Below, one piece after another: positions 1 to 64,000 of a stretch of 64,000 nt of DNA. Source of the stretch: Loxodes magnus (taxonomy: Eukaryota; Ciliophora; Karyorelictea; Loxodida; Loxodidae); NCBI GenBank assembly GCA_946699065.1, contig CAMPDV010000257.1, positions 310,001 to 374,000 on the forward strand. Direction: 5' to 3'. Positions within the stretch are counted from its first letter, which is position 1; each line of letters begins with the position of its first letter. Position numbers and translations under genes: made by a program. The notes under the pieces were generated by a model that worked only from the letters and a program-made list of their open reading frames with translations, had not been told where the DNA came from and made no database searches.

Positions 1-2
1 TA

Positions 3-302
3 TCGGGAAGTTTGGATAATAAGATAAAGATATGGGACTTGACAGCTGGCAAACTTAGTCGTACTCTTGAAAGTCACTAAAATGGCGTATCATATATTCA
101 ACTTAGTAATGATTCAAGCGTAATAATTTCTTGCTCTTGGGACAAGTCAAATAAGATCTGAAATTTTTGCAGAGGTGAAAGTATATAGACTATATAAGGA
201 CATGAAAAGGAGATACAATCTATAGTGTTGAGTAAAGACAATAGATGGATTGTGTCTGGAGCGGATGACCATACCGTGAGAAAGTGGAAAATAGTAAGTT
301 GA
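3..302 (+). CDS. WD40-repeat protein, C-terminal end (5' truncated by window edge)
   Basis: The frame opening at base 3 reads S-G-S-L-D-N-K-I-K-I-W-D-L, then a second repeat ending N-K-I-W-N-F and a last one with G-H-E-K-E-I-Q-S-I and V-R-K-W, and stops at TGA (300-302). About 99 residues, covering two and a half WD40 blades, are present. The Trp in N-K-I-W-N-F is encoded by TGA, and the Gln codons include TAA and TAG, so the frame is lost under the standard code. The last blade closely resembles the last blade of the minus-strand gene at 2605-4551, so this is another member of the same family. If it matches those relatives, the missing 5' part encodes a RING finger and coiled coil. WD40 propellers are protein-interaction scaffolds; no specific partner can be named. 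Confidence 0.85.
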
Positions 303-2604
303 AGCATATAAATATCTTTAAACTTTACAATTAAGAAGTTAATTATTAAAATTAAGTATAGTCTAATAATCATTTAAATTATGGACAAAAAGTTTCAGCT
401 AACAATAACTAAAAGTTAAAATCTTTATACAAGGTTTAAAATTATAGTTAAATATAAAAGTCTTTAAAGATTGAGTAATTTTTATATAAAATACATTTAA
501 AATTTAAGAAAGACTTCTAGATTTACATTTGGCAAAGCTTTTAAATAAAGTATGAGAATAAGACATTTAAAGTTTTTATTTAAAAGCAATTAATGTTTAA
601 ATAAAAAAGTAATAAATTTTAGAAGTATTTAAATAAAATTATTAATAAATTTATTTATTTAAAAAGGTAAGAAAGCAAATAGATTTATTTTTTAATTAAG
701 TACTAATTAATTTTGATAAAATTGTTTAAATTTTAAATCTTATTTTCACTCAAAGTTTTACACTTGAGATTTTTTCATGATGGAATAAAAACACAATTTC
801 TAAATATTTCTTTTAAATAAATAAATAGTTTATATTTATATTTTATTTTATAAATAGAGTTAAAAATGTACATTTTTTTTTAATTCATAAGATCATATAA
901 CATTTTGATTATTTTAAATTATGCTAAGAAAAAATGCTTATTAATTAAATTTCTAAAACAATAATTTTTTTAAAATTGTATTCAAAAAAATTAAGTTTTA
1001 ATCTAAAAGCCTAAAAAATCTAAGAACAAAGTTAAAAGATAAACAGTTTAACGTAAAAATATAAAAACGTCTTTAGCTCAGTTATTTGGAATAGAAAGTA
1101 TTTTGGATTCAGACTAAGATTTTTAATTACTGGTAAATATAGGAAAGTTGAATAAATGTTATATAGAAGATCATGAATGTTTTAGTTCGAAGCTTTTAGA
1201 AAAAATTAATATTTTTAGGAAAAGAATTAAAATTTTTGAATTAAAGGCTTTAAATTATTTTTTTAACTTAAAAGTAAATTTTTTTTAATTTTTGAAACCC
1301 ATCAAATTATATCTATAAAATGTTGCTTTTTTTATTCCTTTTATATTTAATTAATTAATTAAAAAATAATATAAGAATAGTATGCCTTTTTTATTTAGAT
1401 AATTCATATTATTTTACTAATTTTATAAAGAGAATATGGAAAATCAATAAATAATGAAAATAAAAAAGTTTAGTTTGCTATCTGTTTTATATAATATATA
1501 AGATTTTGAGAATATATTAAAAATCTATATTTTTAGAATAAAAATAGAAGTTATAATTTAAGTATTAAAAATAATCAATAATAGGGGATATCTTTTTTAA
1601 AGGAAAATTTTATAATATATAAATATAAATAATTTATTAGAAAATATAAAATGAGAAATAAAAAGGAAAAAAATATTTTGCAAATTTGTTTAAATTTTTT
1701 GGAATTATTATAATTTAGCATATCCTTTTATTTTTTTATTGTAAAATTGCTATTATATTTTTTTAGCTGTAAACTAGTTTTCCTTTATGTTAGTTTTTCA
1801 GTTACTTATTTTTCTTTAAGCAAAACTCATATTTTATTTGGAATTTTTTTTCTTCAAAAACTAAGTTTTTTTAATAATTTTATGATGTAAGATTGGTTGA
1901 AGAGAATATTTTAGTATTTTTTACTTAAAGAAATTAAAAAAAATTTATTACCCAATGTAAGCAATAAATTTAAATCCTTTTTTATTCTTTTATGGAAAAT
2001 TAAAAAAAGTAGCTTAAAATATTTAAATTTTAATATTCCCAAAATTAAGATTTTTTTAATTAAAATTTTAAAAATTTACCTTTAAATTTGATCTAATAAA
2101 TTTCTCACTTTTCTTACAATTGCTTATTTTTATTTTAAATGCTAATCGTCTTTATTTTTTTATCAAACTTACAATATTTTTTAGTTTTATAATCTGAAAA
2201 TGTATGAAAATTTATAACAAAATAACTTTTATCGATTTTTAAAATTTTTTAAATAAATATTCTTCAAATAAATAGTTAATCTTTAATTTCTTAAATACTA
2301 TCTTATATTTTATATATTTTTTATTACCTTAAATTGTTGTATTTTTAATTAGATTAGAATATTTTTAAAGCGTAATTATCCAATAAATCAATAAGTTTAT
2401 TTTTAATTTATTTTTTAAAGTTCATTTAATTTCTTTTATTAGTTAAGAATTTTCTTAGTCTGTGGAAACACTTCCTTATCTCATACATTAAGAAATAGAA
2501 ATTTATTTTTTGCTTGAATTTTCTTGAATTTCCGCAAATTATACTGGAAGTATTCCCATTGATTCTATATTTGCCTTCTTTTATACTTTATTAGTTTCTT
2601 AACT
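303..2604. other. AT-rich intergenic stretch
   Basis: About 2.3 kb of very AT-rich sequence with long A and T runs. I see no conserved coding segment, RNA gene or repeat matching other parts of the window. It separates two convergent WD40 genes. Confidence 0.6.
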
Positions 2605-4551
2605 TCAGAGTAAATCTGCAATATACCATTTTCTCACTACATTATCATTTCGTCCTGATATTATCCATTTATTGTCACTACTTAGAGCTATAGAATTTAT
2701 TTCTTTCTCATGACCTTAAAGAGTATATTAACATTCACCTGCACTAAAATTCCAGATTTTGATTATCTAATCCAAGGATCCAGAAACGATAAAACTTGAA
2801 TCGTTACTTATCTAAACACTACTTACAGTTTCTGAATGACCATGAAGTGTTTTAATGCATTTCCCAGATGAAAAATCTCATATTTTAATAGATTTGTCAA
2901 CTGAACCTGATATTATATACTTATTATCCAGAGTTAAGCTTACTAATCTAATTCAGTCTGAGTGCCCTAGGAGAGTATTCTTACACTATCCAGTTGCAAA
3001 ATCCCATATCTTAATCGTATCATCTCCACTTCCCGATACAATTCATTTCTAGTCACTTGATATCGTTACAGAGATTACTCAATGCGTATGTCCCTATAAA
3101 GTATTCTTTAACTAACCAGTTGCAAAATCCCATATCTTTATAGTCTCAGCAGAGCTTCCCGATACAATTCATTTCTGGTTACTTGATATCGCTACAGAGT
3201 ATACAGAATCCGTATGTCCCTTCAAAATACCCTTTAACTAACTAGTTGTAAAGTTCCATATCTTTATTGCATTTTCTGGATATGATGAACCTGATATTAT
3301 TCATTTCTGATCATTTGATATTGCTATAGAGTATACAGAGCTTGTATGTCCCTACAAAATATCAGATGATTAAAGCAATTCGTTAGTTTAGGTTGTTCCA
3401 TTTAAGTTGCAGTTGATTTTTTTTGCGTTTCTTACGTTTACTTCTTATAAGCCAACACTTCTCAGATTGCAATCTTAATTGATTGTGTTACTCAAATTAG
3501 CTCGTTTTATTTTTATTCTTTCGAAATTCTTTTAGGTGAAATTTGGATTTAAAGCTTTCAAAATAGTTATAGCATTTTCTGAGGCTTACTGAATGTCTTA
3601 AGTTGTTATGGATATCTATATGATTTCATTCAGTTTTTATATAAGAGTCTAACTTGAATACTGCTTGAAAATATTTAAAATATCTTGGTTCAAACAGATG
3701 TTTGATTTATTTAGAGGGTTCTCTCTCAAATTAGAAACTGATAGTTGTTATTTCAGAACTTTTCTACAAATCTACCAACATTCTCCTTTACTATTAGTTC
3801 GAAATCAAACTTGTCTTTTTTTTTGAAAGTATTCTGCTACCAAATTAGCTATATCTTATGCTTGCAATATTTAATTGTTCACTTTAGCACCAATGAAACT
3901 TATTGTATTGAAGCAGTCTTCAGTTAGTTACTCCATCATTTGGTAGCAATTTACTTCTTCAATCTCATCAAAATTATAATTTAACATCAATTATTTCGTT
4001 TACTCGTACTGATTTTATAATTTTTTTTGTAATTCTACTCTTTCTTCGTGCTGCTTTCTAGTTCCTGATGTTGAAAACTAAATTTTTCCTAAATTTTATA
4101 TTAAATGCTGTAATCTTAAAACTATTTCTTCACTTTTTCTTAAATTAGATTGCAGCTACTCTCTAATATTAATAGTGGCTTGAAGACATACTTATTTAAT
4201 GATATTAGAAAACAAAATTTAGATCATCAATATGCTCTTAATATAACTAATTTGCAATGACTTTTAGTTTCTAAATATTTGGGAAAATTTCTAGAAATTT
4301 TCCATTATCTTAGCTTCTTTCTGAAACTCGCTAAATTTCTTCTAAAAACTTTCAGTTGTAATTCAGTCTTTTAACTCTGATATTTAACCTTTAAATATTT
4401 AATTATGTTCTTAACAAATTATTTACTGAGCGACTCTTAAACCGATTTCAATACATTTTGCACACATCAAGCAACTACATTTCAGAACCTTAGGAATCCT
4501 TTTTTAAGTGTCAAATTATTTTTTACAACTCATACAGTTGCTCTAATTCAT
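2605..4551 (-). CDS. RING finger / coiled-coil / WD40 protein
   Basis: A single uninterrupted frame of 649 codons (ATG at 4551-4549, stop TGA at 2607-2605). The N-terminus carries a RING-like zinc pattern: C6-x2-C9, then P-K-V-L-K-C25-x-C27-x2-C30-x2-C33, with C46 and H49 as a possible last pair. Residues about 50-380 are Gln- and Lys-rich and helical, probably coiled coil. The C-terminal 240 residues form six WD40 repeats of the type G-H-T-x-x-V-Y-S-V-A-I ... I-V-S-G-S ... I-K-I-W-D-F. In most repeats the Trp of Q-K-W-I is TGA, and in the fourth repeat the Trp of I-K-I-W-D-F is TGA (2880-2878). RING proteins usually act as ubiquitin ligases and WD40 blades bind substrates, so a ligase role is plausible but inferred. 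It has the same architecture as the gene at 9725-11448, making them paralogues. No intron is needed. Confidence 0.85.
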
Positions 4552-4579
4552 TTGATGGATAAATATTAAAAATAAACGT

Positions 4580-5740
4580 ATAAATAATTATACATAAATA
4601 AAGCTTCAAAAATACTACTTAAATTAAAAAAATTAAATAAGCTTATCTGAATTAAAATAAGCTACCATTAAGAAAATCAGATACAGAGTTAATTAGTTGA
4701 AAAAACCTAAAAAAATTTGCAGGATTTTTTAAAAGGAAAAAAAGGAAAAAAAAGGAAAAAAGCAAATAATATTTTTTAATTATTTAAAAGCAAGAAACTT
4801 AAAGAACTTTCTAAAGTAAATAAATATATAAAAAATGAAAAATAAAAGAAATAATAAATATAATAACTTGTAATAAAAATCTTAAAACTCCTTAAATATT
4901 TATTAAACAAATCCTTATAAAAAATGAAATAAAAAATGAATAAAAAACTTAATAAAAATAAAACATAAAGCGAACTCGGATAAATAATTCTAACTTATGA
5001 AATTATAAAATAAAAAAGTTACAATATTAAAGGATAAAATTAAGATAATTTGCTATAAAAATATTTAAAAAATTGAAAATATGAAAATAAGAAAAATATT
5101 ATGATTGAAGAGTTTATTTCTAAGAGCTGAAAATGAACAAAAAAATATAATCAAAAAAAATCTTCAAAAAGCAATAAATCTAAAAAAACAAATCACATGA
5201 AATAACTGAGCCAGGATTACATATTTAACAAAATTATTAAATGAAAAACATATAAAAATGATAAAAATTATACCTATCAAACTTAACATAAGTGAATTTT
5301 TAAAGATTTAATTTATTATAATTTAAGAAACTGATTAAAAGAAAATAATTTTATAAATAAAAATGTAGTAAAATTATAGAATTTTATCAAAATTAAATCA
5401 TTATGAAAATAGTAAATTATATAATTATAATATCTACCAATATTAGATCATATTAAAATTGATAAATTATCTTTAATATCATATTTATCATAAGTGAATT
5501 ATTTAAAAAATTATAATTTCTTTTAATTTCTTATTTATAATAAATTAATTATTTTTGATGATTACCAAGTTCAAACATCTTCTTATAATAAGCTAAATAT
5601 TTTCAAGGTATAACTTGTTTCAAATATCATATTCATAATATTTACATCATTTTACGAATAACCATTTAATTACTTTATAGAACTAATCAAAAATAAGATG
5701 ATTTTATCTCTTTTTTATTTTAGATTATTATATATTAATT
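4580..5740. other. AT-rich intergenic stretch
   Basis: Upstream region of the RING-WD40 gene, A-rich at first (repeated runs such as AAAAGGAAAAAAAGG near 4735) and then AT-rich. I see no coding frame or repeat. It probably holds the promoter of the minus-strand gene, but no motif can be identified. Confidence 0.5.
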
Positions 5741-5741
5741 T

Positions 5742-6110
5742 AAATAGAGTGGAAAGCCCTTTCATTCGGATGATGCTTGGAGGCTCAGCAAGACAACAAA
5801 AAAATAAGCGCGGACAGAGGATAAAATGGAGGAAGAGAAACTAATTACAAGAGAAGGAAGATGTGGCAAGCTGGAGAACTTTGAATGGCAGGAGGAAACT
5901 TTCTTCATCATAAGTTGGGGAAATATACCCATAATCGCATATTGCATCCTATGTTTTGGAAGGAAGAGGTACATGGACTTACTGTAGGAAGAGGAAACAA
6001 GAAAAGAGAGACCTATAAAAAAAATTTCGACATTAAATAAAATTAATTTAAAGAGCCGAGCACCACGAGAGTGCTACACGCTCTATAATCCAATTTATTT
6101 ATTTAATTAT
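5742..6110 (+). repeat. Dispersed repeat sharing a 3' stem-loop with the TATAAATAAATA family
   Basis: A purine-rich, locally GC-richer block whose last 60 bases (from about 6050) match the 3' end of the repeats at 19.6, 20.5, 43.5 and 33.5 kb: TTAAAGAGC, then a stem-loop of the form GAGC..GCACC-loop-GGTGC..GCTC (here loop CACGAGAG), then CTCTATAATC and a TTTATTTATTTA tail. The 5' 300 bases do not resemble those other repeats. So two otherwise different repeats share a terminal hairpin and tail. A short open frame here (5974-5762, minus) is not supported as a gene. Confidence 0.6.
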
Positions 6111-6689
6111 ATATAAAATCATGAAAATAAAGCTAAAAGTAAAATTAGTTATCATCTTATTTTAAAAAATAAGATAATAATTAAGTAAATAAATAATATA
6201 GAAGTGTAGAGTATTGATATTAGATAAACATGCTTATAACTTTATATTATTAATTATAATTTAACTATACTTTAATTTATTTTGGATATCATATATAATT
6301 AAATGCTCCATGCTATAAAACTAATTTTGTTATAGTTTATTACTATTTAAAGAGTAATAAGAATGCTATAATAATGGCATAACAATAAAATCCCTTTTTT
6401 TAATCTCTTAATTATTCTTCTTTTTAGTTAAAAAATCCAAAATCTAATTAATTTGTATTTGTTGGAAATGAAATTAGGAAAGTTATTTTTATAAGAATGT
6501 TTATTATATTTAAGGGATTATTTAAATAAGTTATGAAGTTAAAAATGGAAAATAAAGAAAGGCAATTTACGAAAACTCTTAAGACAAAGAAATAATTCCC
6601 AAGGCAGGATACCATTTCTTATTTTAAAATATGAAATCCTACCCAACTTATGTTTCTAAAAACTTGTTAATAAATTGAAATACAACTAA

Positions 6690-6989
6690 ACTTATGGTAA
6701 TTCTTTAATATTGTAGACTAAATCCTGACTGGACATACGGAACCAATTTTATTGGTTGCAATAGCAAGTGACTAGAAATGAATTGCATCGGGAAGCTATG
6801 ATAAAACAGTTAATATATGGAATTTCCAGACTGGAAGCTGTACAAGAACTTTGATTGGACATACTTAATGAATTTTCTCGGTAACAATAACAAATGATCA
6901 GAAATGAATTATTTCGGGAAGTGGAGATAAAACAATAAAAATTTGAGATTTCCAGACCAAATGTGAAATATGCTTATTAAAGATTATTT
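6690..6989 (+). pseudogene. Duplicated fragment of a RING-WD40 gene (two blades plus a copied intron)
   Basis: This reads G-H-T-E-P-I-L-L-V-A-I-A-S-D-Q-K-W and a second blade G-H-T-Q-W-I-F-S-V-T-I, ending in I-K-I-W-D-F-Q-T, then loses similarity. It is near-identical in nucleotides to the first blades of the minus-strand gene at 9725-11448, including the 20-nt GTAATT...TTGTAG intron at 6697-6716. The fragment has no start and stops abruptly where a dispersed repeat begins (about 6985), so it is a partial DNA-level duplication. Because the intron is kept, it was not copied from a spliced transcript. Confidence 0.75.
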
Positions 6990-7238
6990 GTAAATCTTGA
7001 GCCAAATGCACCAGTCTTCTTAAATAAGATCCAAATAAGAATTAGTAGTTAATTCATTAGTAGCGCATCAGTTAAACGTCATACTGCTAGCGAGAACCTT
7101 CGGGCAAGTTAGATTCGTCTCTTCCAAGCTTGCCCAACTTTCCCATCAAATGGAGATTACTCTCAATGCAGTAAAAGCTGCACCAGATGCCTACTAGTTC
7201 TTCTGACCGCAGCCAACATCTATTTTTTATTATATAAT
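6985..7238 (+). repeat. Dispersed repeat R2, copy 1
   Basis: About 250 bp, similar to 23424-23672 in the same orientation. Both start near CTTGAG(C/T)CAAATGC, share AGTCTTCTT(A/G)AATAAG and GGGCAAGTTAGA, and carry two small hairpins (GAG-ATTA-CTC and GCAG-loop-CTGC) before ending near GCAGCC(A/G)ACATC, followed by AT-rich sequence. Both copies are richer in G+C than their surroundings. No RNA polymerase III box could be assigned with confidence. It abuts the WD40 fragment. Confidence 0.75.
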
Positions 7239-7439
7239 TACCATTAATAATTTAGCATCTAATATAAGGAAGAAGAAAATCTTATTAGCTTACAATATAG
7301 TTACTAAACAAAATATCATTTACAAGAAAAGCCAACTAATAAGTATAACTCTTTAGTTAAAATTATTTTTTTAATTATATTTATTTATTTATAAATAAGA
7401 GAACAAATTGTGATTAGAAGAGGAAATCACTTTAATAAA

Positions 7440-8400
7440 AATATTAATGAAATGAAGTTACTAATATGAATCAGTTACTTCCTTTTAATTATGTTCATAA
7501 AGTTCAAGCATCGTTCTTTTCATCTCTTAATTCTTCCCTGTTACTTCCTTTACCTTTCTAGTTGCTCTTCTTTAGGCTCCAATTATGTATTTTTATTTTT
7601 TCCTACAGTATCAATTCTTTTTTAGTAGATTCTTACGAGCATTTTCATTTGAAGGTCTGTATCCGTTTATTTTTGAGAGGTAAACTGTTAGCTTATGTAG
7701 AGTTGATCATAAGTTATTATTTTTTCCAGGAAGATGGATTTCTAAGTGAGTCCAAATAGTAGACACATTCGAAGATATGCTTAAATTAATCTTTTCTTCC
7801 GCATAGACTGATCATGTTTTCCACAGGATAATGACGCGTATATAAATAATATTGAAAATTATAAATTCAATGCAAATCTTAAAGTTTGAAATTATTCCTT
7901 TCCTTATTCTTTGTTAAGTTTAGTATAATTTATAGAAGGAAATTTCTGAAGTACTTCAAGTTGCTCTCTGAATATCTATGAGTGAACATGTTTCTATAAT
8001 GTAGAGTTGCTTCTAAATAAAATTTATTTATTATTATATTTTCGATAAATATCTCAATAGATAGTTAGTCAGAAATCATGATTAAGTCATCATTATTTTT
8101 CCATAAAACTAAAACATCTTTTTTACTCACTTAAAGTATAAAAATTTTTAGTTTCAATTGCATTCAAAGAGTCTTCCTATATTGGATTCTGGATAAGTTC
8201 TAGCTCTTTCCGTATTTTAAAGTAGAACCGAAAAAAGTGTTTAGTCATTATATGCTTAAATGGTAGTAGATTAGAGTCAATGTATCAAGCCTACCTGTGC
8301 ATTGCCTTTGAATTGCAGCTTCTTTATAATTAATTAAAGAAGAGTCACTATTCAGAACTAGTGAATTCTTTATCTCATTCATTTTTTCTATTTAATCTAT
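7440..8400 (-). pseudogene. LINE reverse transcriptase, decayed C-terminal region
   Basis: Read on the minus strand, this matches the C-terminal part of the RT gene at 28470-31681. The clearest part is L-C-G-R-K-D-Q-F-K-H-I-F-E-C-V-Y-Y (7810-7745), aligned with C-G-E-Y-D-T-L-Q-H-V-M-E-C-I-Y-Y of the better copy. The first Cys of the C-x-C pair is lost and the frame is broken in places. A related block lies at 47.2-48.9 kb, and the two are visibly similar in nucleotides around the segment TTAACAAAGAATAAGG. No start, catalytic core or element ends are recognisable here. Confidence 0.65.
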
Positions 8401-8467
8401 AAATAATTTAAAACACATGATAATGCTTTAATTATTTTAAATTTTATGTAATTAATTAATTTAACCA

Positions 8468-8774
8468 ATAATTGAAAAGATGGTGGGAGCTGAGAATGAC
8501 CTTCGTGACTAAACTTTCTTGTTTTATGGCTAGGAACAAGTTCCTTTCCTGTCGCTGAGAAAGTCCCTAGTCAGAGTCATTTTCTGAAGAGAACACTGTC
8601 TTTTAGATTATTCGCTCTTGGTAGGAGCTTGAAGTCTGGCTGCTCATAGCGATGGAGCTCCCTAGCAGCTGTGCCTGGAGCGCAACAGGATATCCCTGTT
8701 ATTCCATAAAAAGAGAGCGTCGGGTTGTGCAGTGTGAAAGTAGTTTACGGTACAAAAACTTTTTTAGTTGAAAT
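8468..8774 (+). mobile_element. Short retroposon-like repeat R1, copy 1, with target-site duplication
   Basis: A roughly 300-bp G+C-richer unit (GATGGTGGGAGCTGAGA... ending AGTTGAAATTAATTAATT), present again in reverse at 38194-38508. It is flanked by direct repeats TAATTAATTAATTTAACCA at 8449-8467 and 8775-8793, though the target is itself simple sequence and overlaps the TTAA-type tail. Long identical blocks with copy 2 include GAACAAGTTCCTTTCCTGTC and GCGATGGAGCTCCCT. There is no coding capacity. The tail and duplication suggest retroposition as a SINE; it has no obvious tRNA-derived head. Confidence 0.75.
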
Positions 8775-8793
8775 TAATTAATTAATTTAACCA

Positions 8794-9724
8794 CGTAAAC
8801 TTAAAAAAATCTGAATTATTTTATATTTTGACTCAGGTTTTTAAACTTATGTATTTCTTCTAGAATTAAAAAATTTAATTTATTCTGTCCTAAAAATTCT
8901 TTTTTATAAATCGCTAAAAAAAAATTTTCATTTTTCATAAAACAATTTTCAAAAGAAATTTAACACAACAATTAAAAAATTGAAAGCAGTTTTCAAAAAA
9001 AATTGTAAAGATTCTATTTCTATTTATCAATATTTGTCCCAAATAAGAAAATTTATTATGTTTCTAAATTACCTTCAACTGTAAAAATAAGAAAGAAAAA
9101 AATGGATTTTTTGCTTTTCAAAAAAATAAAAAAAATGAATAATCTATAAAAGATACTATATTTCAGTTAACTTTTTCTTAGCTTTCCTTTAATGAAAATA
9201 AATTAAATAGATTTTTAAATAATAAGAATTCAAAATAAAAAAGCAATAATATTTTTAAACTTAGAAATTATAAAAAAAAATTGAATTTCATTAAAATAAA
9301 TGTTTGCTTTCCGCTTAATTGAAGTTTTAAATGCATAAAATCTTTGTTTCTGCGAGTTCTGTTCTTGCATTGTACTTTTCCTTGATTTCTCTCTTTTAAT
9401 AAGATAAAAAATTATAAAAAGGCTAAAAAATGCTTAATAAAAAAATAAAGCATAGATAACATATAATCTTCTAAAATAATAATTTATATACCAATCAGAT
9501 ATCTAGAAAATCCCAATCTCTTTTAGTATAAAAAATAAACGAAAAACCTATAATTTTTAACACAATTATGACATGAGATTTATACTTTTAAAGCAAAAAC
9601 TCAATAGCTTATGAAATTTTATTAAATCTTAAGTAAATATTTTCTTTCTAAGATTTATCTACTTTTAATAATAACTTCTTAAATCGTAAATTTTAAATAG
9701 TTTTTTATTAGTTCTTTACTACTC
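8794..9724. other. AT-rich intergenic stretch
   Basis: AT-rich, with no coding frame, repeat or RNA gene that I can support. It lies downstream of the minus-strand gene ending at 9725. Confidence 0.5.
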
Positions 9725-11448
9725 TCAACTTGAAATTCTCCACTTTCTCCCATTATTGTCCCACGCTCCAGATACTAGTCATTTATTGTCTCTACTCAAC
9801 GTTATAGATTAAATTTCTTATGTATGCCCTTAAAGAGTCTATATACACTCACCTGTGGAAAAGTTCCATATCTTGATTAAATTGTCATAAGAACCAGAAA
9901 TTATTACACTTTAATCAGTACTAAGTTGAATACTTGATACATCTTTTGAATGACCTTGAAGAGTACGAAAACATTATCCAGTAGAGAAGTCCCATATCTT
10001 AATTAATTTGTCAGCAGAGCCTGATATTATATATTTATTATCCAAAGACAAAATTACTGATCAAATTCCAGTTGAATGACCTGTAAGAGTATGTATAAGC
10101 TGACCAGTCTGGAAATCCCAGATCTTTATCGTTGTATCTCGACTTCCCGATACAATCAAATTCTGATCACATGTTATTGCTACCGAGTAAATTTAACCAC
10201 TATGTCCAGTCAGAATTCTCATAAGGCTTCCAGTCTGGAAATCTCACATATTAATCGTCGTATCGTAACTTCCCGATACAATTCATTTCTGGTCATTTGC
10301 TATTGCTAACGATAAAACTGAACCCGTATGTCCAATCAAAGTTCTTGTACAGCTACCAGTCTGGAAATCCCATATATTAATCGTTGCATCGTCACTTCCC
10401 GATATAATTCATTTCTGGTCACTTGTTATTGCTACCGAATAAACTGAACCCGTGTGTCCAGTCAGGATTTTCGTAAGAGTAGAAGTGTGGAAATCCCATA
10501 TATTAACTGTTGTATCATAGCTTCCCGATACAATTCATTTCTAGTCACTTGTTATTGCAACCGATAAAATTGGTCCTGTATGTCCAGTCAGGATTTAGTC
10601 TATAATATTAAAGAATTACCTTAAGCTTGATCATATGCTATTTTATATTAGATTTTAGGCTGATTGATTATATTAACTTCTGATTACTGTTATACTCTTA
10701 TATTATTAAACTAAAAAGTTTATATCTACTTTTCCAAGTTAGTCTTCTCTTAATATAATTTTTATATTTATTAACTTAAATCCTTTATTTGATTCTAAAA
10801 TTTATTGCAATTTTGATTGACCTGATCTAGATTAAGCTTTACAGTATCTAGCTCTTCAAAAACTCTAGTAACTACTTTGGATTTTTACGAAATAATTCTT
10901 TAGGTTTCAATCTCTAATTATTAAATTCTTTATTCATTTTGAAGATTTTTGCTACTTATTTCTTAGATTTAAAATAGAACTTCTTAATGGTTTATTTATC
11001 TTTATAGCAAATTTAGCTATTTAAAATATTATTAAATTGTCTTCACAATTTACTATAGCTCTTTTTAAATAAATATGCTATCCTTAAATATATAATCATT
11101 TATGTGATTCATAACTTACTAAATTAAATTAGTTTTCTATTCAGCAAGCTAAATGAGAGCTGATTTAACTCTAGATTCTTGATTTTACAAAATTGCTTTA
11201 ATCTTTATCAGCCTTTTTTATTCTAAAAACGTTAATATCTTTTCATCTTATTTTAAATTTGCAGGATGTATATTATTTACTTATTAGCAGTTTTGCAAGA
11301 CACATCTAATATCTCTATTTTTCTAATATTAATCGTTGATACATGTATAACAGATGCTATGCTAGCATGGTAATATCATTGGCAATCTATCATTACCATT
11401 GAAATCTTCTTGGCATGATTTACATATAACAACATAAGACTTTTCCAT
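9725..11448 (-). CDS. RING finger / coiled-coil / WD40 protein with one 20-nt intron
   Basis: ATG at 11448-11446, stop TGA at 9727-9725. Removing the GTAATTC...TATAG intron at 10619-10600 leaves exactly 568 codons. The RING is C9-K-S-C12 ... L-P-C28-Q-H30-S-I-C33-Y-T-C36 ... C49-x4-C54, with the usual hydrophobic spacing. Residues about 60-280 are Gln-rich and helical. The rest is seven WD40 repeats (G-H-T-G-S-V-Y-S-V-A-I, D-Q-K-W-I-V-S-G-S, I-K-I-W-D-F), which fits one full seven-bladed propeller. TGA encodes Trp in several D-Q-K-W-I positions. Its closest relative in the window is the gene at 2605-4551. A role as a ubiquitin ligase using the propeller to bind substrate is a family-based inference. 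Confidence 0.88.
10600..10619 (-). other. 20-nt spliceosomal-type intron
   Basis: On the minus strand the sequence begins GTAATTC and ends TATAG. Without its removal the coiled-coil frame (ending D-Q-A-Q) and the first WD40 blade (I-L-T-G-H-T-G) are out of phase; removal joins them as D-Q-A-Q-D-Q-I-L-T-G-H. The same 20-nt intron with one base difference is kept in the duplicated fragment at 6697-6716. Confidence 0.8.
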
Positions 11449-12045
11449 TTTTATAAAAAAAGAAATTAAACCTTTAACTATCCTAAAATCTAAGAAAAAA
11501 AAACATAAAAAGAATTAAAAATTCAATAAAGCATATTTTATCAGATTTATGATTTATTAACTGTTTATAAAAATTAGTGATCAGATATGTTAATTAATGC
11601 CAAAAAATTAATAAAAGCATAATTAAAAAAAATATATATGTATAACTAAAAAAAAACAAAGTATAGATTTTACAAAATAAAAAAGTTTACCTTAAGTATT
11701 TTTAAAACTATAATATTTTAGAAATAAATAAACTTATCTTCATAAAATTAAAATAAAACAATTGTATTAAAAATAAGAAATATTTATAAAAATTATTTTA
11801 AAAATGATATAAAGAAGTGAGATAAAATGTTGTTAATTAGTATCAAATAATTTAAATTCTTTAGTTAAAAGAAATTTTATTGAAATACAAAATAAAATAT
11901 CAAACTTTAAAAAATAAAAGCCCTTTTCGAAACAAATTTAGTTGAAAAAGCGAAAAATAAATTAAAAATAAAAATATTTATTATTAAATCAATCAATAAT
12001 TTAATTATTGAAATAAATTAGTCAGAATAGTTCATTTAAAAGACT
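11449..12045. other. AT-rich intergenic stretch
   Basis: Upstream region of the RING-WD40 gene. Low-complexity A- and T-runs only; no gene or recognisable control element. Confidence 0.5.
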
Positions 12046-12049
12046 TTTT

Positions 12050-12925
12050 ACGTCCGATTTCTCTTGTCATGGGTTTTTTGACGCAGATATTTTTTTCTTA
12101 TAAATATCAACTTTTATTTAACATGATATACACAAGTAACTTTTTTCTTTGTAACTCTTCATCAACGACCATTTTATGCTAAAATATATCATCCTCATCA
12201 GCGGCCCAAATCTTCCTCGACTTTAATCTAAACACTATCATCCGTCACTGCTCTTCTGAGATGCTAGCTGTTTCGTGGTGAGAATTATGGAGGAAACAAC
12301 ACTTAGTTGTTTTGCTGATTTTCTTTAAGCTAGAATGAGGGTTACAGTCAGTGTAAAATTATGTCTGAAAGTATTTTCCATATACCTCAGCAAAATTAAA
12401 TTAAATCTTCTGCTTATCAAGATGTGCCCTATATTTCATTTAGTACCTGAATATCCGCTTATCTCGCATATATACTAAATAATCCTTCATCCACTATCTT
12501 GCATTGTCTAGACACAATGAGAATTTTCCTCAAAACCAATTTTGATTTTTCCCAATAAGTTATCCTTATATTGCCTCCGATCACAGACTTCGGGAATTTT
12601 CCTTTCACTTGCTGATGAAAATTGGATTTACAGACAACCCACTTCTATTGGACTTTCTTTACCTTTATGACAACAAAAATAAAGTCGCATCTTATGGTAA
12701 ATTGATAGTCTATAGTTGGGCAAAATACACAATCCACATTTTTCTCCACTATAAACGAAAATACTCCCAGATTTAGAGGTATTCCTTACTGAAGCAAAGG
12801 GTTAAAAGTTCTAACCTAAAAAGTTCTTATAGGTTCATCAGACTTTTCAATTTGTATAAAGAATCCCAAATAAATTTACTCTTTGTCATCTTAGCCAAAG
12901 AAATTATAAAAATAATACCTATTAA
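12050..12925 (-). pseudogene. IS1595/ISXO2-like DDE transposase, decayed
   Basis: Minus-strand pieces in different frames line up in order with this transposase family: an N-terminal zinc-ribbon-like segment (C-V-F-C-P, then Y-F-C-C-H-K), a segment K-I-V-D-E-G-L-F-S resembling the family block around the first catalytic Asp, L-S-D-I-I-L at the place of the second Asp, and near the end S-E-E-Q-W-R-M ... R-L-K-S-R-K, like the family's I-E-x-x-W-R-x-x-K block with the catalytic Glu. At least three frame changes are needed, so it is inactive. The G+C content is higher than in the flanks. No terminal inverted repeats were found. The family match comes from motif order only and could be wrong. Confidence 0.5.
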
Positions 12926-13249
12926 ATAAATATAGGAAAATATAATTTAATTTGACACTTAAGGAATAATTATACAAGTGACCTTGTTCAATAAGATTGA
13001 AATCTAAGTTTTCGAAATGTATGCACTGGATTGCATAGTTGATAATAATAAAAAAACAAGATTTTTGCATAAACTCGCTTGAAAATCAATGTTTTTAATA
13101 TCGAAATGTATCTAATTTCTTAAGGCACATTAAAAATATGAAAGATCAAATTAGTAGATTTATAATTAGCCAATTTTTTAAAGCATACAAGTTACATATT
13201 TATTATTAATTTCATTCGATAGAATATTTTTAATTCCATTTGCAAAAAA

Positions 13250-14050
13250 TAATGTTCAAGTTTATAACTGAAATGAAAAAAGTATTTTTAACTGATGAGA
13301 TATGAGAATCTAAAAATTTACTTTTTAAAACTTTATGAAGACTATATATTACCTAAAGCATTAAATAGAGGAGAATCGATTCTAAGAAGTTTTAAAAAAG
13401 AAGTAAATGGAGTTTTGAGAAAAATTGAATCAAGTATGAGATTGAAATAAAGAAAGGCTTTTTAAGCAGCAATTTCATTTTTTTACATGTCATAATATAT
13501 GGATTTGAATTGGCTCTCCTTCAAACATATTACGGCTTTGAAATTCTTGGATTCTATTATAAAATGAAATAAGAAATTATTTATTTTCCTAGATAAATAA
13601 CAAGTTATCTTAAAATTAGTAACTGGAAAAGAGATTTCAATACTACGACTAAGTGTAGCAATTATCAGATATTTTTATTGACTGCAGTACTCTTAAAATA
13701 TATCAGTCTAAAAATTTTTACTAATTATTTAAGAAATAATAATGCAACAATATTCTATAATGAAGCTACTAAAAATTTAAAAGAATGAAACCCGCTAAAA
13801 TATATACTGAGTAATTTAGTAATCATTAACAATCTCCACAAATTACTTACACAAGTTGTTCAAATAGCATAGAAGAGAAGTAATCAGTATATTAAAACTT
13901 ATAACCTAATGGTATATTTTCTGAAGGATCTTATGATTGTCATTATCATATTGATAGTCTCTACTGTGAGTATGGAGAGTGTGAAATATTTGAGCATACT
14001 TTTAAATATATATGCTATTCTAATATAAGGTATTAAATTTCGTAAAAATT
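13250..14050 (+). pseudogene. LINE reverse transcriptase, decayed C-terminal third
   Basis: One plus-strand frame reads L-P-K-A-L-N-R-G-E-S-I-L and R-K-I-E-S-S-M-R-L-K-Q-R-K-A-F-Q, then M-D-L-N-W-L-S-F-K-H-I-T-A-L-K. These correspond closely to L-P-K-A-E-Y-G-G-D-L-I-P ... R-I-E-K-S-M-R-L-I-A-R-K-A-F-Q and V-D-L-N-W-M-P-F-K-H-M-M-A-L-K of the copy at 28470-31681. The zinc motif follows near 13965-14030 (C-E-Y-G-E-C ... E-H-T-F-K-Y-I-C-Y). The catalytic core is absent and the ends are blurred. Confidence 0.75.
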
Positions 14051-14785
14051 AAGACTTAGGGTTTAAGGTGTCTTATACTAAATGATCAAGAATATATAAA
14101 CTCAATTTAAAGGTCTAATCTGGAGTACTTAGATAAAGATAAATAAAAAATTTTCCAAGAGGCTTATATTAAGAATATCTTAATTATTAGAAACAAAAAT
14201 CAAAAAAGGATGAAATAAAAGATATGAAATTAACTAATAATTGAAAAATGACATAGTTTAGATAAGATTTTTAAAACAATTAAAAAATATTTACTAACTC
14301 CTAAAATTGAAGAAAGTAATTCTAACACTTAAAGTTATCTAAAAATTCCTTTAGTGTAAAACTTAAAGATAAACATGTCTATATTTTTAGGTTTTACAAT
14401 TTAAATGTAAATACTATCTAATATCTTATAAAATAAATTTAAGATATAAGGAAAACATTAATTTAAACAATTGTAAATTCCTTTTTACTTATAGTTTTTA
14501 TATTTAACTTATCCTATAAATAATAATTCTTTCCATCTTTCTAAAATAGTTAAACTAATTTTTCTAATTGAAAAGCTAAGTTTATGCTTTTAATCTTAAG
14601 TTATTAAAGAGTTTTATTAAAGAAAGATATTTTTAAAATCGAGAGTTTAAGTTATTTTTCAAACTCTTATGTAAATTTTCATAAATATTTGCCTCTTAGC
14701 AATGTAAATGTAATTAATTACTTCATATTTTTACATTTCCTTGGAGAGAATAAAAGTAAAGACTATAAGTATGTAAGAATAAATA
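14051..14785. other. AT-rich stretch without a supported gene
   Basis: AT-rich sequence between an RT relic and a complete short retroelement. No conserved frame seen. Confidence 0.45.
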
Positions 14786-14800
14786 ACTCTATTCATTATA

Positions 14801-15641
14801 ATAATAATAATAATAATATACTTAAAGTTAGTAGAGTTTTGCATTCTCTGGAATTGCAACCAGTTCCTGCGGACAGTTTTTTTAACGTGGGTGTGATCCA
14901 CGACCTTTTTATTAAGTGGAAGGTTACCACTGTAACCGTTCAAGTGGTCTTGCAAAAAGCTTTTATTTGTAGATCCCTGTTGGAGTTATTCATAGTTTAT
15001 TGAGTTGTCTCCATGTTCTTTTCTGCTCTTATTCGTTTATTTTCTTTCATTATCAACAGTTTTTTAAAATATGTTGATTTGATTTGCAACATCAACAAAG
15101 TTTGTATTATTGTCTTTATTTCGTTCTTTTTTATGATAATTTATTTTCTATATTTTCTAATCTTTTAATGAAACTTGTAGCAATCATTTCTTTTTCTGGA
15201 TTCAATTCTGTTTTTAATTCTATTGGTATTTTTTCTATTTCCATTTTTGTGTCGTATTTAAAATTTTATTATGATTAAGTTCAGAGTTATTCTTCCGTTA
15301 TTAATTTGCTACAAATAAGTTATCTTCTAAGTATTAGTAATTTGTTGTTCTAATCTTCTATGTTACTCATTAGTTCCCGTATTTTTTCGCCTAAGTTGTA
15401 AGTTGTTTCTTCATAATTTGAGATTACTTTTTACATTTGGTCTAATTAAATTTAAAGTTTTTGATTAGTTTCGTTTTTAGGTTAACTTATCTCTATTTAT
15501 CCTACCATAACTTTACCTTCTGAAGAAGAGCTTGACTCCTCCTATTGTTATTATTTTTTCTACATTTCTTTTGCCGCTTTTCTCTTTAGGTTTCTAAGTT
15601 AATTTTTTGAGAGTCGAAGAGATTAATCCATTTTTTTCTTC
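14801..15641 (-). mobile_element. ORF1-only retroelement (copy b), complete with 15-bp target-site duplication
   Basis: An 841-bp unit on the minus strand. It begins about 10 bases before its only ATG (15631) and ends in an ATT-repeat tail at 14801-14820. It is flanked by perfect direct repeats ACTCTATTCATTATA at 14786-14800 and 15642-15656. The 3' untranslated part (about 14955-14830) contains inverted-repeat stems (CGTGGATCACACCCACG and CTGGTTGCAATTCCAG); the same arrangement recurs at 45840-45990. It has no RT, endonuclease or LTR. The structure fits target-primed retrotransposition by machinery supplied elsewhere. Confidence 0.88.
14990..15631 (-). CDS. ORF1 (gag-like) coiled-coil zinc-knuckle protein of element b
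   Basis: A single frame, 214 codons from ATG at 15631 to a TGA at 14992-14990. The N-terminal half is basic and Gln-rich, followed by a helical region (N-Y-E-E-T-T-Y-N-L-G-E-K-I-R-E-L) and the zinc knuckle C-W-C-C-K-S-N-Q-H-I-L-K-N-C, a CX2CX4HX4C pattern whose Trp is TGA. Proteins of this layout bind retroelement RNA in LINE and retrovirus-like elements; an RNA-chaperone role is inferred. The chosen TGA is the one nearest the 3' non-coding hairpins, and in-frame TGAs upstream are read as Trp. No frame damage is seen. Confidence 0.75.
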
Positions 15642-15684
15642 ACTCTATTCATTATAAATATCATTATTATATCTACAAATAAAA

Positions 15685-16508
15685 AAATGGTGGAAGGTCT
15701 CAAGAAGGGTTTTTTGCAGGCTCCATAGATAAAGGAGATAAAACCAGAGAATTATAATTCTTCATCCACCATGTTTTCCTTAGTAAAATAATAATTTTCT
15801 TAATATTAATAGCCTCCAATAGTAGAAAATTAAAGGCAATATTAAATAAAATAAGAACTTAAATAAAAAGAAACAGAATAAACAATAATAAGATATTGAC
15901 TTTCTTCCTAAACCAAGACCCAGTAACTATATGAAATCCGATAATGCAAAAACTATGCGAAAACAGAAAAATGAAGAATAATACTAATTGAAACTCTTTT
16001 GAAATATGTTCGAATTCTGTAAGAAGAAGTCAAAATATTAAGGTAAGAAAAAAAATTATTAGAAAAAAGTTAAAATACTGAAGAAAGATTAGACAAATAA
16101 GAAATCGAATTAAAGCAACTTGGACAAAAAAGAATAGAACTTTTAATCTAAGAAATAAAAATGGAAGTAGAAGACGAAATGCAAATAGAAACAACTAATA
16201 TTAGAAGGATTCTCAAGAGATGTTACCTGTGCTAATCAAGATTTCATATTGCAAGAGATGCAAAATATACAAGGAACAGATGAAGAGAAACAGCGAAGAA
16301 TTATGAAGAGAATTAATCAGAATTTATATGACGTTGGACGGAAGAATTTATAGAAATAGAATTTTCCAATCGAGCTCCAGAACTCCGAAAAAACTGGGTG
16401 ACCGAACTTTTATTTTAAGCCTTCAGGAGTGATAACTGGTTGGCAGTTGAAATGAGGTTGAGATTCTTCAAAGCCAAAAAAGCACTTAATTTAGTATATT
16501 ATTATTAT
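15685..16508 (+). mobile_element. ORF1-only retroelement (copy a) with target-site duplication
   Basis: The element starts almost at its ATG and ends in an ATT-repeat tail near 16495-16508. It is flanked by TATAT(C/T)TACAAATAAAA at 15668-15684 and 16509-16525 (17 bp, one mismatch). It lies only about 11 bp from the duplicated target of copy b and in the opposite orientation, so two complete insertions sit back to back. No RT is encoded. Confidence 0.8.
15687..16331 (+). CDS. ORF1 zinc-knuckle protein of element a (knuckle damaged)
   Basis: The open frame from ATG 15687 begins M-V-E-G-L-K-K-G-F-L, matching the M-E-G-F-K-K-G-F start of the copies at 17 and 34 kb. A long helical middle (K-I-L-R-Q-E-K-K-L-L-E-K) leads to C-Y-L-C-Q-S-R-F-H-I-A-R-D-A (about 16218-16259). 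Here the last zinc Cys is replaced by Ala, so the knuckle is probably non-functional. The frame stays free of TAA/TAG stops under the ciliate code, and the last in-frame TGA (16329-16331) is taken as stop. The true end could be another TGA. Confidence 0.6.
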
Positions 16509-16525
16509 TATATTTACAAATAAAA

Positions 16526-16915
16526 TTCTTTTTTATCATAAAGCAGATAAAAATATTATAGAGATAAATCAACGAGAATTCTTATAATTTTAAATATATT
16601 TTAACAAGAAAATATAAAAATTAAATAAATCTAACTAGATAGCTTTGACAATAATATTTAAAAATTATAAGATATATCTAAAGAAGATACATAAATAATG
16701 GAAAATTAAGGATGAATAAAAACTCAAAAAAATTAGTAAATTCCACTATGCAATTATTGCAAGAGGAATTTCAGATAAATAGATAAAAATTTAGCAAGTT
16801 AGTAGATATTAGATTTTATGGAAGAAGATTATGAAGAAGTTAAATAAATGTAATTTTAAATTATCAGATCGGAATCTTATACAGGATTTTAATGAAATTA
16901 TTTTAGCTTGCAAAA
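16526..16915. other. Spacer between two retroelement insertions
   Basis: About 390 bp, AT-rich; no gene or repeat recognised. Confidence 0.4.
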
Positions 16916-16930
16916 ACCATGATAAACTAT

Positions 16931-17889
16931 AATAATAATAATAATAAAATTAAATTTGACAATCTTAGAGGAATTTCATTTCGTTCTGCCGATCGCCAGA
17001 TTGCTCCGGGATTATATAAAAATGTTTAAAAATTTAATCACCTCTCTCTCACTTGATCATATTTTCTTCGGTTTCATCTTTTATTCGGTTCTGATTTCTT
17101 TCTGTAGATCTTGTCAAGTTCATTCATATAAAGTCTTTCTCTATCTCTTCTCTATTACAGTTGATGTTTTTTCCTTTATTGCGCTTGTAGTTTTCTTTGT
17201 TTTGTTCAGTATTAATTCTTGAAACTTAGGAATTTCTTACATCTTCTTCATAAATATTCTCCCGAATTACAATAATAACATCTTTTCTGAATTCTTTTAG
17301 GTTTTCTTGTTTCTTCCTTCTCAATCACCATTAGATCACTTCTTTGCTCATTTTACTCTATTTTTAGTTGCAGTTTCTCTTCTATTTTTTCAAGTCTGTT
17401 GTCCAATTCTGTCTTTTTCTGAAGCTAATTTTGTGATTAGCCCCTCTGATCTTGTGATATGTTCCAAAAAGCGCTTAGTTCTCTTTCCTAGGACATGAGT
17501 CTTGATTCTATTTCTTCTGCTAGGTTAAATTGTTGCATTAGCTTCTCATTGTCCTTCTTTAGCTTCTTGATCTCTTCCTGTAGATTTAGTATCATTTTGA
17601 TGAGCTATTCCATGCTCATTTGGCCAGAAGGATTAAATTCTGATACCTCCTGGAGCAGAGCAGACTTCGTCAGCTTTTTGTGTTTCTCCTGGGACGTTGG
17701 GGTGATTGCATGGGTGATTTTCTTAGATTACTTCTATTCTTCTTGAACCTATGTTCCGGATTATTAAGAAAAAGGTTAGGGTTAAGTAAAAGAAGACTGG
17801 CTGAGAGTGGCTTCTGATTTCCTCTCCTTCTTGGAGGTGGTGTAGAAACCTTTTTTGAAGCCTTCCATTTTTTAATAATTGATATATAT
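16931..17889 (-). mobile_element. ORF1-only retroelement (copy c), complete with perfect 15-bp target-site duplication
   Basis: A 959-bp minus-strand unit with direct repeats ACCATGATAAACTAT at 16916-16930 and 17890-17904. Its 3' end is a TTA-repeat tail (16931-16951). It is a near-identical relative of the plus-strand unit at 34094-35023, differing by small indels and point changes. That fixes the element's length at just under 1 kb, with one gene and no RT. The short 5' leader before ATG (about 20 bp) leaves little room for a conventional promoter. Confidence 0.92.
17038..17868 (-). CDS. ORF1 zinc-knuckle protein of element c (zinc His changed to Tyr)
   Basis: 277 codons from ATG at 17868 to TGA at 17040-17038, in one frame. 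N-terminus M-E-G-F-K-K-G-F-Y-T-T-S-K-K, a Gln/Ser-rich stretch, then a long coiled coil (E-E-I-K-K-L-K-K-D-N-E-K-L and L-D-N-R-L-E-K-I-E-E-K-L), then the knuckle C-Y-Y-C-N-S-G-E-Y-L-W-R-R-C. The zinc-binding His of the family is Tyr here (TAT for CAT; the 34-kb copy has His), while the frame is otherwise intact. The Trp in L-W-R-R-C is TGA. A basic tail of about 70 residues follows. The likely role is RNA binding and multimerisation for element mobility. Confidence 0.8.
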
Positions 17890-17904
17890 ACCATGATAAA
17901 CTAT

Positions 17905-18285
17905 TAAAATAGAATTAATTAAAATTATAATTACTATAATTTCTTACTTTATAAGTAGTTCAAATATCTCAAAAGCTATATTTAACTTTATATTTCATAT
18001 AGATAATTTCATATTTTCCTCATTCTTTTCTATGCATAACAATAAGCAAAAATCTGGATACTTAGTCTAAAGCAAAAATTTAAGTTTCATTAATAATACT
18101 GCTTAAATAATTATTTTTAATAAGAAATAATTATTTAATTCTTTTTAAATATTAAAACTAAGGCTTATAATAGAAGATAATATTACTTATCAAATTGCTA
18201 ACTACAAAATACTAAAATACTAAATCATTAATTAATTTATAATAATATCATATTTATTATTCTTAAATACTTTTAATTAATTCTT
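17905..18285. other. AT-rich spacer
   Basis: No supported gene or repeat. Confidence 0.4.
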
Positions 18286-18289
18286 ATTT

Positions 18290-19080
18290 TATCTCTTTAA
18301 CTTCGTTCATCACTTTATTCTTAAAATCTTGTAGCCCAAATTTACTATATCAACTCTCAACACTAAGAGCTTAGGTAAATCAAGTATTAAGAATAAGTAA
18401 ATCTATCTCTTGTTTTAAATGCTGATAAATAAAAAGAATTATGCTTAAATTTTGTTTATTATCATTATTGATTGCTTCTTTTATATATCTTTCATAAATG
18501 TACTTTATGAACATTTTTTATTCCTCCAACTTAATTAGAGGTTCAAGTAATGCTAAAGAATCACAAATAGCTTCAGGAAGATTTAAGTTATATTTATTCT
18601 ATATATCATTCTATATTCTATACTTTCATATGGCATTTAAAATTTAATTATTTTAGTTTACTCCTCCAAAAGAATAAATATTTTATTCACTTTTATCTTC
18701 TAACGTTCTAAAAGCTTCACTTTATCAAAAGTTCCTCCAACTACATGTATATAATCTTAAGCTGCTGTTATTCCAAATGCATATCTTCCTTAGTTAAGAC
18801 CAGATAGTTATCTACTTTTCCTTAAAAGCCAAATTTTCAATTATCTTTTGCTCCTTATTAGTTTATTTTTCCTCCAACTAAATATAATTTATTTCTATAT
18901 TCAATATTTCTACTAAATTTAGGAACTTAAATATTTATTTAAACTTGCTTAATATATTCTGTTTCTATATTAAATAATCAAAGTTATTATTATCCCATGC
19001 AAAGAAGTGAACTTATTTAGATTCTTTTATATTCTACTCAGTTTAACTTATTTATTTCAAACCTAGCTTAGCAATTCTTT
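18290..19080 (-). pseudogene. Kelch-repeat protein, frame-broken
   Basis: Minus-strand segments carry Kelch signatures: N-K-L-Y-L-V-G-G-K-I-N with a following W (about 18900-18830), G-R-Y-A-F-G-I-T-A-A-Q-D-Y-I-H-V-V-G-G-T-F (about 18795-18735), and N-I-Y-S-F-G-G-V-N-Q-N-N (about 18690-18655). The Gly-Gly pairs are the Kelch hallmark. The second and third repeats are in different frames and too close together (about 25 rather than 50 residues), implying a deletion. A helical C-terminal part (L-L-E-P-L-I-K-L-E-E ... Y-I-K-E-A-I-N-N) runs to a TGA near 18350. Intact gen-like introns cannot fully explain the shifts. Kelch propellers bind proteins; no specific role can be given. Confidence 0.5.
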
Positions 19081-19585
19081 AATCAATCATTTTAGATTTT
19101 ATCTGTTAGTAAACTTATTTAGTTGTAGTTGAGGAATACTATGTGATAGAAACGAAGGATTACAGATTATTTTTATATTACTTGGTGATCTTTAGTTCCT
19201 ATTATAGCAGTAACTTAATATATTATGAGGAAATTAGACTTATAATATAATAGCTAACTACTTGTTATATCTAAGTTATTTTCTTTTATTTCTCTATTAT
19301 TTTCTTCTTCATTTCCTCTCATTTCTATTGTCCTTACTTTCTAGTATTTATCTTCTTCTACTACTATTGCTATATCTCTACCCATTCATCATTTATAGGT
19401 AAATCTTCAAATCTAAAGTTAAATACCTTATAAAAATATAGCAGCTGATTTGATTCTATAAATAATATTAGTTTTTAAGCATAAACTGCAGAAAGTATGA
19501 AAGTAAGGTAAGATTGTAGGAATAGCGTTAGTTAGGTTAAAAGGATATAAACAGTATTAGCAGAGCTAAATGACTTACATTTTAT
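19081..19585. other. Stretch without a supported gene
   Basis: It may contain the N-terminal part of the broken Kelch gene, but no domain is recognisable. Confidence 0.35.
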
Positions 19586-19587
19586 TA

Positions 19588-19909
19588 TATAAATAAATAG
19601 GGAGGAGCAATCTTCCAACTGAAACTGATCTAAACTCTGGTACTAGGAAGTACCCCATAGGTGAAGAACCAGCCAAGAGAAGACAAGACAAGATCGAAGA
19701 GTCATCAAGTAGCATTAATGACGAAAGATGCCAGATACTAAAGTCTCTTAGGGTAGCATTCCATCACGGTCCTATATAGAAGGCAAAATTCACAAGGAAA
19801 TGCTAGCACAGTGGAAGACTTCAACAAGGAATTTTTTAAATTTAAAATCTTTATTAATGAGCTGCGCACCAATGAGGTGCTTCGCACTCTATAATCTCAT
19901 TTATTTATA
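19588..19909 (+). repeat. R3 repeat (TATAAATAAATA ends, terminal stem-loop), copy 1
   Basis: A roughly 320-bp unit beginning TATAAATAAATAGGGAGGAG and ending with stem-loop GAGCTGCGCACC-AATGA-GGTGCTTCGCACTC, then CTATAATCTCATTTATTTATA. The first and last 10-12 bases are inverted repeats of each other. Close copies lie at 20482 and 43538, a divergent one at 20830, and one in reverse at 33462. No coding frame is conserved between copies. The inverted ends suggest a MITE; the TTTA-type end would also fit a SINE tail. Confidence 0.8.
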
Positions 19910-20481
19910 AAGTTAGCAAATAAAATAGCTAAAATTGTAAATATAACAGTAGATTAGAAAATTAAAATTACAATAAATTAGACTCTTAGTACAAATCAAG
20001 TTAGTCTAATTCTAATCTTACAAATCTAAGTATTTCCATTTCTTTTATACATTAAAATGATACTCCTATATTAACTTCCATTCTCTTTTAATTATCCCAT
20101 ATATATAACAAAAACAATATAAAAAAGATAAATTATAAAGAGTTTATAGATAATTTAATACAAAGGAAAATAAGAAATTATAGCAAATAAGTGAGTATTA
20201 TTGAGTTTATATTAAAGACAAAATTAATATGTTTTTATAACTTATTTAATCAGTAAAGTAAATAAAGATAATAAAATAAGGTTAAAACTTAGGAGTGGAA
20301 ATGAGATTTCTTTATTAATTAAAGCTTCAATATTTTATATTAGATTTATATTTAATTTTAGAATATGAAATTATAAACCTTATAAAATCTCTAAAAACAA
20401 AGCAATCTATTTATTTTAATATTTTTAACTATAAATTTTATTTTTAGATTACAAGTATGTAATTCAATTTATTATATATTA

Positions 20482-20817
20482 TATAAATAAATAGGGAGAA
20501 GTAGTCCTTCAACTGACATTGAATTAAGATCTGGTACAAGGAAGTACCCATGAGTGGAGAGTCGAACGAGAATCTTGGTAGGAGCAAAGAGAGAAGAAAA
20601 AGACTAAAGAGGCATCCAGTAACGTTATTGATGAAAGATACCAGATGCTTAGATCTATTAGGGAAAATTTCAACCACGCCCTAAAGAAGACGAGACTTAG
20701 AAAGAATACTAGCACTGTGGAAGACTTCAGAAAATATCTTTTTAGCTTTAAAAAATTTTTATTAAAGAGCTGCGCGCAATTGAGATGCTATGCGCTCTCT
20801 AATCTTATTTATTTATA
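20482..20817 (+). repeat. R3 repeat, copy 2
   Basis: Starts TATAAATAAATAGGGAGAAG and ends GAGCTGCGCGCAATTGAGATGC ... TTATTTATTTATA. It is very similar to copy 1 throughout, including the internal GAAAGATACCAGATGCTTAG block. Confidence 0.8.
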
Positions 20818-20829
20818 TATAATATTTAT

Positions 20830-21165
20830 TTTAAATAGAGAAAAATAATTCTCCAACTGAGATTGACTTAAACTCTAATATCAGAAAGTACATTATGGGC
20901 GAAGAAAAGAATAAGAATCTTGGCAGGTGTCAAGATAAGATAAGACTAAAGAGGCATCAATTAGCGTTAATTATGAAAGGTACCAGATACTAAGATCTTT
21001 TAGAAAAAGCACTCCGATCATAACCTACAAAAACAAGCCTCATAAAAGAATGGTAGAACTGTGAAATACTTCAACAACCAATTTTTAAACTTTAAAAAAC
21101 TTTATTAAAAAACTGCGTACTATTGAATTGCTAAAATGCTCTTTAATCTTAGTTTCTTTTATATA
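20830..21165 (+). repeat. R3 repeat, copy 3 (divergent), in tandem with copy 2
   Basis: Begins TATTTTAAATAGAGAAAAAT and keeps the family order (AACTGAGATTGACTTAAACT, GGTACCAGATACTAAGATCT, TTAAAAAACTGCG...), but with many changes and a weakened terminal stem-loop. It follows copy 2 within about 15 bp. Confidence 0.65.
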
Positions 21166-21543
21166 TTAAATTTTTAATTTAGTTTAAGGTTTCATTCTTA
21201 ATAATACAAAAACAATTAAATATCTATTTTATACTTTTTAACTTACTTACTGATACAAAATTTATAATTATATTCAATCTATTGATTAATTAGTTCAATA
21301 TAGTATTCAATTAAAAGTTCATTGAGAACTATACCTATTAATTACATTCTATAAAAAACATATATTTAGAAAATTCATCAGAAATTCCAAAAAATGTATA
21401 AAGATTAGTTACTAAAATTTGATATGTAACAATACTAGGAAAAAGCTACTGTAAAAAGAATTAAATATTAAAACGGATAAAAAATAAAATAACCTGCTAA
21501 TAATATTAAGTAGAAGTTTAAACTGAATAATTTTCATTAAAGA

Positions 21544-22065
21544 ATGCTGCTTATAAATAATATTTTTCTATATATAACATAGTTAATAACTAATTTAGGA
21601 AATTTGTCGATAAAAATTAGAGAGGAGATAGTTTTCATTTAATCCAAAGAGAAAACTAGAGTTGTTGAATAATCAGTATAAAAAAATTGTGTCAATTCTA
21701 AAGAAATAATTATTTGAACATATTTACAAATAAAATTTACTGAATTAAGAATTTAAATTAATAATATAGATCTTATAAATTAAGAAGTATAAATGTAGTA
21801 GATATAAATAGAAATTAATCAAATTTAAACTAAAGAATCTTTATTATAAACATCTAAGGAATATTTAAAGAAATAATTTTTATTATACTAATAGTAATTT
21901 TCTGGATAAGAACACATTTGGGATCTACTTTAAGAAGTTTGATAATAAAAAACTAATTTAGAACTAAAATTAAACATTATTTTGACTTATAATCAATAGC
22001 TAAGTCTTAAAGTTAATAAATAACTGATTAAGTATAAATATTATAAAGTTAACTTGAAATTTTGA
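21544..22065 (+). CDS. Gln-rich coiled-coil protein, unrecognised
   Basis: A single frame of 173 codons plus a TGA stop (22063-22065). Residues 1-18 are hydrophobic (M-L-L-I-N-N-I-F-L-Y-I-T), possibly a signal or anchor. The rest is charged and Gln-rich with heptad-like Ile/Leu spacing (E-I-N-Q-I-Q-T-K-E-S-L-L-Q-T-S-K). TAA/TAG supply most Gln codons. I do not recognise a family. The call rests on a coherent frame and amino-acid composition. Confidence 0.5.
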
Positions 22066-22149
22066 TCTTTGAATGAGAAAAGAAATATTCTTAGAAATCT
22101 GATTTATGTAATATTAATTAATCAATTTTAACTAAAAGGTTTAGGATCA

Positions 22150-23100
22150 TCTTTAATTAGAGGAAACGCTTCCTATAACTAAAGACAATTTAAGTTTTAT
22201 ATACATCGCTCAACTGTAAATGCCTTCATTTGAATCAATTTCAAACTGAAATAATTCTTCTTTCTCTTCCATAAGCTAATAAAATTTTTCTTTCATCTTT
22301 TTTTAATTTTTCTCCAGCTTCTGTAAATAAACTCTAAGGTCATCATTGTTCTTTTGAAGTTTTTTATTTTTTTACTATTAATTACTAAGATCCTGTTCGA
22401 GTAATGTCACACTTGAGTCTACTAATACCGGCTTCTTTCTATGAATGCCTCCAAATCAGTTTCAATATTGTCTCCTTGTTATTCCAAATTTTTTTCGGTA
22501 CTCCTCAAACACTCTTCTTTTCTTTAGACATTATCTCCATTACTATCCAATCTTTTGACAACAATAGCAACATTTTATTAAGTGTTTGAAATAAAGTTTT
22601 TATTTTGTTTAAATTTTTTGATAAATTTCCATCTTATTTGCTTAGGGTTAGTGTTTTTTATTTTTTAATTTGGCTTCTTCTTCAATTTTCTATGGATTTA
22701 CTGCTAGGTTTTTCTATCAATATAAATTTGGAATTTAAGACTTCAATTTTAAAAAAAAAAGAGCAACACTTAACTTACCTAGCCTTTATCTTCTTTTTTT
22801 ATTTTACAAAAGAATCTTAAAATTCTATTTTTCTGCCTTCAGGATTTAAATTTTCAATATTCATTTTCTCAATTAAGAAATAAAGCTAAATAATTTAATG
22901 CTCATGGGATTTCTCAAGCTTTTTAAGTTTGTTAGCTAATTCAATATTTTCCAATCCTTAACAGGAGTAGATTTATCTTTTCTGAATTCTTGGATCTTGC
23001 TAGTTAACTGAGACTTAAGACTGATCTATTAGGTTAGATTTTAAGGTTTAGATTCCGGTTTTTTCCATTATATCTTTCATGTCTTTTATTTTATTATTTA
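22150..23100 (-). pseudogene. Coiled-coil coding region, probably frame-broken
   Basis: Minus-strand segments with clear coding character: M-N-I-I-N-N-K-I-K-D-M-K-D-I-M at the start (about 23103), N-I-E-L-A-N-K-L-K-K-L-E-K in the middle, and N-D-D-L-R-V-Y-L-Q-K-L-E-K-N-Q-K-K-M-K near the end (about 22350-22295). They fall in different frames. Short introns could explain some of the shifts (a GTAAGT occurs near 22770), but no consistent set was found. No known domain. Confidence 0.4.
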
Positions 23101-23264
23101 TTATATTCATTACTATCGCGAATTAATTTTAAAATTATTTTCTTTACTTGATGATCCATAAATAAAGCCACTTTTAATCTAAATTTTATTCCTTTATTAA
23201 ATTCTTATAATCAACTGAATTGCTCAATTATAATTTTTATCTATAACATAATTTAATAAATAAA

Positions 23265-23325
23265 TATTGTTATAGAGCTTAGCACCTCGTTGGCGAGCAG
23301 CTCTTTCCGTATTAATATTTAATAT
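23265..23325 (-). repeat. Isolated 3' end of the R3-type repeat (stem-loop plus tail)
   Basis: On the minus strand it reads AAAGAGCTGCTCGCC-AACGA-GGTGCTAAGCTC, then TATAAC and ATTTATTTAATAA: the same terminal hairpin and TTTA-type tail as R3 and the repeat at 5742-6110, without their bodies. A 5'-truncated copy is the simplest reading. Confidence 0.6.
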
Positions 23326-23423
23326 TAAAAAAATTGTTCTCAAAAGCTTGATTTCATTCTTTTCGTCCATAGAATCACTTCAGCTTCTACAAATGGGGAA
23401 TCTTCTTATTAAAAAGTAGTCTT

Positions 23424-23672
23424 AAGCCTTGAGTCAAATGCTTCAGTCTTCTTGAATAAGGTCCAAATAAGAAGTAGTGATTAAGTTATTAATTAGAAGG
23501 CCCGTCAGTCAAATTTTCATACTGCTATGGAGAATCCTCAGGGCAAGTTAGACATGTCTCAACGGAGGTTATCCACTCTTCCCCGTGGCGGCATCTAGTG
23601 CGAGATTACTCGCAATGCAGTATAAACTGCACCAAATCACCTACTTGTTCTCCTGACGCAGCCGACATCCAT
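23424..23672 (+). repeat. Dispersed repeat R2, copy 2
   Basis: Counterpart of 6985-7238. The hairpins are stronger here: GCGAG-ATTA-CTCGC and GCAGT-ATAA-ACTGC. It ends GACGCAGCCGACATCC and is followed by TTATAATAATAA. G+C is markedly above the flanks. Confidence 0.75.
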
Positions 23673-23689
23673 TTCATATTATAATAATA

Positions 23690-24083
23690 ACGTAACACCA
23701 CCTTTATTTGGTTTGCCATGAATCAAAAATGTTTAATAATTTCAAAAGTTTTTGAAAGAAAAACTCCTAATTCCTTTTATTCAAATTCTTCTACTACATC
23801 AACTAAATTTTCCATAAATTCTATTCTTTTTTCACTTAATATGTTCGAATCTAATTCTTTTATAAAATCTTCTTATATTAAAGACAATCTACTTATATTT
23901 TACATTTTCCTTTAGTTTTAAATAATTCTTTGATAAGTGTAATATCTTATCTTCTTCATGATATCTTTACTTTACTATCTTTCTTCATCCATATAATATC
24001 TAATATAACTTAGTTATACTAGCTTTGTAGTATTTATCTTCAATTTTTAAATTAGCTTAATCTTCTTATAAATTTAAGCACAT
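23690..24083 (-). CDS. Acidic helical protein fragment, unrecognised
   Basis: The minus-strand frame from ATG 24083 reads M-C-L-N-L-Q-E-D-Q-A-N-L-K-I-E-D. After one frame change near 23890 it reads E-D-F-I-K-E-L-D-S-N-I-L-S-E-K-R and E-N-L-V-D-V-V-E-E-F-E. The frame change may be a tiny intron or a break; no clean GT-AG pair was established. The 3' end runs into the R2 repeat, so the natural end may be lost. No family recognised. Confidence 0.35.
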
Positions 24084-24191
24084 ATCCCCATTTTAAAACT
24101 ATTATCTATCTATGGAAAGAGTTTCAATTATTTGTATATATCTGAAAGAAATTATAATTAAGTGCTTTATATATTAGATTTGAAGGAAAAA

Positions 24192-25190
24192 ATGGAAAAT
24201 ATGATGAGTTTGTTTATCATTATACTTTTATTAAAAGTTCAAGATTTGAGCTATAAATTGTCTGCGAGATCAAGTTTGATTAATTTCCAAATTAAGTAAA
24301 TAAGAAGCTTGAACCATAAATTGTTCTTAGGGATTATATGGATATTAAATATTTAGTTCTAATTTGCAGTAAAGAAAGGAGAGAGCTGAAAAATTCAGAT
24401 ACTACAAGTAATAAATACAATTAGTAATATTTTGTAGATTGACAAGAAGAAAATAAAACCTAGAGAAAATATAGCAGACTAATAATCTATGCGCAATTTG
24501 TTTTTCCGTCTTCAAGCTTAAGGAAGAAGGGTATTAAACGAAGTTGAAAATGTATATCCAGAATTTTTAAAATACCTACTATAAGAGTTTATAATTGTAT
24601 AATCGAGAAAAGGAAGTAAATGAGAAGCTTATAGTATAAACTTTGAAGCGTTAACATATTGATGACGAATGTAGCTACTATAATTAAATTGTATTAACAA
24701 TATCATTATATCTTATATAGATTGATTTTTAAAATAATAATTAAAAAAAGTGGATATTTTAGTTAAAAAAATTATGGAAGCATGATTTCTAACTATTGAT
24801 TACGCTTCTAAACCTTAAAATTGTTATTAATTGGATTCAATATTTTTAATAATTTATCTATACAATTATTTGATTGATAAGTGTGCAAAGTCTATAATTA
24901 AGAATTATTCTCCTTTCTTATTGCAGTTATTGCTTACAAAAAATGGTAGAAGAATTTCTCATTTATTCCAATTGAGAAATCGTACAGAGTAATCAGCACA
25001 GAGAGAGTTTCTTTATCTTAAATAGTTTAAAGCTACTCACTTCATAATAAATTGGCAGGTTAATTTTATTATTACAAAAGCTTAAATCAACAATGTTTAG
25101 AGAAAAATATGATGCTTTATTCATATGTGTAAATATGATGCTAAATATAAGAAATATGTAGTTAATTCACTATGGAATTTTAATATCTGA
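24192..25190 (+). CDS. Unrecognised protein with hydrophobic N-terminus
   Basis: One frame of 332 codons from ATG 24192 to TGA 25188-25190; a second TGA follows two codons later, which favours this as the stop. Residues 1-16 (M-E-N-M-M-S-L-F-I-I-I-L-L-L) look like a signal peptide or anchor. The body is mixed helical (Y-P-E-F-L-K-Y-L-L-Q-E-F-I-I-V and Y-S-P-F-L-L-Q-L-L-L-T-K-N-G-R). Several internal TGA codons are read as Trp. I do not recognise a domain. The next gene on the same strand begins 440 bp downstream. Confidence 0.4.
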
Positions 25191-25632
25191 TATTGATAAA
25201 TATGGGGATTAAAATTTAATATGATGATAAAGTTTGAGAATTTAGTCTATAAGATATGTTAAGATATATACCATATATTATCAATTATCTTTCATTTAAA
25301 CAGAATTTGTATTATTATCTACATATCTAGATTAGTTGTAACATAAATTCTATATATTCAAATCCTGATTAATCTGAAAAAAAGTTTATCGATCTTCTAA
25401 ATTTTTATGCTAAATACTTTATTTAATTATTATAAAACCTAACTTTTTTCGTTACAAATCATAAATGGAAAAAAAGCATTCTATTTCTAATATTAAAACT
25501 CATTACTCAATTACTTAAAATAATTTTATATATAATAGAAATAAATTAAGATTGCTACTTTTAAGATATTTCAAATTAATTTTAGCTTTCTGCTAAATGG
25601 TTTTCTGTCAATAAATTAAAAAGTAAAAAAAA

Positions 25633-28023
25633 ATGGACATGCACAAAAATTCGCAAGATTTCTTTCTTAGCGACTCTTCTTTATCTAAAAATAAAGAAAC
25701 TGCTTTCTAAAACGATGAGCATAGGCAGATGTTCAACTACTTTTATGAAATAGACATGGAATTGCTGCAACTTAAATCCGTTGATAATATCATGAAACTA
25801 CTAAGAAATTTGCTAAAGAGCTGCAGTTAATGCCAAATTAATAGATATCTTCGAATTCCACTAAGACGGTTTGGCAATTCTTTAAAACGTGGACATTAAT
25901 TGAAGACTAATCTCAAATATAGGAAATATACTTATAGGTAAAAAGACTAGCTTGTTACTTCAACCTCTACGATGATATCTAAAATATCCTATATACAGTA
26001 AGATACTTTAGATACTTAGGATATTTAAGATATTTCTTTAATTAAAACCTAAAATTAAATTTAAATACAAAATTAATAAGAGAATATAAAAATTCAACAA
26101 TTCAATACACAAAATAACATAAAAAGTCAATAGCAGATTTCAATAGACATTTAAACTGATTACTAAGAGAAGTTTGATATTACATACTTAACTGATCTTG
26201 AGATCTAAAATGGGTAACTTTAAGAAAAAATTGGAAAATTTAAATATAAAATTTAAAGTAAGATAGAAGAGGCAAATACTTTTGAAAATTAAAGGCTAAG
26301 TGAAAGCAAAAATCTTAAATTTCGAATTTAAAAACTCATAACTAAAAATAATTCTCTGTAAGAAAAGCTAATACATATCTATGAGTAACACAATAAAGAA
26401 ACCTTAAACATTAAATCACAATATAAAATACACTTAGAATAATACCAAACTTATTTATTTAAAGCTCAAAAGTAAATTAAGAAAATTTAGAATAAAAATT
26501 AAATCTTAAGGTTTGATAATTAGTAGAGATAGTTAATGCTTTAGTCCAAATAGTTTGTAAATAATGCTACAAATAAATAATAATCAATATAAACGAATAC
26601 TGATCTTTCCTTAACTTAAATATAAGAATTGGAAACTTAGAGTTAACTTCTCACTTAGACTTAATAGCAAAGTATAGAAAAACAAGCTATGCTTAGTGAG
26701 GAGCTAATGAATATGACACTATCATTTAAACTACAAGATGAGGCAATACTTGCTTCCAAGTAAGAAGCCCAAAATATTATAAACAACTTGGTTACTCAAA
26801 TTTAATTCATTCAAGCTGAATTGAGTAAATGTAATTTGAGACATAATGAAGTATAACAACATCTTAGGGAGGTAGAAACTCTTAACTAAAATCTCAAAGG
26901 TGAAAATTTTCATTTATTAAGCAAAATAGATCAGATCGACTAAAAGGTACATTCACTCACAGTCAATTGCCAGTAACAACAGGCTTAGTGTTAATTATTA
27001 CAAAATGAGAATTATTAAATATCATAGGAACTGAGCTTACAAAAAAATAAATATGCCAAATCAATCAAAAGCATTTTTACATAAACAATCACTCCTCAGG
27101 CATAGAATGAATAAACATAAATTGAAATTCAATTCAGCAACTAAATTTCTCAAGCAACTATATCGACTTTAAATTCAACTACTGGTACAGACTTATTATT
27201 CTTAGATCAATCTACCTAGTGCGACTTCGTTGAATTGAAGTATACAAAGTTGTAGAATTTATATGATAAATTAAACAAATAATTTATCAATTAAGATATA
27301 TAGAGTGTCTACTAAAGGCTTATCTCGTGTTAATAAAAATAGTTTTAAGAAAAGGAAACACAAACCTGCTTAAAAATTAATAGCAAAGATGCTTGAATAT
27401 GAACAGAAAAAGGGAAATTAATAAGCAATTATAGTTAGACAAGAATCATGGAGTTAAAGAATTAGGTTATTTAGACTTAAAATTCTATCAATACTAAGGA
27501 TGAAGGAACAATAACAATAGTTACCAATCGTTAGCTAGTTACTTCTTAACAAGAACTATAAATCACAAAATAGAATAATGGAAAACTGTAAGAGTAATAT
27601 AATGAATTAAACGGATTATATGTTTAACTCATGCAGGATTATGAGCATCAAGTAGAATTGAAGCTAAATGTTTATGCATAAATTTCAGAAATATAGAGAA
27701 AATAATAAGATGTTAAAACTCAATCTTACTTGAAAGAAATAAAATGAAATGCTTCAACATAAACACTTTTAATTGATTAAATTTAAGAAGATTAGCAGAT
27801 TGAAATTTTAGAAAATTCAAATAATTAGACATCATATGTGATGAATTGGGATAGCCAAAAAAAATTTGGAAAGAGAAGTTGAAGAGATGCCAAATTTAAT
27901 CAAGACACTTTAAACTTAAAATAGTCAAAATTTGGGTTTAATGAAATAAATATTGAAGAGATTTTAAATAAATACGAATTTAAAGACGCCTAACTAATTC
28001 AATTTATAAGGTCCAATAAATGA
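25633..28023 (+). CDS. Long Gln-rich coiled-coil protein with TQT-type motifs
   Basis: A single open frame of 796 codons from ATG 25633 to tandem TGA-TGA (28021-28026). The N-terminus (M-D-M-H-K-N-S-Q-D-F-F) leads to a compact segment, then about 600 residues of Gln/Asn/Lys/Glu-rich coiled coil (Q-A-M-L-S-E-E-L-M-N-M-T, H-N-E-V-Q-Q-H-L-R-E-V-E). Motifs resembling dynein light-chain LC8 binding sites recur: F-T-Q-T, S-T-Q-C-D, K-E-T-Q-T-C and S-T-Q-T-L. LC8 ligands typically carry a T-Q-T core, so a cytoskeletal scaffold role is possible but inferred. Internal TGAs (in D-A-W-I-W-T-E-K, for example) are Trp. No intron is needed. Confidence 0.7.
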
Positions 28024-28469
28024 TGAAATTAGAATCTTTTCACTTTAGTAGGCAATAGATTTATAATTTTATCTTGCAAACTAAACCATACTACGTGTGA
28101 TGGAAATGAAATAGATATAAAAATCGATAATAAATTGAGCGAAAAGTACGATTCATTGACATTATTCATTATAATAAGTTACAGGTAATATATCAAAAAT
28201 TGCCCCAAATTGCTTAACATATAAATTAATTAAAATGAGAAGATTCTCTGTATTTATGAACCAGGAATAAAAGGAGGAGTTTTGACTTCATCATAAGAAA
28301 TTCATCGACTTATAAAAAACGGAAATTATATAGTTAAAACGCTGCTATAAACTGATTTTAGAATTAACTATATTGTCCTTTAAAAATAACTAAGACTCAA
28401 AGGAGGTGTAGAGAACAATGTAGAATACCATAATAATGCAAACAAGAATTTGGGAATTAAGAAATAAAG
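28024..28469 (+). other. Open region between the coiled-coil gene and the RT gene
   Basis: If the tandem TGA at 28021 were Trp-Trp, the preceding frame would continue through here (for example N-K-L-S-E-K-Y-D-S-L-T-L-F) and overlap the RT start. The part before 28460 may instead be the RT element's leader. Neither can be settled by reading. Confidence 0.35.
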
Positions 28470-31400
28470 ATGCCTATAGATAAGCAAAGAGAGATAGGCA
28501 TAATAAAGCTTGGACATATTAACATAAATGGAATTGGAAGCAAGCAATTAAACGTGGAAGAATTTATACAAAATAATGACTTAGACATTTTCTCAATTAA
28601 TGAAACGTGATAAAAATAAGACTATCCTCCAATACTTATTAATGGATATAAGTCCTATTTCAAGAACTCAGGAAAAGGAGGAGGAGTTTGCTTAATTGTT
28701 AGAGATTAACTTAATAGCACGGAATAGAATAGCATATAACAATTAGCTCAAGAGAGGTTCGTTACAATCAAACTAGATAATATATTCATAACATCTTGTT
28801 ACATGCCAGATAACAGCAAGAGTGAAAATATAAAAGACGAAGCATATGAATATATAAATGTATTCCTTAATTCTTTTCCTGACAACTCACATATATTATT
28901 AGGAGATTTTAACGCTCTACTATAAGGCTTTGGGGATAACCCTATTAACAACTATGACAATACAAATAGATTCTAAGAATTCATTCTCTAAAACGATTTA
29001 GAAATAATAAGCGATGCTAATATGAACACATGCTTACATAAAGGGAATAAAAATATGTATTGCAACGATTATATTGTCATCAGTAATCACTTGAATATGA
29101 ATTAATTTAGAAATTTTCAGGTTCATAATTATAGCTTATTTTCAGATCATATTCCATTCACATTTGAATTTGTATACCATACTCCTCTTCAAACTGAAAA
29201 AATAAAAGTGAGAAAGCACAAAATAAGTAGACTGTAGGATCCTATTGATAGATTTATCTATTAGAATTCATTCAAAGATTAAGTAGAAGTATTCTTCCTA
29301 ATTGATAGAGATAACTTAGAAGGTTAGTACACTTATATTAGAGACTGCATTTAGAAAAATGCAGATTAAGTTTTAGGCTCATTTATCCCAGACCCGAAAT
29401 ATAATAGACTTCCTAAGGACCTCACATAAAAATATATCGAAGCAAAGAGAGCAAATTATTTGTACAAAGAAACTTTAGCATATATAGGGAGGAATAACTA
29501 AGAAATCATTGATCTTCACTAAAGAGCGAACACATTATGAAAAAGCTTTTAGCATCATTTATGAAAATTTAAAAAACAAAAGGCCAAAAACAGATTCCTA
29601 CTCTTCAATGAAACCACAAAAGATATGTTTTCTTAAGCAAAGAAAATACTTAACCCTAGACAAAGAAATTTGATGAACTTAAATAAGGAATTGAAGGACT
29701 AATTTGTAGAAGCATGGGAAAATTAGGTATTTAGCAAGCATTCGAATTTAACTAACCAATAGATTGAACTAAGTAACTAGAAAATAGATGCAATTTATGA
29801 AAATAACATAGAAATTCAAAATTAACCCTTTTCTTACTTATAAAATTTCGATCCTTTTACAATAGAAGAGATTACCTAACTTATAAGTATAATTCCTAAT
29901 GGTAAAGCAGCAGGGCCAGATGGAATAAAAGGAGAACTGCTAAAATATGCAGGATATTATCTAGCGTTGATGCTTCATTCTTTTATAAATAACATGCTTA
30001 GAATTGGAAGGATTCCTGAAGAGCTTAATACTTCTATCATAATCCCCATTTTCAAAAAAGGAAATAAAGACGATTGAAAAAACTGACGCCCTATTTCCCT
30101 TATCAACACTATTTTGAAATTATATGATAAGGCCCTTACGAAGAGACTCTACTCAATAATTTATGAAAGACAGTTAATCCACTCAAGCTAAATGGGGTTT
30201 ATGAAGAACAAATAACCACCTAATAAATATGAGTGATCCAATAAATCATAGATCTTTATCGAAAACAAGCGAAAGGAAAAACTAAACTGATTGCAACTTT
30301 AATTGAAGTAGAGAAAATGTTTGATTCTATTGAAAGAAGAATTCTTTTTAAATAACTAAGAAGAGTCAAATTACCACTAGATCTCATCTTGGCTTTAGAA
30401 TCTTTTTATAATAACTTAACTACTTCCTTTATTATAGACGGAACAAATTCTAAGAAATTGAAATTTAGCAATGGAGTGATGTAAGGAAGTTCGCATGGAC
30501 CTATGCTTGCATTATTATACTATGACATTGTCATTAGACATATAGAAAACAAAGGAGAAATATTAGGCTTCAGATGTGCTAATATTAAGAATAGGTTCAC
30601 TTGTAGAGGTTGAGCTGACGATTTAATCCTATTATCGAACTCATAAAAAAATATGTAGTCTCTTATTAATGAAGCAAACTCCATTTTCAATTAGACATTT
30701 CTTAAAATAAATGTCTCCAAATGCGAAACGATATAGTTTTTAAAAAAGAAAAGCAAAGAAACAAAACTAGACTTAAAAATAGGAGACCAAGCAATAATTT
30801 AGAAACAGCAAGTCACATATTTAGGGGTGATCCTTCACCAAAAGAAGAATCTAATTAACCATTGCAAATACGTTGCTGCAAACTATCTTTCAGCAACTAA
30901 AAAGGCAGTATTTGCATTATCAAGATATAGAAACGTAACACCTTGAAATTTCAAAATGCTTTGTAGACTGTTCACGCTTCCTAAAGCAGAATACGGTGGG
31001 GACTTAATACCTTGGACTGTGCACTATGGAATAAATGGAATTTTGAACAGAATTGAAAAGAGTATGAGGTTAATAGCCAGAAAAGCCTTTTAATCAGCAG
31101 GAAATACGTTTAATGAATCATGCTTTGTAGACCTCAACTGGATGCCATTCAAACACATGATGGCTCTTAAGTATTTCAGGTTTTTCTTTAAGATTAGAAA
31201 TGAAAGCTAAAATCAACCTTATTCATCTATTGGAATATTGTTTGAGAATAATTATAAAGAGGGATATCAATATTATGATGAAGTTTAGAAACTGACCTCA
31301 TTTTATAAAATAGAAATTGATAATAAAGAGCACAATAACAACTTAACTTAATTCAGTAGATATGTGTAGGCATAAATATAAAAGACATATTTTGAATTAG

Positions 31401-31681
31401 CTCTTTCAAGATTCAGCAGAATGTCTACTGCATAAATATATACAGAACAATTTTAAAACCTAAGATAATTCCCCAAAATAACATACACGAAATTAAACAA
31501 AAAATATTTGAAAGAAATAATTTGCATCTATAAGATTAGAAGCCAGTCTTACGCATTTCGAAAGACTTTGAAAGATCGAAATTATATTATTGAAAACCCT
31601 TTTTGTATATGCGGAGAATATGACACTCTCCAACATGTAATGGAATGCATATATTACATTGATATAAGAGAATGATTGGTC
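28470..31681 (+). pseudogene. LINE ORF2: apurinic-type endonuclease plus reverse transcriptase (near-complete, damaged)
   Basis: From ATG 28470. The endonuclease domain has G-H-I-N-I-N-G-I-G, S-I-N-E-T-W, L-L-G-D-F-N and S-D-H-I-P-F, the active-site blocks of LINE AP-like endonucleases. The RT domain follows: N-G-K-A-A-G-P-D-G-I, N-W-R-P-I-S-L-I-N-T, Q-M-G-F, N-G-V-M-Q-G-S-S-H-G-P and W-A-D-D-L-I-L. The C-terminal zinc motif is C-I-C-G-E-Y-D-T-L-Q-H-V-M-E-C (31602-31646). Two defects: a one-base frame change just after Q-M-G-F (about 30203-30213), and the first catalytic Asp of the RT (normally D in D-x-x-K-A-F-D) is Glu in I-E-V-E-K-M-F-D. A short retroelement is inserted after 31681; the rest of the frame resumes at 32640 and ends at TGA 32719-32721. 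It would copy element RNA at a nicked target; this copy is probably dead. Confidence 0.9.
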
Positions 31682-31694
31682 TCCAAAATTGGTT

Positions 31695-32626
31695 TAAATT
31701 AAATTAAAGTGTTAAAGAAGGATCGTCTACTTAAAAGCTTCCTACTTCCCTATCCAACCAATAGGAACTTGATCTCTAGGTGGTCTTCTCCTCCCTTCAC
31801 TGTCAAGTTTTCGGAATGGTTGTCTCTTCATATAGCTTGCTTTCTTCTTATAAATTTCTCCATTCCTGGTTGGGTAAAATTAGGTTAGGTCATTCCATAT
31901 TTTCTATTAAATCTCTTTTCTCTTCCAGCATCGTCTTCATAGGTGGTCTGTTCTCCTGCAGATGTAACATTTTTTCCTAAAATATTTCTCTTTAGTTTGC
32001 TCAATTGACTTATTATTCTCTTATTCGATCTCCATTGGGATAGATTGAATAGCCTATTATTTTACACTTGTCTCTAATTTTTCCAATTCGATATGAATAT
32101 TTTCATTCGATTCGTATAATTGTTCCAGCTGCCTATCGAATTCGTCAATTCTTATATTCATTGCAGCCTGGTTTAAGTTTCTAGGAGCATGGGTTTCATC
32201 ATCTTCTAAATGCTCTTGCTGTTCTTAAGCTAGTTCTTCAATCTGTTTTTCCAGATCTTTATTTTTTCCTATTAATGCTAAGATAAGCTTAGCCATTTCC
32301 TCCTTCGTCATTCCTAAGATTTGTTCTTTATTGAGATCTCCGAGGTCCATGTAGGGGTTGAATGTCCTAATCTAGGCCTGAAAGTTACTAATCTTTTGCT
32401 TCTTGGGAAGGTCCTCAGTCGATATTGTTGCATGTTAGTGTTTCTAGGGTTGTCTGGGGTGTGTTGTTTAGAGTTGCTCCTATATGGTTTAAGAAGAAGG
32501 TTTGGTTTTGGAAGATGACGTGAGGTGTTTAGAAATTTAGGTTTCCTGCTTCCTCTCTTCCTTTTTAGCTTAGAAAGAGGTGGTATAGAAGCCCTTTTGA
32601 AACCTTCTACCATATTTTTTTTATAT
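31695..32626 (-). mobile_element. ORF1-only retroelement nested in the RT gene, 13-bp target-site duplication
   Basis: A minus-strand unit flanked by TCCAAAATTGGTT at 31682-31694 and 32627-32639. Its 3' tail is a TTTAA repeat at 31695-31707. Excising it and one duplicate joins the RT frame as V-S-K-I-G to Q-C-D-I-L-K-L-I-N-Y. Its ORF1 starts at ATG 32613, but a one-base change in the following A-run (about 32598) puts the ATG out of phase with the rest. In the shifted frame it reads K-G-F-Y-T-T-S, a helical region (L-E-K-Q-I-E-E-L-A-Q-E) and the intact knuckle C-Y-I-C-R-R-T-D-H-L-W-R-R-C (about 31975-31930), with the Trp as TGA. Confidence 0.9.
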
Positions 32627-32710
32627 TCCAAAATTGGTTAATGTGATATTTTGAAACTAATAAATTACGATTAACTATATATAAACTATTTTCCTAAGAA
32701 AAAAATAGAA

Positions 32711-33649
32711 ATGGTGGATGAATAAATAAAAATATTCATTCAAATGTTTATCAAAAGGAGGCGAGAAATTCTATAACAAGAGAAAGAAGAAGAGCAATAC
32801 GAGAAATAATAAAAAGAAGCAAATCTAAGAATAGAAAATTTTAATGAAGAGAATGAAGAATAATAAAAACAAGAAAACAAAGAATAAGATGTCCAACAAA
32901 ATTAGATGAAAAATGATGAGGAAGAAGAAGATTGGAACGAAGAGGAAAACGATAGCGAAGATGAAGAAGAAGAAGATTGACAACAGAAAATAGAAAAAAA
33001 TGAAAGTTAGCTTGAAAATGAACAAGAAAGGATATACTTAGAAGAAAAAAAAACCTAAACTAGAAAATTAGTTCTGAAGAGCAATAAACTTGATATATAA
33101 TAACATTTAAAAACAATATAATACCTTCAATTGGAAGAACATATTCTGAAAATTGAAGATACCACAAATTTTTTTAGTTAAATTTAATTTAATCAAGCCT
33201 ATTTAAAATAATATATTACATTAATCAGCTTTATAAATAAGACAGCTATCATATAAATAATTCAAAGGTTAGGGATAATTTTAATTGTATTAGCTATAAT
33301 TAATTTCATTTAAATAATGATATTAATATTCAAATGCTTTAGATATTTAAAATAGATCTTTATTTTCTCTGTAAAAGAGACCTAGTTAATTTCTAAATTT
33401 AGACTTAATTATATATATATTTATTAATTACTAAAATAAAAATTTTTAACGTTTCAATAAATAAATAAATTTATTTAGCTCGTAGTACCTCAATGTGCGT
33501 AGCTCTTTAATAAAGAGTTTTTTTATTCTTTGCTGAACTCTTCCACAGTGCAAGCATTCCCTTGTAAGTTTTATCATCTTAGGGCCGTGATTGGAAAGAT
33601 CCTTAAGAGACCTTAGTATCTGGCATCTTTCATTATTAACGTTACTTGA
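32711..33649 (+). CDS. Acidic coiled-coil protein with C-terminal membrane segment
   Basis: A frame of 312 codons from ATG 32711 to TGA 33647-33649. Residues 1-150 are highly charged with Glu/Asp runs (N-D-E-E-E-E-D-W-N-E-E-E and S-E-D-E-E-E-E-D-W), then a short coiled coil (K-T-I-Q-Y-L-Q-L-E-E-H-I-L-K-I-E). A hydrophobic stretch at about residues 180-212 (R-L-G-I-I-L-I-V-L-A-I-I-N-F-I) looks like a membrane anchor. The last 60 or so codons run through an inverted R3 repeat (from 33462), so the natural C-terminus has probably been replaced or its stop lost. No family recognised. The start overlaps the end of the RT frame. Confidence 0.45.
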
Positions 33650-33775
33650 TACCTCTTCAGTTTTTTTTTCTCTTGGCTTCTATCAAATCTCTTGTTCGAT
33701 TCTTCGCCCTCGGGGTACTTCCTGATACCAGTATTTAACTCGATCCCAGTTGGAAGATTGCTCCTTCCTATTAAA
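33462..33775 (-). repeat. R3 repeat, copy 5 (inverted)
   Basis: The reverse complement carries the family landmarks: GGAAGGAGCAATCTTCCAACT, GATGCCAGATACTAAGGTCT, GGGAATGCTTGCACTGTGGA, and the terminal stem-loop GAGCTACGCACATTGAGGTAC followed by AAATAAATTTATTTATTTATT. The 5' terminal repeat is disrupted. Confidence 0.75.
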
Positions 33776-34081
33776 ATTATTTATATTTTTAATAATGATA
33801 AATAAAAATTAGTATCTTAAATCAAGTAATTTAAATTATAAGTTCTAACTTAAACCTAATACAGTAAATGATTTATAATAAGATAAAAGAATTGTACCCT
33901 TATGATTAAGTTTTAAACAATAATTATCATTTTATTATATAGAAGTTAAAATAGTTAAATATTATATACCTAAAAAAGGCTATAAAGTCCTATTTATTTA
34001 AATTAATATATTTTTAATTAAATCTTCCTAGTTTTATTATTTTTACCTGCTTTAAGCTTTTATTAATTTAAATCTCTTCTT
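33776..34081. other. AT-rich spacer
   Basis: No gene or repeat seen. Confidence 0.4.
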
Positions 34082-34093
34082 TATGATTCTGTT

Positions 34094-35023
34094 CAAAAAA
34101 ATGGAAGGCTTCAAAAAAGGTTTCTACACTACCTCCAAGAAGGAGAGGAAACCAGAAGCCACTCTTCTTTTACTTAACCCTAACCTTTTTCTTAATCCGG
34201 AACATAAATCCAAGAAGAACAGAAGTAATCTAAGAAAATCACCCATGCAATCACCCCAACATCTTAGGAGAAACCCAGAAAGCAGATGAAGTCTGCTCTG
34301 TACCAAGAGGTATCAGAATTTAATCCTTCTGGCCAAATGAGCATGGAATAGCTCATCAAAGTGATACTAAATCTACAGGAAGAGATCAAGAAGCTAAAGA
34401 AGGACAATGAGAAGTTAATACAACAGTTTAACCTAGCAGAAGGAATAGAATCAAGACTCATGTCCTAGGAAAGAGAACTAACCGCTTCTTGGAACATATC
34501 ACAAGATCAGAGTAGCTAATCCCAAAATTAGCTTCAGAAACAGACAGAACTGGACAACAGACTTGAAAAAATAGAAGAGAAACTGCAACGAAAAATAGAG
34601 TAAAATGAGCAAAGAAGTGATCCAATGGTGATAGAGAAGGAAGAAACAAGAAAACCTAAAAGAATTCAGAAAAGATGCTATTATTGTAATTCGGAAGAAC
34701 ATTTATGAAGAAGATGTAAGAAATTCCTAAGTTTCAAGAATTAATACTGAATAAAACAAAGAAAACTACAAGCTCAATAAAGGAAAAAACATCAACTGCA
34801 ATAGAGAAGAGATAGAGAAAGACTTTATATGAATGAACTTGACAAGATCTACAAAAAGAAATCAGAACAGAATGGAAGATGAAGCCGAAAACAATATGAC
34901 TAAGTGAGAGAGAGACGATCAAATTTTTAAACATTTTTATATAATCCCAGAGTAATCCGGCGATCGAAGGAAGAGGTGAAATTCCTCCAAGATTGCCAAA
35001 TTTAATTTTATTATTATTATTAT
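34094..35023 (+). mobile_element. ORF1-only retroelement (copy d) with 12-bp target-site duplication
   Basis: Near-identical to copy c (16931-17889) in opposite orientation. Flanked by TATGATTC(T/A)GTT at 34082-34093 and 35024-35035, with a TTA-repeat tail just before the right duplicate. One ORF1 and no RT. Confidence 0.88.
34101..34990 (+). pseudogene. ORF1 of element d, broken by an 8-bp deletion
   Basis: ATG 34101 gives M-E-G-F-K-K-G-F-Y-T-T-S-K-K as in copy c. Relative to copy c, eight bases are missing after E-A-T (about 34164), shifting the frame; a further 3-base gap follows near 34195. The coiled coil (S-M-E-Q-L-I-K-V-I-L-N-L-Q-E-E-I) and the intact knuckle C-Y-Y-C-N-S-E-E-H-L-W-R-R-C (about 34677-34718) are still readable in the other frame. 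The His lost in copy c is present here. As it stands, the full protein cannot be made from the ATG. Confidence 0.8.
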
Positions 35024-35035
35024 TATGATTCAGTT

Positions 35036-36435
35036 AAACTTCTAATGTTATATTATAAAGTTATTATTAAGTGAGAAAGGATATAAATACAATACTTAGA
35101 ATTTTTTTAATTAATTTAGTTATTAATGTAGCTTAGTCATCTATATTACAACATATCTATTTTAATCATATTATATTCCAAACAATTATCATAATACACC
35201 TTTCAGTTATATTCTAATAACTTGATTTAACTATTTTATTTAAAGTACAAGCAACTATTAATGTAGTCTAAGAGAAATATATGAATAGAACCTTAAATAA
35301 ATTAACTTTATAAGTTATAGATAAAATTCAGTAGTAGGTATAATCTTTTTTCTATAGCTTAAGAAAGAAATTAAAGATTTGAATATAAGAGTTCTTAAAA
35401 CTACTTCTATCTAAATCTTAATAATAGTAAGATTTAACAATATCTAAACTTAGTTAAATAGTCTATTAATACGATATTACTCTAGTACCTTATTACACTA
35501 GCCAATTAGTACTAGCCATTTCTTCAAGTTTATATTACTATAAACTTAGGAGGCTTTTGAAAGAAATTTAGTTTTAAAATTGACATGCTAAGATTAAATA
35601 TAAATTCCTTTAGCATACAAAAGAAATACAGTTAGTAGAATTTAATTCTTATTAAGAATCTTTCAAATCTTAAATTTCATTTTATGAAGTCTCTTTTATT
35701 TACCTTCTACTTTTAATTTTTATCTGCCTTTTATTACCATATTATGAAATGTAAATAACTCAAAAGATAAATTTTAAATTAGTGTCTTGCTAAAATAGAA
35801 CCACCTTGCTAAAAATTTATTTAAAGTGTTAAAATAAAAAGTTTAGTTTAATGCAATAGTTAAATACACTGATACCATTTATATAGATTCAAAAAAGCAA
35901 TAGACATAATAGTAGCTTAAACTCCAGTAAAAAAACCATTTTTTTGGTAGTTTTAAGTTTATATTACATATATTAAGTACTTATATAGAAAAGGCAAATT
36001 AACTTTAGCTTGTAAATAGCAGAAATTACCATATCTTTGAATTTGAAAGTGAAATAGAAAAGTCTCGAAAATAAGAAAAAAATAGAAAAAGCTTAAAAGC
36101 TAAAAATGTAGGTAAAATTAATATTTATTGAAATATTATAAATATAAGCATCACATATTTCTATTCTTCTAAACAAGTTATTTTTATATTTAAGATATAA
36201 GGCTACTCAGCTTTATTTTTCAATGCTAAAGATATTAATTAATTTAGTTTAAATTTATTTTTAAGTAAATTAAAGGTTTGCAATGATGGCTTAGAAATTA
36301 AGTTAGCTATCTTTGAATCAAATCCTAGGAATAAATTATGAAATTTCTAATTTTATGCTATAATTAGATTTATTTTCCCTTAATTTTGTAAATAATAAGA
36401 GTTTTATAAACTTTAAAATGAATCTTATTTTTCAT
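35036..36435. other. AT-rich intergenic stretch
   Basis: About 1.4 kb with no convincing frame, RNA gene or repeat. Its composition is like 42.4-43.5 and 60-64 kb. Confidence 0.5.
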
Positions 36436-36439
36436 TTCT

Positions 36440-38093
36440 CATTCTGATATTTCTTTTTGAATTAAGTCATGTCATATTTCTCTTTTAATCCAAGTCTAGC
36501 TTTTCTATAATTTCTTTTATTTATCCTTTCTCCAATTTGCCACTGAAAAAATCCACAATGCTCAGTTTACTAATGAGGAAAGTGCTAAGAGAATCAATTC
36601 TTCTAATTATTTGATCGAGAACATTTGTTTGCTCTATTATTTTTTTACGAGGTAAAGCATGCGATTAGAAACTTATCTCATTCCATAAATATTACTACTG
36701 CTAATATCTAGGAGGTTAAACGTTTAATTACTTATGTCTAATCTATTTACTATTTAAACACTTCTTTAAAAGCTCTAATCAGATCTTTCTAAGAAATGTT
36801 TCCATCATGATCATGATCTATTCAGCTAAAAGCATCTATTAGATATGAAATATCATTGAAAGGTTATCTTTATTCTTTAGTTATAGAGAAAAGCTAAATT
36901 CTTTCTAAAAACTTTCTTAGTTTTCATATTTGAACTGACTGTGAGCGATTAAACCAATCATACAGTAAGCACTTTTCATAACTTAGTCTTTTCTCAAGTC
37001 GAAACTTGTGACATCTAAGTAATTATATTAGAAGCATAACTGGAAATATTACTTGATATATTAGCTTGGAATTTTAATTAGAACTCTTTAGCATCAACCA
37101 CATTCATGTCTGATTTTTGTAGTTTTTAAGATAGTTTGTAATAGCGTAACTTTTGAAAGGAAAAGTACCTGTCGAAAGGGTGTACATAATTACTCCACAG
37201 CTTCATATATCGTTTTTTTGAATATTGGTTGGTATAAGACTCAGGTGCTTAATACATAGTAATTTCTACTATTTAAGCGTTTTTAACAGCTTATTAATTT
37301 ATGGAAAATCCAAAATCAATAATCTTAATTATAACTTCTCTTAAATTTCAAAGTTATGGCATATTATATTTTCCAGGTCAAGATCTCTGTGCCGAATTTC
37401 TTAAGAATGATAATAAGAATCTCCTTTTAGAATCTATTTCATTATAACTTTAATTTTTGTCTCCTATAAATAATGTCTTTAAATCAGCATATTAGCTAAG
37501 TTAATCCTTCAACATACTCAGTTATCATTTTTATTGAATTTTTTGCTTTCATAGAGTTTGATTACATTAGGAGTATCCTATATAAATTACTTACAAGCTG
37601 CTTTAATATTTAAACCTCAGTTTATTAAATATTTTTATTTCCTTATCATTTCCACTGCGAACATTTACTGGCTAAATTTGTTTTATACTAAATAAATCTT
37701 TCCATGGCAGCCTTCTCCAAGCTGCTATACTAATGTATAGTCATCCTAGAATCTGCTCTCGTTTTTAGTGATAAAGCAAGAAGTATTTATAATTAGCTTC
37801 AAATATTTACACTACTTTTAACTTTTTGACTGTCTAGAGTTCTTAGGGCCTTTATTTTATTTTTTCTTTGAGAATCTGATCAACTTCTTTTGCTTGGCTA
37901 TCCTTAAACTGTCTTTAATCTAAAGATTAATATTGGCTCTATTTTCCAAATTGAATTAATTGAGCATTTCAATGGCAAAATCTAACTTTGTTAGAGCAAT
38001 TTAATTCATTTCTTTCCTAACTCTCCTCTCTTCCTTTTTTCCCCTTTTATTTGATTTAATTCCAAGTTTTTTCAATTTAGCTGACCATCTCAT
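36440..38093 (-). pseudogene. Calcium-dependent protein kinase (CDPK-like), decayed
   Basis: From ATG 38093 a basic helical N-terminus leads to the kinase glycine loop L-G-E-G-C-H-G-K-I-Y-L-V. The invariant Lys of strand 3 is Glu (F-A-V-E-M-I where A-V-K is expected). Later blocks appear in other frames: I-T-E-Y-V-E-G, K-Q-I-L-K-G-D-S-Y-Y-H-S, H-R-D-L-D-L-E-N-I (catalytic Asp kept, the usual Lys replaced), I-K-I-I-D-F-G-F-S, A-P-E-S-Y, and D-I-W-S-C-G-V-I-M-Y. At least three frame changes lie between 37540 and 37210. The C-terminal part keeps one good EF-hand loop, D-H-D-H-D-G-N-I-S-Q-K-D (about 36825-36790). Kinase plus EF-hand is the CDPK layout. The combined losses make a working enzyme unlikely. 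Confidence 0.82.
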
Positions 38094-38193
38094 CCCATTT
38101 GTTTCTAAAGATTCGATTACATAATAGTCTAAGTACCTAAGCGTATGAATCTTAGGAGTGTATATCTTAATTAATATAATTGCCCATATTTAT

Positions 38194-38508
38194 TAATTAA
38201 TTAATTTCAACTTAAAGAGTTTTGGACTGCAACTTCTTGCAGTATAACGATCCCAACACTCCCTTCATGGGATAAAGGGAATATCCTGTTGCTTTCGAAA
38301 AGCAGCTGCCAGGGAGCTCCATCGCCATGAGCAGCCAGGTTTCAAGCCCCTACCAGGAGTGGATAATCAAAAGGAAGGCGTTCCCTTGCAAAGGTTGACT
38401 TTGACCAGGGACTTTCTCAGCGACAGGAAAGGAACTTGTTCCCAGCCATAAAACCAGAAAATATGATTCAGAAGGTCAATCTCAGCTCCCACCATCTTTT
38501 TAATTATC
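38194..38508 (-). mobile_element. Short retroposon-like repeat R1, copy 2, with target-site duplication
   Basis: Reverse-oriented relative of 8468-8774. Flanked by ATTG(C/T)CCATATTTAT at 38179-38193 and 38509-38523 (one mismatch), this time in non-repetitive target, which confirms the element's limits: GATGGTGGGAGC head and TTAA-repeat tail. Non-coding. Confidence 0.85.
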
Positions 38509-38523
38509 ATTGTCCATATTTAT

Positions 38524-39283
38524 AAATATCTTAGGCTTTAAATACTAAATTAAGAATCTTAAAGCATAAAAGAGTAAAATATATCTATCTAAATCCCTTA
38601 ATATTTAGGTAGCTTTCACACGATAATTTAATAATTGATTAACAATTTTAATTTTTAAGCTGATAATATATTATTAGCTTAATAAGCTTGGATTATTTTA
38701 GTTTATTTATTAAATTAAATTTATCTAATCTATTTGTATACAAATTTTTACTTTAAAATGTAAAAAATATCTGCTTTAGTTTGAAAATTATGATTTTTGA
38801 TATTTACTAAGAAAAGTTTGAACAGAGAAATGATATTAAAATATTTCTCTATGCTATTTAAAAAACTAATTCTCAATTCCTATTTCATATTAAATTTAAT
38901 AAAGTTAAATCTAAAGAGTAAATAATGGATAAAGAATGCTAGCACATTTGATTTATTTAATAATGATATGATTAGCTTTAATTATTTTCTATATATTAGA
39001 TTCTTAATAGATTCATTAACTTCTTTGATTATATTTATTTTATTTAGTTATCTTAGATTATTATTAAAGTAATCTTTACCCAAAATACTCTTTTAGTTTC
39101 CAAATATAGTAGAATACATTTAAAAGATAAGATTTAATTATATCTTTTATAATATAAATTTATAATAGCTTTCTCTTTTCTCTTTTATCCTTTTTATTTA
39201 TTTTTATAATACTCTCTTACATCATTATATAACTATTATTTTAACTAACTCTAGTCTATTTTTTTCCTTTTATATTTTATATT
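38524..39283. other. AT-rich intergenic stretch
   Basis: No gene or repeat seen. Confidence 0.45.
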
Positions 39284-39296
39284 ATGAAGCTATTTT

Positions 39297-40355
39297 CAAT
39301 AAAAAATGACTGGCTTCAAGAAGAGTTTTTTTACCACCTCCTCAGAACAGGAGAGAAAATTAGAAGCAAATATTCTCACCACGTCTTCTTCAACTTAACG
39401 CTCTTCTTAATAAAAATAACCAGAACAACAAAATAAATTAGAAGAGCTAATAAAAAATATTAAATCCTACAAATTAAAATAAAGCGGACTTCTTCCATCA
39501 AAGGACAAGTAGGAACTGAGACAAAAATTCAGAACAGAAAAGTTGACACAGCTCTCAACGCCTCCATTGAAAACTGAAAAAAGAGACCACTCAACTGAAT
39601 CGATAAAAATAATAACGAAGAAATAAAAAATAAACGAAGAAGGTAAAGTACGATAATTTAATATAGATCCTATTACCTTTGATTTAGACAACATTGAAAT
39701 ACAACAAATGAACTCTGAATAGATGAAACAGCTGATTCATCTACTTATTAGAAACATAAAAAAACTCGAAGAGGAATTAAACTCCCAGAAGGAAGAGATG
39801 TTTACAATAAGTCAGGATCTGATAAATCATGAAGATGATGACGAAGTCCATATGGTAGACCGAAGAGCTAAAGTCGGAGTCTATGAGTCAATTTAAAATT
39901 TAGAGAATGATATTTGAGTAATGCAAGAGCAAGAATAGAAAAACTAAGTAAAATTAGATTCCAGACTTAAATTAATAGAAGAAAACCTGTAGAAGCTTTC
40001 TTAAGGAACTCCAATGGAAATAGAGAAACAAGAAAAGATATTTCCTAGAGCAAGGAAAAGATGTTACATTTGCAACAGCACTTGACATCTATGGCGAAAA
40101 TGTCCCCAATAGAAAAGAATAAGAATAAATATTTGGAGTAATATTAACTATTAGCAACTGAAATGGCGAGCGACGGAATTCTTCCCATCGGGAAATGGGA
40201 AAATCTGGAAAAAAAAATTCTTAACTCAGACTATTAAAAAGAGAGAAGTCCAGGAAAAAGAGCACAAGGAACGAACATGCAGGAAAGGAGATTTTATGCA
40301 TTTAAAACTTCAATTAGGCCGGAAGGCAAACTGTTATTTTAATGATTAATGATTA
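39297..40355 (+). mobile_element. ORF1-only retroelement (copy e), complete with 13-bp target-site duplication
   Basis: A 1,059-bp unit whose 5' end lies 9 bp before its ATG. Flanked by ATGAAGCTATTTT at 39284-39296 and 40356-40368. The tail is built of ATGATTA units (40341-40355). One intact gene and no RT. Confidence 0.9.
39306..40352 (+). CDS. ORF1 coiled-coil zinc-knuckle protein of element e (intact)
   Basis: 349 codons from ATG 39306 to TGA 40350-40352 with no frame damage, the best-preserved ORF1 here. N-terminus M-T-G-F-K-K-S-F-F-T-T-S; central coiled coil (Q-L-I-H-L-L-I-R-N-I-K-K-L-E-E-E-L); knuckle C-Y-I-C-N-S-T-W-H-L-W-R-K-C (about 40060-40101), in which the first Trp is TGA and the second TGG; basic tail of about 80 residues with further Cys. 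It corresponds to gag or LINE ORF1 proteins that coat element RNA. The stop falls inside the tail repeat, so tail and stop are one sequence. Confidence 0.85.
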
Positions 40356-40499
40356 ATGAAGCTATTTTATTAGAAAAAGAAGAACTTAATATTTAAAAAC
40401 TAAATAAATGTTCATTAATAATAGCCTTAGTTATAAGTATTTATAATATGCTTAAGTTACAATAATATCATTAAAAAGGTGTTTTTCCTTTATTTATGT

Positions 40500-41450
40500 C
40501 TCTCTATTTTTAAGTTAGTATCTTTATAAATTTTTCTTCTTTGCTTTCCTTTAAATCCTTCTTGACATTCGAATATATAAACTTACTTCAGTTGGATTTA
40601 ATTTTAAGTGTATCTTATGTAATTTAATTGATTAGCTGTTTTGTATAATTTCAGTTTATTGAGTTAGCTATAAGTATAAGTTTCGCTTTATCTTTGAATT
40701 TTAAGTCTAAATGATTTAAAGTTTACTTTTAAAGTCTTTTAAAAAAACAATTAGTTCATCGAATTCTTATCCATATATAGAATATTTAAGTAAGCATAGC
40801 TTACATATATTGAGCGTGTATTGGAATTATAAGACTTTCTTCTAGTAAATCTCTTTTTAAATCTTTTCTTTCTGCAGCGTTAATGTTTAGAACTATTAAC
40901 TATCTTTTTTTCGTTGAAATGAAAAAGCCTATTTTAACAATAAGCTTGACTCTTTGAGATTGGGATATCTCAAAATGTCCTAACTTAATTTTCTACTCTT
41001 CTTAAAACTAAAAATTATAATAATTATTAACTTTTAATGCTAAGCATATAAAATGGATATTCTGCTTATCAATATATGAAAAGAGGACATCAATATTAAT
41101 GAATGCATTCTCCATATTTTTAAATTCAACTCCTACCATGTTTGGATAATTATCCGAATATATTCCTTTTAAGAAATTGGTTCCAACTAGTAACCTTTCT
41201 GCATTTTAGTGATATAACCCCACGATTAAAAATCTTACTACTGTCATTCTATTGATTATCTCTCTCCTTAAAATGATTGTCAGTTGGTTAGTATTGTAAG
41301 CAGCTTCAGATACTAATTGCTTATATTTTAGAAGATAAGATCATTTAGAAATAAGGATTTTACTTATAGTTAATTACTTTATGTTCTAAGCCTTAGAGTT
41401 AATTTATAGGCTAAGATTGTTTAAAATACTTTTTATTCAAATATATTAAA
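40500..41450 (-). pseudogene. LINE reverse transcriptase, decayed core fragment
   Basis: The minus-strand frame reads N-M-V-G-V-E-F-K-N-M-E-N-A-F-I-N-I-D-V-L (about 41140-41080), aligning with RT motif A and the following helix (I-A-T-L-I-E-V-E-K-M-F-D-S-I-E in the better copy). The catalytic Asp and the second Asp are both lost. A helical segment follows that ends K-L-I-V-K-I-G-F-F-I. No element ends were found. It lies just 3' of the ORF1 element at 41599-42339 but is outside that element's target-site duplication. Confidence 0.5.
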
Positions 41451-41598
41451 GAAAATCTGGAAGTGTTTACTAATATCTAGCTACTGAAAATAAATAACTT
41501 GGAAATCTGACTGATATGGGTATAATTTGTTATATGAACGAATATTCAATAATTATTCAGAATATAAGCAAAGTCTTAACATTGGATAATAATATAAT

Positions 41599-42339
41599 AA
41601 TTAATTATAGTGATCCCACCTATCATTAAGGTTCGTCACTTTTTAAAGTTTAATAGTTTTGTTAAAATTTCCATTTCCAGTCTTCTTCTGGGTCTTCTTC
41701 TTGAAGCACATATCTATCTGTGCTGTGTTCTCCCTTTTTTATTTTCGTAATCTTGCTTCAATCAATCTTCATTCCAAGCATTTGTTCATTTCTTCTTTGT
41801 CCTGCTATAATCACGTCTTCTAGAATTTCATGCCCTGCGTACATCTTTCTTCTATAAATTCTTCCTTCCGCAGTGCAATATAGTTTACTTATGGTTCTTC
41901 ATAGCTTTAAATTTTCTGCTTTCTGTTTTTATTGGAATTAGAAGCAGTTTCTAACTTTGTGTCCTGGTCTCTTGCAGTATCAGCATCGCAGTATTTTCCT
42001 ATAGGGAATATCTTTTATTGCAGGCTGTTTCTCCACATCCATAGGATCATTCCCCTGTATATTTTGCAAAAATATGCTTTCAGTTAGTTCTGCGAATTAG
42101 TAGAATTTTTTCTCTAGCTCTTCTATTTTATTGTTTCCTGTCTATTTATTTTAATTTTTCATTTATTCTTATTAATTGTACATCAGGTGCTCTATTTTTC
42201 TTTCTAGTTCTTGAACTGTTCTTAGGAGGTTGAAATTTTCTTATTACAGCAATTGGAGTGCTTAAAATATATTTTATTGCTCGTAAGATGAATCCTTTTG
42301 AGAAGAGGTTTTTTATAAGAAGTTTTCCATTTTTTTATC
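41599..42339 (-). mobile_element. ORF1-only retroelement (copy f) with 13-bp target-site duplication
   Basis: A minus-strand unit of about 740 bp, the shortest of the class. Flanked by ATAATAATATAAT at 41586-41598 and 42340-42352; the target is simple sequence, so the duplication is less decisive than in copies b, c and e. It starts about 10 bp before its ATG and ends TAATGATAG... with an ATTAATT-type tail. Confidence 0.75.
41623..42330 (-). CDS. ORF1 zinc-knuckle protein of element f (intact)
   Basis: 236 codons, ATG 42330 to TGA 41625-41623. M-E-N-F-L-Q-K-T-S start; short coiled coil (L-L-R-T-V-Q-E-L-E-R-K-I-E-H-L); N-D-P-M-D-V-E-K before the knuckle C-W-Y-C-K-R-P-G-H-K-V-R-N-C (about 41972-41931), a textbook CX2CX4HX4C whose first Trp is TGA. 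A long mixed tail ends E-E-D-W-K-W-K-F. The divergence from copies a, c, d and e marks a separate subfamily. Intact. Confidence 0.82.
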
Positions 42340-42352
42340 ATAATAATATAAT

Positions 42353-43537
42353 GCATTGAAGGAAATTGCTTACTTAATGTTAAGTTTTATAAATTGTGAT
42401 AATCATATTTAGGGAAAACTAAAAGCTGATTGCTTTTAAATCGAATCCTTATATTTAGTTAAAATATCTTTAAATCTATAATTTCGTGTCTATTTTGAGT
42501 GAATATTGCAATAATTAAGCTTCTTATTTGATTTTTTTAATTCACTTTTGCTTTTAAAATCTAGATTTTACTTAAGCTAAATGAACTAAATTAAGAATAG
42601 TAATAATAAGTCTATTATTCTTTAGATATTTAATATATCTTAGGGTAATTTAGATTTTTACTTCTTGAATGTGTTTAATTATACCAAATTTTAAGTAACT
42701 TCAGTATATTATTCTCATAATATATCAGCGTTTTCTAGAAAATACAGAGATTAATGTATTTAGAATGGTTTATTTGGTAGTGGAGTTATTTAATAATAAT
42801 TGGTATAATTAGTTCTTAACTTAAGCAATTAATAGGATTTTAAATAAATCTAAATTTTATTTATCTCTGTATACTTAAAACTTAGTAAATGATAACCTGC
42901 TTATGCTTATCTTTTGACTTATTTCTAAATATACGGTTCTACTAGTTTATCTTCTAAATGAATTCTTATAAGTCTAAGTCTTATTCTATCTCTTAACCTT
43001 CTAGAATTAATATTCCATATACTAGAAATTATTTTAATCTAGCTTTAAAAAATAAAAAAGCTTAGTATTTTAGCCTTTTAGTCTTATTAATCTGATTTGA
43101 AAAAGTAATCTATAAAATTAAATTTTAGCAAATAAACTTAAAAGAGACTATAAAGCTTCAACTGCTATAATTATTTTATTATCTCTTAACTAAAGATACT
43201 TAAGGAATAAAAGAGGTACTAATCTGCTTATATTGATTAGAAAATGTTTAAACTTTATAATTAAAAGGCTTCTTTAATCTAAGCAATAGAACTAAAGTAG
43301 TTAATATAACTACCTTAAGTTAATTTTGCGTTTAACTTTTGTAATTAATCTATTTTAGTTAAAGTTAAGCTAGTAACTTCTATCCTTAAATTATCTTATG
43401 GATTACTTGAAGGAAATAATAGATTATATGAAATATGGATAAATCCTTTACTTTAGATCTAATATACAAAGTAAGTATTTAACTATTATTAGAAAATAAG
43501 GATATAGATAAAGCTAAATCAATCAGTATTATAGATA
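42353..43537. other. AT-rich intergenic stretch
   Basis: About 1.2 kb with no supported gene or repeat. Confidence 0.5.
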
Positions 43538-43862
43538 TATAAATAAATAGGGAGGAGCAATCCTCCAACTGAAACTGACTTAAACTTTGGTACCAGGAAA
43601 TACACCATAGGTGAAGAACCAGCCAAGAGAAGAGAAAACAAGATCGAAGAGATATAAAGTAGCATTAATGATGAAAGATGCCAGATACTAAGGTCTCTTA
43701 GGGTAGCATTCCGATCGCGGCCCTGAAGAAGACAAATTCTCAAGGGAATGCTAGCACTGTGGAAGACTTCATCAAGAATTTTTTTAACTTTAAAAATCTT
43801 TATTAAAGAGCTGCGCACCATTGAGGTGCTTTGCGCTCTATAATCTCGTTTATTTATTTATA
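43538..43862 (+). repeat. R3 repeat, copy 4
   Basis: The cleanest copy: TATAAATAAATAGGGAGGAG at the start, terminal hairpin GAGCTGCGCACC-ATTGA-GGTGCTTTGCGCTC, and TTTATTTATTTATA at the end, giving perfect 12-bp inverted ends (TATAAATAAATA / TATTTATTTATA). A minus-strand open frame through it (43821-43519) is not conserved in other copies. Confidence 0.8.
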
Positions 43863-43884
43863 AGACTATTTATCTTAATAGTAA

Positions 43885-44397
43885 TAATAGATAAAATTGT
43901 TTAGAGGTCTTCTTGGATTTTCACCAATTTCCCTTCTTTCAATTTCCATTTGAAAATCTTGCTAATTGTTTTAAAATTATTCTTAAATTTGATTTTGCCC
44001 CAATATCGCAATTGGTTCTGGCTATTATGCACGTTCTGTTTATTTAATTAATTATGATTACGAGTCTAATTTCATTTACTATATTTACTAAGAGCAGTCA
44101 GTTTAAATATTTCAATAGGCATCCATTTCTCATTCTTATTTAATTAATCTATCTTCTACGTTTTCACGATTCTCTATCGATATTTGATTTTACTCCTTAA
44201 GCTTTTTAACCTCATTAAGCAAAATTTTTACTAATTCTGTAAGTTATTCAATGCTATTTCGATCCTCACTAAGATTAATTTCTGAAAGATCTTAATCAAC
44301 TGGAGTTTCTTATTACTTTGGAGGTGTGGACATTCTCTTCAGATTCTTATTAATTTTTACCTTTCTAATTTTATTTGGTAAAAAAGCCAGGCTTCAT
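43885..44397 (-). pseudogene. ORF1 fragment of the zinc-knuckle retroelement class
   Basis: ATG 44397 gives M-K-P-G-F-F-T-K. After a frame change near 44335 it reads S-T-P-P-K-Q-Q-E-T-P and the family coiled coil N-S-I-E-Q-L-T-E-L-V-K-I-L-L-N-E-V-K-K-L-K. It ends around M-E-I-E-R-R-E, just where the knuckle should begin, next to an R3 repeat. Truncated and shifted. Confidence 0.6.
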
Positions 44398-44539
44398 TTT
44401 TTTAATTTATTTATCTTAATAGTGTCTTTAAATTAAAGGCGATATTGTATTAAAGGATGGATCTATACTTAAGCATCATAATAATAGATAGAAAAATGAT
44501 TTAACTTACTGAAGAAGCTATTAATAAGCGTTGAATTAA

Positions 44540-45800
44540 TTAATTAATTTATGTGGTTTCACCATTGATAGGTTGACCACAAATTAAGAGAGAATCAAAA
44601 GTAAGAGTATTCTTGGAAATTATCTTATCAGAATCTTCTCATTTTCTTCCTTTTATTCTAATTTTTCTTCCAATAGATTTATTATATCCTGATCTGAATA
44701 ATTAGAGTCAATCTCCATCACTAAGTCTTTTTAAAACAGTAAAATTCTATTCTCTATCTATTACTTTTCTAACTCTTTCATTTGTCTTTAGATAGTTAAG
44801 CTATCTGTTAGTCTTTTCTTAGCGTATCGCAAGTTCCTTTCCACATTTTCTTAGAGATGTTATAAAGTTGTTAAATCAAGTTTTTATTTTTGTCCTCTTG
44901 ATAAAAGATTATAAATTCAAGTATGCTCGTTGAATCCTGCTCTGTATTATTTACTAATTGTTTTCTAATAAGGAAGAATTTTTTTAAATATAGCTCCGTT
45001 TTCTTTTCTCTAATATATCTTTCAGAACATTTTTAATGTGACAATCTATTATTTCTTTTCTTTTACTCCCTTGTAAGGTTAGTATCAAATTTTTGACCTT
45101 GTAATTTCCTCACACTATTTCTTCAAGTCTGAGGTCCAGAAAGGCTTTTTTATTAGTTAATACTGATATTTACGTTCGCAAGATTTTCTATTAACTGTTC
45201 TCTTTCTTCTTTGTATTATCTGCAATCTTCTATTATATGGATCTCATCTTCCTTTATATAATTGCAGAATTAACATGCTTTACTCTCTATTAGATTTCGT
45301 GCTTTCTTTGTTAATGCTGCTCCATTACATTTGGCCCGTAGTCTAAATAAGTAGCATATTTCCTGTTTTCTGTGTTTGTTGAATCTTAGATAGTTTGGTG
45401 TTCTTTGTATGAATTACTCCATTCATTCACTTCTATATTTTTAGCAAGTGATCACATTCTACATTCGTGTAATGGAATTTACATCATTATTAACTTATCG
45501 CTTTTTTATCATTATTTTTCCATCTATTCCTTTTCAGTTATCTGTGTATTATTACTTCGTCATTGAGTTGAAATGTCTTCATTATCTTCTTTGAGAATGT
45601 TTGAAATATATAGTTATTCCTCTTTGCTAATTGACATAATCATCCATCCAATGTTGATTCTAGTTTAAGAGTAATTTTCTTCTGAACATTAGCATACGTT
45701 ATCACATAAAGTATTGTAGTTTCAGGATTGCAGTTCATTCTCCAGGATTTCGTTTTATGCACAAAAAGGTCCATCTATTACATAGGTGAGCTTTAAATTA
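44540..45800 (-). pseudogene. LINE reverse transcriptase, C-terminal remnant of a different subfamily
   Basis: The minus-strand frame near 45440-45180 reads N-Y-L-R-F-N-K-H-R-K-Q-E-I-C-Y-L-F-R-L-R, then C-Q-F-C-N-Y-I-K-E-D-E-I-H-I-I-E-D-C, a CX2CX7HX4C C-terminal zinc motif typical of LINE RT proteins. It differs from the C-x-C form at 31602. A helical tail continues to about 44700. The RT core is missing or unreadable. Confidence 0.6.
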
Positions 45801-45839
45801 CTGAATTCGGCGTTTATAAATAAAAATCACTCATAAGAA

Positions 45840-45990
45840 ACTAAGAGATTCCTTTGTCATAACCACCCACTTATAAAAAAGGGCGTGGAATTCAACCACG
45901 ACAAAAATTTGTCCGCTGATACCTGGTTGAAAACCCAGGGTACGCAAATATTTATTTTACATTTAGTTAAATAATAATAATAATAATGTT
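45840..45990 (+). repeat. 3' end of an element b-type retroelement
   Basis: CCACTTATAAAAAAGGGCGT, a stem (CGTGGAATTCAACCACG), TTTGTCCGC, a second stem (ACCTGGTTGAAAACCCAGGG), then a TAATAATAATAA tail. This parallels, base for base in places, the 3' untranslated region of element b (minus strand, 14930-14801). Nothing upstream resembles its ORF1, so the copy looks 5'-truncated. Confidence 0.7.
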
Positions 45991-47000
45991 AGACTTAACC
46001 TTAAATCAATCTCTCAATCTGTTTCTAGAACTACTTTTTAAACTTATTCGATATTTAAATTATTATATTCTTTAATAGTCAACTTGTTCAAATCCATTTT
46101 TAACTTTATAAATACATTCAAATTTATTAGTATATATACCTTAGACTTACACTACTCTTTACTTCTATAATATCGAACTTTAAATTCAGAAATCTTTTTA
46201 TCATATCCAGCTAGATTATAAACTACTGGAATTATAGTTAGCTTTATTCTCTAATTAATACCTCAAATCTATATTCTATTTCTATAAATCTTAGCATTAA
46301 TGCTTCCTTTGTTAATTTTTAAATTAATGCTATTTAATTTATCTGCTATCTCTAGTAATCCAATTAAATAAGTATTTTAGAATTGTGTACTTCTTATGTT
46401 AGTAGCTTGCTATTAAGTAGACTAATTATTTCAATTTTATTACTCTATCTATGAGTCACTTAATTTATTTCAGATTTAAGTAACAAATATCTAGCTTTTA
46501 AGGTAGTTTAATCTGCTATGCATGTATTAGATAAATTAGATGAGTAGCTAGAGATACTATTTAGATTTCAAGCTTCTTTTTAAATTATTAGAGAAACTTA
46601 TTCAGCTTAGTTAGAAGTTCTCTGTTTTCTAAGTTCTTTATTTAAGCAAATTTAAATATTTGTAATTACTTAATTCGCTTTAAACATCCCTAATGAAAGC
46701 TATATAATGATATGCTTACAGTCAAGTAGATTTGATCTTGGCTTTAATTGGGATTGCTATTATTAAAATGACTTTATATATTTTCATAATATAATATCCC
46801 TTTATCCATTTTTTAAACATTAGATAAATCCTTACTTTCACAGAATTTAGAATCTAAGTAATAACAATTCCTCTTAATAGAAATGCTATTGTATGTAGCT
46901 TTAGAATTCAATTATAAACTAAATTTTATTTAAGTTAATAAGTAATACCTCTTTTCTCACTTACTTTTTTCCCTTTTTCTACTCTTCATTTTCACTTTTC
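45991..47000. other. AT-rich intergenic stretch
   Basis: No supported gene or repeat. Confidence 0.5.
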
Positions 47001-47149
47001 AAACTGTTTTTTAATTTCCCTTAAGCTTCCAATTATTATTATATGCTTTTTCCAGATTTTTACTGTCTTTTTCTTACTAAATTCCTTTGAAAATTTTGAT
47101 TTGAAAGTCAATTTCTGATTATTGTTTATAAGTAAATTGCTATCTCAAC

Positions 47150-48960
47150 TATATTTGTCATAAGTTATCAATATTTCCAAATCATGTCCAGGAAATTAAT
47201 CAGAAAGATTACCAAGTAATTCTTAATATCAGCCACGATCAAGGATATGTCTAAATGTGTTTTTCCTCCACATTCACAGAGCTAACTTTTCGCAGGATAA
47301 TATCACAAATGTATTTCATATAAAAAAGTATAAGAACAAGCTCGTAATTTAAAGATTGATATACTTTCTTTCCCTTATTCCTTGTTAAGTTTAGTATAAT
47401 GTATATCCTGAAATTTCTAATCTCCTTCAATTAGCTGTCAGAATATCTGTGCAGTGGGTATATCTTATAGCGTTAAGTTGCTTCTTAATAAAATTTGCTA
47501 AATTTTTTTCTTTATTGAAGCTCTCAATATGAAGTTAGAAATAAAGAGTTGGTTCTAATTATTTAATCCATAAAGCTAAAATTTCTTTTTTACTTGCTTA
47601 AAATATAAATAATTAAAGTATCAAATGAACATAGAAAGCTATCCTAATTCTGGAAATTCAAAATTTGTTTTCTTATTTTAAAGTAGAAACGGAATACTTG
47701 TTTTGCTATATTGGAAATAGTTTAATTTTATGTAATAGGACTCATTTAAAATAGAGATAGGCAACTGTAAATCCTTCAGGCATTGTACACATAATCTTAT
47801 CTTTTTTCTCCTTTATATTGTATATTCCTCTTATTACAGTTCAAGATGCAAGTTCTCCATATTCAGCTTTAGGTGTTAAATAAATATGTGGCGAAGCATT
47901 TTAAAATGTCATGAAGTAACATTCTTTTAAACATTTTAGAATTGAAATACATTTGTTCGTCCATTCAAAATAGCTTTAAATCCTTTATTAGCATGAATAT
48001 ATCAATTTCTTTCTTTTTATAAGATAATTTCAAAGTATGCTACTTAATTATTTTATTTGATCTATTCTATATTAAGATTTTAATGAATGAATATATGAAT
48101 TTTATTGTTTGGAAAGCTTTTAAGATATTTCAACCTATATTCGTTTAATGCTTGTTCCGGTCATAGACAGGAGTGTATTGTTGGCACTCCAACTAGATAT
48201 TTTCAGATTTAATTCTATTTTTTAGCAATGCTTTTTAAAGAAACTGGATTACTTCGCCCTTTTTAGTATTTACGGAAAATACACTGACCATATTTTACTT
48301 AAATCAATTAAATATTTCATCTTTTTTGCAAAAGCAGAGTCTTCTACATAATCTTACATACTAAATTCATATTTTGCAAATTGATACCTATCGAAATTTC
48401 TTTCCCACAAATGTCTTATTAATATATCATAATAAAGAAGTGAGAATAAAGAACTATGGGAACTTCCTAGTATAATTTCTTTATCTTATGAAGTCTGAGA
48501 GCTGTTTATTTGTAAATGAGAAAAGAAAAGTACAAATTTTCGTAGAAAGACTCAAGTGCTAGTAATAAACTAAGTCTACTAAGATGTTTAAAATGTAGCT
48601 TTCTCTCAATAATACCTAACATCTTCTCTACGTTAATAAGAGTAAATAATTTAAGTATTAAACATCCTTTTATTTTTATACCTTACCACCGTTAAAAACG
48701 ATAATCCGTTTTCGACTCTCCAATTTGTCGAAAATTATGATTTATTTCTTCCTGTTAATGAATTATAGTTAATGACTTCATAAATCTACTGTATCAACTA
48801 AATAGAATTATAGGAGGAACTATTGAAGTAAATCTACTTTAGAAGTTCCAAAATATAATTCAAATATTTTTAATCTTTAGTGAACCGTTCTATTTTTCAG
48901 TAGTACACTCCAAAAGAAAGTGCATATCTAGTCACTACTTAATATGTTTGATCATTCTAA
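47150..48960 (-). pseudogene. LINE reverse transcriptase, decayed C-terminal half
   Basis: Minus-strand matches to the RT at 28470-31681 in order: K-G-E-V-I-Q-F-L (about 48255), corresponding to K-C-E-T-I-Q-F-L; a segment ending R-F-Y-F-K-I-R-K near 47690, like R-F-F-F-K-I-R-N; Y-T-K-L-N-K-E near 47400; and C-E-C-G-G-K-T-H (about 47280-47255) at the zinc motif, which has lost its distal Cys. Several frame changes. The nearest relative is the block at 7440-8400. Confidence 0.65.
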
Positions 48961-49419
48961 GATGATAATTAAAATAAGACGAAAGCTCAGAGAAGGTAAT
49001 GACTTAGTAAAAAGAATAGACAGATAGACAATTTTAGAGCTTAATATAATAAAAACTTTACAATAGTTAATAGCAAAATGATAAAAGAATAAGGGTATAT
49101 TCCTTTAATAAGATAAATAGTCTAACTTTCTTTTATCACATAGAGGAAAATATTTATTTTAGATCTAAGATAAATTTAATTAATAGAGATTGTAAAGAGT
49201 TCATATGAGAGAAAAATACTTTCAGACGGATATGGTTTCATAAAAGGTTATCTATAATCCAAGATAAAGATGAAGACTAAAAGTCTTTTTCTGGATTTCT
49301 TTTAAGTTCTTAACTATTTTCTGAATAGTAAAAATAATAGATAGAAAGATAAAATCAAGTCAGTAATATTAATTAATTAAGCTTATAAATATATAGTGAA
49401 ACCATTTCTATCCAGAAAT

Positions 49420-50160
49420 TATTTCTATTTACTTTCCAAAGAAGTAAACTAGAAGGGCTTCATAGAGCTAAGGATATGAGAAAAAAGAAGAATCAGAGAG
49501 ATTCATGAGATCAAGCTCTAAAAGAAAAAAAAGCCAAAATTAGGGGAAGACTGAGAAACCACTAAAATATAAAAAAATAACATTTTTATAAGAACTCTCA
49601 ATTTAAGAAATTCAATGCTCCGAGACTATATATAGGAAATAGACTAGAGAGATTCAACTTATCCTCAGCAAGAACAAAAACTGATAGATCTCATATTCAA
49701 GATATTAAAGGATCTTAAAGTGCAATTGGACTATAAAAAAGGTGAATTGTTTAATTTGCTACAAGAACTATAAGAGCTATTTAAGATGGTTATCCCCATG
49801 AAACCTTCTTAACAAAAATGGAATAATTTTGAGAACTCAAAGAAGAAATTGGAATCTTGGAAAGCAACAAGAGAAATAAGCTGTAAAAATGAATGAGGCA
49901 TATATGCTTTTAAACAAAAAGATCGACGAACAGGAAACTAAAGAGTAGATTTTAGTGATGATGAAAGTTGAACAGCTAGAATCAATGCAAGAAAGAAATC
50001 AAGAAGCTTAGGAAGAAGTGTAATATTTATTGTCAAAACATCTACTTAGAAATGTTTCCTAATTTGAGAAGCTAAGAAGAAAATAAGAAGAGAGGACATG
50101 AAGGAACAAATCAGACTTATGGTTATCCCTTAGGGAATTTATAAGAGGAAGATATTAACT
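49420..50160 (+). pseudogene. ORF1-like coiled-coil fragment
   Basis: The plus-strand frame begins around Q-K-G-F-I-E-L-R-I-W-E-K and reads a helical stretch Q-L-D-Y-K-K-G-E-L-F-N-L-L-Q-E-L-Q-E-L-F. It then shifts frame to further helices (L-K-E-E-I-G-I-L-E-S-N-K). No zinc knuckle is left. Its layout resembles the ORF1 class, but the identity is tentative. Confidence 0.4.
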
Positions 50161-50169
50161 CTATGTATT

Positions 50170-50725
50170 TCTGGCCTTTTTGTAAAAACTCAGATAGGTT
50201 TAGAATAAGTCTAGAGGCAATTTTAAATGATTAATCCATTAATAATTTACAACCTAAAAAAGAAGGAAATACTTTTAAGCAGATATTGCTTATTCCTAAA
50301 ATGATTCAGCATACTTAATTATTCTGATATCTTATGAAATAAAGATAGAATATATATCACTACAATAGTATTTCTTATGATTATGTTATATACAATTATA
50401 TCTAATATAACTAGTTAGTTATATAACTTTAAGCAGTTTTATATATACTTTAAAACCAGATTGTTTGCTTAAAGGCTAAATTATCTATATAGAAATTAGA
50501 GAAGCCTAAGAAAGGTATATTTATAGAGTTATTGAACGAAATAATAATTTTTAGACTTATGATTAATAGGTATAAATACGTAATTAATTAAATCATGGAC
50601 AAAAATCTTAAAAAATAAAGATATTATAGACTTCAGCCGCCTATATATCTGTTCTAGTAGCTAGATATATTTGAAAGCCATTTTATATAAGTAATACTTT
50701 TAATTTTTAAGAGTTAAGAAATGTC
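50170..50725. other. AT-rich intergenic stretch 3' of the calcium channel gene
   Basis: No gene or repeat recognised. Confidence 0.45.
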
Positions 50726-53700
50726 TCAGCTTAGAACTTTTGAAGCATCACTGTCAGGATTTTTTTTCTTATTTATTTCATTACTCTAGTTAATAGGAAA
50801 ACATTTAATGAACTCATTCTTTTCGACTAGAGAATATAGATAAGATTCAATGCCATTTTAGTCTTCTTTTGGTAGATATTTAAGATGCATTCTAAGCCAA
50901 ATATAGTAGTCAATATTGTGATCTTGGTTTCTATGTTCCTCAAATTTGATTCCAACTCTCTCGAAAATCTCTCGCTTTTCACAGCAGATGAAGCAAACGT
51001 TGTTGTCATCATCATTTCTTGCCTCTTATTATCCACGCATATCACTGAAAGTATCTATTATAATACCACTAATGACAGCAGTAGTAATTAAGTTTATTAT
51101 TAGAATGTAAGTGAAGTTAAACAATAAAGAGTTTGTGCTTTCACTTGTTGTTCTATAGTCTTCATATTCTGGAACATTCATCCAACCTAAATCAAAATGC
51201 CACCTAAAGCACATGTAGAGATTATCACATATTTACTCAGAAGTAAACGAATAGTCTTTATATATGTCACTGAAGTAAGCCCAAAGAGTAAACCAATAAA
51301 ACAGGATTATTGTGCATAGGAGTGTAGCTATGACTTTGTTAATGTTAAGGAATACACTTAGCACTACTATCTTCATGACCTCATAATCACATAAAAAGAT
51401 CACCAAAGATAATCCCATAAAAGGATCATAAGAGATTCCCATTATAGAAACAAGAAAGATAAATGCTTTATATTAGAAATTCCATACAAAGAATACTTTG
51501 CTTATGATAGTTCCATAGTACAATATGGTTGATTTATAAAGTTCTTCTCCTGTCTTTTTTAAATGCTAAGTCTTTTGATCTTCAATTTATTAAATAGCAT
51601 CTTATCTATCTAACCAGCTTTCAAGCAAAATTTAGTTTAAGAAAAACGATAAAGAAAAGAAAGGAAGTAGTACTTTAAATATAATCCAAACAACTCCCTC
51701 TCATAAAGGTGATTCTAAATTGTTTACCTTATCTGTGCTTTGATACATCAAAAAAATCAAATTTATTAAGATGGATAAAATATATAATGCCCAACGCTAA
51801 ACTTTCAACTGTTGAACTATGAATAAATAATTGAATTTATCTAAAATTGTTCCATTTTAACTCTTTTAGTTTAAGTTAGCTACTCTCTCAGCTAATAATA
51901 TCAATCGTTCTGTGGCTTCACAAAACTAACTTAGTTTTTCTTCAGGAGTATCTCTACTAACTTCATTGAGTAATTATTATTTAGTTTATTAGATAAGTGG
52001 TTCTTTGTAGTACTCAATGTTTTTTATATGTGTAGAGAAGTAAAGAAATTTAAGATTCTATTAGCTGTCAAGAATTTCAACTTTGCATACATATTTATCA
52101 ATTTCTAATTTGTTTTATTTAATCCAGTCGTCTAACTTTTTCTTTATAACAAGACCATCTGATAAATTATCAGACAAAACTTTCAAGAATGAGTAATAGT
52201 TAAGAATTAATTTCTTTCTTTACTCATTTGTTCCATATTACTTTTCTTATAAAACGTGATAATGTAAGTTACATATGAATAGATCCAAATCTAGATTATC
52301 ATATAGATACTACAAAACTTTATCATCAAATTCAGATCTTCCTTCAACTAAACTATTTAAAAAGACTACTACTTACTTTTCTACTTCATATTCTATTCTT
52401 CTTTCAGGAACTTACTTTTAAAGGATTTATAAATTTACCTAACTTTTTCTCTAACTCTTAGCTGGTTCATTTTATTTTTAATGCACATCTTCAGATGCTT
52501 TTGCGAGATTAGTTAGCGTAGTTCAGTTATTCTTGTCCCATCCTATTATTTCTTAATTTTCGAAGCATAAGAATTAGCCTTGTAATGGAATCCTGAAATT
52601 AACTTAAGCTAGGAATTATAAGAGATCGTTAATATGACTGATGATTTCTGTTTCGATTATGAATTCTTAATTTTAAGGATTAGGTCCTTATAATATTTCA
52701 GCCATAGAAAAATAAAAAGATTGTACTAGATCGATTAAGGGTATATCATTAAGTTGTACTTTATTTTCTTCTGATTCTACCACTTACCAATCAATTATTT
52801 TAACATTTTATGTAGGTTTAGTGGGATAAACTAAAGTACTAGTGGCTTTCTTTAGGTTTTCATCAATTGTTGATAAATCTATATACTTCATGTATTGATT
52901 AAGTCTTTACATTAGAGATGTATGCATCATAGCTAAATACTAGAGCATGTTAATGCTAAAATCTTCTGACTATCTACGGATAAAAGATTATAATTAGATA
53001 TTATGTCCTTCAGTTAAATTCTAAAAGATAAGAAGAATATTTTTCATCACATCATAAAGGTTTAAGTATGCTTTCCACCATGATGAGTTTTTATCGCTAC
53101 TGTATTAATCTTCTGATTAAACAGCTTCACACCAAATTTTAATTAGATTAGCTACCTAAGTAATGTACCTATTTTAGTTAGGAATTTCTAATTCTCCTAA
53201 TAAGCTTTTAAAATCAAAATCTTTTCTTTTATCATTGATAGTAATGAAATCCCATTCCGACATCTAAAGTGAACTAAGTATTTGATCTTTGAAATTTTCT
53301 TAAATAAAGAAGTTATTTTTTTCAGATTTATCGAAGGTTATCAAGTAAAGCATTTTTTGAGTATTCCTAGTAAGTACTTCATAATATTTTTAATAGACTC
53401 CTTTTAAGAAATAATCTCGGTAGTTGCTATAGCAGTTACTATTTACTAACTAGATATACTAAATTAGAGAAGTAGCTAGAATTTACTAAACTTTTGGATA
53501 TTCTAAATTAAGTTAATTCTTTTCAAGAAAGCTATTCAATTCTTCAAACTATTTATCTTAAACAATGCCTGTTTAGAATAATATTGCGAGCATAGTTTTT
53601 GAAAAAGTAACTGCTATTCTTGGTTCATATTTCATTATAAGCGCATTATCATCTATAAGATTATCAAGGATATAGTAGCCATTGTCTACGTATTCATCAA

Positions 53701-56700
53701 AATATTTGTTGTATGGATCTTTACCAAGAATGTTTTCTCTTAATTTTCTCAAATATTCAAAAATATTATTCTTATCAGTCCCTATGGGTCCTTGCAAATA
53801 TTTTTAATTAACAATGTTCTCAATAAAATCTCTTAGTAGTTTCTATTATACCCAGAAATCATGTTCCTAATTCTTGAATTGTTATTAAATTAACTCCTAC
53901 AGTTTATTGTCAATTATATTATACTTAGTTGATCTCTTCTCGTTTTACAGTTTATTCCATTCTTATCCTATAATTGAATATTGCTAAGAAATAAATTTTT
54001 GCAATATATAGTAGTTAAGCTGTAAAGGATTATTATAATTCTAATGATTTTTTTTGTAGAGTCTCATAGCTTTTTCTAATGTACTTAAGTATTGATTCAT
54101 TAGATTTCTCTGCTCAAAAGTAAGGGAAGGTTCTCCATATATAAAAGCATAGCTATTTAAGTAACTAGGTTTACTAAATTAACTAACAAATTCTTTAAGA
54201 GTTTCATTATCTTACTAATCACAAATTATAGTCCAATTTGTAATTTAACAAAGCTTCATAGCGAATTACGTGTATTAATCTCTTAACCTTATAGCGTTTT
54301 CTTTTTCAATTTTTTCTCTATTATGCATAATTCCTTCTCTTCACCAAAGTTCATATAGAAGTTTCGTTAAGTTAAAAGTGTTTTTCTTTACTTTACTTAA
54401 GTGTCTTACAAAGTTAGAATATTCCTCCAAACTTTTTAATATCTATGATTTTTCTAGCGTTGATAAATAATCTTATAATTTAAGCAATTCATCTAGACTT
54501 CCAGTTGATTCGTCAATGAGACCTGATATCCACTATCCTTAATCATTATAAAAACTTTCATTAACAAATTTCAATTTAGCCTTTTCATTTAAGTGATTAC
54601 TATACCACCAATTCATATATCTTATTTAGCAGTGATAGAATATCATATAATAAGGAATTTTATTTTCAAGAGGAATTTCATTACTGCTAGTTACTTTTAT
54701 TAAGTCTTAGGCTGTTATATACTTATTTATAAATATTCTTCGCTAACTATATCCAGGAATTGTATTATCAGTCGTAATCTAACCCAGCATTTCTAGAATT
54801 TTCAAGTGATAATCTATTAATGAACCAGTCTATCTTGGTTCTTTTAGCAGTTCAATGGCAGTCTTAACATTATAGAATTTAGATATTTTATTACCTTATT
54901 AACTTTAGCTCTATAGCATAATATTCTCTGTTATGTCAGCATCTTCTTAAAATACTTTCTTAAACATGTTGAAGATAATAGTTGTAGTATCAAAGTTATT
55001 TTAACATAGAATTAGTTATTCAACAAGGTTCAGAACTTGAATAGGATAAATAGCATTTTTCCTCTGCTTCTTGTTCTTGATATCAAAATCTTAGCCATTC
55101 CAAGCTTTTAAGTCAAGTAGTCTGTCAATATCAGTTATTCCAAGTTTATTTAGTTTAATTCTACACTCAAAGCTTCCTTTGCAAAGTTCAATAAGAACTT
55201 TAATTGCGTTTAAATGAAGCTAAGGTTTAAATACGTGAGACCATAAGATTTTAAATTATTGCTTAGTTAATTTTTAGAAAATATGCTAACTGATATAAGT
55301 ATTTCCATCAATTAATCGATGCCAAAACTCGTATATTAAGCAATACATCTTAGCAAACATTGGCTTTTAAAGATTTTGATCAAAATTTTTATTTTATGCT
55401 AACTCAAAAAGTAAGTAAATGAATCCAAATATTGGTTTATATTTTAAGAATTTATATTGCTAACTAGGTTCTACATCAAAAATATCTGGTTCTCATATTT
55501 ATTTTTTTAAAATCAAGCAACATGAAGTTGCAAGATTTTCATTAGTTCTTCATCTTTGGCAATAATAGCATTTTCTATCATTTATTCCTTTTGTATAAAG
55601 CGTACTGATTAATCCTGGAGGACCTTACTTATCTTAAGAAGTCTTAAAGCAAGCAATAAAAGTTTCAAAATCTTGTTCATCGAACTCAATTACATTCTTT
55701 TCAAGAAGATTTTTAAACTATGAATAGAGGGTCTTTACTTTAAGGAATTCAACAAGTTCATAAGAATTTAGAATTGGAAGAACTTTTCTTAGTTAATTTG
55801 ACTGAGTAAAGGTGTCTTTTAAATGCTGATTAAGGAATATTTCTGATTTAATTCTAAGTTCATAGTTCAAATAGGCCTTTTAATCAAATACTATTTGAGT
55901 TAAAATATCTGACTAATAAAATCCGTTTTCACTTAAATGTAATTTATCTATCTCTAGCCAGCTACCATTAAGCTTTTATTTAACTGCTTATCTTAACTCA
56001 TCTTCTTTTTTTTGTAAATCTTCATCTTTAACTCTAACTAAATCTTGCATGATTAAGGCATTTTGGAACTCTTAGATATTTTAAAATGCTCTTTCACTAA
56101 TGTTAATATTTGGTACTAAGATACTTGTGCTACTTAATAGATTTTGATGTATTTATTCTTTCAAGAACTCAGCTATTTTATCAGTACTCAATATAGAGTT
56201 ACGGTAATAAAGTGCTTGGAGAATTTCGTAGATTAATATCTAAATTTCAATTTAGATATTTGCTTTAGAGTCTCTACATTCGTAAATTTAATCTATATTT
56301 GAAACTTTTGGTTAATATCTTGGTTGAGCAATTAGAAGATTTTAGAATAGTCAACATATAAGAGCAGAATAGAATTACTTCTCACTAGGAACTTAATTCT
56401 TTCCTATTTCCTTCTAGATATTTTTCCTTCATTCGGTGTCTTTTATCTCTTCTATCAACTTAAGAAATAAGTTCTAAAAGTAGTCTTATAAGTTTATGTT
56501 TTGCTTTTGCAACTGAGTTTAAATGAAATCATCATAACTTAGATCAAAGAAGTTTTACTGAATAAGTTCGTTTAAGATCATCATGAAGCTTTAAGAGTAT
56601 TTTAGTTCAAATTCTTTATAGTTAGACAAATCAATTTTGCCATTCTAGAACTGAGAAAAAATTCATTCTCTAAGTAGTTTTCTTCTATTGTAGATAGTTT

Positions 56701-59700
56701 CTATATTACCATGAACTCCTATTTCCTCTTCAAACCTTCTTCTTTGCTTTATAGTTTCAAAATAGTCATTTATAAATAATTAATTTTGAGCTTGCTCTAT
56801 TTAAATTATCTCTCTGTCTTAAGGATCAATTTCAAATACTAAAGCTTTAGCCCAATCTTATATTTTAGGACATCTGTAATCAGTAATGTACAAATTATAA
56901 AGCAGTTAGATCCATTTTAACTTGAATTTGGTAAGGTCATTTGGGAAATTCTCTAAGGCTCAGAAAATCATTTCAGGTTTTAATAGCTTTGGTAGTAATT
57001 TTTGAGCGAGTATATTTGATTCATTACTGATGCTTATATACAAATCTAAAAGAGTACTATGGAAGGCATCAGGACTTCTTTGCTGTTCGTCATAGTTCAT
57101 AAAATCATATTAATAGAGAGCATCATTTATAACTTTTGTAATATGAGAGTTGGCTTCTTATGGTTGCCCCGTTTAGAAATGCCAGGTTCCTTCTTAGTCT
57201 TTGTAATAATCAAAGACAAAATCGGAAAATTACATTTCTTATTTTTGCTTCTTGAAAACAAAATTTTCCAAAATGTAGTTTTAAGTGAACCTATGAACTT
57301 TTCCACCTGGATTGCTTAGCATAGACAACATTCATACTTCATTTTTAGGATATATAGGCTACTTAATATTTACTGTTTTATTTAATTCTATTGTTTACTT
57401 TGCTTCCTTTATTATCAAATCTAAGAGGCTAGATATTTAATTTTTATCCATTGATTCAAATGCTTTCACCATGAATCCTGATTTCAATAAGCTACCTAAA
57501 CATGAAACTAATTTGAACTTGCATTGGATAATAATCAGAGTGTTTAATATATCATAGTCTAAAGTATAGAGAGGTTTAGGATTATTTGTAAAGTAAAAAG
57601 CAAGGAAAATATTACAGTGCTAAAGAAAACTAATTGATTAGCTCTTTTTCTTGCTTTAATCTTCGTTCTCTTCTTCTTAAGCTTCTTGTTGAGACCGTTA
57701 AGCTAGTTCTTCATTTTGTTCTTCATTATCTTACTCATTTTTTTTCAACTTAAGATTCATTTCGCATTCAAGCTGTCGGACAAATTATTTATTCTAAATA
57801 ATTTTGGTTAAACAGAAAACAACTAAGTCTGCAAGATGCCAATCTCTTATTTCTTTTACAGTATTACTATTTACCTAAGTACTCATTACTTGCCTAAATT
57901 CCTACCCTTCTTGTAAAATGGTTCATTCATTTTAAATATTAAGTTTTTCATTAGTTAAGATTTTAATAAGGTTAATCAATATTATATCTAAATTACTTAG
58001 CTGCTTTTTGAATTCCTTTATTTAATTTTACTTATCTTGAGTAGTTATAGCTTCTTTACCGAGAATTCCAGCTGCCTGCTAAAATAAATTTCATTCAGGC
58101 GCATAAGACCAAAGACATTTTATTAGATCAGTATTCTTTTCTATTTCAAAATAATTTATTTCACTCAAATTTTCAGTTAAAGTAAGTATTCCTTAGTCCA
58201 CACCTAGGTAAACTTCTACTTCATTATCCTCTTATTTTCCTTCCTCATCTTCTTCACTTTCTTAATAAGTGTATTTCAAAGCTATAAGACTTTTATTTGT
58301 AATATTCTTCTTTTAGGAATCTTGACCTATCAATATAATTTCAAATAAATTATCAAAGTCTGCAACTCTTGAAAGAATAAACATTCAATCAGAGGCTTTT
58401 TTAGATTTTTTTGACTCTAGTTTTTCTTCTTAAACTTTTTGTATCCCAAAGGTTACTTTTGATTCTTCTAATCTTTATTTTATTTTTTCTTAAAATGGTT
58501 AAGGTTTTTCTTTTTCCTCTTCCTCTTCCTCTTCTTTTTCTTCTCCAGCTTCTCCTTCTTCTTATAGATATTTTTTCTAACTCTCTTTATCTTTTTCACC
58601 CTATTCAGCTCCAGATTATTCTTCCTCTTCCTCTTTCCCTTTCCCTTTCCCTTTCACTTTCACTTTCTCTTCTTCTTCTTCTTCTTCTTCTTCTTCTTCT
58701 TCTTCTTCTCCTTCTTCTTCTTCTTCCTCTTCTTCCCCTTCTCCTTCTCCTTCGTCTTTCTCTTCTTCTCAATTTGAATAATCTGTATAATCCGAATATT
58801 CTGTTTGTAAAACTTCTTGTATTTTTTGCTTTCCATACAAATCTTATTCTTCCTTTTCCTTTCATTCTTCATATTCCTCTTTACTAGATACAGTTAAATA
58901 TCTTCCAAATTGAACATGTCTAATTCTAACTTTTTATTGAGACTATAAAGGATTGCTTGATAGAGAGTCTTCCAATTCGATTCTGAAGAGACCATTGAAA
59001 GGCTACTTCTCAGTTTCTTGATATTTTTCTTTATAAATTTTTTATTAATAAAAGCCATTTGTTTTGAAGTAAAATTCTTTACTTCCCTAATTTTCTTCTT
59101 CTAAAGGTTATATTGAATAGCATGTTATATTTAGAGATTATTCAACAAAACTTGCGAAAGAAATTTCGCTTTATATTCCTTCTGCACCTATAAAATTCTA
59201 AGAATCAAAGTTGCGTAAAGTTATAGGATCTGATGCTTTTATTAGTTCTTCAGCTTATTTCAATTGCTGGTCAGGCTAATTTCCTACACCTCTGAAGCTT
59301 TTTATTTTCCATTCGTGCTCTTACTAGCCACTCGCTAATTTATTGTTACTCATTGGTTTTAGAAATCCTTCTATATCAAGGAAGGTTTCAATAGAAACTC
59401 TATCGTTCTCATATACGAATCCTCCTTCTTTCCTTTGCTTGAGCTTTGGTTTGAGTTTCCAGCAAAATTCCTTTGGATAAGGTATCTTGTTAGGATCCTC
59501 ATTGTAAGGTTTAAAAGCAAGCTTGTTGAAAGACATATCATTTTCCAATTCTTGCTACTAAGTTATATAGCAAATTGAGCCTTCTAACTAAAAGCAGACC
59601 ATTTCTCCATATCTTAACTCAGTACCTTCTTTTGCTTTTGATGTGCATATTTTGAAAAGACATTGATTTGGCAAATTCTGAATATCCTTCTTTTCTATAA

Positions 59701-59839
59701 GCTTAGCTGTAAGCTTTTCTTCAAGGAAGTTCTTTTCCGGATTAACTTTATACCGAGTTGGATCATTAAGGGAAATTATAGAAGCGCCGTCTACAGACGT
59801 TAAATAAATAACGTCGCCGATTTGAATCCTAGGATCCAT
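50726..59839 (-). CDS. Inositol 1,4,5-trisphosphate receptor-type calcium release channel
   Basis: The frame from ATG 59839 to TGA 50728-50726 is 9,114 bases, exactly 3,038 codons, so no intron is required. The N-terminus (G-D-V-I-Y-L-T-S, C-L-F-K-I-C, L-R-Y-G-E-M-V-C-F) matches the suppressor/MIR region of IP3 receptors. Residues about 345-450 are a Glu-rich insert made of GAA/GAG repeats. The C-terminus has several membrane segments (from about residue 2767), the last reading I-I-N-L-I-T-T-A-V-I-S-G-I-I-I-D-T-F-S-D-M-R. It is followed by C-F-I-C-C-E-K-R-E and F-E-E-H-R-N-Q-D-H-N, the conserved C-x2-C / H-x4-H linker zinc site. The pore loop reads R-W-H-F-D-L-G-W-M instead of the usual G-G-G-V-G-D. 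Animal receptors have about 2,700 residues. TGA is Trp in E-E-W-K-E-K. It probably releases Ca2+ from internal stores; ligand unproven. Confidence 0.92.
58611..58775 (-). repeat. GAA/GAG microsatellite encoding a poly-Glu tract
   Basis: Long CTT/CTC runs on the plus strand (GAA/GAG on the coding strand), including CTTTCC and CTTTCA variants. It sits in the IP3-receptor frame and encodes the acidic insert. Other frames give spurious poly-Arg, poly-Lys and poly-Leu ORFs. Confidence 0.9.
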
Positions 59840-62800
59840 TTTATAATATTAAGAAAAAAGATGGAATTTATACAGTTCGCTGTTCAATGGCTTCCTTATT
59901 TAGCTAGGACTAAAATAATAAAATCCTAAAGGAATAAAGCACATCTTCATAGTTATTTAAGCTTACTATAAAAACTATTACTATTCCAATGCTTTTCTAG
60001 ATAAAAAGCTTAAGGTTTTAGGAAAAGCCTTAAGAAGTTCTCATCTATGAATACGTTAGAGCTTTCTGACCAAAACTGATAAAAATTAATTTTCATAGCA
60101 TTTTTATTTATACAGGCATTGCTCCTAGAGCTAAATCACAAAGCTTATTACTATATTAGAGCATTATCCAGCTTATATAAAATAATTTATATTAGGCTAG
60201 AATTAATTTGGAGTAAGTTTTTGCATTATAGCAGCATATGAAATAGGAAATGATGGTAGGATATGAATATAGATGAAGGAAAATAAAGGATATAGCAATT
60301 AATTTATAATGATACCATTAGCTTTAAATAAACTAATTATTATTCTTAATTTCCTCTAATCTAATATTATGATCTAAGCATATAAATACCTCTTACTCTA
60401 GGTCTATATTTAACTGATATTTTCCTTAATTAAGGTAAATTCTAAGAAAATTTGATTAAATGTTCAGACAAGCTTCGCTAAATATTGGATATAAATAAAA
60501 ATTAAAGGAACTTCTTTAATTTAATTTTCATATGCAGCTTTGCTTAATTCTTAGTTTATAAATAATAGTAACTACTTAGCTTTTACTAAGATGAGTAGCC
60601 CATTTAGAATTTAGGGCTTTATTTCTACCTTTCAATTTTACTTATTTATACCCTAAAAAATGCTTCCTTTAGGTTCTCAAGTAACCTAGTTATCTTTATT
60701 ATTCCCTAGGAATTTAATTCTTAAGCTAATAATATTCCTTAACTATTAATTTAACTTAAATAGAGCTAAAAGAGAATTTCCCTTAATTATTATAGAAGCA
60801 TTAGATACATCTAAACTTTATTAAGCAGGATTAAATAAACAATTTTTAAATCAGTGAAGCATCATAAAGGTATATCATTTCCTTAGTTTAATTTATATAC
60901 TTTGCTTAGATATAGAGGGTAGGATATCTATTTATCATATAATCTACCACTTACGAAGCTATTATCAGCTCTCTAGCTTTTTCATTTAAAATGCATTTCC
61001 TAAATATTTTCCTGTTTATCTTAAGTTATAATAAATATAAATAGCCTTAGATAAAAATAAGCTAGATATATCATTTACCTGATAAATTATATTATATTAG
61101 TGCTATATGAGAAAAGCTTGTTACCTCTTATATGTTTTGAATGAGATGAGTAATGAAAGTACCTGAACTGAGTAAAAGTTAAGCAGGCCTTATTAAATTA
61201 TATTAACCCTTGATTTATCCAAATGCTCTAATTTATTTTCATTTGCTAAATTAAGCAATTTCATAAAATGCATAATCCAAATCTAAAAGTATTATGATAA
61301 TTAGATTGCTAAAATTAAGAACTAATAAATCCTTTACTATTTAGTAAATATAAGTAACTGTATTTTAAGTTAGAGTACTATCTACCTGCACTTTGATATA
61401 ATCTTAGAATTTATTTTTAAGCTTTATTTTTATTAAATCAATACTTTAGTTAGTTGAATGCTTATAGCATAATTAGATTCTTTGGTATGCTTATTTAATT
61501 AAAGGATTTGCTTATATATCATCTATTTATTTCTAGTTAACTCTTTCTTTTTAAAGGACTTTATATATACCAAAATAGATCTAAATCATTGAGTAATTAG
61601 TCACTGCTATTCAATTAAAGGACTATTATATTAGCATTTTGCTCAAACTTTTTTTCTATTTTCAAGCAAAAATCTATAGAAAATAGCCTTTATTTAGGTA
61701 GATTAAATCCTGGAAATTGCTAGGTTGAATTAAAAATTTAGTTATCTACTTAAAAATTTAATTGATTTAGTTCTATTTATCGATTACTAAGCGTTGGATA
61801 TATCTTACCATAAATTATTTATGCTTTAAACCTAAAATCTCAAAATTAGTTTTCCTTTTATTTTAAAAGACAATCACGTACAGTCATCAAAGCTAACCTT
61901 ACCTTATTATTAGGAGATTAGCTTTTTATTTTTCTGCCTAGCTTTTAATCTTATTTACCTCATCAATAGAACTAAAAAAGTTAATTAGTTCATCCATAAT
62001 AACAAACTATAGAAGCCTAAGATTTGAAAGGTTTTATATATAGATATGTATATGAACTTTATAAAAGAAATAGCTCTTTAAGTTTAAAGCATATTTGAGG
62101 GATATAAAAGGATTATAAATTGGTAGGCTTAAGAAAGACTGATTTATATTACAATAAGATAGTTAATCTTAATTACTCACCCTTTCAACAAAATATTATC
62201 ATTGAGTATTCTAATTCATTTTTTACTTATATCACTCCTTTTACTTCTTAATGCTTAGCATCTATCTATTTTTAGTTTTTCTTATTTATGTTTAAAGAAC
62301 TAAAGAGATAAAGTAGGGTCTATTGTTATCCTATAAATAAGGATTTTAGCTTTAATATTTTGTTTAATAATTATATTCCAAATTAAAAAAAGGAAAATGC
62401 AGGGTATGATATGTAGAGATAATTAAATGAGGGTTGAAAGAAGAAATAAATTTATAACTGAAAATAAGTTTAGTATTAAGACTAAGATTAGGATACTTTT
62501 AAGTATAATTACATAAAAGAGAAAAAGGAAGTTAGTGCATATAAACTAGAAGACATTTGGAAAAATCGCAAAAATTGTACTTAAAAACTCAATAAGAAAA
62601 GCAAGGAAAGAATTGAAATTAATATACAATGTCTATACATTTAAAAATGATATAAAAGAAATTAGTTTCCTAAAATCCTTTAAATTATATTAGAAACATA
62701 ACTAAGCATTAATTATACAAATATAGCATAAATAAAGAAAATATATTCTTTTATTATCTATGCTTGAACTAATTTAGAGAAAAATAGCTCTGGGAAAAAC

Positions 62801-64000
62801 TATCTAATTGGCTTAATAAACCTTCATTGCTATATCTTTCATTCTAAAATTCAATTTTATTCACATTAATTTGGCCAAGCGAATTTAATTATAGCCAAAA
62901 TAAAAATAACATAGATAAGCAAAATTATAAATGAATTAAGCTTATAAATTTAGAAATAGAACAATGTAGAAATAAAGAAATGAAGAAATGAGACTTTATA
63001 TATAAAATTGATAGCATTAATAAGAAGCTTGCTTAATTATTTATAAGCATATTAAATAGTTTTTAATATCATCTTAATAAGGATTCAAGGCAGAAGTTAT
63101 TAAGCTAGATATAATCTAGGAAAAACAAAATTTATTTATTTATCAAATATCTTAGCTTAATTTCTAATATTTAAGTATAGTGGAAGATTTAATATTATGC
63201 CCTCAAATAAAATAAAAAATAATTTAGGAAAAATAGGCGCGATGGTATAAAATAAGGATTAGGCTACTCTGAAAAATTAATTACACTTTGCCAAAATTAA
63301 GAAGAAATGAATTAAAGCATTATGTTTATCTATGTGTTATAAAGCTATTTTGGTGCTTTGATCTTAATAAATTATTGCTTTATATTAGTTTATTATCCTA
63401 TACATTAAAAAAATTATTTTTAATCTACTTGATCTAGATTAATAAGATCATGTGTACTCTCGAAAATAACCACATTATACTTAATACTTCTCCAAGATAG
63501 AAATTTATGATTTGTCTATTTTTAAATTGGAGAGACGAATTTTCTTTGCCATTCTTAATAAATAGCTTTATTTTCGAATGAATTTTAATTTTAAACTATC
63601 TATTCATAATATTAATAAGATGAATATATCATTACTAGATAATTAATTTTCCTCTATATTTCTGTGCTATATCTCTTTACTTTACTTACTAAAACCTTAG
63701 ACTATTGTTATGAAAATTAAGCTACCAAGCAAGAGAATTTCTAATATAAAGATCTAATTATATACCCTTTATTTAATTTTAAGCTCATTTGGTGCTTATT
63801 TCCTTATAACTTTTTATTTATCTTATTCACTAAAATGAATATTCCAGAAAATATTTCCTAGCATTTCTTTATATAATTTTGCTAAAGCTAATAAATAAAA
63901 TGTATTGGAACTATTTATTTAAATATATTAGTTAATAATTATCATTATGCTGCTATTTTCTATTCTAGCTTTATTAATTGTGCAGATGCTTCTTACATTT
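59840..64000. other. AT-rich intergenic region
   Basis: About 4.1 kb upstream of the calcium channel gene with no convincing coding frame, RNA gene or copy of the window's repeats. It is rich in AAGCTTA, TAGCTT and TTAAAT words. The first few hundred bases presumably contain the channel's promoter. Confidence 0.55.

Follow-up and report, generated by a model that had tools for sequence, protein, structure and literature searches.

The locus analyzed here raises the question of whether short retroelements that encode a gag-like zinc-knuckle protein and no reverse transcriptase (RT) are complete mobile elements, and which enzyme moves them. Non-autonomous retroposons are usually non-coding. Enzyme-less elements that keep an ORF1 are few (HAL1, HeT-A), and the benefit of keeping it is unsettled. 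We analyzed a stretch of 64,000 nucleotides from Loxodes magnus (assembly GCA_946699065.1, contig CAMPDV010000257.1, positions 310,001 to 374,000, forward strand), hereafter the window.

Nine ORF1-only units in the window

TAA, TAG, and TGA codons all occur inside the RT and ORF1 matches of the window. We therefore used translation table 27 and rejected the standard code, and an open frame alone was not taken as evidence. A scan of the window returned no Rfam family at the gathering cut-off and no whole tRNA gene.

Nine units in the window carry a coiled-coil/CCHC ORF1 but lack an RT (Table 1). They are about 0.5-1.06 kb long and encode one protein each, with a coiled coil and a CCHC zinc knuckle, and no enzyme; neither an endonuclease (EN) nor an RT lies between their target-site duplications (TSDs). 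The TSDs were scored against shuffled flanks and against random flanks from the window, and they bound eight of the nine units; at E9 a TSD was looked for and none was found. The matched length was 13-16 bp except in E2, where the match spans 26 bp, overlaps a repeat in part, and has two mismatches. The original prediction, which had counted at least seven such units with simple-repeat tails, was borne out, and its limits for E1, E3, and E4 were correct to within a base.

The units display the hallmarks of non-LTR elements inserted by target-primed reverse transcription, namely TSDs, a 3' simple-repeat tail, a fixed 3' end, and 5' truncation (in one unit, E9). No LTRs were seen on them. Among the window units and the E1 copies, insertions are interspersed in both orientations, with no head-to-tail arrays at chromosome ends. 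E6 lies within a LINE, denoted LINE W, and the corresponding site is empty in all seven other W copies fetched, where the sequence runs straight through. Candidate 3' hairpins were noted in E1, E2, E3, E5, and E9; the alignment set their stems out of register.

Table 1 Features of the ORF1-only units and RT-bearing sequences in the window (p values against random flanks of the window unless stated).
Feature	Positions	Strand	Description	TSD	TSD score
E1	14802-15641	-	complete ORF1-only retroposon, (TTA)n tail	TTATAATGAATAGAGT (14786-14801 and 15642-15657)	p 0.003
E2	15685-16499	+	ORF1-only retroposon, (TTA)n tail, 5' stem-loop leader	15659-15684 / 16500-16525	p 0.002
E3	16931-17889	-	ORF1-only retroposon, (TTA)n tail, 5' stem-loop leader	ATAGTTTATCATGGT	0/1000 random flanks as good
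E4	39297-40355	+	ORF1-only retroposon, 347-aa coiled-coil/CCHC ORF1	ATGAAGCTATTTT	p 0.002
E5	34094-35022	+	sister of E3, DNA 92% identical	TTATGATTC(T/A)GTT	weaker: p 0.025; shuffles 0.076
E6	31695-32626	-	ORF1-only retroposon within 3' part of LINE W	AACCAATTTTGGA	p 0.001
E7	41599-42339	-	diverged ORF1-only unit	ATTATATTATTAT	p 0.002
E8	43883-44407	-	short diverged ORF1-only unit	ACTATTAAGATAAATA	p 0.001
E9	45756-45990	+	5'-truncated, E1-type 3' end, (TAA)n tail		
E2 leader	15683-15760	+	5' stem-loop leader		
E3 leader	17804-17872	-	5' stem-loop leader		
E4 leader	39302-39375	+	5' stem-loop leader		
E5 leader	34097-34167	+	5' stem-loop leader		
E6 leader	32532-32619	-	5' stem-loop leader		
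LINE W	25626-33190	+	two-ORF LINE, ~6.6 kb without E6 insertion, candidate helper		
LINE W ORF1 frame	25633-28479	+	949 codons read to EN start, Q-rich		
LINE W EN-RT (ORF2)	28474-31694	+	3' end interrupted by E6		
Other RT places	~2430-2558, 7750-8284, 13049-14057, 44677-45807, 47210-48067		fragments		

Diverged families across the genome

Searches of the genome gave 13103, 18132, and 10157 seeds for E1, E3, and E4, and 17772 and 2659 for the W RT and the ORF1 of a second LINE, denoted LINE A; these are seed counts and not copy numbers. All 144 scored E1 matches cover 263-265 of the 265 residues at 469-482 bits, and on sequence similarity the E1 family appears to be very young. In all five E1-family copies checked outside the window, a perfect TSD directly follows the (ATT)n tail. 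E3-family matches align over most of the 253 amino acids with identity down to 52%. Significant TSDs were found in four of seven E4-family copies outside the window and were not significant in the other three; since two of the loci (L032 and L034) represent one duplicated locus, the independent count is three out of six. There are several diverged ORF1-only families, old and recently mobile.

The units could in principle be a misreading in which AT-rich simple repeats give false TSDs and false open frames, given that this code leaves all frames open and that the GC content of 2-kb windows is 19-31%. We rejected this reading, to which we give next to no probability, on the TSD p values, the perfect TSDs at the five further E1 loci, the empty E6 site, and the similarity among E4 copies, which ends at the unit boundaries. 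The TSDs, the empty E6 site, and the further E1 and E4 copies also support the proposal that these are complete, recently mobile elements and not truncated LINEs.

The protein core is conserved across families, so the units do not fit the definition of SINEs as non-coding. The CCHC core is retained at 20-37% identity between families, and in the window the motif is intact in E1, E4, E5, and E6, while in E3 the H is replaced by Y and in E2 the final C is missing. A dN/dS-like ratio, computed on the best-scoring copies, was 0.50 within the E4 copies and 0.45 between E3 and E5, with 0.67 and 0.81 in the other two frames, a modest contrast. Two ORF1-only proteins and the LINE A ORF1 gave no Pfam match over the cut-off. 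An AlphaFold2 model of the ORF1-only protein was poor (mean pLDDT 54), with a long helix at 137-232 and only two short strands.

TSDs and 5' truncation occur in processed pseudogenes too, as would be expected if LINE enzymes had repeatedly retrocopied a host gene encoding a CCHC protein. We consider this origin very improbable. The tails consist of (TTA)n or TTTAA repeats rather than poly(A), the families are several and diverged, five units carry a leader in common with LINE A (see below), and a protein database searched with the E4 ORF1 and alignment A1 contained no homologue at E ≤ 0.001.

LINE W as a candidate helper

RT genes in the window had been described as standing alone. This did not hold for the main RT, which belongs to LINE W, a two-ORF element with its own long and unrelated ORF1; ORF2 has a frame change near 30230. 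The ORF1 frame of W lacks a CCHC motif and is not hit by the ORF1-only profile at E ≤ 10, and a segment of it is found at 98% identity in the 39 other scored copies. A TSD was looked for at the W copy in the window and none was found. Four of five other W copies tested have TSDs (the fifth was not significant), with tails of the form AGTTAAA(TTTAA)n. The ORF1-only units were also said to be dominant, a description that the nine ORF1 units and six RT places of the window do not bear out.

The original prediction further envisaged a split system with one element supplying the RNA-binding protein and another the enzyme. The ORF1-only units match one half of this proposal; the RT-only partner does not, as LINE W is a two-ORF LINE. 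A reciprocal version, in which LINEs lacking a zinc-knuckle ORF1, such as W, need the ORF1-only protein while the units need the LINE enzyme, is in our judgement improbable. It would accord with the absence of CCHC from the W ORF1 frame, with the agreement of W and E4/E6 in tail repeat and TSD length, and with the presence of young copies in both. However, a W ORF1 segment kept at 98% identity in the 39 other scored copies is unlike half of a pair, and we saw no sign of W depending on ORF1-only units. Because LINE W has an ORF1 of its own, one-way dependence fits better. In the proposed comparison of 3' ends, W and E4/E6 are alike in tail repeat and TSD length only, and for the rest of the 3' end no pair exceeded z 4.

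Search for an RT-bearing parent and a leader shared with LINE A

Among the RT matches listed, none lay within 8 kb downstream of the 144 E1, 150 E3, or 117 E4 ORF1 matches. In two genuine LINEs that served as controls, such an RT followed 37 of 118 and 20 of 40 ORF1 matches. A same-strand ORF1-RT link was therefore absent from all 411 scored ORF1 matches, among RT matches listed; these were the best-scoring ones, so that an autonomous parent present in few copies could have escaped the test. When eight E4 loci (including the window copy) were searched by tblastn with LINEs A, B, C, and W, only the leader shared with LINE A and pieces of W on the opposite strand (in L030 and L035) were found. 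An ORF1 followed by an RT inside one TSD pair, which the original prediction had named as counterevidence, was seen in no case examined among the RT matches listed. No LINE with a (TTA)n tail and the 3' end of E1, E2, E3, and E5 was found.

The 5' stem-loop leader occurs in five units of the window and in the E4 copies, and a like leader stands at the start of LINE A copies. It shows covariation, with seven pairs changed on both sides vs 3.0 ± 1.2 in shuffles, and for this reason we hold it unlikely to be a mere coding effect. The ORF1 of LINE A matches the ORF1-only profile over a 20-column CCHC stretch only, with a probability of 0.2%. From 12 LINE A loci, L016 and L017 were left out (5' end outside the pattern), and none of the ten tested had a significant TSD. 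We hold LINE A less likely to be the helper, because its 3' end differs from that of the ORF1-only units and its copies are without significant TSDs.

The shared leader bears on the origin of the units. The families may descend, by loss of ORF2, from a two-ORF LINE that carried this ORF1 and is now extinct, rare, or missed, and HAL1 offers a precedent, having arisen several times from L1 (PMC5753468). The leader common to the five units, the E4 copies, and LINE A would agree with such a deletion, as would a parent search that covered the RT matches listed. Against it stand the minimal ORF1 match of LINE A, the lack of any in W, and the missing same-strand RT link among the RT matches listed, and we regard it as possible but rather unlikely. 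As the leader is common and the ORF1 is not, an exchange of 5' ends fits better than simple deletion. A deletion origin would be compatible with mobilization in trans today.

Probable mobilization in trans

We consider it probable that the ORF1-only units are non-autonomous, ORF1-coding non-LTR retroposons moved in trans by the EN-RT of resident LINEs. Target-primed reverse transcription would insert DNA copies of their RNA into the genome, and their protein would most likely bind its own RNA and form a particle to which the LINE enzyme is recruited. The 5' stem-loop may act as a promoter or as an RNA-processing or translation element. For E4 and E6, with TTTAA-type tails, a W-group LINE would be the best helper candidate; judging from these sequence features, W-type LINEs are perhaps the movers of ORF1-only units. 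More tentatively, and with clearly less confidence, the units may form a long-lived superfamily of coding parasites never tied to one LINE, which keeps its RNA-binding protein through long spans of time and swaps enzyme supplier and the RNA ends used for transcription and recognition. At the 5' end its members would carry the structured leader also present in LINE A, and at the 3' end either a W-type or a (TTA)n tail.

ORF1-only elements are known from mammals and flies; new here are several old and recent families with no enzyme-bearing parent found among the RT matches listed. Since diverged ORF1-only families coexist with LINEs having unrelated ORF1s, the effect of the ORF1 can be separated from descent, and the system allows asking whether ORF1 acts in cis on its own RNA and which RNA end picks the enzyme. 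Some of the unclassified repeats in the Loxodes genome may be units of this kind.

Comparison with known systems

In the parts of one published text that we compared, ORF1-only units are not mentioned, and the word "zinc" does not occur in its main text; LINEs A and W may correspond to elements described there. The TR-GAG elements of plants, in the portion of their description compared, are likewise non-autonomous and named for a retained GAG, but they are LTR retrotransposons, whereas no LTRs were seen in the Loxodes units.

The Pr77 elements of trypanosomatids (L1Tc and its kin) carry a short 5' sequence with promoter and ribozyme roles that is common to autonomous and non-autonomous elements, as the cited passages describe it (PMC4035085, PMC4748587, PMC8190864). 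The Loxodes leader, known from sequence alone, is a different stem-loop with no Rfam match at the gathering cut-off. To our knowledge, the trypanosome non-autonomous elements have no ORF1 of the Loxodes kind.

HeT-A of Drosophila telomeres is, in the passages cited, similar in having gag only, no pol, the use of another element's enzyme, and an unclear origin (PMC5537684). It differs in forming head-to-tail arrays at chromosome ends, whereas the Loxodes units are interspersed and have TSDs, and in having a gag-pol relative, TAHRE, while none was found for the Loxodes units among the RT matches listed. Both encode a CCHC gag without pol; the HeT-A Gag has three zinc knuckles and the Loxodes ORF1 has one.

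The parallel with HAL1 that had been drawn holds for the logic: HAL1, as far as the cited passages describe it, is a non-LTR element with ORF1 only, without RT, and presumed to use LINE machinery (PMC5753468, PMC4161310). It does not extend to descent, as HAL1 derives from L1 and the Loxodes ORF1-only proteins are homologous to neither LINE ORF1 compared (A and W). The L1 ORF1 protein consists of a coiled coil and an RRM, whereas the Loxodes protein looks like a coiled coil with a CCHC knuckle and occurs in several diverged families.

Results

The searched assembly comprised 705,730,643 bases in 7,843 contigs, and the window corresponds to bases 310001-374000 of contig C257. According to the published account, the Loxodes magnus macronuclear assembly measures 706 Mbp, the genome is LINE-rich and TGA is read as tryptophan or stop (PMC11441545). 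The first RT matches in the assembly each contained 7-9 in-frame TGA, 3-5 TAG and 6-9 TAA codons. ORF1 units and RTs were translated with NCBI table 27, in which TAA and TAG encode glutamine. Because every frame is open in the Loxodes code, an open frame by itself is no proof of a gene.

ORF1-only units in the window and the assembly

Table 27 translation, tblastn and HMM searches identified nine ORF1-only units (E1-E9) in the window, of which six were detected by HMM (E < 1e-4), whereas E7-E9 came from tblastn only. In an alignment of 13 units from the window and fetched loci, K251, C253 and W277 never varied, and E240 and C256 were almost constant. As the original prediction held, the units are bounded by target-site duplications (TSDs), which flanked eight of the nine (tested against random flanks, E5 gave p = 0.025 and the other seven 0 to 0.003); a search around E9, a 5'-truncated copy, found none. 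E6 was inserted into LINE W, the main RT element of the window, and all seven other fetched W copies had an uninterrupted target without E6.

The E4 protein had at least 117 scored matches in the assembly (E 1.8e-210 to 1.6e-137). Of the eight E4 loci fetched, one was the window copy (L029). The units were ~1.05 kb long and differed little (96-98% identity in the pairwise comparisons listed); their flanks were unrelated except in L032 and L034, which are copies of one locus. Significant TSDs were found in L029 and in four of the seven others. The E1 protein had at least 144 matches; the 144 listed each spanned 263-265 of 265 residues and scored 469-482 bits (the window copy itself 480), and perfect 13-16-bp TSDs directly followed the (ATT)n tail in all five copies checked at both ends. 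The E3/E5 protein had at least 150 matches, with identity of 94% (itself), 83% and then down to 52%. From the uniformity of the E1 matches and the spread in E3/E5, the former family appears very young and the latter has a deep history. The dN/dS-like ratios, which come from best-scoring copies and are biased toward intact ones, were 0.50 for the E4 family, pooling every pair among its eight loci, and 0.45 for E3/E5, below the 0.67 and 0.81 of two wrong frames. The concordant ratios point weakly to selection on the ORF1 protein.

Search for a linked RT

We compared the eight E4 loci, extended by 1.5 kb of flank at either end, with LINE A, B, C and W by tblastn and found no enzyme on the strand of the unit; the matches were the 5' leader common with LINE A and opposite-strand W pieces in L030 and L035. 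ORF1-only units were also sought around RT matches, in 20 loci no longer than 10 kb. Four contained strong units (L010, L018, L020, L028) and four other loci gave tblastn matches (L016, L019, L021, L024). In none of these eight was a unit located between the LINE start and a same-strand RT: units lay on the opposite strand in L010, L018, L028 and L019 (the last placed by strand only), downstream of the LINE in L016 and L020, and upstream of the start common to LINE A copies in L021 and L024.

Of the best matches listed, 37 of 118 for the LINE A ORF1 and 20 of 40 for the W ORF1 had a listed same-strand RT within 8 kb downstream. Among the best matches listed for the units, the counts were 0/150 for E3, 0/144 for E1 (with an RT list nine entries short) and 0/117 for E4, with one E4 match, on contig C1271, having an RT 5 kb off on the opposite strand. 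Against 150 listed W-group RT places, which include many W copies of the earlier test, 0/144 E1 and 0/117 E4 matches were linked. One E1 copy, on C30, lay 1.9 kb downstream of a same-strand RT. The zero same-strand links for E1, E3 and E4 support the predicted ORF1 without RT, although rare links could escape counts drawn from the best matches listed.

LINE A and LINE W

The prediction that RT genes stand alone failed, since the main RT of the window belongs to LINE W, which has a long ORF1 frame of its own. All 39 other scored copies had the W start at 25610-25626, and over a segment of the ORF1 all 39 were 98% identical. The W ORF1 lacks CCHC and spans 949 codons as read to the EN start, its frame end being provisional; it is followed by EN-RT and an AGTTAAA(TTTAA)n tail. 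Fetched W copies were 98-99.8% identical, and in four of five the TSD was significant, with 14-24 bases matched.

LINE A is 5.5 kb long, with full-length copies 96-98% identical (L018 87%). Its ORF1 has one CCHC motif and matched the ORF1-only profile over only 20 columns (probability 0.2%). In contrast to W and the ORF1-only units, LINE A had no significant TSD in ten testable copies (L009, L011, L014, L018, L021, L023, L024, L025, L027, L028), possibly reflecting another mode of second-strand cleavage or target deletion.

RNA ends

The leader at the 5' end of LINE A, E2-E6 and E4-family copies (ten sequences) formed a single stem-loop of 16 pairs with 89.6% of cells paired, against 40-62% when slid; the structure was derived from these same sequences, which favours it. 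Seven pairs changed on both sides, compared with 3.0 +- 1.2 in shuffles (2/500 reached 7), and further pair types were not above shuffles. A covariance-model search of 332 kb gave 26 places at E < 1e-6, each at the 5' end of a LINE A copy or an ORF1-only unit; two of these repeat window places, and many are training sequences or close kin. E1, E7 and E8 were unmatched. By eye, the E1-type unit of L028 (near 9170-9200, minus strand) has a different possible 5' hairpin, CGCC TTTCC .. GGAAA GCGGCG.

On the 3' side, E1, E9 and the L028 unit were alike (z 7-18), with E3/E5 weakly like E1 and the L028 unit (z 4.6-6.4), E5 like E8 (z 5.6) and E4 like the L018 unit (z 15). W reached z <=4 with every ORF1-only unit compared. 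The SINE-like repeat tested (19780-19905) matched LINE A in its 3' end (z 15), and by this resemblance LINE A and these repeats are a LINE-SINE pair with a common 3' end. Two odd pairs were E4-SINE (z 5.8) and E7-SINE (z 5.3).

Other repeats and RT families

Other repeats and RT fragments in the window.
Feature	Position	Strand	Remark
SINE-like repeat	19583-19909	+	~320-390 bp
SINE-like repeat	20467-20834	+	~320-390 bp
SINE-like repeat	20805-21181	+	~320-390 bp
SINE-like repeat	33418-33805	-	~320-390 bp
SINE-like repeat	43515-43893	+	~320-390 bp; LINE A 3' end by eye
126-bp (42-codon) repeats	2974-3362		
126-bp (42-codon) repeats	6720-6957		
126-bp (42-codon) repeats	9767-10628		
LINE C (third LINE family) fragment	45807-44677	-	
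Diverged W-like RT	13049-14057		

The 126-bp repeats, WD40-like by eye, appear to belong to a single family of dispersed genes or fragments of genes. The two LINE C loci fetched, L015 and L022, were 96% identical over 9.5 kb and thus probably represent a segmental duplication. RT matches recurred every ~2,500 bases on C5131 (nine, at 2,501-2,532) and C20 (three, at 2,532), apparently forming arrays in which a 2.5-kb unit with an RT is repeated in tandem. A search with the diverged W-like RT returned further W-group RT families, 36-48% identical among the matches listed (self excluded), which are candidate helpers for the (TTA)n units.

Discussion

The data are most simply explained if the units form a class of non-autonomous retroposons, which retain an RNA-binding-type ORF1 and would be copied by EN-RT borrowed from other elements. 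W-type LINEs would suit the TTTAA-tailed units, as tail repeat and TSD length agree. The leader is common with LINE A but neither ORF1 nor the 3' end is, which suggests exchange of ends between elements. In the part of the open-access literature covered, we found no account of ORF1-only elements in ciliates. The proposed likeness to HAL1 stands for the logic, an ORF1 kept and an enzyme borrowed, but not for descent as judged against two LINEs, the ORF1s of LINE A and W being unlike that of the units. HeT-A follows the same logic and differs in its telomere addition, which the Loxodes units lack.
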